Origin: Hydractinia symbiolongicarpus
Taxonomy: Eukaryota > Cnidaria > Hydrozoa > Anthoathecata > Hydractiniidae
Direction of reading: 5' to 3'
NCBI RefSeq assembly: GCF_029227915.1
Contig: NC_079879.1
Coordinates: 33,422,501-33,486,500, forward strand
DNA length: 64,000 nucleotides
A program made the position numbers and the translations under genes. Under the pieces are notes generated by a model. The model made no database searches. It saw only the letters and a list, made by a program, of their open reading frames with translations, and was not told where the DNA came from. Positions 1 through 64,000 of the stretch are shown here, in pieces (the stretch's first letter is position 1; each line of letters starts with the position of its first letter).

Positions 1-1165
1 CAGGGAATTACTGTTAAATGATGATGACCATGAGAACAAAACACGCATCCCTATTGACAAACTAATGTCCTTGGTCCAAGTTGTACTTACAAAAACATGG
101 CATTTTTTTTACGGTAACTTCTTTGAGCAAACTGACGGTGTGGCTATGGGTGGCTCAACATCCTCTGTGGTAGCTGAAATATATATGCAGGCTCTATGAG
201 ACTACAGCTACAGCTTTAACAACTGCAGATCACGTTCCAATATTTTGGAAAAGATTTGTGGATGAAGTCTTTTTAATAATAAAAAGAGCACACCTAAACG
301 CATTTCATGAACATATCAATAATTTGCACTCGAATATTCAACTTACAATTGAACACGAGAAGAACGGTACGCTTCCTTTCTTAGACACTCTAGTGTCTCG
401 CAACGGTGGTAACTTGTCAGTATCAGTATACCGCAAACCAACTCATACTGATCAATATTTCAACTACACATCTAATCACCAAATGTCCTGCAAAGAAAGT
501 GTAGTGTCCTTATTACTGGACAGAGCAGTCAATGTAGTCAGTGAAGAGAATGACCGAAAGAAAGAATTATCTCATATAAACAACGCCTTACTTGCAAATG
601 GGTACTCGAGACAGACCATTAAAAAAGTTGAGAGGAAAATCGTGAAACAGAACTGATAAGAACAGTGACGGAGAAGACGCAGAAAATAAACCAGTAGCCA
701 CAGTGTGTATGACATGTACCAGGGACAAGTAACATACTTCGTCGGGTATTAAAAGATCATAAAATAAAACCAGTGCTTCAATCTAAAAACACGCTACGTA
801 GTATACTGTCGCATCCAAAAGACAAAAAATTTAATATTATCTACGAAATCCCGTGTAAGGATTGTGATGCTGTTTATGTCGGTAAAACAAAAACGAATGT
901 TTAAACAACGTGTGCAAGAGCACAAAAGAGCCGTACGCAACGCAGATACAGACAAAAATGAGATTGCGGACCATAGCTGGAAAAATGATCATGTTATAGA
1001 CTAGGAAAATAGAAAGATCATAGACCGAGAGTCTGGTTGGACAGCAAGAAAAGTAAAAGAAACTATAAATAGTATAGACAGAAATACTCATATCAATAGT
1101 ATTTACTATCAACTTCCAGAAATATGGAAAATATATAATAATATACCCGCACTTCTTTAGCACTT
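1..1165 (+). mobile_element. Penelope-like retroelement remnant (RT plus GIY-YIG), 5' cut by window edge
   Basis: Three reading frames carry pieces of one polyprotein. At about 110-195 the peptide EQTDGVAMGGSTSSVVAEIY matches the reverse transcriptase region with a conserved glycine before the catalytic loop. At 246-656 the frame continues with RFVDEVF (the FVDD-like catalytic motif, with D to E in the second aspartate), LPFLDTLVSRNGG and VYRKPTHTD, which are typical of Penelope-like RTs. At about 835-900 YEIPCKDCDAVYVGKTK is the start of a GIY-YIG endonuclease; after a frame change QRVQEHKRAVRNAD continues to about 1160. Frame changes near 195 and 900 and stop codons near 657 and 1002 show it is dead. 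The family assignment is by motif; the intron and LTR structure of the family cannot be seen. Confidence 0.85.
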
Positions 1166-1199
1166 CTTTAGCGAACATTTAGGAAAAAGTAAAAAAAAT

Positions 1200-2500
1200 G
1201 GTTCGGGACAAACGTAACAAAAAAGTGAACTTTTAGAAAAAGAAACGTAACATAAAGCGAACTTTTAGAAAAAAGAAAAGATTTTAATCAATATATTGCT
1301 TCCATCTGGGTCCGTGAAAAAGTTAATTACTTTAATTGCTGTGATCTGATTGGTTAATTTCGATCCTCTTATTATCTCTTCAAATAATAAGTAGGCAAAG
1401 ATGATTACGATCATTGACCATCGATGACAGCTGTAGCTGTCGAAACCTAGCCTAGAATAAACTCGCTTCATGACATGATAATATTTAAATTATTCAATGA
1501 CGATGACTGACCAGATAAGTGGTAATATTTTTAAAACAAATGTTCACTAATCTATTTATCTTTATTCGTTGTAAATCTATCTGAACAGCTGCAGTGACCA
1601 CTTCAATCAGAATAATCTGGGGTGGATAAATTTGTGGCTTACTTTTGTGGTATCATTTGAAAAGTTGTGCTGCAGGCCAGGATTTTTACGCCAGCGTATC
1701 TGCTAATAATAACTCCCTTGAAATATGGCATTTCCGGGTTAAACAGAGTAAATTAAAAACAGAGTTGATTTCACCACCTGAAGCCTTTACCTGTAAAAAG
1801 TCGAATATGTGTGATGGATTTCGTCACATTAAATAAAGAAACGAAAGAAAAGTGAGATGAATATAAGCAACCCTATTATCATTTAATGTACACTAAAAAA
1901 TTGACTTTTGCAAAAAAGTTACTAAGTAAGGGAAAAGTGTTCAAGCAAGTTGCTTATTTTTATTCTGAATTAAGGCCTGCACGCTAAAAAACTTGATTAC
2001 TTGCGAAAAGAAAAATGTTTAAAATTTTAATGCCACATTCAGTTTGGGCTTTCTCAGAGTTGAAGAGAACTGTTTCACTTTAAAAAAAATATCATTCTAT
2101 CGTGTCTATTTGCTTCCACCCAATTCTTCGTGTTGAATTAATCGGCGAGAGGTTACAAATAATAGTAAGTTTAACCTTCTCTGAAATAAATTATTTTGAA
2201 AAAATGACTTGAACCAGACGAAGACGTTTTTTTATTGTTATTGATAAACTTCTGAAAAAGACAAAATCATTTAATTGTGGTTTAATGAACCATTAAACAA
2301 TTCTATTTTATTGATCTTAAATGTTTTTAACGTTCTTTTTTGTAATGTGAGTTATTTAACCCCTTTTTTCTTGCTTTATCAAAATTGCAAAAAAAAGACA
2401 AAAGTGTAAAAAAGATTGCTGATCTTTATGATAAGATAAAAACACTTTAATCGTACGATTCTGTACGCCCGTCCCAGTGTTTCATACTCTGCACTCCCAG
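1200..2500. other. AT-rich intergenic stretch, no gene seen
   Basis: Only short open frames below about 70 codons without splice context or recognisable motifs. A short direct duplication (gaacttttagaaaaa) occurs near 1225-1275, just past the Penelope-like fragment. Confidence 0.5.
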
Positions 2501-2522
2501 TGCAGAATTTTCGAAGTTTTCT

Positions 2523-3024
2523 AGCCTCGTTTACATTTGCGACGCAAGCAACGCACGCGTGCGCAATGTTAATTTTAAAAATCTGACGCAAACGCAAGAC
2601 ATTCACACTAGACCATTATAACGTGGAAATCGTAAACCAAAATATTGCATAAAAAGACAATTATATTTGACTTATTCTATTATAATATGTTATAATTACT
2701 TAAGAGAAGAAAGAAAAGAAAAACGGGAGAATATAAAAAGAAAATCTAATACTCTGTAGCGGCATTGATATTAAACAAAATCAATATAATAGCTGCTTTA
2801 AAAAAGCTATAGATCACTTTTTTATTATCCTTTTTATCATTACAAAACGAATATTTCAAAAAAAAATTTACCAGCTTTTCTTTGAAGAATTCCGCTTTCA
2901 TTTACTACATTCTCTGGTTCACAATACAAACTTTATCAAAACCTTTTTGATATTGTTGCGTCGAACTTATGCTTGCGTCTTTCCATTCATTTCCCGCGTT
3001 TGCGTCACTAGTGTGAACCAGGCT
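2523..3024. mobile_element. Putative short DNA transposon (MITE) with terminal inverted repeats
   Basis: The left end at 2523-2549 begins AGCCTCGTTTACATTTGCG followed by ACGCAAGC. The right end at 2996-3024, read on the minus strand, begins AGCCTGGTTCACACTAGTG followed by ACGCAAACGC, giving an imperfect inverted repeat. A third copy of the motif (GACGCAAACGC...CACTAG) lies at about 2585-2614, so a smaller nested copy of about 95 bp is possible. No coding capacity is seen. The superfamily is not assigned and target duplications are not clear. Confidence 0.45.
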
Positions 3025-3639
3025 TAAATCAATTGTAATGTGACATACACAAAATTATTAGTGTTAAAAAGTCCGTCAAAATTGATTCAAACTACTTGAA
3101 TTTTATGGATAATAAGTTCAAGCATGATTCTTGCGAAACACTTTATTAAGATTTCCAATAAAATGTCATAAAACATAGTTAATGGAAATAAAATGCTGCT
3201 TTATAGACCCAAAAAAGGGAAAGGGAAATTGAAGGTGAAAAACGATACGACAATTATATTGCATTGAAGCATCGACTTAAGAAGAGAATCAAAGAAGTTA
3301 AAAGAAAAGTTCTGCATTAAGTAAAGCACTCTAGTACACAACCCAAAATTGTTTAAAATACTGTCAACAAGTTTATCAATAACAAAAACATGAGTAAGAT
3401 ACACTCACCCCATATAGTCATTTGTGCACACTGGCATTTTGCTTGACAGAAAAAAAGAACAACGAAGAAAGCGCTAGTAGCTACATCTTTTTTAGGAAGT
3501 CTACCATTTCCGTCCAGCAGAGAGACTTTCAAAGTGGTGAACTCTTTTGACGAAGTACTAATAATTATATTGAACCTAAAAATAACTGTTTCACTGGGTA
3601 CGACAATATATCTGTGAAATGCATCCAACAAGTAGTAGT

Positions 3640-5230
3640 TTACCTGACATCTTTACTTGCCAAAATCATCAACAACAGCATTATTCGCTGTGTTTTTCGT
3701 AATCATGGAAAGGTAGCTTACATTTGTGCAATTCTTAAGACTGATAATTGACTAAATTATCCTGAAAACAGACCAATTTCAGAAAGATCTTCTGAACCAA
3801 CTATGCAAGCATGTACTGGTGTGCACTAAATATACAACATTATCTGGATTTTATAATTAAACATGATATGAGCTTCGTTAACGACATTCCACAGTAAAGA
3901 CGTTTTCAAAACTCGGAGATGATATCTACTGATTGATAAACAAAAATTAAGTAATCATGCTTTCAAGATTGCTTACTGGAAACCCTTTGTCACAGTCGAT
4001 CAACAAATTCTATACTGTCGATCATCAAATTCTATACTGTCGATCATCAAATTCTATACTGTCGATCATCAAATTCTATACTGTCGATCATCAAATTCTA
4101 TACTGTCGATCATCAAATTCTGTACTGTCGATCATCAAATTCTATACTGTCGATCATCAAATTCTGTACTGTCGATCATCAAATTCTATACTGTCGATCA
4201 TTAAATTCTATACTGTCGATCATTAAATTCTATACTGTCGATCATCAAATTCTATACTGTCGATCATCAAATTCTGTACTGTCGATCATTAAATTCTATA
4301 CTGTCGATCATCAAATTCTGTACTGTCGATCATCAAATTCTATACTGTCGATCATTAAATTCTATACTGTCGATCATTAAATGCTTCTTTAGAAATTTCG
4401 AACAAAAAAACAATATGTACAGATTCATGATGTAATCTCCAGATCTCTATTTATATCGTTTTGAGTACCATATGGAAGGATACTTGACCCCATTTTGCAT
4501 AAGTTACGTTTTTAATATCTTCTTAACTGGCTTTTTTTAACATCTTTACAATATGCTGATGATACTACGCTTTACGCCTGTTACAAAGTGGACAAATTTT
4601 ATGACTGTGCATTCATGCTGCTGCAATTAAATGGGGAGAGATGTGAAACAAATTCTGAAGTGGCCAAGAATACAAACAGCAACAGGACTAACCTGATTTT
4701 GTTTTCTTCGCCCAATCGTTGCATCACAACCAATCTTTAAACCAATCTTTTGCGACAAAGTAATAATGAAAATTTTGTAAAATACAAAAATTTTAGTGCT
4801 GTCGATAAACAAATTCTTATTGAAAACTTATTCTTAAAAACAAATTGAATTTTGGTAACGTCCTTAAATTAGACGAGCAGATTGTTTGCGCTTTTAAAGG
4901 GCCAAAAGTTTGTATACAGATACTAGTTATTATCTTATATGGGAAACTATAAAAAATTGTTTTTATCTTAGAACTTTTTCTGACATTTCTTTGACAATTA
5001 AAATCAATATTAAAAGCTTTATCAGTTAAAACTGCTTTTATCGCGTATTATTCACGTAAGCATGCCATTTTCTTTGACCAGGATGTATTATTTCCTTAAG
5101 AAAGGAGATGCAAAAATTTCGTTGGGCAGGAATTCTGTTTCCGATGCAAAGCGATTCCTACGCACTTTTAAAATATTATTAAATGCACCGGATGTATTCT
5201 GTTCAAAAGCTCTATAGCTTAAGCACTGGG
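3640..5230 (+). mobile_element. Decayed non-LTR (LINE) reverse transcriptase, split by a minisatellite
   Basis: Fragments of a LINE RT occur in order. At about 3647-3785 the peptide AKIINNSIIRCVFRNHGKVA, then NYPENRPIS, matches the N-terminal RT block (N-S-x5-F-x3-WK-A ... NYRPIS). At 4465-4510 VPYGRILDPIL corresponds to VPQGSILGPLLF. At about 4551-4580 QYADDTTLYA is the catalytic YADD loop. Stops and frame changes separate them. A 22-bp tandem array at 3994-4382 sits where the RT segment between the first and second blocks should be. The sequence to about 5230 may be 3' LINE material but has no clear motif. CR1/L2-like by motif only. Confidence 0.6.
3994..4382. repeat. 22-bp minisatellite, about 17-18 copies
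   Basis: Unit ATTCTATACTGTCGATCATCAA, highly uniform. Recurrent variants are TCTGTACTG for TCTATACTG, and CATTAAA for CATCAAA. Because 22 is not a multiple of three, the array is open in one frame for over 80 codons, but this is a repeat artefact, not a gene. It interrupts the LINE RT remnant. Confidence 0.95.
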
Positions 5231-5239
5231 AGAAGAAAG

Positions 5240-6320
5240 CTCACCTAATCAAAGTAAGAAATAGGCTTCCTCAGCACATGAGTTAACCTTGTTATTTTAT
5301 TATCCTTCATCCCACATTTCAGTTTCTTTTTTCTTTGTCTTTTTCTTTCTTTTTTTGCGGGTGGGGGACGGTATATACGAAGTAAGCTGGTTAGCTTTGC
5401 CCAAACTGACTTATTCTGCAAATATCTTGTAAAACATGCTTAGTGATTTTTTATGGGAAGGACGGCCGATTGTCATAACTGAGACTAGTTGCCAATGAGG
5501 ATTCAACATCACAAACAAAATTTACAATACTGATTGCATCTTTTCTTTTGTCATAAAAATCACAACATCGATTGCAACAACATATTTGAAATTTCTGTCT
5601 GGTTTTTTAGTCTTACTTTAATAAATATAAATTTTCAAAACATGCAACGTATCTCATACATGCACACGATCTTGCACGAAAGTCTACAAACCTCTTCCTT
5701 CTTCTGCAAATACCTATATGTGTCTGAATTTGACACATATCTACATCTATGTCGTGCATCACTTGGTTACATAGCTGTACGCTTTTTCTCGCCTGTCTGG
5801 CCACACGCATGTGCGATAGTTCACCTAAGGCATACAGCTTTAAATATCCGTACGGATTTTCACTCAGGCACATTGCCTTACATATCTGCACCGTACCTGG
5901 CAGTGTATCTGTGCCGTTTCTCAGTTGGGCACCTTCAATGTTCTTTACTTTTACATTATGGCAGTGTAAAAATAATATTTTGTGTTTGCATTATCGCAAA
6001 GCTATATAGCTATAACTTGGAGAAAATCAATTAAAATTTAAAAATTTTGCGCAGTAAAATGGAAAATGTGAGGAATCGCCAAAAAATGCTTACAAATGTA
6101 TGCTTATGTGAAAAACATTTCACTCGTTTGAGGACTATAGTATTAAGATTGCTGTACGAAAATTAGCTTATCTTATCATTATACTAAACAATACATATTG
6201 ACGCAATTTCAGAATATTTGGTTAGATATTAATCACAGAAACTTTAATATAATTCCTCAAAGAACAAAAACATTTTGATTTTTATTGGAGTCTCGCGAAG
6301 GTAGATTCGTATCCGGAGAG
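5240..6320. other. Intergenic stretch with unsupported open frames
   Basis: A 166-codon frame at 5534-6034 (+) overlaps open frames on both strands between 5613 and 6009. None has a recognisable domain. Codon composition looks like biased non-coding DNA (ACA/CAT-rich). I see no promoter or splice structure that supports a gene. Confidence 0.4.
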
Positions 6321-6330
6321 AATCTTTCAA

Positions 6331-7071
6331 TCTATATAATAATACGCCAGTTCTGTCTGTCTGTCACTTTTGCAAAGTGGATTATATTCTTTACAATTTT
6401 CTTTAACAAATTCTATAAAACATCGCCTATAAAATTGTTCTGTAATGTACCAAACTTCAACGTTTAAATAGTATTGACGTCAAAGGAAAGTTAATTAAGA
6501 TTAGTGAAGCCATTACAGTGCACTTAAAACTTTGAAGCCAAATAACTTGGAAACGAGGTGGTGACGTCAATGATTTTTCACTGCGTGGGTAACTAGGGAC
6601 CACCTGGGACCAATTTGTGTAAGTCTCCCAAACCCAAGTCCGGAAATCCGCTCCGTAATGGAAGGGTTGATGACGTCATCCAAAAACCTTCAAACCCCAA
6701 TATCTCTGCAACCGTTTGTCAAAAGTACATGATCCTATACATTTTCTTGATCAGCGTTTCAAGATCTATAAGAGGAAGGCAACAGGTATATAACTTTCTA
6801 AAAATAATGTTTTGTGTTTTCACGGGCCTTTGCTGACGTCAGCATAATTTTTAAACCCTTATATGCCCTTAGTCGTTCGTAGAAAAGATATGATCCTATA
6901 CATTATTTTGATCAGCGTTTCAACCTCTACACGTTACAGGCAACGAATAAACTAATTTTTTTTGGATTTGCAATGGATTTGCAATGCTGACATCAGTAAA
7001 ACGTCTTAAACAACCAACTTTTTCAATGTCCTATTGCCTAAGTGGATTTTTCCACGGGCTTTATCGACTAG
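6331..7071 (+). mobile_element. Helitron-like non-autonomous element, about 741 bp
   Basis: The 5' end TCTATATAATAATACGCCAG is followed by a GTCTGTCTGTC run. The 3' end has the hairpin GTGGATTTTTCCACGGG, then TTTATCGACTAG, with T following. The 5' TC, 3' hairpin and CTAG end flanked by T fit Helitron termini. Its internal part (6480-6930), with GATGACGTCATC-type motifs, recurs at 46020-46260 and 49380-49800. No Rep/helicase coding is seen. Confidence 0.55.
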
Positions 7072-7456
7072 TGCGGTAATATTTACTCAGAGAAGGGTAC
7101 AGGTTTTGCAAAATATATTGGTTGAAAATTCTTTTAATAACTGTACAAAACGCAAAACAGTGTCATTGTTTTTTTTATTGATTTTTAAACACAGAAGTTC
7201 CAAAAACAATTTTGTAGAAAGTAAGTCAAAATTAAATACTTCATAACAAACCTTATCAGATATAAACAATTATGATAAACGGTGGAGAATTTAAAGCCTT
7301 ATTAAATAGGAAATTACATCAATAAAAGACAAAAACCATGATATTTAGTTTTACTTTGAATGCTCTGATTCAAATCAGCTGTATTCAACACCACAGGTTT
7401 CTTGAAAAGGTCATATAACGATGCATGCATAGGGTCACAAGTTTCCGATAAAGCTA

Positions 7457-7486
7457 AGCGTAGGCGAATCTGAAGTTGTATAAAAG
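7457..7486 (+). promoter_or_regulatory. Shared promoter block of ligand gene A
   Basis: AGCGTAGGCGAATC at 7457-7470 is followed by a TATA box (TATAAAAG, 7479-7486), about 72 bases before the initiator ATG at 7558. The same 14-base element precedes genes B and C. Transcription start and function are inferred. Confidence 0.6.
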
Positions 7487-7557
7487 ACATAACCTTCGCT
7501 TTCTAAATTTTATTTCTACAAAAACTTCAAATCAGTTAGCAACGAAGCTCTTTAATA

Positions 7558-9211
7558 ATGGTATGTTATTATACATATTTTTTTTAATTGACGACTTAGA
7601 GGAACTTTTTAAATTCGAGATGAAATAAGGGGGCTACGAAACGGCTAAGATGGGTTACGCCTGATTATTATTAATCTCTGTTCTGACAAATTTTAAATTA
7701 TTTCGTGCAATTAACGAACTGCTTAAAGGCGAGAGATCACTTCAAACACTTATCTCGTCAGCTCAAGGGGCATTACACAATAGTAGGTTTGGATCTGTTG
7801 CGTAGGGTATACTTAATGTCTCAGAATGAAAAGTCTAACAAAAACAACGAAAAGGTTTTCTCTCTACTATATCCAATCACACATTCGTAAACAATGTAAA
7901 ATCTGACAGCTATAAAATGTTTATTTATTTCCGTAATTTTTGATAAAATTTTCAGACGGTTTGTATATTTATCTTATAACGCAGCTTACTGCACTGTTAC
8001 TATACGACTCAAACGACTTAACTAAGAAAAAAAGAAAATAAATGAAGTGATAAACGACTGAACGAAGTGAATTAGCTAGTTCATAAGGATTGTGACGTCA
8101 TGGACAGAACGCAGTGAGGTTGATGCAAACAACCTCTGTACTGTAGACTTTGAAAATAAGTAAGAGTTGTACTTCTGTTTCGGTATGAAATAAAAATACA
8201 GCATATATATTTCATGTAGATTAATCAATCAAAGTTAAAAAAAAGTATTTGTTTTAGAGAACGCAATTATCGATTTTATTTGTTGGAATATCATTATTAG
8301 CCGGCGTAAGAACGATAACAACAACAACAACAACAACAACATCAACACCAAGAATTATAAAAACAACAAAATCACCCACGACAGAAGTGAAAATCTCCAC
8401 CTTGAATAACCTTGTTATCCAAGTGAAAGAGGCCAAGAATATTATAAAACAATGGAACGCGGCGAAAAGAATTTTATTTCAACGTCCAAAAGTAACATTT
8501 AGTACGACAACACAGTATAAGGTATGCGGAAGACAGTTCACAAAAGAGGAAGAAACCAAAAGGAATGAACTGAAGGTCTTAATAGATAGAAGTAACAAAG
8601 CTACATTTATCAAAAACAAGCAACAATGCCCAGGTAGGCGAGTGATTGTCCTTTTTTCTACTGCCTTTGTCTTCCATGATCACACGATTTTATCTCATTT
8701 GTATGATCTGTAGTTGCAACATTCAGAAAGAAACGCGACTTGCAAGATGTACAAAATCAATTTTCCAGTATTCCTGGAACACAGGTTATAGAGCTGTTCT
8801 GTAACGAAAGGAGAGCAGTACAAAATAACACACTGAATATGTGCAATGAGTGTGCTTACAGAATTATATTTCCACCGTCGTAAGTGTTACTCTTGTTACT
8901 TTTGTAGTACTTAAAGATAAAACTGTTCCTTACCCTTGATTGGCTCATGATATGTCAATTGAGATACTTTTTGTAATCGTAGATACTTTCCTCGCTATCA
9001 CTTTCATTACACATGTGACGAAAATGGCGACCATTCCTGTTTCTACGGAGAAGGGACGTGCGTCAAAAATGTCGAAACAAAGACGTTGAAGCATGATTTA
9101 AATGAAGTCGGTTTTGAAAATTTATATCAATGGGCGGACCGTGCTGTTGCTTTTACTGGATCGTGCTCCTGTCAAATAATCCAAAACAGTCTCTTTGATC
9201 CATTTGTGTAA
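7558..9211 (+). CDS. Ligand gene A: secreted pre-pro cystine-knot protein, Noggin/Trunk-like
   Basis: Predicted exons are 7558-7560 (ATG only; donor GTATGT), 8258-8633, 8714-8879 and 8983-9211, total 258 codons with TAA. All junctions keep frame (phases 0, 1, 2). The aligned position of B's internal Met is ACG here (8261), so translation must start in the upstream ATG exon. Order: hydrophobic leader (QLSILFVGISLLAG); a Thr-rich run from an ACA microsatellite, absent from B and C; basic pro-region with two Cys ending QQCPG; RKKR at residues 131-134, a likely furin site; mature domain of about 123 residues with eight Cys including MCNEC, YFPRYH, GTCVK and a final CSC. This Cys and YFPRY pattern resembles Noggin/Trunk ligands; IL-17 or Spaetzle-like folds are alternatives. 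No signal receptor can be inferred. Close paralogue of gene C. Confidence 0.75.
8303..8343 (+). repeat. ACA/AAC microsatellite inside coding exon 2 of gene A
   Basis: A run of AAC/ACA triplets is read in frame as a poly-threonine tract. Together with adjacent TP-rich codons it accounts for the 60 extra bases of this exon (376 against 316 in B and C). Confidence 0.85.
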
Positions 9212-9447
9212 TTTTTTGGTTAAGTCTGGTTTTTAAAAGCAAGATGCATTGAAACAAAAGTAGTATTAGTAAATCTTATATGAGGTGTAAACTTTTAGGA
9301 TACTTTTAGGAAGTCGATATCCTGCGGTGGGTTGAAAATCGCACATGCGGAATAAGGATGCCAAAGTTCGTGTTTTAGATGTTGAACTTCGAATAAAGAG
9401 AACTACTTTGATTATTTCGGACGTTTAACTTGGTGAATATGTTAAAA

Positions 9448-9580
9448 CTAGTCGGTGGCCCGTGGATAAATCCACAGGTTCACCTGTTCCTTACTTACCG
9501 CATTTCGTGTGTCTTACTACTGAGATTACCATTGTGCGTGACAGACAGACAGACGTATACGGGTATTATTATAATATAGA
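9448..9580 (-). mobile_element. Complete short Helitron-like element, 133 bp
   Basis: Read on the minus strand it begins TCTATATTATAATAATACCC, has the GTCTGTCTGTCTGTC run, then the hairpin CCTGTGGATTTATCCACGGG and ends CACCGACTAG followed by T. It is the smallest complete copy and defines both ends of the family. It lies 240 bases past the stop of gene A. Confidence 0.6.
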
Positions 9581-9589
9581 TAAGGAGCA

Positions 9590-10580
9590 CTTGCGCAATC
9601 TATTCAAGACCTGCTTTCGCGCTATCAGGAATTTTCAAAAATCATTGGTCGGATGCCGCATTTTTTATGCGCAACGAAAGTTCTTGTGTTACTCCATATC
9701 GTTTGTAATTTTGTTATTTTGATGAAGAAAGTATTTCACTGCATATAAAATTGCATCATTTGCATGCTTTAAGTTTTAGAATTTAATAATAGGTAACAAC
9801 AGAAACGTGTCAACAGTTTCGTCGTAGCTATGTTTTCAACTGTGCAACCTTAAGAAACAAACAAATAATAAAAAAAAAAAACACAGGACCGATAAAATTT
9901 TTTGAAAGTAGAAGGTCCAATATATTAAAGAAGGACCCCCCACCATAGTTGGTGTTGCCCTAGATTATATTTTAGAAAAATAGAAGGCTTTAATGTACTA
10001 GAATTGAGAAAATAGTCTTTCCGAGCTATCTGTAAGATGCAGCAACCTTTCATCTCCTAAACAACAAAAAAATTGTTATAATTTATTAAGTCCAAAATAT
10101 TGTTGGAATGAAATTAAGTTGACAGATGGGTTTACGATAAAACAACAAACGTCGTATGAGCACCCGTGATTCACATACCTCGTAGATGGAACTCTTACTA
10201 GTAAATCCCTATCATCAGAGAATTGATCAGTATGTGTTATCTTCTAGTCCTAAACTTTGTTAAAATTGACAAATATTAAAGTTACATCATTTGTATTCAA
10301 ATGGGAATGATAATGTATTCACAATAAATCATCATTTCCCCAGAAACGGTAATTACAATAACGGATGCCGCCATTTTCAAACAAAAGTCAACTTGGTTCG
10401 TACATATTTTGTTGATTAAAAGTCAACTTGGTTCGTACATATTTTGTTGATTTGTGGCGTCATATGGTGTAGATAGCTCAACATGATCAGCAAGACAAAG
10501 ATTTACTCACTTATTTGTCCTCTCAGAGTGATTAAACTTATCACGAGGTTCGAACGATAAAGAAGACAAGCTAAATTCCA
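9590..10580. other. Intergenic stretch, no gene seen
   Basis: AT-rich. A perfect tandem duplication of about 36 bases (aaaagtcaacttggttcgta... twice) occurs at 10383-10452. No supportable coding frame. Confidence 0.5.
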
Positions 10581-10589
10581 GTACAACAA

Positions 10590-11770
10590 CAGCATTGTAG
10601 GAAAAAATTATTTCCAAGAATTTAACAACATGCAAGATGCAAAGCTGTTCACTTTTGGGAATGTTACAAATTTTTAAAAGTTGTTATGGAACTGGAATTT
10701 TAAAAAACACTGGACCTTTTTATTAATGGGCACACTGGAATATGCATCTTTTATATCAATTGATGCCATAAAACAGTTTTTAGTTACAAGTTGAAGCACA
10801 TCTTTAATAGTATGTATTTTAAAATGCATAAATTCAATACCTTGTTTCATTTTTTTAAGATTGAGGATTAGTCTAATTGTTCCATCAACCTTATGGCTTA
10901 CAAATATTGGTGCGACGAGGGCATTGTTTTTGTGTGAGCATCTCTATACGATACCTTCTCTCAAAAGCTTTTCAATATTAAGTTTAACTTTAACTTCATC
11001 TTTAGGTAATATTATTTGCAAAATGCATAATCGGTGGTTCACTAATAAATGTTATAGTGTCACCTTCGTCACATTTCCACTGAGGGGATCTAGTGGAGAT
11101 CTGTTCACCTTGAAATCATCGTACTTGATGATCACAATATTTTAAGAAATCTTTACATTCCTGATTTATTTCTTGTATTGGTGCTTGTTGCTGCTGCTGT
11201 TGAGAGGAAACATCTCCTTCCAGCCTTTTCCTTTCGGCCTTTTCCTAAGAAAGAACCACTATTTCAGTTATATCCGTTTTACAAGCCGGTATTTGCATAG
11301 TACAGCCTGTTGTTTTTGTAACGATTCGTATATGTTGGTCCTCTTTAATGTGCTAAGAAAAGTTGGCACCGAACAGGATTTTGTAACCTCGGTAGACACC
11401 GTAATCAAGTCCTTATACTCATCTTTCAATTCAGATCTTACAAAAAGTTTTCGCTTTTGGCACAATTATGTATTCGCATGGCCTAGAAAAAGACAATAAG
11501 GTGATTACTTTTTTATCAGACTTTTTCTAATTATATTTACAGAACTAAGAATCTCATTAGCTATGGAAAGGGATGCACAGACAGCACCTGTGAGGCTTCT
11601 CTGATTTTAAGCCATTTTGAAATGTAAACATTTTTGCATACTGGGCAACATTTGCTAGAGTTCTATGTTCTATCTACGACCAGTTCATAGTTTTCAGGAC
11701 TGGGGTGTTTTTCAGCAAGTTTTTTCATTTCCTCCTTGACTTTTTTGTCTGCCCAATTTTGAACAATAAT
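10590..11770 (-). mobile_element. DIRS-like (tyrosine-recombinase type) retrotransposon fragment: gag-like and RT
   Basis: On the minus strand, from about 11760, NWADKKVKEEMKKLAEKHPS resembles a DIRS gag segment, followed by IEKLLREGIVYRDAHTK (about 10960-11010). Then comes an RT core at 10690-10900: VDGTIRLILNLKKM, FMHFKIHTIKDVLQLVTKN and MASIDIKDAYSSVPINKKVQ. The NLK...H-F-K...S-x-D-x-KDAY order is that of DIRS/gypsy-type RTs; HFK before the SIDIKDAY block favours DIRS. Several stops and frame changes are present and the catalytic downstream half is missing, so it is a relic. Confidence 0.65.
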
Positions 11771-11779
11771 CTGCCGAGT

Positions 11780-14700
11780 ATATCAAATACAATAATTTGT
11801 GCTATGTTTATATGATAAACTTGTTATTGCACTTGCTTTTGACAAATATCGTTATATTTTTATCGCTTCTTCGTTCTCGTATAATTCACTCGCCTAAAGA
11901 ATCGTAAAATAATTAAATGAGGGCGTAAAAAACTCAACAAATGTTTCTAAAATTTTTCTTGACATTATGCTTATGCTTAGGTGATAAAACTCACCATTGT
12001 AGAGAGTCTTATTGTGGATGACGTCAAGTCTATAAGAGATGATGTCACAGATGCCTAAAACAGACTATTTTCCCAATTTTGCAATAAATTTGATTTGCTT
12101 AAACAATACTGACTATATAGCCGTAAATGTTAGTAGAATTATTGTCGTAATTAGGGTCGTTCCAGAGCCTAAATGCAATAAAAGCCTATTTTGCACTTTT
12201 AAAAAGTTATTAGCAATCACATATAGGCAGATGTGAAGGAAATGATCTAAATATTGCTACCTTTGGAGAAAATTGTAGGGAATTTAAGTTAAGTCACGCG
12301 GCACCAATAAATCACAGCATTTTCCATCTATGTGATAATTCATGCTCTCTGTCTTTGATTCAACTCGAAAACCAGGGACTTTGCAATTAAATACGCTTTT
12401 TTAAATAATTAATAATCCCAGTCCGTGTAAATCTAATTACTTCATGTTCACAGGCAGACAATGATGCACGATATAGTGATGCGGAAAATATGTACGACGA
12501 GAGATCTTCCATGAAATCTCCCACGGAATAACGACTAGAGTCGCTTATATCTAACAGCTCCTAATTTTTATCATGTCCAGAAAATAAATGTCAAAGTCAA
12601 GGTTTTTGTGGTTTTGATAATAAATAAAATTTATTCCTTTATTTTGAGGTTTTCTAACTGTGTTACTTCTTTCATTGTATTGTTTTTCGATTTGGAACGT
12701 AAAGTGATTTTCCTCGCGGCATATATTTTCTTCCTTTTTAATAAACTTCTGACGGCCGGTCCCGAAGAGCACGGAAATCTCTGGTTTTTGTTTTCCGCCC
12801 ATTAAACTGCTATCACTTAGCTTCTGATGGAACGACAAAATAAATAATTAAAATTATTCTATTTTGTAAACAAGCAAGCTCAATTAGATAAGAATGTCTA
12901 CAAATCTTGATGTATTATTTTCTTTTAAAGTTTTGAAACAAAGAACCCACATAAGGCTTGTTTCAATGTCAAACATAGCATTCGTTGGGTTGAAATTCGT
13001 CGTACCGTCCAAGTAATGACACGGCTTCTATCTCCAGCGTGCTGTATGATCTTTTTTTCTGTTAGCAGGCTAAAAGCAATATCCAAGAAGAAAGTAGTTT
13101 TAATACTTTATACAACAATCTCGAGTAAAGTCGCATTCACATCTATGCATTTTTTTTACGTAAGGGCTAAATGTTTATTCATTCATTTTGTTATGTTATG
13201 TCGAACATTTATATAGATGTGGCCAACGTCGTTCATTTTCCTTACGAATTTTTTTGTTATATATATAAAATAAGTAAGGAGAAGAAAAAAAGAAAGAAAA
13301 ATTTGCGCAATAAGGTTGAAATACAATAAATTACGTTCCAAAATATCTTCCTTTTTCCCATCCGTTTTGTCTCTTGATGTCAAAGCTGCTGGAGGTTACA
13401 TGTCGGCTTCTCAAAATGTGTGCTCTTTCTTTTATTTGTGATAAATATGACTTCAAAAAATCTTTTTCGATTAATTGATCTACAGCTGAAATGTGTAAAA
13501 TGCATCATATTTTGCTCTCACCAATTTCTTTTTTCGTAAAAAACTTTCTCGTGACCCTATGATAGCCATTATCATTTATCATCCTAAATAATATAGGTGG
13601 CCCTATATATCTAAAAAACTTGTTTATTGGCGCCATTTGTTTTCTAAAACGCAAATATTTTCATGCGTGTGAACAACGGTAAACATAAATGTAAACGAAA
13701 GCGAAGAAAAAAGTGCTTATGGAAAAAAAATTTAACAATTTCCTATGTCCAAAAATTCGTAGATGTGGATGCGGCTTTAGGTATACAGCCTTAATTAGCT
13801 AATTAGCTTCAATTTTCCGGACATATCATGTTATGTCATGACAACCAATGTTTCGAGTTCAGGGAAATTTCACATAATTAATGAAGTTTTCTCCCTGTAA
13901 CAATTTCTCTAAAAGCAACTTGATCGAGTCCTCGTTCTTTACTTGCACATGGCGAAGGCGATGATTTTTGGTTGTTTATGTTTTGAATGCTCGACTTTAG
14001 AAATTCTTTTTCAAACTAAGTTATTATTTGTTCGCCCTGAAACTATATTATATAGTAATGATATCTTTTAAGAAGCATTATTTATTAAAGTAATATGGTA
14101 ACGCGTAATTACATAAAGCTGATTTTTGTTGGGATACAATGATACATAACATAACTAGCTAGCTAGCTAGTTAGCTGACTAGCTTTTATATTTTATAAGT
14201 TAAGTATCTCTTTGGGTAGTAAATCTTAGATAGCTGAGAAAGCTAGTTAGCTAAGTATAAAATAAAAATGTTTTCAACGTCTCACAAATATTAGCTAAGT
14301 AATTTTTCAAAAGCAACCTAGTTGTTAAGACTAAGTTTAAAATTGGGACAAAAATTAAGCAATTTAGGTATCTTTAGGCCTTATATCTATGCTATGATCC
14401 CCTCCCTTTACTTAGCTAGCAACTTTCCCTGTTGAAACATGCCAAAAAGTCTTCCCAGAATGAACATATACTGCGTTTAAACGTATGCTTTAGTGTGATA
14501 AATTCACTTCTGATGAACACGATGCAAAAGGCCAAGGTCTGGTTCACATTTCCAGAACTGTGTTGGTAAAATAATTATAGTGCTAAAACGACCAGCTGAT
14601 CATGAAGGCAATGCAATCTAATGCCTTACCCAAGAAGTTAGAGATAGTTGTACTTGTTTATCACTTAAATGTGTCATAATTGTACAGCTAGCTACATACA

Positions 14701-16940
14701 TGTTTTCTTTTGTTTATGCTCTTTCAGAATCCTCAACAAAATATGTCTTTCGGATAATTACATTTTAGTTGTAAATTCTCTTTGTGGTGTTTTTAGACCA
14801 AAATTTTGTTTCGATACATGAAATTTTTCTAGCTACAATGCCAGACAAATATATGTTTTTACCCTGCTCACATCCTCATTTTCCTATTTCAATGTTGAAT
14901 GACCAGTCTACAGAACGCCAGCATTGAAATAGGTGGAAGGGGGCCCAGAGGAGGATTTTCCTCAAAGTTCAAAAGATTGTAGCTTACATGTGGCTTGTGT
15001 CGTAGGTTCTCATTAGTTTTTATTATCAATTTTATTCCTGTGACTGTTAGAACAGAATAAACAGAATAAATTTTGCACAAGTGTAATGTTCATGCTAGCT
15101 ATACATGACAGACCAACAAGATGGTAAATTTGTTGAAGTAGTCAAATCAGTTGTTGAAAAATTATAGGATGCATGTGGATGGCCGGATTAAAAGTACACT
15201 TTCAGAAAAGTACTTGCTTCTCTAAGACAAAAAGACTATTGCAAAATACGGTTTTATTTTTTTTAGTAATGTTTTATTATACCTGCTGTTGGCAAGATAG
15301 CTAGCTAGCTACATGTTTTTTCTTATCTAGCTAACTTGCTAATAGTCATGTTTTACAGAAAACATAAGAAAGAAACTTTATTTTCATTTAAGATTTCATC
15401 TTTCATAAAAATATTTACTGCGCGGCTCACCATTTTTTAGTCAATTTTTTTGAACATTTAACATATTAAAAAAAACTCTTATCGTTCAGTGTTGTTGTTG
15501 CAAAACCCGCCATCTATATAGCAAATCGTTTCATATATTATGCCTATGAATAAATTATCTATCTCGAATGTAAACTAATCGCATTACAGAACTCACCAGT
15601 GTGTACCACGGGGTTTTTCGCTGCCGACCTCGCTAAATAAAAGCAATTATACAAATATTTGACAAATCTTAAATTTTACTTCTTCAGCAAATTTGATAAC
15701 ATCACCAATCTTAAGGTGTTACTTAAAGTCTAGGCAACAACAGTATATTTTATGTCCATTAAATAACAAAAAAAGAAATTACAGAGAAGGTAAAAGCTTT
15801 AATATGAACTAGAAATATAGGGTGAATAATCGCGTTACTGCTTAGAGACAAAGAGTTTTTATAATTTAGTCGCCTCAAAAAAAGCAAAAAAAAACAGAAC
15901 CTCATATTACTGTTGGATTTTATCACGTTCAGAAAGTAGATGGTAAACGGTCAATAAAATGTCACAGGAAGTCGAAAGGTCAATGTAGTTTCTATGGTTT
16001 CGGTAATATGCAAATATGAATGCTTAGTTTTGAGTATCCCTAACTGTGTGACTTGCATTCTTTTTTGATTTGTTTAAAAGAAAAAATCGGCAAGAAACAG
16101 ACTTCCTTATCGACCTGTACGTCGAAATAAATAACCGGGATTGCTTTATTTTTGTAAACTATTATAAGTATAATTAAGTAAGATATCTCTGAATCCACAT
16201 TAATAATTCGCTATTAAAGTTCTGAAATAAAGAACCCACGTTTTGTTTTGACTTTCTCCATTAGCAACAAAATGTTAACTATTTTAATTTTTGGAAGTTT
16301 AACTAATCAAATGGTATTGTAGTGTTCGGTTATTTCTAAGTCCTGAACATTTGGAATACTTTCTGATTAACGCAAAATGCCTTAATGTTGCCTAAAAGCA
16401 TTCTTAAATTACTATTAGATGATATCAAGTGTTGTGCCAACTTTCGAGCTTACTATTCTTTGCACAATGAATTAAAAGGATTCATACTTCCACGTAACAT
16501 TTAACGCTTAAGAAAAAAAAACAATACAGGATATATCCACGATTCTGTCGTTTTTTTAATTTTTCAATGTCATTTGAAAAGAGAAGATGAATAATGTTTA
16601 GGATTTATTGAGTTAGGAACTTCCTACGAAGAAGATAATTCCAATAGTCTTCGGCAAGGTAAGAAATAATGCTTATTTAGCAGCACTAAGTTTTTGCACC
16701 TGCTTTAGTGAGATTACAGTAACCTAGAAAGATAGTTCTAACATTGTCAATATTTTTTCCATCTGGCAAATGCTGACACGGTTGCATATATAGCCAAAGA
16801 TGTGTGGCCACGCATTTTTGATCGTGTCAGTATTTTTAGCATTCTAATATTATAATATCCTGCATTCTTATCCAACTCCACAGGTCTTTCTCAAATTGTA
16901 ATGTAAAGGTTATATATACAGGCTTAAGAGTTGTTTATAT
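11780..16940. other. Long intergenic stretch, no supportable gene
   Basis: AT-rich with open frames under 100 codons and no recognisable domain. Clusters of AGCT/TAGC short repeats occur at 14155-14190 and 15297-15340. This is the upstream flank of gene B. Confidence 0.5.
14155..14185. repeat. (AGCT)n short tandem cluster
   Basis: A run of the palindromic tetranucleotide (ACTAGCTAGCTAGCTAG) with nearby variants. Similar runs are at about 15297-15312, 26898-26912 and 39172-39186. Confidence 0.7.
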
Positions 16941-16945
16941 ACCAA

Positions 16946-16993
16946 AGCGTAGGCGAATCAAAAATCATCTTAATACGGGGAATTGTATAAATA
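16946..16993 (+). promoter_or_regulatory. Shared promoter block of ligand gene B
   Basis: AGCGTAGGCGAATC at 16946-16959 is identical to the element of gene A. The TATA box TATAAATA is at 16986-16993, about 82 bases before the ATG at 17075. Confidence 0.6.
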
Positions 16994-17074
16994 GCAAAGC
17001 AGACAATCTTAAGCATTTTAATTTTACTGGTACGAAGATTTGGATCGTATTACTTGGTAATAAGCCTTCCAACC

Positions 17075-18963
17075 ATGGTAGGTTATTGAGTCGATTACAT
17101 AGTTTAAATTATAATCTACAGGTGTCCACTTTATATACTTAAAATAGCTGCAAAAACTTGTCCTGTTTTTTTTAGAGAATGCAATTAGCGATTTTATTTG
17201 TCGTTCCATGGGTAGCATTATCTGTTGGTAAGGAAAAAACAACAACACTGAAGATATCCACCTTGAATAAACTCGCCAGGCAGGTAAAAAGGGCTAAGCA
17301 CATTGCCAAAGAATTGAGCGTCACAAAAAGATATCTTCATCGACCTCCATTGGTGGTGTTTAGTAAATCTACCAGATATAATGTTTGCGCCAGACCGTAC
17401 ACACCAATGGAAGCAACTAAACGGAATGAGCTGAAGGCCTTAATAGATAAAAGCAAAGATAGTTACATCAAAAACCATCAACAATGTCCTGGTAGGTCTT
17501 AACCTTCCTTTATTTTAACATATTTATTTTTACACAGTATCCGTGTAATTCTTATTTGTAACACGATTTTCTTGTACACTCAGCAAATGGAAAGAAACGA
17601 AGCTTACAAGCGATACAAGACGAATTTGCTCACATTCCTGGCACACAGGTTGAACCCCTGTTTTGTAATGAAAGGAGAGACATGCAAAGCAATACACTGA
17701 ATATGTGTAAAGAATGTGCATACAGAATCACTCTTCCATTATCGTGAGTGATAACATTTGTCGTTATTTTTTTGTTACCTTCAGGAAAGAAAAGTTTGTG
17801 CAAGATAAAATTGCGGAACTAAAGATTGTGAATTGGTAAGATTGCGAATCTGATACTTGGTCAAGAAATTGCGGAATTTAAAATTTCATTTGAAGCAATG
17901 ATCAATAAATTTTTTCACAAAATCACTTGATAAATTATTCATCTTGATGCGTTTTCAATCCCTCACATAAACTTTTCTTTTGTTCTCGCATTTCGTGATT
18001 GAGACATGCTGTACACGTTTCCCGAATTACATGTTTTTTAAAATGTTGGAATTTTGATGTTTTGACCTTAACATCATTTTCAGCATTAGTAAATTGGTTA
18101 ATGTATAAATTTTCAACTTAATCCGACATTGGAAAGTGCTGTTTTGGTGGCATCATTGTTACGGTCAAAGCTTTCTTAATTTTCGACTTGTACTAATAAG
18201 CCTCATCTTCGAGCAAATGCAATGTTAATTAGTAGAAAGTGTTGTAGCAGGTTGTTTGTTTGATGTATAAATAGAAAATTTACCGATTTATTAATTCTTA
18301 TGTGTGGATTTCGAAAATTACATTCATTTTCTTTAAAGAAGTTGAGAAAAATGCTGCAGCACATCAAAGAAAATAAATTCAGGAAAGGTGTTTAATTCAT
18401 ACTTAAACAACCCTTGATTGTTTTTCACCATGCACATTTCGAAATATGTTACAAATTCCCTTTGAATCTCTGTGTTTTTTCATCTTGTCATTATGACTTA
18501 TTTCTTTAAAAGATTTCGATGCAAAAAATTAAGGGTTTTTGACCAAATTTGCAATCTTTACTTCTGCGATATTTTCTTGCGCAATAAATTCTTCCCTTAA
18601 GGTATTTTTTCCGTGGAAGGAGGAAATGGACAAGGCGGGGACGGAGGGTCAGAAGCTACTGTTTCTTTTATGTTTTATTTTTTAAGTTCTCTTTTCGCAA
18701 TAATGCACCTCTATTCAGATGCTCTTTGTTCTCGTAGGTACTTCCCTCGCTACCATTTGCATTTCACATGTGACGAAAATGGCGACCATTCGTGCTTTAG
18801 CGGAGGTGGAGTGTGCGTCATGAACAAACTGACAAAAAGTTTGAAGCACGATCTATATGAACACGGTCCTGACATGAATCAATGGGTGAATCAGCAAGTT
18901 GAATTTACTGGTTCGTGCTCCTGTCAAATAATAAATGACGACATCTTTAGTGAATTCGTTTAA
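17075..18963 (+). CDS. Ligand gene B: secreted pre-pro cystine-knot protein, Noggin/Trunk-like
   Basis: Predicted exons are 17075-17077 (ATG; donor GTAGGT), 17176-17491 (acceptor TTTTTTTTAG), 17584-17743 (donor GTGAGT) and 18738-18963, total 235 codons with TAA. An internal Met at 17179 could also start translation, but paralogues A and C lack it, so the exon-1 ATG is preferred. Leader MQLAILFVVPWVALSVG; pro-region with Cys in NVCARPY and QQCPG; NGKKR at residues 108-112 is a weaker, dibasic cleavage site than RKKR in A. The mature region of about 122 residues has Cys in LFCNERR, MCKEC, FTCDENG, HSCF, GVCVM and SCSC, plus the YFPRYH motif and a late Trp. Likely an extracellular ligand; the family is inferred from spacing, not a search. 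The long third intron (994 bases) has no gene. Confidence 0.78.
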
Positions 18964-18969
18964 TGTCCA

Positions 18970-21900
18970 ACGACGTTCACGAAAGGAAAGCACCCCACAA
19001 CACTGACCTTAGAGCAAACCTGCATGTTATTTTTATAAAGATCATTTATTACGTCTGAGTTAGGAGGTAACTCTATCTCTATCTACTATGGAGGAAGGGA
19101 TTGAATTCTACCACAAACTTTCTCTTTGTATTAAAACTTCCAGAATATGTTTTTCAAAAAGATCTTAAACTTTCCTATTTGGTAACTTTACTTGAAAACA
19201 AAATGTAAAACTTCATTCTAAAATTTTCGATTTCGTGATTTAAGAAAGAAACTGATTTTGAGCCCTGTTCTTACTCTCCTTGTGTATTGTTTCCAAAGGT
19301 AATAATGTAAAAAGGTAATAATGTTGCAGCAATCAGAGAACTAAATTCAAGCACAAACTAGTCCTCTCGAGTTCAAAATTGTGACCATCATTAAAAGTCG
19401 ATCAAAAAATGATGACGTCATAGCCACATTTCTGGCCTCAGCTCGTCAATTATTTTTTTTTCAGGCTGTATTTGTCAAAGATTTATTAACATAATTTAAA
19501 CCGTTCCAAAGTTATTTATTTAGGGTTGTTAGAAAGATTTCATTTGAAAACGTTTGTTGGAAGTAGTTGCACATTGTAACCACAGTTTGTTGTAATGTAA
19601 GAATAAGAAATAATGATGCCTACATGAAATACCTGTGAAGTATCGTTTCAGTTGCCACCAAATACAACAGTTATGCAATAAAAAAACCCTTCAAATCTGT
19701 TACTTGCACAAAGTGTTAGCGCTATCCTAAATCGTTGAGTGTTCATCTGCAGAATACCAGTGTAAAGTTAAGCATAGTGCTACTACAATTTTGATGAAAT
19801 GATCAAAAGATGAAGTATTCCTTACAAGGGTGATATAATGGAGAGAATCGAGAGAGGTAACAAGACTGGGACATTAAGAAAATGACTTATTTTAAATAAT
19901 TTACTTTGGCGTGTTTGCTAATCTTGTGAAGAAGAGCAGGGAGAAAGTCATATACAAAATGCATACATGAATTGCATCACCCAAACATAATGCAACATAT
20001 GTATTGTAAAGTGCCATTGTTGATTGTGGTGATTAAAGAAGAGAAACTTAATCTCTCTTTTTTTGAAAATTATCAGGTATGTGGGTGGGGAAATTAGTCT
20101 CTCTTAACCCTGTAGAAGTAACATTATATTAACGCATTTAAAAGGGAAAATATTATAAAGACAAATATGAGTGGAACAGAATTAAAAAGATATAGACCAT
20201 AGGTTAAAAAACCTGATGAATATATCAAGAAACATGCTGGCATTTTTAAAAGTGAATTTTACAGAAAAAAAAATTGTAAGGTCTTTGAATTTGCTTTTTG
20301 TCTCATAAGTCCCACTAGATCCATCAACTTTGCAACATTAAAATGGTCTGATGTGAAGATAAAAATCTCGTTCAAATACAAATTAACTTATCGCATAAAC
20401 AAAAAAGTGTAATGACAGGTCTGTGGTTTATCGAAAGTTACAAAAAGTAATGAAAAGAAAGAAAGTGGCAATCCAAAAATTTAAGACAATTTTTAACCAT
20501 TTCCGCAAATTGACATCATGACATCATTCGAAAAAATGTTGACATTATTTCTTTGACCAAATTTTTTTTTAAGGTCTCGGCAACACTATGTCAATTAAAC
20601 AACAATTCTATCATTTAGGAGCCCACACATAGACAAACAGGAATAGGGTTAATTTATTTTTTATAATCTAATTTTTAGCCATGTATAAATATTTAGATTT
20701 GACTGCAAACGAAGATAATGAGTAAGCATAGCATATTCTGAATATTATGTTAACTCTTGCATCCTTGCAAACATTATTCTATATGTGTGTCATATTTACC
20801 AATTTGATCTGAAACTTGTGCTGGGCTAGCTAAGCTATTGTAGCTACATCAGTCAAAGTAGTCAAACACACTTGGCTGTATTTCGCATGCTTAATTAAGT
20901 TTGGTATCTACTACAATTCTAACAAAAACTAGCTAGGCTGTGTTTTTGGTTAAACTTGTGATAACTTTTGAATTCTCACAAAACTTTATTTCGCAAAATA
21001 AAACTACGGTGTCACTGTGTTAGCCAAATGAGGTAAGATTGAATTTCCACAAAACAAATTTCTATGTTGCTATTTTAGCTAAACTGGGTAGACCCGGGCT
21101 ATAACCATTTTTTCAAGTGAAGTTGAACAGCTATAGATAGACAGGTAATGTTGCAAATTTCCCTAAAACTTTCACAAAATAAAATTGATTGCTGAATCTA
21201 TGTAATAATATCTGAAAACAATTTCAACATTATAAAAATGACAATATACTCTAAAAAATTATTAAACACCATTCAAAACATGGAGGTTAATCGTGGAAGC
21301 ATAACAAGTTAGCACTAACAGTTGACGCCACAATGTTTATTCACTGTTGACATTTAAATCGATTGCGGCGAGTTAACAAGCGGTGTTAACAATTCAAATT
21401 CAACATTGATGATTTTCTCATTATAATGTCTTTTCTTCTTGTTATCATTCTTCCTGTGAAAAACATCGAGCTCTCACTGCAGCATTATCTAAAACGAAGT
21501 TCTCAGATTGTTTTTTAAAAAGAAAATTATTTTGGGTGCAATGCTATTGTAAGCACTTCACACGGATTTGTTAAATTGCTTCTTTTTACAAAGCGCTTTT
21601 GAATAATTTTTAAACTCTCATGTGAAGTTATTTTTTAAGCTGGAGCGGCGACTCGGTGTCGAAGCGCCGGGTTGAATGACAAGTAAAGGTTTGATCGGTG
21701 GTGAACGCCAAACTTAAGTGCAGGTAAACCGTTTCACAAAACTAGGTCTGACTTTTAGTGCACAATTACGGTGTGACACAAATCCAGTGGAGCGCTTACA
21801 GTGAGAAAGCTTTCCCGACGTTAAGCGCGTAAGTGCGGGTAAACTGTGTCGCGCAACCAGATGGAGTGCTGTAGTACAAAAGTATGGTATGTCGGAAATC

Positions 21901-22700
21901 CAACCCAGCCTTTTTTAAATGTATTTTTCAAAATATAAATTTCCCACAACTTTAGCTGAAAGTTGTGGGAAATGTAGCCTAACCCGTCATATTAAAAACA
22001 GTCAAACATTTTTTTATTAAATTGCGGAATAAGTTCCAGTGAAATTAATTAATTGTGAGTGACATTTGAATAAGTGTTTAGTAAAGGTAATCCATGTCGC
22101 CCACCCGTGTGAAGTGCTTACATCAGTGCACGCAAGCATAATACCCTGTTTGGAAAAACCTTATTGCAACGGCGCTGTAAATGGAAACACAGAAAGCAGC
22201 CCGTTATTACCCCGTCCAGCTAAATCCGTTTTACGCTTTTTTCGTGTTTTTTTTTTTTAATTATTTTCTTTTTTAAGTTTTGGCACACCACTTTCTAACC
22301 CTTAACCCCCACCCACCCACCCTCTTCCTTTCTAAGGTATTTTACCCATGTTTTGGTATCACAAGATATCTCTGTATTGATTCCTGTGGGTTTCCCACGG
22401 TCAGAAGACGAGTCTATATCATAATTTCTCGTTGTTTATGTGTGAGCTAACGATTGTAGCTGCTTTTCGCAGAGGTAGATTTCCGAGTATTTTTTTTTTG
22501 TTTTTTTTATTAGCTAACTACAAGTTGGGTGACTAAAATAAGAACATAATAACTAAGGATTTTAAGAGCTCTTTTTATGGTGTTCCATGAACTGTTCTGA
22601 ATTATTTGCTACCTCACATAAAGTTTTATAATACGTGCATTTGTTTCTGTGCATGTTTTTGTACATGTCACTTTAAGTCAATAGTGTCATGCTTATAAAA
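18970..22700. other. Intergenic stretch between genes B and C, no gene seen
   Basis: No supportable coding frame. At 21640-21860 a GC-richer repetitive segment with TGTCGAAGCGCC and GTGTCGCGC motifs resembles parts of 27180-28000 and 38700-38900. A short open frame near 20165-20260 (MSGTELKRYRP then a stop) is unrecognised and probably a relic. Confidence 0.45.
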
Positions 22701-22719
22701 ACCAGGCTGAACCAAGAAA

Positions 22720-23836
22720 TTACACCAATGCGTCAAAGACACTGTTTTGGATTATTTGACAGGAGCACGATCCAGTAAATGCAACAGCACGATCCACCCA
22801 CTGGTTTATATTTCCAAGACCAACTTCATTTAAATCGTGCTTTAACGTCTTTGTTTCGACATTTTTGATGCACGTACCTTCTCCGAAAAAACAGGAATGG
22901 TCGCCATTTTCGTCACATGTGTAATGAAAGTGATGGCGAGGAAAGTATCTACGATTACAAAAAGTATCTCAATTGACATATCATGAGCCAATCAAAGGTA
23001 AGGAACAGTTTTATCTTTAAGTACTACAAAAGTAACAAGAGTAACACTTACGACGGTGGAAGTGTGATTCTGTAAGCACATTCATTGCACATATTCAGTG
23101 TATTACTTTGTACTGCTCTTCTTTCGTTGCAGAACAGCTCTGTAACCTGTGTTCCAGGAATACTGGAAAATTGATTTTGTACATCTTGCAAGTCGCGTTT
23201 TTTCTGAGAGACTGTGTAGAAGATAAATGAAGTGTAAATATCACACGCATTAACTCCTCCCCCCCCCCCCCCCCACACACACACACACACACCACCCTCA
23301 TAAGATGATTTATATTCAAGAAGCGAAGGAAATATAGTGTGAATGATAAATTAAATTTATAACAAAGAAAATCTCTACCTGGACATTGTTGTTTATTTCT
23401 AATATAACTCTGTCTGTTTTTATCAATCAAGGCTTTCAATTCATTTCTTTTAATTTCTTCCTCTTTTGAGTATGGTCTTGCACATACTTTAAACTGGGTA
23501 GCTTTACTGAACTTCACTATTGGTGGCCTAAGCAAAATTCTTTTTACCGCATTCCATGTCCTGATGATATTCTTGGCTTCCTTTACCTGTCTGACGAGTT
23601 TTTTTAAAGCGGGTATCTTCACTGTTCTTTTTGTTTTCTTACCGCCAGACAATGCTACCCAAAGAATAAAAAATAAAATCACCAACTGAATTCTCTACAA
23701 TAAAGAGAAACACAGTTTTTACACAAATGTCAAGTGTAATTTGTACAGGTTATGTTCTATTAAAGTTTTTACGTTTAAGAAAACAGTCGTAACTTAAAGC
23801 AAAAACGAACGATTTAAATCGATTATGACTTACCAT
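22720..23836 (-). CDS. Ligand gene C: secreted pre-pro cystine-knot protein, Noggin/Trunk-like
   Basis: Predicted exons on the minus strand are 23834-23836 (ATG; donor GTAAGT), 23379-23694, 23052-23211 and 22720-22948, total 236 codons with TAA. The position of B's internal Met is ATT here, so the exon-1 ATG is required. Leader QLVILFFILWVALSGG; pro-region with Cys in FKVCARPY and QQCPG; SQKKR at residues 108-112. The mature region has the eight family cysteines (LFCNERR, MCNEC, YTCDENG, HSCF, GTCIK, SCSC) and YFPRHH in place of YFPRYH. Exons and the last intron (TTGATTGGCTCATGATATGT and around) are nearly identical to gene A, on the opposite strand, so A and C are a recent inverted duplication. 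No disabling changes seen. Confidence 0.77.
23257..23292. repeat. (C)n(CA)n microsatellite in intron 2 of gene C
   Basis: A poly-C run of about 17 bases is followed directly by CA repeats. It is read as poly-Gly/Cys-Val in open frames across the intron, which are artefacts. Confidence 0.9.
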
Positions 23837-23917
23837 GATTGAATAACTTGATTGCCAACTGATTTGTATCAGAGCTTTGTCAAAATACAACTAAAGTATA
23901 GAAGCGAGTGTCTTTTA

Positions 23918-23962
23918 TTTTTATAATTTCTCCCTTAATAAGATTAAAGAATCGCCTACGCT
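23918..23962 (-). promoter_or_regulatory. Shared promoter block of ligand gene C
   Basis: On the minus strand AGCGTAGGCGATTC (23949-23962) is followed by a TATA box (TATAAAAA, 23918-23925), about 82 bases upstream of the ATG at 23836. Thirteen of 14 bases match the element of A and B. Confidence 0.6.
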
Positions 23963-23969
23963 CTGTCAC

Positions 23970-25030
23970 AACAGAAACTTCATAGACAGAATGCGTATCT
24001 TTTGTACTATATTGCTAAAGAAAACTGTGGAGTTGGATACGAAAGCGAAATTAATAATGTAAAAAGACAGAAAAAAAAATACCTACGCAAGCGAAAATGT
24101 GTACCCACACACAAAGTATCGGCAATATGTTGTCAATAAGAAAATTCAACCAATGGCTACACGTAAACATTGCTGTGATAACATTATTCCTTTCATCTTT
24201 TCAATCTCACAATGTGAATAGGGGAATTGATTAACTCTTAACGACGCCTAAGAATATATTTTGTTGTTTTTAACAATATAGACGTTCAATGTGGTACCTC
24301 ACACTTGGGCTGCCATAAGGCCTATGTCCTAGGTCGTCATGGATAATTTCCCTTTTTTTAGAAAAAGTGTGAGTTGGCCTACTCAACGGTTCCAAATATG
24401 AACCATTTTCCTTAGTCACGTTCCTTTTCTTTTTTTAACACGGACATTTAAAACTCAACTAATTTAATTCTCTTTACCATGGTAAACATCAAAACAAACC
24501 CATTCAGAGGTTACAGTATTTTAAAAACTTCAAAAACACAGTATATATCTGGATTAAAGGCTATTTTCTTTTGTTATCCTACAATAATAGTACAAAATAA
24601 TATAGTATATTTTTGGCAGTTGATGCTTTGAATGAAATCAAAATAAAATTTGAAAGATTACGCAGAATTGTCATAAAATAATGAAATAAATCACAGCTAA
24701 TTATAAAACCATGGAAACTATCTTAACCTTTGGACTTTGTCTGATATTTTTTCTACCTCAACATTAATCCGCACATACTTAAGCAGTAACAGTTTCCTGC
24801 CATATAAGGTTCTTAAACTTTTGTACCAGGAAGGTACAAATTTATGGTACGGAAGTTACCAAAAGCGTTACATTACTTTAGCATAGCGTTGTTCTTAGAG
24901 ATATAATATATATCTAATATATATATATACAAAGTAAATCTCGAGATCATCTCTACAGTTTTTATTGGTTTATTCATGTTAAAATTGAATTAGGCTTTGT
25001 AAAATCGTATGCTGGACTTTCGCAGTGATA
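23970..25030. other. Intergenic stretch, no gene seen
   Basis: AT-rich, with a TA-dinucleotide run near 24901-24935. No supportable coding frame. Confidence 0.5.
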
Positions 25031-25039
25031 AAATTGCCT

Positions 25040-25243
25040 CCCTTCCCATTGTCTACTAGACAACTCCTAGCAACATCCAACAGCCCACACAGTGTGCTAT
25101 CTCCCCAATTTCCCTCACATGGTTTGGGTTAACCCGGAGCTATGGTAACATTCACTCGCCCATGTTGAATCGCCGTCAACAGGAATCGAACCCCGGTCTC
25201 CCGCAGACAGTACGAGAGCTATAACAACTAATCTACGCGCCAC
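25040..25243 (-). mobile_element. tRNA-derived SINE, family 1
   Basis: On the minus strand a tRNA-like head (GTGGCGCGTAGATTAGTTG, A-box-like) is followed by a B box GGTTCGATTCC at 25182-25192. The tail contains CATAGCTCCGGGTTAACCC and TGGATGTTGCTAGGAG. The tail matches the copy at 63825-64000, so this is a dispersed repeat, not a tRNA gene. Confidence 0.75.
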
Positions 25244-25249
25244 AAGTAA

Positions 25250-26455
25250 AAGAGTTCTAGCTATTTTAAAAGTTATTAAAATTATAAAGAAAGAACTAAT
25301 AAACTGTTTGTGAGAAAGGAAATAAAATAAATTTGTATTACTAGATAACTAGCTGGGAGACTTTGCATGGCAAAATGTCACACAAATTGCTCTTCCAATC
25401 GTCTACGAAACAACTTCTTCCAGATATTTATTTGTCGAAAGGTTAGCACATTAAAGATTGACAACAAAAAACCCCATTGTCTTAATCGTAGTGGCCATAT
25501 GGTCGTGACTGATCATCCCCTACGTCTATTACTTGAGTATAAAAAGTGCAATGACTTGAGTAGCATTAAGATCAGTGCAAAATAATAAACATATAAATAA
25601 TTTCGTATTACCTATACTTCTTGAATTCTAGAAATTAGAAATTTTAAAGGAGGGTGAACTTTTAAAGAAAATAATCAGACGTGTATTTTAATGTTTTGCT
25701 TAACATCTGTGCATATGCTAAGAAACTTAAAGACGTATAAAGCTTGCTATAATATTTCTAATCTAAATATTGATTAAACTCAAGTACATATTCTTATAGT
25801 CCATGGCCCAGTATGAATAGGGTTCATTTCTTGCATGATGTCATACTGTAGCTTGATTCATCAAAATGTTAGTTTTCAATAGATATCAGGGTAGTGGTGA
25901 TTCATTGTTGTCTTCGAAAACAGTTAAATTTAGGAACTCTGTTGCTGCTTATTTTAGCTATGTAATACACATCAGACCCTCTAACTCGCCTCCCTATAAT
26001 TCGAGCGCCTCTAGTGCCGGAGAATTAAGCATATTTTGGTACCACTTTTAAAAAAAGAATAACATCTAAATCTCCTTACGCAGTATAAACATAACAACCT
26101 GAATAAAGAATTTACCCCGGCAAATGCATTCTGAATCAGCACTTAAAATCGTCCAAATTTTTTGACAAATATGCCACTAGAAAAAGTTAAAAAATCGATT
26201 GGCAGTCGTTGATTATTACAATACAATTCTTTACGAAATACAAGCACTAAAAATGAAAAAACATTTTAAGAACATTTTAATTAAATTTAAACCTTATTTT
26301 CAAGACAATAACGCTATATCTTTAATTTAAACGTTTTGGTGGATAAAACATGAAATTAATCAGGTTTTGTATATAAGGCGTTGGTGAGTAAAGCTAAGAT
26401 AAGAATATAGCTGTAAATATTTCCCAAACATACTGCCACTTTACTCTAAAGTATA
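25250..26455. other. Intergenic stretch, no gene seen
   Basis: Short open frames only, with no recognisable domain or splice structure. Confidence 0.5.
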
Positions 26456-26459
26456 TATT

Positions 26460-28045
26460 TCTTTAATAATAGCCGTCGTCTGTCTGTCTGTCTGTGTGTC
26501 CGCGAAAGCCGTGTCCCGTAACGGAAACACGAAATTTTTAAAATGCGCACCAATATCAAATGCGATATATTTTTACCGACTTTGTTTTGACCGCTTGCGC
26601 GTAGTATACCAATCACGACGCCCAATTCTTTAAAGAAAAAAGATTTTCGCGACCAGAAAGAATCCAAGATCTTCGCGGAACGAAGGTCATTTTGATTTTG
26701 GTAACGGTCGTGTGTATGGTCAGTGTGTGAGGTTTGTAGGCCTATTTTACTTTTTTATCTTCTAAAAGCTTTATATATTTGTAATATTTGTTTTCTGTTT
26801 GTTTTCAATTTTACGATAAATATATTGTCACGTTTTTTAGCCGCGTACAAATCTTACACGCACCAGTTTTGGGATGTTTGGCTAGGAACGAAGATTAGCT
26901 AGCTAGCTAGAGCCTCACTTATTGCTATTCTGTTTGGTGTAAGAGATTTTTATCCTAGCCAACATTTATTTTTATGTTGAGGCTGTGTCTTTTATTATTT
27001 TCCCAAACACTTTTTCTGCAAATAAAATGGTTGAGCAAATGTTTTAACTGAACAGGTAACAACAGGCTGTTCCCTGTGTTTTTATTTCAGCCATAGTTGC
27101 AATGAAGTTTTTTTGGAAAAGGGTATTACGCCTATATGCCTGTTCAACTATATTCAACTGTACTAAGCGCTTAGCCCAGTGTTAACAACAGACTTCCTTC
27201 TGCAACGTTGTTCGCATGTACCAAAGGGTCAGCCTACTGTGATAATTAAGTTTTAAACTTTCTCGGTAATCATGCCGGTACGGTTGTGCAACACGGTTTA
27301 CCCGGACTAACTGCTCAGCCCGGTTTTAACAATGGACTGTTTCCTGTTTGTTTTTATTTAAACAGATTCTGCGATAAAGTTTTTTCAACAGTGTATTATC
27401 CCGATACGCCTAAGTAAGCGGTCAGCTCGGTGTCACAATTAATCTTTTTACTTTCACAGGAATAATTGACCGACTGTTGTTGCTCTGATGGGGTAACAAC
27501 GGTTTTAGCTCTGTTTTTATTTCATCTAACGTTGCGGGAAAGTTATTTTTTGAAAAAATAGTCGCAACACTATAATGGTGTATGCGCTTCACTTGATTTA
27601 CGACATACTGTATACCAGTACTAAAGTGCTTCACCTGATCGTGTGCAATAGTTTACGACTACCATTAATTGTTCCATCGGTGTTTTCAAAGCTGTTTGCC
27701 TGTACTAGGCGTTCAACCTGGTTGAACAAATAATTTTGAATTTACGCAGAGACTTATTCTGCAAAATAAAATAATATTGACCGATTGTTTTTGTTATGAT
27801 GGAGTAAAAACGGTTTGTAAACTGTGTTTTTATTTCAGCTTTTGTTGTGGGATAGTTATTTTTTTAAAAATATTTGACATTCGCAACACTATAATGGTGC
27901 GCTTCACTTAATTTACGACATACTGTATACCTGTACTAAAGCGCTCCACAGTTCACGGCTCTTATTAAGCGCTCCACAGAGGGTTTAACACCGGATCACA
28001 CCTTGACCTGTGGCTTACCCCGGCGTTTCAACGCCAGTTTTTCCG
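26460..28045 (+). repeat. Helitron-like 5' end followed by imperfect internal repeats
   Basis: TCTTTAATAATAGCCGTCGT with a GTCTGTCTGTC run at 26460-26495 matches the family 5' end and continues CCCGTAACGGAAACACGAA, as in the copy at 28050. From about 27050 to 27990 four imperfect direct repeats carry (GTAA)CAACGG...CTGTTTTTATTTCA...TGCG.(GA)AAGTT, with GCAACACTATAATGGTG in two. Related sequence lies in reverse at 38560-38930 and forward near 45960-46010. It may be one larger element or nested copies. Confidence 0.5.
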
Positions 28046-28049
28046 GCTA

Positions 28050-28243
28050 TCTCTTTAAAAATAGCTGTCGTCTGTCTGTGTTTCTGCGAAAGCGGCGTCC
28101 CGTAACGGAAACACGAAATTTTTATAATGCGCACGAATATCAAATGCGATATACTTTTATCCACTTTGTTGCGACGGGTTAATTTAAAGGACGAGCGAAC
28201 GCGACGGGCGACCCCGTGGATTTTTCCACGGGCTTACGACTAG
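28050..28243 (+). mobile_element. Helitron-like non-autonomous element, 194 bp
   Basis: 5' TCTCTTTAAAAATAGCTGTC with GTCTGTCTGTG; 3' hairpin CCCGTGGATTTTTCCACGGG then CTTACGACTAG followed by T. It shares CCCGTAACGGAAACACGAA and ATCAAATGCGATATA with its neighbours. Confidence 0.6.
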
Positions 28244-28245
28244 TC

Positions 28246-28414
28246 TCTATAATAATAGCCGTCGTCTGTCTGTCTCTGCGCGGACACCCCGCTGAGTTCG
28301 CTAATCGTGCTACGGAAACACGAATATCGAATGCGATATATTTTATCCACTTTGTTGCGACGGGTAAATTTAAAGGACGGGCGACCCCGTGGATTTTTCC
28401 ACGGGCTAACGACT
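28246..28414 (+). mobile_element. Second Helitron-like copy, head-to-tail with the first
   Basis: 5' TCTATAATAATAGCCGTCGT; 3' hairpin CCCGTGGATTTTTCCACGGG then CTAACGACTG, where the terminal CTAG has changed. It begins almost exactly where the previous copy ends, so one appears inserted at the other's 3' boundary. Confidence 0.55.
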
Positions 28415-28465
28415 GTTTATTAGATTCCTATTATTTTGTTGCCAGTGTTTATGCATCATGTATCA

Positions 28466-28466
<1 letters not shown>

Positions 28467-28502
<36 letters not shown>
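28467..28502. repeat. (GTT)n microsatellite
   Basis: About eleven uninterrupted TTG/GTT triplets. Confidence 0.95.
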
Positions 28503-28504
<2 letters not shown>

Positions 28505-28749
28505 GATGAAAAAAACATATTTGTTCCCAAGGCAAAGCGCTTGTAATTATTTCGAAGTTATGCATAATAAATATTTCGAACGCTTTTAGCCAATCTCGTC
28601 CTATCATGTCACTTATCTTAATAATTTTCCTGCCATTATGAAAATTACTTAACAATGTCTTATATAGTAATGTGAGTTATATATGTCCATTAACAATTAC
28701 AAAGTGTGTTTTTGCAATATTGTTTTCTTTAACTAACTTTCGGCTGTAT

Positions 28750-29820
28750 ACACGATGATATTGTTGATGGTATGCATAAGGATGATTTTCGTGCTTTGCT
28801 TATACTTGCCACCAAAGAGATATTTTTTTTGTTTGATAGTGAATATAATAGCCAGACTGATGATGTCGCCATGGGTTCACCACTTGGACCCACATTGGCC
28901 AATATTTTTCTCTATTTTTATATGAAACAATGGCGATCAGTCTGTCCTACACAATTTAAATTTTTATATTACCAACGTTTTGTAGATGATATTTTTCTAT
29001 TGTTCAATTCTTTGGATCATTGTAATGAACTTAAGGACTTTATGAATACTAAACACCCCAACATGAAGTTTACTTGTGAAAAAAAAGAGAGAAGCCTTGC
29101 ATTTTTGGATGTTTTAGTAAGTTAGGAGAATGGTAATTTTGTCACTTCTTTGTACCGCAAACCCACTTTTAGTGGTGTTTTCACTAGCTTCATCTCTACT
29201 ACTTACAAGTATGTCTTGGTTTTTACCTTATTGTTTAGATGTTTTTCCTTAGTATTGGACTTTTCCAAATTTTATGTCGAGGTTAATACTTTGAAGTATT
29301 TATTGTTAAGGAATGGATATCCTAGTAATTTCATTGATTCTTGTATTCACAGCTTTTTAAATAGGATACACTTGTGTAAGAAACAAATTGTTGGCGCGGT
29401 TCATAAAAAGGATATCTTAGTTGTTCTACCGTATTTACCGTGTTTTGCTACAGGCCTGTACTTGCTTAGTCAAATTTTTTTCCAAGTCGTTGCCTTTCTG
29501 TCATCTTTGTGTAGTTTTTAAGTCTTAAGTTGGGAACACTTTTCAGGTTCAAGGATCAAATACCTAACACTCGCCCCTAGTGTCATTTATAAATTTTCGT
29601 GTAGTAGATGCAATGCTACTTATGTTGGTAAAACCAAACGACATCTGAAAGTGAGGGTGTCCGAACATATAGGTATCTCAGCTCTCACCGAAAAACGTGT
29701 TGCGAAGCAACAAGACACTGCCGTAGGAGACCATATGATGGAGTGTGATTGCCTCGCTAATTTTAATGACTTTTTTATACTGTTTACAAAGAGGCACATA
29801 ATTATACATTCGAAATAAAG
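28750..29820 (+). mobile_element. Second Penelope-like retroelement remnant
   Basis: RT segment from about 28754: DDVAMGSPLGPTLANIF, then YYQRFVDDIFLLF with an intact FVDD catalytic motif, then LAFLDVLVS. An in-frame TAG follows at 29123-29125, and the frame continues with SLYRKPTFSGVF to a TAA at 29519. Other frames carry LGTLFRFKDQIPN. The GIY-YIG part at 29570-29815 reads VIYKFSCSRCNATYVGKTKR then a histidine-rich stretch with SEHIG and GDHMMECDC. It has a premature stop and at least one indel, so it is inactive, but it is better preserved than the copy at 1-1165 and differs from it in sequence. Confidence 0.85.
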
Positions 29821-30097
29821 GGAAGTCTTGTGATATAAAGGAGAAGCTACCTCCTAACAAGAACGTAATGAGCTCTCCATTATATTTATTTATTTAAATT
29901 TCTTTTGCACACGTTCACGATTATTTTATAATTTTTGTTTTTCTCTTAATGATCCTTAAAGTTGTAGAACAGAATTGTAGTTGTTAAACGTGATCATAGC
30001 TATAGCATACAGCCGAACGCTAGCTAAAGAAAAAAATATGTCAAAAACACACTTTTTAAAAGTCTCATATGTAACTTTCCGTAAGCTCTATTATTCT

Positions 30098-30715
30098 GAA
30101 ACCTCCTTTATTCGAACACCTCTATTATTTGAACACCTCTATTATTCGAACACCTCTGTTATTCGAGTACCTCTATCATTTGAAAACCTCTATTATTCGA
30201 ACACCTCTACTATTCGGACATCTCGTCGAACACCACTATTAGTCGACCACCTGTGCTATTATTCGAACACCTCTGTTATTCGGACACCTCTATTTATTGA
30301 ACACCTCTGTTATTCGGACACCTCTATTTATTGAACACCTCTGTTATTCGGACACCTCTATTATTCGAACACCTCTGTTATTCGGACACCTCTATTATTC
30401 GAACACCTCTGTTATTCGGACACCTCTATTATTCGAACACCTCTGTTATTCGAACACCTCTACTATTCGAGCGCCTCTATTGTTCTAGCACCTCTATTAG
30501 TTAAACACCTTTATTATTCGAATACCTTTGTTGTTCGAATACCTCTGTTATTCGAAAACCTGTATTGTTCGAACATCTCTATTGTTCGAACACCTCTTTT
30601 ATTTGAACACTTCCATTATTTAAGCACGTCTATGTTCGAACACCTCTTTTATTTGAACACTTCCATTATTTAAGCACGTCTATGTTCGAACACCTCCATT
30701 ATTTGAACGACTTTT
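30098..30715. repeat. 17-bp minisatellite with a 34-bp higher-order unit
   Basis: Units of the type CACCTCTATTATTCGAA alternate with CACCTCTGTTATTCGGA, giving a 34-bp dimer that is most regular at 30240-30450 and decays on both sides. The edges contain TTTATTTGAACACTTCC variants. Open frames across it (such as SYSNTSVIRTPL-like peptides) are repeat artefacts. Confidence 0.93.
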
Positions 30716-31619
30716 TCTGTCATGTAGAGAATCTACTCTCTTTGTTTCGAACACTTAGAGTCTTAAGGGGTTACTAAACCGAACAACAATATGTAATAAA
30801 CAGACCACGCAAAAGATCATGTACACGAAAGTATACGCACTTTACAACTGTAGAGACAACCTCTTTATGAACAATTACTTTCCTTGGACAAAAAGTTGCT
30901 ATCTCCTGAATAGAAACATTTGGTATTCTTTTTGGCGGTAAAATAAGTTATGGTTTGTAAAATATATTACAGTAAGTTTGTAACAACGACAACACAAGTT
31001 GATGTATTTGGTTTGGCAAAAAATGCTACATTACTAGCTCTAAGTATGCAATCAATATCATTGTCGTTGACTCAACTGCTTTTATTTGGGCAATCTGATA
31101 TGTTTCATGTACTTTTTTCAAGTCTCCTTTTACTAGTCATCAGCTTTGAGTCTTAATTCCGTAGGTTGTCAGTTACGGTTAGGTTAGGTCAGTTATGTTG
31201 TTAAGATTCAACTATTCTAAACTCACTAGTAAATCTTCATTTTCAAAAAGTCGTTGTTTCTGGTTATATCGGCTTGAAGCAGAGAATGTTTTTTTGTATT
31301 ATCATTACGAAGCAACATTTGATTTGAATAAAGATGTATTTAAAATATAGTTGAATTTCCACGCCTGAAGGCGTAGAAAATTCTTTAGAACCGTCGTTCT
31401 TTTCTTTCGGAGCATTTTTTGAGAAAAAATCGCCCCTGGGATTCTATGTTCCTCTGAGAGGAGGATAGTATTGGTGGGGCGATTTTCACGAAGCGAATTG
31501 AGCGGCGAATTCGACGGCGAATTGTATCTGAGCATGCGCAGTTCGATGCAAAATTGCAACGTCACAGATTGAAACTTCGTACCCAAGCTCCTTAAGTACT
31601 GGGAAGTCATCTAAATGAC

Positions 31620-31990
31620 GTTTCAGGCCAAAATTGGTATTTGTTTTTAACAAAATTTGGCACAGTTAACAAAAAAAGTATGCTGAACATAATGGTGACA
31701 TTAAAATTTTGATTTTTGTCACCTAAATGCCATTTTAGGCCAATGTTGGTCCAAAAATTAAGACAACTTCATTTTCGGCCAAACTTGGTACAGTTAACAA
31801 ATAAAGTATGCTGAAAATTATGATGATACAAAAGTTTGAATTTTTGTCACCTAAATGTCAATTCAAGCGAAAATTTGTCCAAAAACTAAAACTACTTCAT
31901 TTCGACAAAAATTGGCACAGTTAATAAAAAAAGTATGCTGAAAATGATGGTCACAGCAAAATTTTGATTTTTTGTCAACTGAATGCCGTT
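31620..31990. repeat. Tandem repeat of about 128 bp, three copies
   Basis: The landmark GTTAACAAAAAAAGTATGCTGA occurs at 31665, 31793 and 31920 (spacing 128 and 127) with flanking TTTTTGTCACCTAAATG. A related single copy is at about 39835-39920 (TTTGGCACGGCGAACAACAG). Confidence 0.8.
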
Positions 31991-32589
31991 TAAGACCACA
32001 AACGTTTCAATCGCAAGACTTTTAACCATAAATGATAGGCTGTATTTTTTGTTAGCAATTTCTTTTAAAATGTCAGTTTATTATGACACGTTTCGTTTTG
32101 TTTGCGTTTGTTGTAAGATATAATGTCACTTGTGTGCTTTATCTTCAGAGCTTCATGCACCAAACCTCTTCGAATGTTTGGCATAATAACACAACGAATT
32201 AGCAGGTTGTCATCAAATATTTTGGTAGCGAGCGGAAATTTATAGAGCCCCCAGGGGTTCTTGTTACGTTTAAAATAAAGTTGATTCAAAGAAAGAAATT
32301 TAAACCGTGTCTACATTTTTATTCTGATATTAATAAATGACATTGAAGAAGAAGTGGTGTTTAAAAATTCGAAACAGTTAGAACAGAGAATCAGATATCA
32401 TCGAATTGCTTTTTTAGTTTAACCATATTTCAAAGAGAAAGAATTGTACCTGTTAATAATATTTTTGTCGTGTTTCAGTATTATATTTCTTTTTTTATTA
32501 TCATCTCTTTTGTCCTATAAGCATTTAAATAGGGTCAGTAGCAAAGAAACACAAGCCTCATTTTAATCATTATCAATCCAATTCTTGTG

Positions 32590-32712
32590 CTGAACGTTGA
32601 GCAGCAGGGCTCAGTTTACACTTTTATAGTCTCTGGCATGACTCTGTCGGGTTTGAACCCAAGACCTTCCGCGCTGGAGGCGAACGCTCTACCACAAGGC
32701 CAGCAGTCGGTG
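32590..32712 (-). mobile_element. tRNA-derived SINE, family 2
   Basis: On the minus strand TGGCCTTGTGGTAGAGCG (A box) and GGTTCAAACC (B box, 32650-32659) lie about 35 bases apart, followed by a non-tRNA tail. The T-stem is poorly paired, so it is a SINE head rather than a working tRNA. A short decayed piece of the same B-box region is at 40684-40712. Confidence 0.65.
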
Positions 32713-33261
32713 ACTACTTGCCCAGGAAATCTAATTAAATTAGTGGTGTAGTTTGTCTGGAGTTGGCAACTGTTGTCTTTTATTTGAAATAATTTTAGAC
32801 GTTCTCGACCAATCAGAGCGTTCAGATGGTACTATTCACGAGTTTTTTATCCGGCGCTACCTATTCTTAAATCCTTTTTTGTAATTAACCGCACATATAT
32901 ATTTTAAAGAATAAAAAAGATAGAAACACATCACTATAACAGTAAAAATGTATTTTTCTCGTACTTACAAAATTTATAAAATGTTGTCTCCGACGCCAAA
33001 GGAAATAACAGCGTAATGATATAGCCAGAGAAATGTTAATTTATGTCTGGTCAGCATGTTTGTTAGTTGTTGATTCCAAAGCAGTTGATTTTTCCCATAA
33101 GTATATAGGGTCAGTTAAATGTCGAAATGTGTGTCTAATCAGCAGGTAAGGTTGGTTGACTGGTTATTAATACATACCAGCCAGGCAAATATGTCAACAT
33201 ACCATTGACGTCATGGAAGGTGATTGAATCGTAGCTACTAATTAATTAACTTAATTGTCGC

Positions 33262-34582
33262 TCACAAAAATAGAGAAAGTAACGTATTTTGCAGCAACTC
33301 GCATGAACAGGATTTTGGTATTTCCAGTTGCACTGGTGTCCATTGATTAAGCCTTTTAAATCCAACTTCTTTCGAATCATATAATACCGTAGTAAAGGCT
33401 TTATTCGCGATACATACGCCGTCACCCGACAGGCAGGAATAATCGCCGTCATTGTCGCAAGTCACTACTTTATGATAACGTGGAAAGTATCTAAAAAATA
33501 ATACATAAGATATGATGTTCGTATGATATTGACATTGAAAAGCAGAACGGAAAGTTATTCCAACATTTTAAAACGTTAGTTTGCATGAAAATATTCGTTG
33601 AAAATACTCACAATATCGGTAAGGTAAGAGAATGGACGCATTCTGAACACATGTTGAACGTCTTTGTGTTTTTATTAACGTTTTTCTTTCCAATGCAAAA
33701 AAGCTTTCTTGATTTAGTTCCAGCAGGCAGACCAGGTAATTCTATTGACCTTCTTCTTCTTCTCTTAGCGCCGGTTACAACACCTTGGCCTAAAAAAATG
33801 AAAACATGTTAACCAAGTCTAAATTTTTAAATTAAAATGGACATTTTTGCGGGGGTTTTAATATCGTGAATCCTCGTGGATATACACTGTTGACCCTTAA
33901 CGAATGGATCTTGGACATCTGCGGGTAAAAATCGGACAGAATAGGTCAAGAGTTAGACTGCCATAACTCCTAAGTACTAGTTATTATGAAAAGTACTCGC
34001 AAGTTTTAGAAAATGACGAATTGTGCTACTCGACGATAGTAAACATGAATCGTATAGGCTTTGTCGTCAGCCAGCTCAAGTTTCGGAAAGTAGATTATTT
34101 GTTGACCGAAGAACGAAAGATCTTTTCAAAAACGGGCTGTAATTTAAGTAGCTAAATTTAGGTATTGCAGAAATCCAGACTTTTTAGGGTAAAAATAACC
34201 CAAAATTTTTGAACATTGGCGTGACATTAACTTTTCAGACTCTAATTTCAGACTTTGTATTTATTACAAATTCTATACGTCATCATTTAAGAGGCCTTCA
34301 CTCACCTGGGCACTGTTGATGTTGTTGTATATAAGCTCTGTAACTTGGAGTATTCACCATTTGATTTTTCAGCTGGGTAGCCAAGTTTAATTCAATATTT
34401 GTTTTATTTCGCCCGCATGCTTCATATTTTGTTGTTTTTTCATAAATGACCTCACTAGCATTTTTGATTAAATTTTCCAAACAATGCTGAGTTTCTTCCA
34501 AGACTTTAATCGGTTCTTCAGTTGGAATTGTTGCCACGTGTAGAACAGCAGAAAATAGCGTCAGTAAAATTAGTTTAGAATA
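33262..34582 (-). CDS. Ligand gene D: diverged secreted cystine-knot protein; start exon not found
   Basis: Predicted exons on the minus strand are 34306-34582 (acceptor CTTTCTTTTAG), 33612-33789 and 33262-33490 (TGA), 228 codons in frame with the same phases as A-C. The leader reads YSKLILLTLFSAVLHVA and begins directly at the acceptor, so an upstream exon must supply ATG; no ATG|GT was found between 34583 and 34890. Pro-region Cys are in YEACGR and QQCPG, with an extra Cys in TQHCLEN. KRRRRR before SIELP is a stronger furin-type site than in A-C. Mature Cys: LFCIGKK, MCSEC, VTCDNDG, YSCL, GVCIA, SCSC; YFPRYH is kept. Intact frames argue against a pseudogene, but initiation is unresolved. 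Confidence 0.7.
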
Positions 34583-34890
34583 CTAAAAGAAAGGTGAAAT
34601 AGAAGATAAGTAGGATAGCTAAATGTTATCCGGTTTATTCCACATTAGCTTGCCTGTCTACAAATGCGTTGTCAAAGATTTAAAGAATAGCAATAACAGG
34701 AGCATTTCGGTTCTTGCTTAAAACATCAGTAGAGTCATTTCGGGTAGAACGACTCATTAATTTTTTAATTAGTTATGTTAATAAAAGAACGTACATCTGT
34801 TAGCATATAATAATTGTATAACCTTTTGAGCGCAGCCATTCAAAAAATACGGCTATTTTTATACCGTTGATTATATACACATAGGTTCTC

Positions 34891-34910
34891 TATTTATATT
34901 CTCCTACGAT
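34891..34910 (-). promoter_or_regulatory. Partial promoter block upstream of gene D
   Basis: On the minus strand ATCGTAGGAGAA runs straight into the TATA box TATAAATA (34891-34898). CGTAGGAGAA resembles the core CGTAGGCGAA of A-C, but its 5' part differs and abuts the end of a Helitron-like element at 34914. Confidence 0.4.
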
Positions 34911-34913
34911 AGA

Positions 34914-34955
34914 CTAGTCGTCAATCCGTGGTATAATTCACGGGGTTGCCCGTCA
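34914..34955 (-). mobile_element. Helitron-like 3' terminus
   Basis: On the minus strand the hairpin CCCCGTGAATTATACCACGG is followed by ATTGACGACTAG and T. The 5' end was not located, so the full extent is unknown. Confidence 0.5.
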
Positions 34956-34959
34956 TCAT

Positions 34960-36250
34960 AATGTACTACTTTGCAGGGGTACCGAAATAAGGCTGAAATA
35001 AAGCTGCGCGACGACCATTTTGAACACGGAATTCCGGTATTATTATTTTTCTTGCTTTTTATTATTTATCTTATTACTCACGTTAACGTTTAGAAAGCAT
35101 GTAAATATACTCACTGCCACTTCTAAGTACTAAGCAACTAGCAAAAATTTCTTATATAATAACGTGTACTAAGCCAGTGAATTGCAACGTGTGTTGAACG
35201 GAGTAAGAATCTTATGTTTATTGCGCCTAGAAACACCATTATTAAAATTTATAATTAGCTTCATAAAAAGCACGCCCGACACCGCCAAGGGCCACTAGCG
35301 GAATTTGCTTTGAAAAACGTTTTTCTTAATTATAGGGTGGTAGAAAAAGCATGCATCGGTCCGCCTGTGATGATGGTGTACCATGTGTATAATCTACTTA
35401 ACCGCAGAAGTAAGAATTAAACATTAACATCAGATTATAACGGACAGTTTTACTGTCATTAATAAAGAAACAGCATTTGCCATGCCGCTAACGTTTTGTG
35501 GTTTCCTATAACTTTTTTTTTTATAGGAGTCAATTACTGAGTGGATTGAAACAAGCTTTCGTCTTGTTATGATTCCTCATTCGTTAGGATTGCTTGTAAT
35601 TTCAGCTATTTTATTTTCAATCCAATGTTACGATCAAAATAAAACTTTGTTTGTAAATAACTTAATTAAGCAATTAACATTTTTTAACTAGCAACACCAT
35701 TGATTGTATGAGCATCCCATCATGAAATTCTGTTCGAAGCACTTTCTTGTGTCTCCGGATGACATAGAAACAAAACGAAAAAGAAAAATGGAGGAAAAGA
35801 AAGATAGTTAGTTAGATGTTTTTAGCCCTCGATGTATTCGTAAATCACTCACTATACAAGGGAAAAAAGATTGGCATTCATAATGTGAAAGGCAGGGAAT
35901 TTGTTTAAATAAAAAAGTTTGCCAAATTATTACATCATTGAAAGTTTTAATTAAGGGTTGCACTTTTGTTTGTCGTTTAGCTTGCCAGCGAATTATATTT
36001 ATTATTATACTTGCATTTATAATGCCTGTTATACTAAATAAAGAATTTTTGTTTTCAGATATTTATTATTTAATAAAATAATTCCTGTGTAAATCACTTT
36101 AATGACCTTAATATATCTTGCTAAGAAAGCAACAGTGGTTCGGTTTGAAAGAATAGCCGTATTTTGTCTCTGTGTTCATATTAGTGCTCCAAAGCTTTAG
36201 TTAGAAATAATAAATATGCATGACAGGAGAAAAATGTAAGAAACGCCGAA
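34960..36250. other. Intergenic or element-internal stretch, no gene seen
   Basis: No supportable coding frame. It probably holds the bodies of the Helitron-like elements ending at 34914 (-) and 36281 (+), but their 5' ends could not be placed. Confidence 0.4.
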
Positions 36251-36253
36251 TCA

Positions 36254-36281
36254 GGGGATTTTTCCACGGGCTAACAACTAG
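36254..36281 (+). mobile_element. Helitron-like 3' terminus
   Basis: GGGGATTTTTCCACGGG, then CTAACAACTAG followed by T. The left hairpin arm is largely lost. The 5' end was not located. Confidence 0.5.
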
Positions 36282-36289
36282 TCTTTAAT

Positions 36290-37650
36290 ATTACCCTGAT
36301 AAGCGATAGCAATATAGGTAAGTGTTTCAAGGAGTTAAGGTTAAGTTTGTCATATTTTATGTTACAATCAAAACTTTTTAATGGTAGAGATGCTGCATGA
36401 AAAATGGCTGTATAAATAAATCATTTTTTTAATTTCCAGATTGAATAGAACTACTCTAAGGAAAAATGCTACATATCGTTAGCACCTAAGGCCCGTACAT
36501 TTTCGTGCGCATAATTTTAAAATACAGTTAGGCAACCTCTACATGTCTTCCCATGAAATCTTAATACACGTCTACAAGCAATACACACAAATTTTTTTAT
36601 CTTACATTTCCAGCAAAACAAAAAAGAAATGGCGCGAAAATCACAAATTAGTTCTTACCATTTTTCTTGTAATTATATTCCTTTCACACTTGGTTCTTAC
36701 TTAGACTGGGTTAACACTCTTTTATAATTTAAATAAATCTATAAAAAACTCGTTAGATAAACGGATATTAATTAACGTTACACAACAGTCTATCTGCCCG
36801 AGATTTTCTTGTGATTAAAATAGATTTGGTTTTGTAACATAGCCATGCGTTGTTTGTTTTTATCCTTGCGTGGGGTGTGTATTTCTCATGTCGCAATAGT
36901 GTTGTTGATACTTTCTCTACACTGGAACACTTCGATCATAAGTTTGTTTCTATACAAATATGAGGGACGTTCCTTAAAATAGAAATTAGCACGTGCAGAT
37001 GGCGAGAGGTTTTAGCAGTGTTGAGCCAATAAAATCATATTTGCCCTACTTTCTTGATACAGAACAGTTTTATACATTATTTTTATAATTATATTTCAAC
37101 TAGCTGTGATTTGTTGACTAATATTTTTGTAGAGGAAAACTTAAACTATATAAAATATATAAACTATATTTTAAAAAAATTCAAAACAGCAAAACAAAGA
37201 ATTATAAAGAACATTATGCCTATTTTTTACATGCATTGGACAACATGAAAAATATTGGTGTCCTTTATGGAAAAGGTTTATGCAAACAAGATCAAAGTGA
37301 CGCAGAGTCAATTTTCATTTGTCTGTAGAAAAGAAACATCGTAGAGAAGCAACAATCAAAACCAATGTGGTTGCTTCATTTCCGTGATTAAAATGCTACC
37401 AAAGCAAAGAAGCAGAAATGTGGCCAAGGAAGAATATGCAGTCAGATATAAGGAAGTGGGTCAAGACATACAGAGAACGGAGACTTGCGTGGAAATTACT
37501 TGTATGAGCGTGAAAGATATTAGCAGAATTGATAAGTAAGAAAGAACTCAACAGGAATGTACTATTATTACTGCCATCGTTTCTTTTTCGAAGCAACGAA
37601 ACACCTAGCAACAAAAAGAAATCTGACCCAAATTGATGGATGAAGATGCT
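36290..37650. other. Intergenic stretch, no gene seen
   Basis: AT-rich, with no frame that I can support. Confidence 0.5.
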
Positions 37651-37663
37651 CTAGAGTTTCCTA

Positions 37664-37810
37664 CAGTCAAACCTGCTGAAACGAACACCTGCATAAGATG
37701 GCCACCTGTTTAAGACGACCATATTTAGGTTCTCCCAATGTGTTTTATGGTCATTTGCTACTTTATAATACGAACACCTATCTAACACGACCTGTGACCA
37801 CAATTTTCCG
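37664..37810 (+). mobile_element. Possible pogo/Tigger-type terminal repeat
   Basis: CAGTCAAACCTGCTGAAACG, then AACACCTGCATAAGATGGCC and runs of 'taagacgacc' and 'aacacgacc' type. CAGTCAAACCTG starts of this kind are typical of pogo/Tigger ends. No matching right end or transposase was found. Confidence 0.35.
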
Positions 37811-38559
37811 TCCTCCAGACAAGGTAATACATGTTTGATACGAGCATATATTTTTTTACAAACAAAAAACAAACATCCAACTCTTCTACCGCAAAACAAA
37901 TGCGTAGTAAACCATTTACATTTGCAAATCAAAATGGAGGAGAAAAGACCTGAAAAATAGCCACATCGACTGTTGATGAGAGCCAAATTGAGTACTTAAT
38001 ATCAAAAATATTTGTCATAATGACTGTGGCAAAGAAAATTTGCTCCAGTTTGAAGGTGGTTGTGGGCCGGACGATAAAAGTCTAAAAAACCGTTAATGGC
38101 TGCAAGTATCTAGCGAGTAAACACATGTTGTTTAGAAGACTTGTTATCAGAATAGAAAAGTAGTGTGTGTACAATAATATGCATTTTTCCAATAATCGAC
38201 CGCCTGAAGGCGCTCCCATCAGCGGTGAAGGGACTGAAATCTCGACTCGCTGCAAACGTCTTCCATTTTTAAAATGAGTGGCGAAGAATGACGGAGTTAA
38301 TTAACTCCATAAAAAAAGCATTATCTCTGTCAACTCACGCGTACGCTTGGTCCGATGGAACGCTAGTAAATGTAAAATATGGCTTTATTCGCAAAAATTA
38401 GTAACCGCTAAAGTTGCAACTTGTCAGGTAGACAATTCTACGCAGTTTCGCGGAAAAAACTTTCGCAAATTTCGGAGGTTGGAATACTTAGCACTCGCAA
38501 AATTTCGCATATGATAAATGCATACATTTAGAATAGCGCATACAGCATTATAATGTTTC

Positions 38560-39000
38560 AGAATTTTATTTTAAAAGTTATTTAAAAAAAATTCCCGCAA
38601 CTTAAGATAAAATAAAAACACGGTTTTACAATCTCTTGTTACCTAGTCATAGCAAAAAGAGTCAGCCAACATTTTTTTCACTTGCCGGAATATGTTACCG
38701 TGAAAGTTAACAAATTAATCGTGACACCGGACTGAGCGCATAGTACAGGTAAACCATGTCGCACATCAGTTTAGGTGTACCAATATTGTCAAAAAAAACT
38801 TCATTGCAACTTTGATTTAAGTAAAAACAAAAGAAATAGCCTGTCGTTAACACCGAACTGAGCCCTTAGTACAGATAAACAGTGTGACACATAGTAGCTA
38901 ATACCTTTCTCAAAAAAAAGTTTATCGCAACTTCAGTTACCGCCTGTTCTTACACCTGCCACCTAATACGATTGTATTTACTAGAATAACTTGGCGAAAC
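38560..39000 (-). repeat. Dispersed repeat related to 27050-27990
   Basis: In reverse orientation it carries the (CCCGCAACTT)...AATAAAAACACGG and CTTCATTGCAACTT...GTAAAAACA modules. It is probably the same element family as 26460-28045. Confidence 0.45.
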
Positions 39001-39009
39001 TCATCGTCA

Positions 39010-40050
39010 GTTTAAAAATAACACGTGTAAAAGCCTGTATTATATTAGAGCAAAAGGTGTAGCTAGCTACCTATCTTTAGCTACCTATTACTGGTGCATT
39101 TAGCATAAGAAGACTATTTAAAAATTTTGTTGCAACCACTGCATTTGGCTACTTTAACTTTCCAGCCAAAGGCAGCTAGCTAGTTATCTAGTTAACAGCA
39201 GCCACAACCCCAGGCGCAGCTGAGTAGAAATCAGTTTCGTGAAGATAACAAAAAAAAGGTAAAAAGCTCTAGTACTTATCTTAATAACACCCTTCAATGA
39301 AAAGGAATAAATAAGGATAGCTAGTTACCTGGCTTCAGGGTGCTCCTTCAAAATTTACATCCGTGACAATATGTTTACCTTAACATGTGAAAACATACAG
39401 AAAGCAAATATTACATAAATAAAAAACTTTTAGAAGGCAAAAAAGTTCAACATAGACCTACAAACCTAACACTAAACACGGCCACTTCTAAAATCAAAAT
39501 AGCCATTGTGGCTCTGCTTTACACGTTTCTTCGTCGGCAAGTAAAGGCCGCAAAAATCCTTTTCTTGCTGAAACCCGTTATACTTATGTTAAGAAGTTCT
39601 TTAATCAGCGTAGTTATGGTTACTGGTTACTATGATTACCAGTTCTGTTTCTAGTTCGTTTTCTAATTTTTCTTACGTGTTTTTACCAATACTGGAGCCA
39701 AATTAAACTTTATGAAGCAATGCAAGCTTTAAACATCAAGATCAACAAAAAATATTTCTTTTTAAAGTAACACGTTCTTCTTAGACGCACGCTCCTTTCT
39801 GGTATTATTCTGATTGCTGAGGAAGGATTCGGTTTTCAACAAAATTTGGCACGGCGAACAACAGAGGTATGCCAAAGATGTTAGTGACGTCACAACGTTG
39901 ATTTTTTTGTTACAGAAAATACTTTTTGTGGCAAAATTCAGGTAGCAATGTAATGAAGCCTTCAACTGTTTTTCCGGTATCAAAATATTTGGAGATAAAA
40001 TTAACTTGCATAACATGAACGCGTCTGTCTGTAAGTTATGTCCTTTTCAC
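39010..40050. other. Intergenic stretch, no gene seen
   Basis: Contains AGCT-type short repeats (39060-39190) and one diverged unit of the 128-bp repeat (39835-39920). No supportable gene. Confidence 0.45.
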
Positions 40051-40058
40051 CTGTTTTT

Positions 40059-40361
40059 TCAACGTTCCCTTAAAGTCTTTGTATCGGGGAAGTTTACTTC
40101 GAAAATTAACCCAAAGTAAGAATATTTTACTTTGAATTTGCTTGAATATTTTATTTGACAATGAAAGCGAGAGGAAATAAATTTCCCATCACTAAATGCA
40201 TCATAAACCATGGTTTTCATATGCTCAGATGTTGAAGAAGTAGTGAAAAGGATTCTGAAATGAAATTCTCCATTTACTTTGCTTACCACAGTATGTTGAT
40301 GGCAATTATTACCATACCTAATATTATTTTGCTGGACGAAATATTCCATGAATTGAAACTG
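40059..40361 (-). CDS. Candidate terminal exon of an unrecognised protein
   Basis: An open frame follows a good acceptor (GCCTGCTTTCAG) and runs about 100 codons to TGA. It begins FQFMEYFVQQNNIRYGNNCH and includes VNGEFHFRILFTTSSTS and MKTMVYDAFSDGKF. Composition is more protein-like than neighbouring frames, but I recognise no domain and could not place the upstream exons. It may be the tail of a gene lying in 40400-41300, or a relic. Confidence 0.3.
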   Translation of the reverse strand, partial: QFQFMEYFVQQNNIRYGNNCHQHTVVSKVNGEFHFRILFTTSSTSEHMKTMVYDAFSDGKFISSRFHCQIKYSSKFKVKYSYFGLIFEVNFPDTKTLRER

Positions 40362-41330
40362 AAAGCAGGCGAATTAAATATATATATTTTTTAAAACACA
40401 GTATAATTCACTGTTGTGAAAGTGTTAATTTAGGCTTTTTTTCAGGATTACTTTTTTTATCTGATCTGACCATCCATTAAACTTCTTAAGGTTGAATCAA
40501 GCGTTAAACTGGGCACGTTTCTATTGACATTTTTGGTACACATTTTGCTTAACGCACTCATCTAGTCATTTACTTTAAAACAATTTTCAATATATTCAGT
40601 GTTTAAGGTTTGCTATACGCAGGCCCGGCGGAGCGGAGCCCCTCCTTTGACACTGAATAATTTAGCCCCTTCACTTTCAAAATTGCTCTGTCGGGTCTGA
40701 TACGAAGACCTGAAATGTTATTTAACTCAGCACTACCTACAATATCGTTGTGTTTACATAAAGGTTTTCATCCAGGGATTGTGCAAACTAAATTTTTACA
40801 TGAACAATTTGAAGGCGAACTGAAATAGCATTTAGACTAAGCTGAAGACCGCGATTAAATTTTCAATTTGTCCCTCTTCATGTAAAAACTGCCTTAGAGT
40901 GTAAAACGTAATCAACAAACAGAAATCTTAGTGATACATTTAATGAATTACACATGACTACCAACAATACATTGAAACAGCATATATATCAAAAATTGAT
41001 TGTGAAGATTTAACAAGAACGTTAACTGTGATAACGTAAATGTCGATGGCAATGAAGAGACTCATAGTTCGAGTTCCAGTGCCGGAAGCAAGTTATATAT
41101 TTACCTAGATACGTTGTAGTGGGAACATAATATTTTTCATAACAGCTATCTTGTAAGTTCAGTTTAACCAAGTGTAGTAACAAGCAGTGACCAACTGTGT
41201 GCGCCAAAGCACAAGTACAATATTATTTCTACAGCTGCAAAAAGAGCAGTCATCCATTACGAGTCATTTTGCACTGTCAGAAATTTTCCACCATGGGTAG
41301 ATTTTAAATTTTCGTGCTGCACTGAGTTCT

Positions 41331-42132
41331 TTATAAAAGCAAAGGAATTAGAATGCATAAGAACTGTATTAAAACATATGATCGCGACAACATTCCGTTA
41401 CTATCACCATCCCCACCGCCTAAATTTTGTTTGTAGGCCCCACCACCTCCTGCTGTGTAATCAAAATTCTTGTCATAGCTAAGCGCTGTGCCAAATACAT
41501 TTTGCACCGAACTAAACTTCATGGTGGGAAGGTTGTCATTTATCCTCCATCGATTTATTGACGCTGTATACTTATACAATTTTGTGTCGTAAACAAAATA
41601 TTTTTGAAAGTTTTTGTTTGTTCTTGTGAAGCGGTCTACCTTTACTGCGAAACATTGCATCGCACTGGAACAATGTAATTTTATGTTTGTGTTATACGTT
41701 GTGGTTTTCAAACATTTTACTTTCGCCTTCTCATTTGCATTTTTCTTCACAGAACAAAGCGCGTCATTTTTTCTATAGCGTGAAACACCGCTTCCGGTTT
41801 GATACCCACGAAAGCCAACGACACAGTGATAGGGCGCGAGGCATTGGACTGTGCTGACTTTTTTGGCCGTACTACACCTTCTTGGATATGTAGAAATAGG
41901 ACAAGTTGGGCTAAAATAATCCCCTTCCATTTTATACGACATTGAACTCCATATATTTCTGTGATTGGTCGAGACAAAAAAAATTCCCTGTTTTACCAAC
42001 AGCCATACAAAAGCTTGTTCCGGCAGTTATGGAGATACATGATAATCCAAGAAGTTCGATATAGGAAGAATATTGTTTGATCCAACTTCTACCACCATCA
42101 AGCGATCTGTATATTGCACCGGAGTATCCCTG
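41331..42132 (-). pseudogene. BNR-like, possibly GPI-anchored terminal exon with a one-base frameshift
   Basis: After an acceptor at about 42133 the frame reads GAIYRSLDGGRSWIKQYSSY, with the S-x-D-G-G-x-x-W signature of BNR/Ycf48-type beta-propeller repeats, then FCMAVGKTGNFF. A run of eight T (minus strand, 41976-41983) shifts the frame; in the +1 frame the protein continues VSTNHRNIWSSM, another BNR-like repeat, then a Cys-rich part and AGGGGAYKQNLGGGDGDSNG. The C-terminus SYVLIQFLCILIPLLL looks like a GPI-attachment signal or a C-terminal membrane anchor. Upstream exons were not identified. The indel could be a sequencing error in a homopolymer, an allele, or true inactivation. Function unknown; probably extracellular. 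Confidence 0.45.
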
Positions 42133-42329
42133 CTGCATTGTTAGTAAACATGCATTAGTGGAAGTTTTTTAAGAGAACAGGAGATACAATTCAAGATCGT
42201 TCATTTAAATTCTTTTCAAGTTTCTATTAAAAGCGATGTCCTTTGAAGTTATGCGAGTTGCAAAGTTCATTGGATACACACAGATTTGCGGCACACTTGT
42301 GTTTGTTTTATAAAAGTTATTCAAATACA

Positions 42330-42500
42330 TTATCCCTGAAAGCTGGGGTCTAAGTGGCTTCTGAATTTTATTAGCCAATCACCTTTAGAGTATATGTAAA
42401 CATTAAAAGCGTGAAAAAAATACATGCGCCTTGGTAACACCGTTATAACTATGGCACAGTTAATGTTGAAGAAAACGAAAAAGAATAATAAATGTGACAT
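42330..42500 (-). other. Possible signal-peptide exon upstream of the BNR-like exon
   Basis: The minus-strand frame contains MSHLLFFFVFFNINCAIV, which looks like a leader, about 200 bases upstream of the BNR-like exon. There is no good donor at its end, so linkage is speculative. Confidence 0.15.
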
Positions 42501-42742
42501 TTTTGATGTGAACATGAAGTGAAGAAAGGAAAGTTTTTATAAAATGGTGTACTTAAGTTGTGCAGAGGATTTCTCGAAACAAGTACACGATGTTGCAATG
42601 AAACTCTAAAATAAGTATTTTTGTTTTCAGACCATTAAATATTAAGACTAACTAATCTTTTTTTACTTCGTTTACTCTTTTATAAAGACTGCAATCTTAG
42701 TTTTTGTGCACCTTAATTTTCCAGTCACTCTCACAATTTTTT

Positions 42743-42946
42743 TTATCTGGAAGTAAATATATTTTGTTTATAAAGTTGGTTTTTTTGTAATTTAGCTACA
42801 AACATCTGCATAACATCTTTGAATGCAGAATTTCTTTTTGCATCACACATGGTTTCAATAGTTCTAAAGAAGATGATCTCCTCTTCTTTTATACCTCTAT
42901 GATTTGACCAAGCGACATGGTGAAATACATTTTTTTTATTCCCATT
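42743..42946 (-). other. Unexplained 67-codon open frame
   Basis: Runs between stops and includes NVFHHVAWSNHRGIKEEEI and AFKDVMQMFVAKLQKNQLY. It lacks a Met start and clear splice sites. It may be an exon or a fossil; no family recognised. Confidence 0.2.
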
Positions 42947-42969
42947 TTAAAAAATGAATATACTAATTC

Positions 42970-43135
42970 AACGATAGTCAAAAATGTGTCCGTTAATTAA
43001 AGTGTCTGTCAATTGCTTGTCCGCTTTTGAGCAAGTTTTCTATGGGACTTTGACCAGAATTCGGCCGGTGTAATGAAATCTGTCCGGTAATCAGAGGTTT
43101 TGGAGTGTCTGTTAGTTAAAAAGAATACTGTATGT
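42970..43135. mobile_element. Possible pogo/Tigger-type remnant
   Basis: Repeated 'gtgtcCGTTAATTAA'/'gtgtctGTTAGTTAA' and 'tgtccg' modules ending in a GTTAGTTAAAAAGAATACTG-type sequence, characteristic of short pogo-like repeats. No coding sequence. Confidence 0.3.
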
Positions 43136-43969
43136 TCCTCTGAGTTGTATTAACATTGCAACACTAAAAGAATAGGCAAAAAATCAAAAAAACTGTATCA
43201 GCGTATTTTACGCCGTCACGAGGTTCCATTGTGCTTGAGGGCAAACTAAAGGGAATCACATACAAATCACATATAAAGACCATCTTTGTGGCCAACTAGA
43301 ACTGTATCTATTGCAGAAATATTTACATATATTTATTACGAGACATAGCAAGAGATATTTTCTAAATTTTTCTTTCGCAAATATTAATTTCTCGAACCTG
43401 CACAATTTTTAAAAAAATATCGATTTAAAAATATTTCAGGTCCCTTGACCTTGCGAAAACACTAAGTACACTAACAAACAAACCAAAAAATTGTTAAATC
43501 GGACTTTTTAAATTTTAATAACCGTATGACTTACTGCTTCAACTATTGTCCTTGATCTGATATATTTTAAGCTGTGTTGATTCTGAATGCTTGTGCAAAC
43601 GCAAAACGGGGGCGATTTGAACCGATTTGTGGGTTGAGATTAAGTGATATATTATACGCTGCAGCGGTTTCAGTGCTTATAAAAATATTGCATATTTTTT
43701 CTTTTCAGAATACAAGGCTGTTGAGAACGTGTATAATAAAAAAGATTGTTATCTTGACGGAAATAGTTTATGGAAAATAAGAAAAGATGTTCGTCGGCAA
43801 AATTTTATTTAAAAAAGGTTTTGTTACATAACATGCCATAAACCGAATGTTTTATGGCAAGTATTTACTTTTCTTCCCTTCTCACATGCAAAGAAACCTT
43901 AATATAATCACGACAATATTAAAATAGAATATGTAATATCCTGACTGGTTGAATTCTTCTTATCGGAGT

Positions 43970-43975
43970 TTTATT
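43970..43975 (-). terminator. Poly(A) signal of the ammonium transporter gene
   Basis: AATAAA on the minus strand one base past the TAG stop. Close, so the 3' UTR would be very short if this is used. Confidence 0.35.
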
Positions 43976-43976
43976 C

Positions 43977-46900
43977 CTAAACGGCTGCGTTCTCCATTTT
44001 CATTTCGATGTTGTCATTAGTATCACCTTTTTTAGTACGACTCCCACGATACTTGATATCAGCTGCTGCTACGTGTTTTCCTAGGACATGGTTCCCTTCA
44101 TTAGGTATGGTATCTTCAACAATATTATGCTCGACTTGATCAGAGCCCAACAGCTCTTGTTCGTACGACATTCGAATTCCAATCGTGTATTTCAAGATGA
44201 AGAACTGTTAATAAATGCAATTTTTTAAAAAATAAATGTGAAAGAACAGAGAAAACACAACTAAAAAATGAACTAAGATATCGCATACCACGATTGCAGT
44301 AAGTCCGCCTGACCAAACAGAGATTGCCATGGCACCAGCAATGTTATAAGCCAACAGCTTGCCAGAGCCACCTTTAAAGAGACCATCTTCAATGACAAGG
44401 TCGAACGGACTAGTCTTTTTTGCAAACAACCCAACGCATATCATACTCCAAAGTCCAGAAGCCCAATGTACACCAAAACAACCCACTGGATCATCGACTT
44501 TAAGTGCGTTAAGAAGAGCTATCACTAAAAAGTAAATATTTTTATTTTTTTTATTCTCTCCAATAATATTAATAACTATTCGTTAGCCAATGAAAAAATT
44601 CACACCTTTAACGGTCCTTATATGCATTTTGTGCATTTTTGTCCGCCTATTAGCATGAATGCGATGCTATTATTTTGAACAGAATACGGGTTTACTAACT
44701 GAACTAATATCATGCGTGCGTGTCTATGTGTTCGTTTGAGATCTTTACGGCTGAATAAAAAGATTATGGGGAAAGGACTGTCTAAATCTGTAATAATATG
44801 AACAACCTTTACCTCCGTTAGCTATCATTCCGCCAATAAAACCTATAACAATAGATTCCCATGGTGATATTACCGACGCACATGCGGTAATTGCAACTAA
44901 TCCACCTAAAACACCAGATACAAATTGCGGTATGTCCAATACATAATGCCGTTTGCAATACAAACTTATACAAAGCAGAACAGCGGAAAATCCTCCAGCA
45001 ATCGCCCCATTCATTGTAACTACAGCAACTCGACTTGCTACCTTCCATAGTCCTAAAATTTTAACAAAAAAATATTTTTAACAAATTATGCAGATTAAAA
45101 GGCTTTTGTGGAAAGGGAGCTACCTGCATTCTTGCCAGGGTTTAATAAATTAATATACCTCCAGTTACTGCAAATGTCGAACCACAGTTAAAACCGATCC
45201 AACCCCACCATAGAAAAAAAGTTCCTAAAACAACGTTGGTGGGACTTGCCATTCCAAATGACCTTTTTTCTTCGCTCTGATCAAACCTGCCGCGTCTTGG
45301 ACCAAGTATTATGGCAGCTACTAAAGCTGCTGCACCACCGGACATGTGTACTACAGAAGACCCAGCGAAGTCGTACGCTCCGTTTGTTGCAAGCCATCCA
45401 TCTGAACTCCACATCCAATGTGCCGGGAAAACATAAATGAGGCCAGTATTGATGATGGCAAATATAATATATGACGTAAGGTGAATTCTTTCTGCTACAG
45501 CGCCTAGATTAAATTGATGCTTGTCAGTTTTCACCCTACATTAAGGATGTGCGATAGTTAAAAAGCTGGGATTCGAAATTGCTCTCGTGTCGGCTTTGTG
45601 CGACCTTCCAATTTAAATTGGTAGGTAAAAATAAGAACTACCTAATATGGTATTCCTTCAAGAAGAAGCCCGTTAAATATTTCCTCCTAGATATCTCTTA
45701 TAATAATATAGAAACTGTGTGTGTCTGTCTGTAACAGGCACAAGAGATAAATGTTTTTTTCTTCTGTAACACTGACATGCGCAGCGCATCCTACTGAAGG
45801 CAGCTAGATAGAGCTAGCCTTATTTATTCTTATTCTTTTTAAAAATTCATTAAGTTTGGTGTATTATCATTATATTTTTATGTCAGCTAGCTCTGACTAA
45901 AAGGCTACACATTTTATTACTGTTATGAAAACCTGTTCCGGCAAATAAAACTGCTGTGCAATTTTTTTTAGTTGGACAGGGTAACGACGGGCTGTTTTTA
46001 TTTAAACCGAAGCTTTTGACGAACGGTTGAAAAGATATTGGGGTTTAAAGGTACTTTGATAACGTCATCAACCCGTCTGTTCAAAACCGGTTGATTCAGC
46101 TTTAAGAAATTGGTCCTATTTTGGTCCCAGGTGATCCCTAGTTACCCATGCAGGAGATGACGTAAGTTATTTCCTCGTTTCAAAGTTATTTGGCCTCTCA
46201 AACTTAAAGTACAATGCAATGCACTAAAACGTGCAAACCATTGACGTAGTACCGTAACGTCTAAGCAGTTCACAAGTAAGTCATATATTTTTTTTGCGGC
46301 ATCAAAGAAAAATGCACCGTGGCGAAATTGCCCCTCACCGGAGGATATCCCGAAACGTCGCCTACTAAACTATCATGTTCAAGAAATGATAAACTTCCCA
46401 TAGTAATATGTATACTGAACAGACAAACCGAAATAATATCTTCAACAAAATGATTATGGTTAATTATACAAAAAAATTCTTACGTATCTAAAAAACTCTG
46501 AGCGCTTGCCGCTCTGAACGCTTGCCGCTTATAAAAGTTTTGTTTACGACTTTAATTTCCTATTTAAATTTTATTATACATTAGATATTTCTCTTAGCAC
46601 CTGGACTGTTCTTTTGTTTTGTTTACACGAGGACCTTCACGCTGATTGGAAGAAATTACATTTTGTAATACTTACCAGAAACAATAGTCGTTGCTGTTGT
46701 AGCAAATGAAAGTTGAAAAAAATACTGCGTGTACACGTGTGCTTCATTGTTCAAATCGACGTCCGTAAGGAAATAACCTTCGCCCGACATCTTAGCAGAG
46801 TCCTTCGTGTTTGGTCCAAAACTAAATCCAAAACCGATAAACCAGTACGCTAAACCGCCCAGTGTTACATCTAACATGTTTTTTACAATCACGTTTGCTT

Positions 46901-47385
46901 CACTTCTTCTTGATACCATTCCTGAAATTTTAACAAGACATTGTTAGTCATAGCAATGGCCTTACTTATCATTTTTTGCGACATAAATAGGACTAATGAG
47001 GAAATGGCTGAGAAAAAGCCTTAAGGTGAATCCGACAACAAAATAAGGCATTCTTGGCATAAGTATTTCCGCATATTTCTAAAAAAAATATTTGAGTAAA
47101 CAAGACGGTTTGTTTTGAAAATATGCCTTTTCTGCTACAAACATAAAAATTTATATAAAGTAGTTGAAGCTGTGAAGTAGTTCACTTCAGTTTTCATTGC
47201 CTATCCCATCACCACTATCCCAACAAGCAAACCGACACTTATCAATATGTATTTAATTTACCTGATTCAAATAAACCAAAACCAGATTGCATGGTAAATA
47301 TTATAAAAGATGATATAATTATCCACAAGGCATCAGTACCTTCTTCATCAACTTTGCCTCCAAATGGATTGCTCATATTCGTCAT
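43977..47385 (-). CDS. Amt-type ammonium transporter, six exons
   Basis: Exons on the minus strand: 47262-47385, 46676-46921, 45159-45503, 44813-45052, 44289-44524 and 43977-44204. They join in frame (four phase-1 introns, then phase 0) to 473 codons with TAG, a normal length for Amt. Signatures in order: IIFTMQSGFGLFES (TM1), KNMLDVTLGGLAYWFIGFGF, FQLSFATTATTIVSGAVAER split across exons 2 and 3, HWMWSSDGWL, SSVVHMSGGAAALVAAIILG (first pore histidine), FFLWWGWIGFNCGSTF, GVLGGLVAITACASVISPWE, and KVDDPVGCFGVHWASGLWSM (second pore histidine). The cytosolic tail begins YTIGIRMSYEQELLGSDQVEH, which in the family controls trimer gating. Expected role: plasma-membrane uptake of ammonium. All donors and acceptors are GT/AG and no disabling change was found. 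Invertebrate Amt1-like rather than Rh. Confidence 0.93.
45694..46450. mobile_element. Element inserted in intron 2 of the ammonium transporter gene
   Basis: A Helitron-like 5' end (TCTCTTATAATAATATAG with GTGTGTCTGTCTG) at 45694, then modules shared with 6480-6930 but in reverse (AACGTCATCAACCC, GGTCCCAGGTGATCCCTAG). A segment at 46345-46445 (CGAAACGTCGCCTACTAAAC ... CCGAAATAATATCTTCAA) matches 49274-49372. Confidence 0.5.
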
Positions 47386-47399
47386 TTAAAATTGAATAA

Positions 47400-48080
47400 A
47401 TAAATTCAGCTACGGGTTTCGTGATAACGTTTTGTTACTTTCATGAGCGATGTAAGATTAAAACAAGTAAACATGTATAGCTACGTGGCACAACGTAGTA
47501 AAAAGAATTTGAAAAATTTTTTTTTTGTAATACAATAATTATAAATATTTGTCACTATTTTATTTTCTATAGCTTTTTAACACCTTGGAGAATTATATTT
47601 AGTTACAATTTACGGAATTTATTAATATTTAATAACTTAACACCTTGTTTTTTACCCCCTTTCTTAACTGAGAATTTTTTTTTTAATTTTCCTTTTCATT
47701 TGCTCGTTAATGGCTGCCTTGCGTACAATTAATTAAGCGGATTTTCATGTGAATGAAAAACAACCCGACAAACCGTGGCCTCTGTTTTTCCGAGTTTCCA
47801 AGATTTGTTCTATTGTTTTTTTAGTAAGAAATGCTTTGCGCTCATATGTAAAAAAACAAAACAGCTCGTCTGACCGAGATCTCGACATACTGGTACCGAG
47901 TTCTCTAAGCGTGCTGTTTTGTCCCATAAGAACGCAATTCCCGAATTTAGCCTTAGCTAACCGGGCTGTCTTTTTTATTTTTGTGCATGATTAAAGTTAT
48001 TTAATTTAAAAAAAAAACATTTTTCGTTCTGTACGGAAATAAAATCTTTTGTCAATTTTTAAACCTTATATCCTGTTAAC
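47400..48080. other. Intergenic 5' flank of the ammonium transporter gene
   Basis: No gene seen. Open frames around 47745-47994 on both strands have no recognisable domain. Confidence 0.4.
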
Positions 48081-48087
48081 CCTATTT

Positions 48088-48631
48088 GGTCCGGGGGGCG
48101 GCTTCCGCCCCCTTTGTTGGTTTTCTTTGAATAACTCTTAATGCTATGTTGCATGGCTACAATACTTACTGAGTTTCAATATTTGTCTATTAGACACCTG
48201 CATGCAAAATTTTTAGGCCTCATAACTGTCAGAGGCTTTAATATTGGCTACTACTTAAAACTACCCCTAAAAAAAAAGTGGATTTTCGGGCAAATTTTGG
48301 GAATTTTTCCTACGATTTATGTAAAAACCGGAAAATATGTTAAATAACTTTTATTTAGCTTTCAGAAACTTCAAGCAGAATGTAAAAATTCGCTCTAGAA
48401 CTAAATTAATTAAATTTTAAGCAGATAGTGGTATTTTGAACAAATTTCAAGCTTTTGATGTCGTCACAGAAAATGTGCTGACGCAAGCAAAAATTTATTG
48501 TTACCATTTTGTTCCTTTTGTGATGTACTATAAGTGCGCCAAGTTTGATTCAATTTGGACAACCCTATGAAAAGTTATTGAGGGGGGCGAATTCCGCCCC
48601 CGGTCATAATACGTTCGAAATACCCCGGACC
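48088..48631. mobile_element. Putative DNA element with GGTCCGGGG inverted ends and GC hairpins
   Basis: GGTCCGGGG at 48088-48096 mirrors CCCCGGACC at 48623-48631. Just inside each end is a GC hairpin: GGGGGGCGGCTTCCGCCCCC on the left and GGGGGGCGAATTCCGCCCCC on the right. The left flank is TTAACCCTATTT; a piggyBac-like TTAA target is possible but the right flank does not match. No transposase coding is seen. Confidence 0.5.
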
Positions 48632-49273
48632 TGTAAGATATATAAACAAACTTTCGTGACTTTTTTCAGCCCAATTCGCCTATGAACGTAAAATATTATC
48701 AGTCCACCTAACCGAGCCAACCTAGTTAAGCGGGCCAGTTCGCCTCATACGAGCAACCCCTAATGCCATTGCACTTCCACTGCGGGTACTCAATAGAGCC
48801 TACCATCAACCCCTGTTTGGTGCCATATGGGGCTACCGAAAATTTTGTGCTGTGAATTTCTTTTTCTTTCTTTATTAAAGTAATTGACATTAGTGCTGGA
48901 AAGTATTAGTGATGACACTAACATTTTTTGCAAAAAAAAAAAAAAAAGCTGCCGATTATGAAATGTTATGTTGAAGTTATGTAAAGTGGATTATATTTTT
49001 TACAATTTTTTTTAAAAACTCCACACAGAGATATAACATTACTGTGGAAAGTTTGTCATTTCTTGAACATGTTAGTGTACCATCGTCGGGCAAAATAAAA
49101 TGATGTTGAGCATGTATTTATATAATTGCAGAGGATCGAAGCTCATAAAAATTAACCAATCAGAAACGAGCTGATAATTACAGTTAATTACGGTAATTAA
49201 CATTTTCGGACCTAGATGTAGGTAACTACTTCTTCTGTAGGGCTGGTAATCAATTTCTTATTAGCCCTGCAGA

Positions 49274-49955
49274 TGGGAGAAGGATCTCTCGAAACGTCGC
49301 CTACTAAACTATGATAAACTTTCCACAGTAATATGAATACTGAACAAACAAACCGAAATAATATCTTCAATAGCTATAAAATTGTTCCGTTATTTAAAAA
49401 CTGTGCCTTACTACAGAGAATGACGTCGGTTAAGAATTATTTAACTTCGTTAAGCCATTGCATTGCACTTTAAAGTTGGAGGCCGAATAACTTGAGGAAA
49501 CAGGTGAAAATACTAAAGGTACTAAATTAAGACCAATGTTCTAAGGCTAGGTCAACCTACCTGTTTTAAAACAGATGGGTTAATGCTGTCATCAAAAACC
49601 TTTATATCCTTAACATCTTTTCAACCGTTCGTCAATGGGACATAATATTAGAGGTTCAAGTCATATATAATACAGGCAGCAGTTATACGAATTCCTAAAA
49701 AAACATTGTACTTTAGGGGGTCTTTGCTGGGTTTTTTTTTCAAAATCCATATATCCACTTAGCGTTCGTCGGCACATGATTATTACATTTTTCGATCAGC
49801 GTTTTTAACTTCACACAATAGAGGCAACAGGTAGATAAATTAAAAAAAGAAACGATGTATCAGACGGGTCCTTGCTGACATCATCAAAATTCTAGTGACG
49901 GTTTTTTCAACTATCCTTCTGCCTGATTCGATTTTTCCACGGGCTTATCAACTAG
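49274..49955 (+). mobile_element. Helitron-like element, 3' part
   Basis: Shares CGAAACGTCGCCTACTAAAC with 46345-46445 and the dispersed GATGG(G)TTAATG...CATCAAAAACCTT module with 6480-6930. It ends GATTTTTCCACGGG, CTTATCAACTAG and T (49952-49955). The left boundary was not found; similarity to the 6331-7071 copy (AAAGTGGATTATATT) reaches back to about 48980. Confidence 0.5.
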
Positions 49956-49959
49956 TATC

Positions 49960-51800
49960 GTATATAATCTTATATACATGTATATGTGTATTATCGAAAC
50001 TGATATGGAGACTGAAAGATAAATCCAAACCGTACCAACTGTCATGGAGTATCGCTGCAAGAGCATTTCCATACAAATGTGGAAGATGAAGATGTGACCT
50101 TTGCTTGTCCGAAAAAACACTCATAATAAGATCTGAACCCAAGGGACTCTTGAATAAACGAACTGAGCTCTTATCGAAATACCGACATAGAAATAAGTTT
50201 ATAATAGGAAACATTAAATAACTAAGAAATTTCTTTTCCCTGTGGTAAGAAACAAACTAAATGTTTTAAACAACTTTCTAAAGTTATATTTTAATTGTAT
50301 CCTGATGATTGTACAAGATACATGAAACTTAAAGTTGTTAAAAAGTTCTTACTTGTTCAACAAATATTATAAGGCTCTGTTCTTTACATTGAGCACTCTG
50401 GAAACCAAGAAGAACCGTTTAACACATATATATGTGTATTTGTATGTTACGCAATACATGACATATATTGTCACTTTTTTCATTGACGTTTTGTGTGCCT
50501 CCCTCGGACTAACGCTTCTTTCAAACAAGTGAACATTTCTCACTTAACCTCGATGCAAATGGAAGTGTTACTGAAGTAATGCACTGCGATACAACTTTTG
50601 TAATTTTCAAAGGTTCTTACCTTTTTGACATCAAGGAAGCGATAGCGGCGCTGGGACCAGTCACTAAACCCTGGGGACGAGGGAGATGTTATAGCCTATG
50701 GTGAAGAGACACCGCCGTAATAGTTAGGAAACGGCTACTAAAAAAACGTACCATCATTAATTAATAAAATTATGGAAAACTTCAGGATAAAGTTCAATCA
50801 AACGTCAGGTCGAGTATTTTCACCAAAACCACAAAATAGTTCTCTTTCTTTCAGTAACAAGAGAAACACAATGTAATGTACGAATGTCCGGTCAGAGGAA
50901 TTTGTTGAAGAGAAGACTAAATAATGATGAGGCTTCTATCGTTGATGATTGGGCTAATAACAATAATAGCAATGATAATATTAAATTTACCCAAAATTAT
51001 TGTAGCTAAATTATTGATGCAAATATATACAGCACTCTCAATAAGCTTTCAATGGTAAGTTTTGTACGTTTTCTACGTATAATAAAAACCAAAGTGAATA
51101 TATTAAAAAGGATCCATCCAAGTTGTGAGATTAACACTTTTTTATTCAATTTGTTTTTCATAACGCAGTGGTTACGATGCTAAGAATTTCGCCTTTCTTT
51201 CCACTAATTGATTACCAGGATTGTAGATAAAAACAAACGCATCTACCTGTTGTTTGTTTGTTTGCTTGTTATTAACTAAGACGAGTCATTTGAAGCCTTA
51301 ATCATGTAGCGTGGTCAGACAGTCAGTTTTCGTAAATAAACACAAATACTTGATGTAACAGATTGGTTTTGTCTCTTAAAATAGATTTAGCTTTTGTTTT
51401 TGGAAAAATGGACGAAAGAATTAAACATTCGCCGGACCAAGGATAAATATAGTGAAATAGTAGCATTTATTCCCTTATAAGCAGACATAATGTTTATTTT
51501 TTTTCCGCTATTGCCTTACTTCTGACCATACTTCTGCCACATCCCCTTCCCTCCAAACCTGAAGAAAGTAAAACAAAAAATTTCCCCGTGCACTGAACGT
51601 TCAAAAATACATATGTGCGTTGCAATTAAAACTACAAAACAATAGAAACTAAATAGAACACTCTTTTGTTTAACACAATCATTCGTAGCAGGTTAATTTT
51701 TTTATCAAAGAAATAAAATGAGATAAAGAGAATAAAGGTTAGCACTTAACATTGTATGTTGTCGTTTAAAATATCGACCTAAAAACAATTAAACATTGGT
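49960..51800. other. Intergenic stretch, no gene seen
   Basis: No supportable coding frame. A CCCTGGGGACGAGG terminus motif occurs at 50669-50682 (see the element at 61451). Confidence 0.45.
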
Positions 51801-51809
51801 TGCATTTCT

Positions 51810-53684
51810 TCAATTTCTTCTCCCCGGTCTTGGCTTCTTGTTTTCACGTGTACAGAATTTATCAGTGGCATTATCTGGATGTGTTTTTGTGAAGCCTCTT
51901 CTGCATGTGCAAGCATATGTGCCAGGTAAATTTGTACACTTTTGCTGGCATGGTTTTGAACACTCATCCACATCTAATAATATAGAAAAGAATCACTTTA
52001 TACAGATCATTATTTCTTTTCTGATCTGTAAAGATAGCAAAATGTCGTCATACGTGTCGTACATACCATTTTGACACTTATCTCCTTCGTAACCATGGTA
52101 ACATCTGCAGTTGTTTGGACTTATACATGTTCCATTACCACAGCCACTCGCGCAAATCGCTAAAAAATGTTAATGTGCAGTACGATATTGAGATGCTTTA
52201 CTAACCAGAAGTAACTTGTGTTCTTATCCTGTGGTATTATATATGTTGTCTCCCTATGTTAACCTTGTAATATTTTTTCTTCTGGACAAACATCTGTGGC
52301 AAGTCTTGTGGTAATTCAGTATCGCATCTCGTTATGAAGAAGGGATGTCTATACAAGCATTGACAAAATTATGCAGAATCTGTTATGTAAAATATTTCCA
52401 TATTAGCACTTACGTATTGAACATTGGTTACCGCTTTTTGACCAACCACTGCAACAAACATATGTATTATTGTAAGCGGGCGAAATTTGAAATTAGCTGT
52501 CTTGTCTCTTTTTCTTGTCTCATATTTTGTTCAAGATTGTAGTTGTCTGTTCTGCTTTAATGAAATCCCAAATAAAAATTACTAGTTGTTAAACTTGACG
52601 ACAAAGTTGAATCCAATATATTTTTAGCGTTGTTTTTTCCTCTATGGTGATAGTAAAGGAAGTTCGTCTATTTAATCTTATTTCTTTTAGTGCACCAAAA
52701 AATGCCCATACACTGTTTCGAAGCATTTTATGATGACGAACAACGATTAAAACAAATATTGGCGGGGAAAGGGTATCCTTGAATGTTCTTATTTTATGGA
52801 AAAATTTAGATTCAGAATAATTTTCAAAAAAGCTCTTTTTATTGTTTTTTTCATTTCTGATACTTGCTTGCTTTTTCTTAAAATGCCTGTTAATAACAAG
52901 AAGTGTGAATTTGTCACATGGGCTTCACAGAATGCAAGCAAAATAATACAAACATAATTTATATTTTTTTTTGTTGAGTAGAGCTTGATATTCGGCTTAA
53001 TGTTTCAAATAACATCCCTCTAATTAAGCTTATGGATTATTTATGCAACGGTCTATAATCAGTAATATTGGCTGAATCGTTACTGCCCATATAAAAAATG
53101 CATTCTCAAACCTGGATACAGATTTGCGAGACCAATCAAACCAACCAGTCTTGGCTCGGTAATTTTGATAACTCACTCGGTAAAGGCATCGGCTTTGGTA
53201 TGTGTTATAAGCTACAGACTTGCTGCAGACATTTACGCTAAAAAATAAATATATAGATGGAAATCTAGTCATGGTTTTAAGAAGATCTGGTCTTGAGAAT
53301 TAGTATATTCGGTTTTGTTTTTTCTTTTTTGTAATATAGGTTCTAAACATACAGAAATTAAAAAAAAATCATGATTTTGGATTGATTGGATTGAATTTCT
53401 AGTTTTAATGTTCTACACTTGTAAGTTATCTAGAAGAAACAACAAGAGAGCTGGAGCCTAGAGTACCTGAATACACTGACTCAATTTTTCATATTGGATA
53501 CTTAAGGTTGAAATTCACAATAACCGCCACCACTACTTCTTAATTAGCTAACCGCTAAAAAATTAGAACACCAGAAAATTACAAATCGTACCTTAAAACA
53601 ATTTAATGATATTTCTTACCCTGATGGAGTTAATTGACATGCAGCAAATGTCATACAACAGACAAGCAATAACACAACCTTCAT
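51810..53684 (-). CDS. Secreted EMI-EGF-EGF protein, EGFL7/8-like, five exons
   Basis: Exons on the minus strand: 53620-53684, 53112-53237, 52414-52448, 52067-52159 and 51810-51973. They join in frame to 161 codons with TGA. Residues 1-16 (MKVVLLLVCCMTFAAC) are a signal peptide. VNVCSKSVAYNTYQSRC ... KTGWFDWSRK and GWSKSGNQCSIPIC form an EMI-like module. ASGCGNGTCISPNNCRC ... DKC is an EGF domain. DVDECSKPCQQKC ... YACTCRRGF ... FC is a complete six-cysteine calcium-type EGF. The tail is basic (RPGRRN). Signal, EMI, EGF and EGF-CA in this order is the EGFL7/8 layout, though shorter than vertebrate members. Oddity: the frame just before the exon-3 acceptor reads NNTYVCCSGW, the usual EMI end, yet the only in-frame AG removes YVCC. 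Expected to act extracellularly. Confidence 0.8.
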
Positions 53685-53699
53685 TTTGTCATGCAAACA

Positions 53700-55780
53700 C
53701 TGACTGGATCTAGAGGAGCGACGTTGTCAGTTTATGCATTTAAAAATTAATGAACCAGAACAACTTATAAAAGTCATAAGTAAGAAACAAAAGTTGCTTC
53801 TAAGAAAATTTTTTTGAAAACCAATAGAGATAAAACTGTCATATTGGTAATAAACTTAATAAAATTTCATTAGCATAAGTACCTCCCCCTGTCTGGAAAT
53901 TTATTTCACAAAACGTCACGAGAAATAAACATCCACAATTCATTTGTCGTCAATTTTATTCCCGCCTTTTGAGTTAACATAAAAAAGATGCAAGGATTAC
54001 CGCACGTATGTTATACCAATTCTCTATTTTATCATATTCTTATACTTTTTTTTATTTATGTACTAATTTCTATAATTAGTGGAGTTCAAAACAAGCCTGA
54101 AAAGTAGTGTTTGGCAACCTTTTTCTCAGGGCTTGCTGAATTCTTATATTTTCATATTTAAACGAAACCAACTAAGTCCTAGTATTGACCGCTCACGGGA
54201 CGAATTTGATTGGCCGAACGATGCTGTATAATTTTATCGGACAAGTGTTTTTTTTTGCGAGTTATCGAATAAGATTTTTCTTTATCCTACTGGGTTGCAC
54301 AAAAGAATACTTTTTTTAAAAAAAATGTCAAAAGATAAAAAATTTTATATGTGCGGTGTCACTAAAATTGAACTCACAAGACCCTGGGGATGAGGTTGCT
54401 CGCAGTACTAATTTGCTGACTAACAAAATTCTTGATTGTTGGCGCATCTCTTAGTCAACGTAAATAGCTACCGATAAAAATACATGGGGTCCGCACACAT
54501 GACCAGCCAGGTTCGGAGCTTTTTTCAGGTTCTGTCGGAATAGAAAAAAGGATTAACAAAACCTGAAGACGAGGCTGTTAGATAAACGCTTAATGATGCG
54601 CTTCTATTTTTGTTTTAACAGATGTCTTATGATGTCTGATGATGTGCACTTTTAATTAAATTTTTTGGCTTCAAATCAAAGTGAAACTAGAACAATGCCC
54701 ATTTTTTTTGAAAAACAAACGTCAAAGACGTATATTTTTTAAAAAAAGACTATGTTTTCACTATATCAGCGATTTTTCAACCTCGACCCCCGGGCTCGTT
54801 TTTTACACAAAGTATGGTTCTAGGAACGACGTTTGCAGCATGATTTTTGTGCCTGAGAGGATGTGGGCCGTTCGATTTTAAATGTGATACGAAACCTATC
54901 GGATAGTTTTCTGCAATAGAACGTCCTCTAGTGTGAATAATATTTCAACTTTATATTCCGAATATTTAGTTGGGTTACCCTTTCTTTGTATCTTGCTTGT
55001 GTAATGATAAAAGATTTACAAACATCCCAGAAGAATTAAAATTAGATTTGAGCTCTAGGGCAACCTCCAGAAGCAACTACAACTCGCCGTTTGTCCACAG
55101 AAACTTTCTTCAATTTTTTGTCCACAGAAATTTTCTTTTGTAGATGTTTAGTTTTTACACTAATTTTCATCTTCATTTTTTTTATCATTTGTTTTTGATG
55201 ATTTAGGAGGCATACTTTTAACTTTCTACTCGCTGAAAAACATTGTAAAGTATACACGTTTGAAAAGTGAGGCCATTTTAAAGTTCACTGCACTTTAAAT
55301 ATGGAGTTATTAATTGTGTTCGTTTTTAAGCTCATATTTTATCCGTCGCTATTGGTGCATCCTTAGCACGAAGCGGTGATTTAACATCTAGGATGTGGCA
55401 ATTTTTAAAAATTATAAAACTTAATCTGAACAGAGACGGTTTCAATCTATTAATTTGCTGATGTGAGAATAAGAACAGCTATCTATTGAAAGTTAATTAT
55501 ACCACGCATAAAATTTTGAATTCATTGTTTTTATAACTTAAATTAGGTATTAAATCTTGATTCTATAATTAATACTGCATTTACACTTAAGCAAATTTAT
55601 CCGGAATCATGAGTCAAGTTAATAAAAATAGAAATCGATACGGATTGCGTTTACACTAAATTTGCAAATTTATACGGATTCAGCATAAAAACGATAAAAA
55701 TACAGCAGTGGATAAGTTTTCGGAATGTTTTCTCCGGATTATTTTAATACAGTTATAATTGCTTAATTGCATGTTAATTT
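53700..55780. other. Intergenic stretch with short transposon ends
   Basis: Contains CCCTGGGGATGAGG at 54382-54395 and a related 'cctgaagacgagg' near 54571, the terminus motif also at 50669 and 61451. No gene supported. CATTTACACTTAAGC-type repeats at 55570-55690 probably belong to the flank of the Harbinger relic. Confidence 0.4.
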
Positions 55781-55849
55781 TGTACAAATTTCAGTTTTAA
55801 CGAATAAACCTAAAGAATTGCCATCTTCTACGATTTTTTTTCAACTAAT

Positions 55850-56760
55850 CTGCTTACTATATGAACAGTAATCAATCGCTCAGCTTTTCATTCCGCATGG
55901 GGAAATGCACAGTCTGTAATATAATTTCAGAAATGTGCTCCGCAATATATAATAAAGATGAATGCATACGCACACCAAAATCTGAGAACGACTTGCTGAA
56001 AATTTCAGCTGAACTTGAAAATACATGGAATTATCCTTTTTGTATTGGATCCTTAGATGGTAAACACATCCGAATTGAATGTCCACGAATGAGTGGAACC
56101 TTATAATATAACTATAAAGGTTTCTTTAGTATAGTATTGTTGGCTATTTGCGATGCAAGATAATCGTTTACCCTTTTTGATCTGGGGCAGTACGGAAGCA
56201 ACAACTATAGTGGAATTTTGGGAGATTCGGAAATTGGAGATTTGATTGCCAGTAATTCTATAAAGATTCCACCGGCTTCATTACACAGCAACATAGATTC
56301 GCTCCTGTTTCATTTGATTGGCGATGAGATCTTTCCATTGAAGACCTGGCTTATGCGTCCATATCCGGGTAAATTGTCAGAAGACCAACGTATTTTCAAC
56401 TACTCTCACGAGCAAGGCGCACTATTGAAAATCGTTTGGGATTCTCGCTGCTAGATGGCGTATTTTCTACAAACCAATTCGCAGCAATGTTTCTAATGTG
56501 GAAAAGTACACTTTGGCATGCATGTCCTTACATAATCACCTCTGTCTCACTGATAATGCCTCGTATTGCCCTGCTGGTTTTGTGGATTTAGTGGATGCAG
56601 GGCAGTTGAGGGAAGGAGATTGGCGTTCTGAAATCAATGACAACCGTTTACGACAATGGTTTAGTTGCCATTCGCTGTTCGAGGTTCTCGATACGTACAA
56701 GAAGCTGTTCAAATGAGGGAATATTTGAAAAGCTACTTTAACAGTGAAGAAGGCAGTGTG
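55850..56760 (+). pseudogene. Harbinger (PIF) transposase relic
   Basis: Pieces of a DDE transposase in order: SFRMGKCTVCNIISEMCSAI (MGxSTV...I block), WNYPFCIGSLDGKHIRIECP with the first catalytic Asp in LDGKH, then after a TAA at 56103 YNYKGFFSIVLLAICDAR, DSEIGDLI, IFPLKTWLMRPYPGKLSED, and in shifted frames SRARRTIENRLG (third acidic residue, Glu) and FGILAARWRIFYKP. Stops near 56103, 56160 and 56452, and at least one indel near 56430, show it is inactive. It is convergent with a MADF gene at 56843-57640, as in two-ORF Harbinger elements. It could be confused with a domesticated HARBI1, but the stops rule that out. Confidence 0.85.
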
Positions 56761-56842
56761 GAATGGCAAATAACGTATGTTCGTAGAACATCAAGAGTTA
56801 CAAACAACTGAGTATGATTTTTTCACTCATAACGTTGTATTT

Positions 56843-57640
56843 TTATAACTGATAAAAAATCTGTCCGTCGTTTGTCGGTGTAAAGTCTTGTCTATGTTGC
56901 ATGTTAGCTGCCTGTGCATGTCCATGCATGGGAGTTGACGATACAGGACCATATGCTGTCATTTTGTAATTGAAGACTATTTTTTGTATCCCATGTTGTG
57001 CCATGCACCTACTTTGAGGCGGCAATGCTGCAAGTTCCTTTGCAATTTGTTTTTCAAACAGCTCCTCGATCGATTTTTCGCGGCCATTTTCTATTCTTGA
57101 ATTAATTTTCTTCAATAAAGAAAGTTCTTCATCAGCAGATACAGAAGTGTTGTGGGATATCAATGCCAAAACAGATTCCTCTGGTGACACTATGTTGGTT
57201 TTCGTCTCGCGTATTCTGACAAAATCGTCTAACCATTTTAAAAACATATACGGTTGGAAATCTTTTTCCGCTTTTTCAACAGCCTGTCGAGAAGATCCTG
57301 AACGTTGTGATTTTTTCAAATCATTTATCTTTTTTAGGTCACGTTTCTTCAGATTACTAAAGGCAGACTTGGCACGATCAACTAAATATAATATGTAATA
57401 ATATGAATACATGTTTTGTGAAATCAAAACACAAAAAATATCAGAAAATCTCACAATCTCCTAAAAAATCCAATCGCCCAACCACGTCATTCCATTCTTA
57501 TATTCCTTGCATGCCTTGTTATATAAACAAGGGTAGTTCCTGGTTACTTCAGCTAAGATGTTATCTGTTTGCTGCCATTTTCAAAACAAAGTTTGAAATG
57601 TTCTCTTTCCTCTTTTACAGCATGATAATTATCGGAAATC
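56843..57640 (-). pseudogene. MADF-domain DNA-binding protein of the Harbinger element
   Basis: The main exon on the minus strand (56843 to about 57382, after acceptor ATATTTAG) encodes DRAKSAFSNLKKRDLKKIND, then KKSQRSGSSRQAVEKAEKDF and QPYMFLKWLDDFV, the second half of a MADF (Myb/SANT-like) domain, followed by a low-complexity Met/His/Gln tail. The first half, ILAEVTRNYPCLYNKACKEY, lies upstream at about 57500-57570 with frame changes and a TAG before the intron. In intact elements this protein helps the transposase bind its ends. The N-terminal defects make this copy inactive. Confidence 0.65.
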
Positions 57641-57649
57641 TTTGAGGTG

Positions 57650-59110
57650 AGCGTTGATTTTAGCTTTGATTTTAAAACGCTGGATTTATGAGCGTTTATC
57701 GATGTTTTAATAACGTTTAACAGGTACCAAAGTGATTCTCACTAGGGTTTCAATGCTCAAATATTAACGCTCATAAACGCTGTTCGCTATAATCAATGTC
57801 ACGTGACTAAAAGTTTTAAAAAAATTACAAACAATGAAAGTTTAAAGTAGAAAAAACGGCAGAAACATCAAAAGATAAAAGCAAAAATGATACAGGATAT
57901 ATGAGGCTAGTTACAACTCCTAAGATCATTTATTAGCCACATTTAATTTTCTTTCATACAGAAAACAGTATAGGAAAAAAACATAGAGGGTATTCAGTGC
58001 TGGTTACCACTTTTACTCTACAATAGAAATATATGGAGAATTATATGCACGCTGTGTAGGCGAAGATGAAAATGGAAGGATTAACTAGTGGAAAAAAAAT
58101 TAAATAACTCGTCAGATATCTTAAGTTGGTTTAAAGGCTGCAGAAAAACTACTTCCTTAATTTATACTTTCCATGTAGCTTTGATAATCAAAGTGGTCAG
58201 TTGATGGATAATCAAAGTGGTCAGTCGATTATTTTAGTTTACCAAAAGACGATTAAGAGATGTTTTTCATAAGCCTCGTAGAGAAAAGGATGGAGGATAG
58301 GCTAACAAAAAAAACCTTCCAAAGCCGAAATTTGTTGAGGTCAAAAAGCTACGAAATAAGAATGGTTTCGAAAAGGGTTTGTTGTATTGCATAAAAATGT
58401 CGCGGCATTAAAATTTCGCGGTTTGATTCCATACGAGTGAACAAAAACGATTTGATTAGCCACACCAGAAATATAATTGAATAATTTTAAACAACGCCCT
58501 ATTACTTGTCCGTGATGTTAAATAGAGACCTTCGCCTGTGGAGGCCTTGGTCTGAAAGATGTTACTTGAACAGCAACATTATACTGGACAACAACTGCAG
58601 TGGATGACACTGTTAATATCCTGAAATGCTGCCGGTGTCGTCATAATATAGTAGTCAGATTCAGTTGTTTGAATAACGAAAGGCTGCCGGTGTCGTTCTT
58701 TTATCAGCTCAGAAATTTCTACCTCGACCTGAAGGTAGTTTTTCAACTACTTTCTAAGAAAAGTGCAATATAAATAAAAGAGAAATGCAAATAATATGCA
58801 TTGTAATCAAACACAAGTAAATAAAAACGGTACATTATACATCTGAGAACGACTTTATATAGAAAACAGCTGCACAATGCAAATAAACATGCATATAATG
58901 TGAAATATATGACAAATTGCAAATTATGCAAATTCCTCAGGTATTATGTATCAGGGTTAGGGCTATTTTTGTTATGCATAATAACCAGGTAATATACATA
59001 ATTTTCAAATTTATTACAATCTCAACATACACGTGTACATAGAAACAAAACAAACTGCTACCAAATCCTTATAGGGAAAGGAGAAACACGTATACGATGT
59101 CATACAGAAT
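57650..59110. other. Intergenic stretch, no firm gene
   Basis: A 13-base word CTGCCGGTGTCGT occurs twice near 58628 and 58684. A minus-strand frame there reads TESDYYIMTTPAAFQDINSV before a stop; it is unrecognised and too short to call. Repeated 'aacgctcataaacg' words at 57665-57785 may be the right flank of the Harbinger relic. Confidence 0.35.
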
Positions 59111-59119
59111 AACGTAGAG

Positions 59120-59620
59120 TCAATCCTCGTCTGAACTTTCTAAAAAATCACTATACATTGTCCACCAGACTCTCATATTTCCCTTTCTTGGATAATACAC
59201 TAATTGCACTTTTTCAGCATTGCATGTCGCAAACCTGTTACCTCCTCGAATTTTTGTTTTTCCAAATATAGAACCAGCTGCCTCTTTCCCTCGAATTAAC
59301 GCAACAACGTCAGGAGTGTTGTTAGTAAAATCAGCAGGTAGCTACAACAATGTCAGCCAGTTTGCAAAATACATCAATATCAATTTCTACTTTACAATGG
59401 CATCTAGCAGCTATAGCGTATTTTTCCATGCTAATTTTCGATACGACCTTGTCGCCCATGCGTCGCCTGTGTTGTTCAAGGGTTAGTTTTTTCTTGCTGC
59501 CACATGACTTTGGTTTTCTACTTGTGTTACTGTTGATTGTGTTGGAGAAACAACTTTCTGTCTTTGATGGATCATTCATGTCCACATTTTCCTTTTCAGT
59601 CGAATCTTTAACAAATACAA
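59120..59620 (-). pseudogene. Unrecognised protein-coding block with one frameshift
   Basis: The first frame (from about 59620 to 59338) reads SKKKLTLEQHRRRMGDKVVS, then KISMEKYAIAARCHCKVEID and IDVFCKLADIVVAT. A one-base shift at about 59336 then opens a second frame to the TGA at 59120: TPDVVALIRGKEAAGSIFGK, TKIRGGNRFATCNAEKVQLV and YYPRKGNMRVWWTMYSDFLE, ending ESSDED. The even composition and continuous sense across the shift show a real former protein of at least 155 residues. No start codon or upstream exon was fixed. I do not recognise the family; it may be an accessory protein of a transposon, since it lies 1.5 kb from a Harbinger relic, or a dead host gene. Confidence 0.5.
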
Positions 59621-59699
59621 CTTATTCAATCAAATTCTGTTTTTTGGAAATTTCTTTAGAAATTACTGCTTCATTTCTAATGTCAGTCTTGTTGAGATG

Positions 59700-61440
59700 A
59701 ATAGATATTTATCCCTGGTAACTAGAGAATATAATTTTTTTTATAAAGTTGTTTAATGAAGATTGGACATATAGTTTATGCTTTCATAAAAAAATATTAT
59801 GGTAGAAAGATGATTCTCTCCCCTTTTAAACTATAATGGCACATGCAATACAACACACAAGGCGGTCCTTACGATACATGTACACTGATGTTGTTATAGT
59901 ATATCTTTTACATGTCTTATTTTTTTGGAATTAAAATTAAACTTCTTCGACTTCTCCTATCCCTGAAAAACATCCCTGAATTTCAAAAGATTAATGATTT
60001 TTCTCAATAATTTTGAGTATTCACACCTTAAGATTTAAGCCAGACCGGAAGTTAATTTTTGTTATATGTGACTCCCTAGCAACGTAGCTAACAAAAAATT
60101 GATGATTTTTAAAATTAAATACCCTCTTTTTCTAAATGTGATTGAAAATTTTTACACGTAATAATTTTTTACCATTTCACCTATATATATGTTTTGTATT
60201 TTTTATATATCTTTTTTATTTATTTTAAACATAATAATTATTTTGGATAAAGAGAAAATCTTTCTTTTTCTTTTAAAATTGGGGTGTATTCCTAATATTT
60301 TATTAAAGTTTTTTTAAGGGTGTTTTAAATGCTGCAATAATGCTGATCAAAGCAGGAGGTTTTATGAAAACATCCAAATAATTTTTGTGCTTTTTTTTTG
60401 AAAGTTGATCATTAAATAATACTTTTTGTGTTTTTCAATTATGTTTTGATTTGCATCAAGAACAATAGACATGGCACGCATAGGCAAAAAATATAAACAA
60501 CAGACTGCAACAATTATGTAAAAAAGAAAACTTGTAAAGTTTTTAAACAGAGATAATAGTAAAGAAAAAACAATTCCAATGTATTTCAATTTTTATAGGA
60601 ATATCCACTTTTGCCTTTTTGGTTCTTCTTTTCTTGCCTATCCAGGATGTGTGCGCATATACGGAATTTTGTAAACATTCGCAACTCATCAATATCTTAT
60701 AAATATTTTAAGAATAACTTATATGGAAATGTGCAGAGGGTAAGCTGTAAAAAAGACCACCTAGCTACCAAGCTAATTGGTTATTTTGCTTCACTCATAT
60801 TCAGCTTGACTTGTAGCAAAAATAAAAACGTCACGTAGATTCAACTTCTATACCCAATCACCATTGTTTCGACAAATATTTTGTAATAACTACTAAGAAA
60901 TTTTTCACATGGAGAAACAATTCCTTTTAACCACGTGGTAACCGTGTTCCATTTTGTTTGCATAGCTATACGAGTTACTGGGGGTGCAACTTTGTATAAC
61001 GGCATGTCTATTTCGTATATGTTAAAAAAATTAAATACACGGATCTTAAAATGAGCGCCACAAAAGAATGGGCGCTTATTGAAGAAAATTTCAAAGCCAA
61101 ATTAGCACAACACTAAGTTAGATTATAGGATTAAATTTTGTTTCTAAAATAGTGTTTTTTAGTACTCTAGAGTACTGAGGAGGAATAAATGAGGGGAATG
61201 AAAAATGTAATGAAGTAATTGGGCGAAGAGGGTGTGAGACAATTGAGAAGGAAGGTGAAAATCATTCTTGTCTTTAGAGCAGAGCCCTATGATCAAGAAT
61301 GGGATAAAATGATAAGCCTGAATATTTCGAGGAAAAGCCTTTGTTGCTCTATCAAGTTAAGTATGACATGCCAATGCAAAGCTACATTGTTCTTGGCGGT
61401 CTCAAAGTCATACGTACACTTTGCACAAATTAAAAAAAAC
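59700..61440. other. Intergenic stretch, no gene seen
   Basis: Very AT-rich, with poly-T tracts. No frame with supportable coding features. Confidence 0.5.
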
Positions 61441-61450
61441 ACAAGCCTAG

Positions 61451-61542
61451 CCTCGTCCCCAGGGCCTCTTGCATTTTTGATGAAATCGAAATGCGACACA
61501 GTCCTGGTTTTAAAAAAGAGACAACAGGCGCTTGGAACGAGG
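61451..61542. mobile_element. Short MITE-like element with CCTCGTCCCCAGGG end
   Basis: CCTCGTCCCCAGGGCCTCTT at the left and, on the minus strand, CCTCGTTCCAAGCGCC at the right, about 92 bp apart. Single ends of the same type occur at 50669-50682 and 54382-54395. The 123-codon frame covering it is not a gene. Confidence 0.45.
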
Positions 61543-61549
61543 TTGACAC

Positions 61550-63820
61550 ATGGGGAGCAAGAGGTTGTAAAAAAGAGATATTTTTTCTAAATAGAATTTT
61601 GTCTTGTTTTCGCATTTCTTAACTAACGTCTTTTAGCTATAAAACACTTTAAAGTCAGTTTCCAGAAACTACGTTTTCTTTAGACCGATGGAAGTTGTGG
61701 GTAAAGAAAAACTTCACAAACCTTAGGGACCGGTCGAGTTTCCAGTTTAAACTTTCGAAACTCTCTGAAGTACACCATAGTAGTAAATGTTGACAACTTG
61801 ACAACATGTGGGACGAAAAATTGTGATGTTAAACGCACTTGTTTTTCCATCAGAATCAGTTTGAAATTGTATTATATGAACAGAGTTGGGTTTGGTTATT
61901 CAACAGATAATGAGAACCAACTCCATCAGTTTGCCTGCATAGAAGTCGTCTATCCTGTTTTAGTTGTCCTTTTCCTTTTTACTACGTTAATCCATTTTTT
62001 TCTGAAGGCTATTTTCCACTTCAAGAAAAATTTCAGCGGAAAAAAATAGATAAGAGCAGAACAGAGAATTTTCTACTCGAAAGTTCCACTTCATTTTATT
62101 GCACACCTTTTAATATAGAAATACACTTTGCCCAATTCTCAGGAAATAAAATAATCTGATTGGCGAACGAATTTTCTACCTGTCGTTTGCGCACAGAAAG
62201 GAAAAAAGAAGTTGATATTTTATTCCAGCTTGTTTACGTTGCTCAAGGGGTATATATATCGTACAATGATCATCAATGATGATATTGTGCATCTTTGTCT
62301 CCATGGATTATTTCTCTTTTCCATATGAGAAATGACGGCGAACAATTCATATCGAGAAAAGGCGTAAAACCATATTGTGATGAATCAACAAAAAAATTCA
62401 AGAATATTTTGAAGTGGAAAATGGCTATTAGCTATTGCTTAAAAACTTGAAGTTTGAAGTTCACGATTTCGAATCCTACCCTATTCGAAAATTTAATTTC
62501 AATTACCTAACACTTTGTCGGCCATGATACATTAATAAAACCAAAATTATCAGTGCATTTAAAATTAGAATGCAATATATGAATTCGAATTGCAGAAAGA
62601 ATTTTCTCCAATAGACCTAAAAATTTGTTCGAATTGAGTTTTCGAATTAGTTAGGGAACTTTGAAAAAGGGAAATGAAATAAAAAGATAGGAGATATATC
62701 GCAGTGAGCTAAAATTAGGGAGATATTGGATTGCAGAGATTTTTCTTTTTGATTTTCTTAATAAAATTCGTTGACGGACTTGGTATAGCCACACCAAACT
62801 CCGTATAGCAGTAAAACTCTATATAAATGACACACTTTGTTGTACGTTGTAGCCGCGTAATTCCGAGAAGTTAATTCTCCATCGTGGGTGTTGGCATAAA
62901 AAATGTATAGTTTTCTTTCTTTTTATCATTATGCCACGCCAGTAATACTCAGATAGCTTACATGGATAAATCAATTTAACTAAACTAATCTGTGATTTAC
63001 AGTTAAATTAAAAGTTTTAAGTTGATAAATCATAAATTCAATATATTTCATAAGGAAGGGAAGGTAAATAAACATCTTGCTTACAGGCTGGATAGGCAAG
63101 ACAAGCGGTAAAACAATCAAAATGGCTTAAAATTAAATACACGATCGTTGATCAGAAGTTAAATTCCAGGGCATTTTCAACTTATTCGCAGTAAGAAAAG
63201 ATGTTTTTTTATATTTTAATATTTTGTATAATTTAAGTTATTTATTTTCTTAAAATCTCATTTATATTTTTCCAGCTGCCCGTCTTAGAGCTAGAGAGTT
63301 TGCCATCCCTCCTATAAATGAATTCCAGCGTGAACGTTTTTTGTTTACTTTACTACTAGGATTTGGTGAAGAGATGTCTCTTCCTGTAGATTTTTTCTCA
63401 CAGAAACATTGTTAAGGTTATAAACTATTGTCAAGTGTAGATTGATGACTTCCTTTTTATCTGAATTTGTTTAAAGACCTAAAAAGAGTGCCTTGGTGTT
63501 AAGAAATGGACTGCAAATAACTTTGCTTCACCTCTAGTGTCCCTATCTTTTTTCCTGCCATGCAAATGTCAAATCCGAAAAAGCTTACTGCTGAAAATGT
63601 AAACAAAGAACTTCATCTATTCAGACCTATCAAGTTTAGTGCTTGCAACAAAAACAACTTTCATTACGTTTCGCAGACTTTCCACCAATGACTCGGGATT
63701 TCAGCAGATCCCAGAGTACTGTTTTACTGTGATGATTTCAATTGGAAAAGAGTTTCCACATAAAGCATTGCATTGTTATTTGGCTTTATAAGACGTTTTA
63801 TTGTGTGACGTTGTGATGTT
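61550..63820. other. Intergenic stretch, no gene seen
   Basis: AT-rich. The 83-codon frame at 61798-62049 contains a hydrophobic segment (VYPVLVVLFLFTTLIHFFL) but no other support. Confidence 0.45.
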
Positions 63821-63824
63821 TATA

Positions 63825-64000
63825 GCAGTGCTGTAGCTTAGTGGTTATAACTCTCATACTTTGTGCGAGAGACTAGGATTCGATTCCCCTTGACGTTGAT
63901 TCAATATGGGCATAAATGTAATCATAGCTCCGCGTTAACCCAAGTAATGTGAGGAAGTTTGGGGAGATGGCACAATGTGTAGGCCGTTGGATGTTGCAGG
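63825..64000 (+). mobile_element. tRNA-derived SINE, family 1, cut by window end
   Basis: A box TAGCTTAGTGG at 63834-63844, B box GGATTCGATTCC at 63876-63887, then the body TCATAGCTCCGCGTTAACCC and TGGATGTTGCAGG, matching the copy at 25040-25243. The tRNA head is better preserved than in that copy. Confidence 0.75.

Follow-up and report, generated by a model that had tools for sequence, protein, structure and literature searches.

Four related genes with a common architecture

The window, meaning the whole 64 kb stretch of DNA that was analyzed, comes from Hydractinia symbiolongicarpus, a colonial hydroid, a cnidarian, described as a stem-cell model (PMC10411563). It contains a cluster of four related genes, A and B on the forward strand and C and D on the reverse strand. 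A sequence-only reading of this DNA had proposed four genes with identical exon phases, and all four could be rebuilt as follows, with GT-AG introns in phases 0, 1 and 2 throughout.

7558..7560, forward: gene A exon 1, start codon followed by GTATGT; placed by homology to C, the RefSeq start of A being different
8258..8633, forward: gene A exon 2, leader, T-rich stretch and pro-region (two cysteines); in RefSeq P0001 from residue 34 on
8714..8879, forward: gene A exon 3, RKKR site and beginning of the mature domain; joins to exons 2 and 4 match P0001
8983..9211, forward: gene A exon 4, YFPRYH...CSC, stop
17075..17077, forward: gene B exon 1, start codon
17176..17491, forward: gene B exon 2, leader and pro-region
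17584..17743, forward: gene B exon 3, KKR site
18738..18963, forward: gene B exon 4, YFPRYH...CSC, stop
23834..23836, reverse: gene C exon 1, start codon; the ATG-only coding exon agrees with RefSeq P0002
23379..23694, reverse: gene C exon 2, leader and pro-region; matches P0002
23052..23211, reverse: gene C exon 3, KKR site; matches P0002
22720..22948, reverse: gene C exon 4, YFPRHH...CSC, stop; matches P0002
34795..34806, reverse: gene D exon 1, MLTD, donor GAT/GTACGT; in-frame ATG upstream at 34839; least certain exon
34306..34582, reverse: gene D exon 2, leader and pro-region
33612..33789, reverse: gene D exon 3, KRRRRR site
33262..33490, reverse: gene D exon 4, YFPRYH...CSC, stop; aligns to Noggin

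Each gene encodes a leader (judged by eye), a pro-region, a basic site (RKKR in A, KKR in B and C, KRRRRR in D) and a C-terminal domain with eight cysteines that ends in CSC. The proposed basic sites and eight-cysteine domain were thus found in all four, as was the arrangement expected of a local family of secreted-type pro-proteins. Other landmarks hold for some of the genes. The sequence QCPG, given as the end of the pro-region, is correct for D, but in A-C it came from an unspliced reading, the spliced junctions being QCPV (A), QCPA (B) and QCPV (C). YFPRYH is present in A, B and D, but C has YFPRHH. Similarly, the pro-region has the two expected cysteines in A-C but three in D, where residues 49, 71 and 106 of the 242-residue model precede the basic site. 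Exon 1 encodes the start codon alone in A-C, and four codons in D, or 15 if the earlier ATG is used. D is a homologue of A-C (its tblastn match to A has E 2.9e-26), and a tblastn search of the window with the four proteins at E up to 1 gave no credible fifth copy, the sole match outside the four loci spanning 16 residues (E 0.82). Elsewhere, positions 174-653 resemble a piece of a reverse transcriptase by eye, with 0 Pfam families at E 0.001; Rfam gave 0 matches at gathering.

The genes also share a promoter signature, which the sequence-only reading had not mentioned. CGTAGGnGA...TATAAA occurs at exactly four sites in the 64 kb, one before each gene, against a mean of 0.03 expected by chance (100 Markov-1 simulations).

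7459..7484, forward: signature of gene A, CGTAGGCGAATC...TATAAA
16948..16991, forward: signature of gene B
23920..23960, reverse: signature of gene C
34893..34908, reverse: signature of gene D, with short spacing

From the end of TATAAA to the ATG there are 74 (A), 84 (B), 84 (C) and 87 (D) bases. This shared signature suggests that A-D are probably expressed together.

Current annotation and relatives

The spliced protein of gene C is identical over its whole length to RefSeq LOC130646324 (P0002), and gene A from residue 34 to its end (224 residues) has one difference from RefSeq LOC130646344 (P0001); both are annotated as uncharacterized. On the strength of these two matches, the gene set is not a chance assembly. 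With the RefSeq start, A loses the modelled exon 1 as well as the leader and T-rich stretch. No named protein matched B or D in protein searches, and these two genes may therefore be absent from the current annotation.

The protein search, which requires shared exact 5-residue words, returned five proteins at E up to 10, two of them from H. symbiolongicarpus; the mature region of D alone yielded 14 candidates, not one of them at E up to 10, and so no relative. The distribution of the family is thus apparently narrow as far as this search reaches, and the earlier suggestion that it is lineage-specific holds to the same extent. Three relatives (P0003-P0005) have the same eight-cysteine frame as A-D, each in a single open frame, and their contigs are no longer than 1415, 932 and 1053 bases. 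As uninterrupted frames on such short contigs, they probably represent spliced transcripts. P0003 is 85% identical to the spliced B protein over 234 residues, and P0004 and P0005 have YLHRF in place of YFPRY. In a tree of seven rows the placement of D is unsure. We found no paper for either RefSeq locus name in open-access text, and among the open-access papers listed on Noggin, Noggin-like or Trunk-like proteins in Hydractinia, Hydra or other hydrozoans, no title or opening of an abstract concerned such a cluster.

Similarity to Noggin

The cluster had been described as Noggin/Trunk-like. A Pfam scan connects D to Noggin (PF05806) over profile positions 70-210 of 211, at E 0.0069 and 16.7 bits, below the cut-off of 24.1; A, B, C, P0001 and P0003-P0005 had no Pfam Noggin match. 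Further Pfam matches below the cut-offs (DSL at E 0.07-0.71, ING, CUB_2, Hormone_3 and Aegyptin_C) were treated as chance. In a PDB search, D aligned in register to Noggin 1m4u from YFPRY to C.C, with an E of 0.74 and a rank under two unrelated chains. We treated as chance the matches of D to 6tr4, 6tr3 and hemagglutinin and that of the A mature region to a phosphatase (E 1.3). The D-Noggin score was reached by 0 of 50,000 shuffles in which the cysteines were fixed and by 46 of 50,000 in which YFPRY was fixed as well. D is the only gene in which [FY][FW]PRY...C...SC...VC...W...C.C is in register with Noggin, and the pairwise alignment of A with Noggin is out of register. As judged from sequence, A-C are tied to Noggin through D only, by their homology to it. 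With hhalign, a six-sequence family profile scored 19.5 against Noggin (weak, with a probability of 2.4% and P 0.02), 14.5 against PTTH, 10.7 against IL-17A and 9.5 against NGF, and in the PDB the profile had no match at E up to 10.

In several respects the family departs from Noggin. It has a pro-region with a basic site, conserved across A-D and the relatives, and a C-x-x-C that precedes the PRY motif at a shorter distance. It does not have the full set of nine cysteines of the Noggin C-terminal domain, since 207, 215 and 232 are without counterpart; other cysteines are present upstream. Finally, the Noggin clip (residues 28-60) was not detected before the basic site in any of the four proteins, its score being equalled by 1673, 550, 1964 and 391 of 2000 shuffles, although for so short a motif a diverged clip could escape.

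Comparison with Trunk and PTTH

The cysteines likely to form a knot are spaced 20-8-7-35-2 in the family (34 in B) and 23-8-6-42-2 in PTTH (5aoq), which likewise has a C.C end. In Noggin the gaps are 23-6-8, then 36 to the first cysteine of the terminal CKCSC, with two cysteines between. Unlike PTTH, the family has C-x-x-C rather than C-x-C and one more upstream cysteine. Direct similarity to PTTH appears marginal: its score was reached, of 1000 shuffles, by 19 for B, 43 for A, 119 for C, 145 for P0004 and 334 for D, and hhalign gave P 0.16. The Noggin half of the earlier description is supported through D, but closeness to Trunk/PTTH is weak on direct comparison. Two AlphaFold2 models were of low confidence (mean pLDDT 47.5 and 42.4), and the cystine knot of the mature domain is putative.

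A pro-protein with a basic site, as in all four genes here, is also a feature of Trunk, whose pro-domain furins reportedly cleave at a KR site that Trunk needs in order to function; in Drosophila PTTH two dibasic sites were tested and neither was required for activity (both in PMC7252263). The KKR of B and C lacks an arginine that a complete furin site includes. Trunk and Trunk-like proteins are described from anthozoans and a ctenophore (PMC6660194), likewise non-bilaterian members of the superfamily.

A sharp identity step between A and C

A second new observation is a step in identity between A and C. Over the mature-domain half (8723..9244, forward, in A against 23207-22687 in C), DNA identity is 92.9%, introns included, against 71% in the pro-region exon. 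Correspondingly, the proportion of synonymous differences is 0.20 in the mature region and 0.81 in the pro-region. The step is probably a gene conversion ending near the cleavage site, which would have homogenised the ligand of A and C while their pro-regions diverged. In the mature domain of all six gene pairs, pN (0.05-0.40) is lower than pS (0.20-0.87), as whole-domain averages that could mask single fast sites.

A probable divergent branch of secreted ligands

The explanation that we favour, and consider probable, is that A-D form a divergent branch of the Noggin/Trunk/PTTH superfamily, amplified locally and apparently narrow, and encode convertase-processed cystine-knot ligands that act on receptors. 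Each gene would encode a secreted pro-protein, cut by a proprotein convertase at the basic site to release a C-terminal domain of about 120 residues. This domain would adopt a cystine-knot growth-factor fold, probably as a dimer, and signal outside the cell via a surface receptor. An agonist of the Trunk/PTTH kind seems likelier than a BMP trap bearing a clip.

The strongest competitor, which we nonetheless regard as unlikely, is that A-D function as Noggins, secreted proteins that antagonise BMP signalling by binding BMP5-8-like ligands, in a lineage without Chordin. Noggin is the nearest family-level match of D, and loss of Chordin has been reported for Hydractinia (PMC11226491). Against this, none of the four proteins has a trace of the clip, which one study finds to contribute to BMP inhibition, and the region searched is probably removed; three Noggin cysteines are unmatched; and A-C (A inspected) have no in-register Noggin match. 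Still less probable is that A-D are secreted, cysteine-rich proteins with an effector, venom or defence role in nematocytes or gland cells, having only the disulfide frame in common with growth factors. The apparently narrow distribution, the local amplification with its A-C step and the basic residues that end the pro-region would all suit such proteins, but the D-Noggin similarity extends beyond the cysteines, and replacement differences are fewer than silent ones in the mature domain. IL-17, Spaetzle and neurotrophin-type proteins have a C-terminal C.C and a similar cysteine order, but we reject kinship with IL-17A and NGF, and with it the earlier IL-17 link, and consider this whole class very improbable, since IL-17A and NGF scored no better than shuffles with five of nine family sequences (lowest of 10 pairs, D-NGF, 162 of 1000) and lowest in hhalign, and no such family came up when the four proteins were scanned with Pfam.

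If A-D are indeed receptor-acting ligands of the Noggin/Trunk superfamily, this cnidarian set makes it possible to ask directly what the ancestral proteins did: antagonise BMPs, activate receptor tyrosine kinases or both. Studies of Noggin-like proteins in aphids have posed that question (PMC9071555). More speculatively, the branch could be restricted to hydroids, with conversion keeping the ligands of A and C alike as their pro-regions diverge, such that nearly the same signal would come under different control of maturation or localisation while one promoter code is retained.

Gene models and relatives of the cluster

The four clustered genes, A to D, of the hydroid Hydractinia symbiolongicarpus were rebuilt with GT-AG introns of phases 0, 1 and 2, A and B on the forward strand and C and D on the reverse strand. 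The model of C is identical to RefSeq LOC130646324 at all 235 residues, and the RefSeq protein is concordant with its unusual first coding exon, which consists of the ATG only. The 224 residues of A from residue 34 onward differ at one position from RefSeq LOC130646344, whose start differs from ours and which omits exon 1, the leader and a T-rich stretch. An ACA-type trinucleotide run at about 8314-8343, in exon 2 of A, gives a threonine tract that is absent from B, C and D and from the RefSeq model of A. No RefSeq models of B or D were found by two profile searches of 5.8 billion proteins, in which candidates had to share exact five-residue words.

All four proteins open with a hydrophobic leader (judged by eye), continue with a pro-region and a basic site (RKKR in A, KKR in B and C, KRRRRR in D), and end in a C-terminal domain whose eight cysteines lie at gaps 14/16-3-20-8-7-35/34-2. 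The sequence-only reading had given every protein a two-cysteine pro-region ending in QCPG and a YFPRYH motif; after splicing, however, QCP is followed by V in A and C, A in B and G in D, the pro-region of D has three cysteines, and C carries YFPRHH. The cysteine order recurs in three relatives from the protein searches, P0003 (85% identical to B), P0004 and P0005, each with eight cysteines; the last two have a gap of 39 where A-D have 34-35. Their contigs are at most 1415, 932 and 1053 bases, respectively; that one open frame runs through the three joins on contigs this short suggests spliced transcripts.

Relationship to Noggin

Of the four proteins, only D matched the Pfam Noggin profile (PF05806), with an E-value of 0.0069 over positions 70-210 of 211; its 16.7 bits lie below the curated cut-off of 24.1, short of direct membership of that family. 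When D was compared with PDB chains by phmmer, Noggin ranked third (E 0.74) behind two unrelated chains, in an alignment that is in register from YFPRY through C.C. Shuffles of D never reached its Noggin score with the cysteines fixed (0 of 50,000), and rarely did so with both the cysteines and YFPRY fixed (46 of 50,000). Against PTTH, IL-17A and NGF, D scored no better than its own shuffles (334, 615 and 162 of 1000). None of A, B, C and P0004 scored strongly against any of the four references; apart from the pairs of D, the best of the 20 covered were B-PTTH (19 of 1000), A-PTTH (43 of 1000) and A-Noggin (47 of 1000, out of register). With hhalign, Noggin ranked first for the six-sequence family, at a probability of only 2.4%, and the part before the basic site scored like shuffles against the Noggin clip (residues 28-60) in all four proteins. 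Together, the Pfam match, the in-register alignment and the shuffle tests give good support, at the level of sequence, for a relationship of D to Noggin; A-C, judged by sequence, are related to D and are tied in through it. The cluster first noticed is real, its proposed Noggin link holds by way of D, and it represents a divergent form of an already known superfamily.

Two AlphaFold2 models from 11-row alignments had low mean pLDDT values, 47.5 and 42.4. The cysteine spacing of the C-terminal domain is similar to that of PTTH, which suggests that a knot would use the second C-x-x-C cysteine together with the five that follow; the first two cysteines of the domain would then be extra to the knot, possibly serving a dimer.

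Possible function

Trunk is described as furin-cut and as a presumed activator of Torso, a receptor tyrosine kinase, formal proof being called missing in 2018 (PMC6303783; PMC7252263). In Drosophila PTTH, neither of the two dibasic sites examined was required for activity (PMC7252263). Trunk is also reported from anthozoans and one ctenophore (PMC6660194). On this literature, together with the reports that aphid Noggin-like proteins can affect BMP or MAPK signalling (PMC9071555) and that Chordin was lost in Hydractinia (PMC11226491), we favor processed receptor ligands as the probable products of A-D. By the same literature, a role as BMP antagonists is rather unlikely, and one as effector proteins more unlikely still.

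The A-C identity tract

A 8723-9244 and C 23207-22687 share 92.9% DNA identity over a span that takes in introns and the beginning of the 3′ flank, as against 71% over 253 positions in exon 2; intron 2 was covered by no A-C alignment at E 1e-3. The proportion of synonymous differences rises from 0.20 in the mature region to 0.81 in the pro-region, and the border in A lies two bases 5′ of the RKKR codons. Such a pattern is probably explained most simply by conversion or a recombined duplication, and the probable conversion tract would be restricted to the ligand half of the two genes. The proportion of replacement differences was lower than that of silent ones in six of six pairs, in pro-region and mature region alike, consistent with constraint.

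A promoter signature

CGTAGGnGA followed by TATAAA within 45 bases occurs at exactly four sites on both strands of the 64 kb, each 74-87 bases upstream of one of the four start codons (for D, the ATG at 34806) and none elsewhere; 100 first-order simulations average 0.03 such sites and never yield more than 1. The count is descriptive, because the pattern was composed after inspection of these promoters. Its presence ahead of D adds support for the position of the first exon of D, and the signature may simply have been inherited through the duplications. The 13-base GCGTAGGCGAWTC stands at the A, B and C promoters without mismatches; with up to two allowed, there were three matches against 0.78 expected, and at least three in 4 of 100 shuffles. 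Upstream likeness also extends beyond the signature, between B 16801-16883 and C 24111-24025 (70.8% over 89 positions) and between A 7310-7381 and C 23930-23856 (74.7% over 75 positions).

Other features of the window

The reverse transcriptase and GIY-YIG-like pieces (28733-29122 and 29522-29815) resemble a decayed Penelope-type element.

Features outside the four genes
3995-4382, tandem repeat, period 22, 17.6 copies
28733-29122, +, reverse transcriptase piece (RVT_1, E 1.5e-06, just below the Pfam cut-off)
29522-29815, +, GIY-YIG-like piece downstream of it (E 0.00042, just below the Pfam cut-off)
30086-30708, tandem repeat between C and D, period 17, 36.9 copies
31650-31987, tandem repeat between C and D, period 128, 2.6 copies
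44748-45540, -, ammonium transporter gene, two exons (PF00909, E 1.8e-40 and 7.9e-13)
44208-44582 and 46656-46943, -, candidate further ammonium transporter exons (frames judged by eye)
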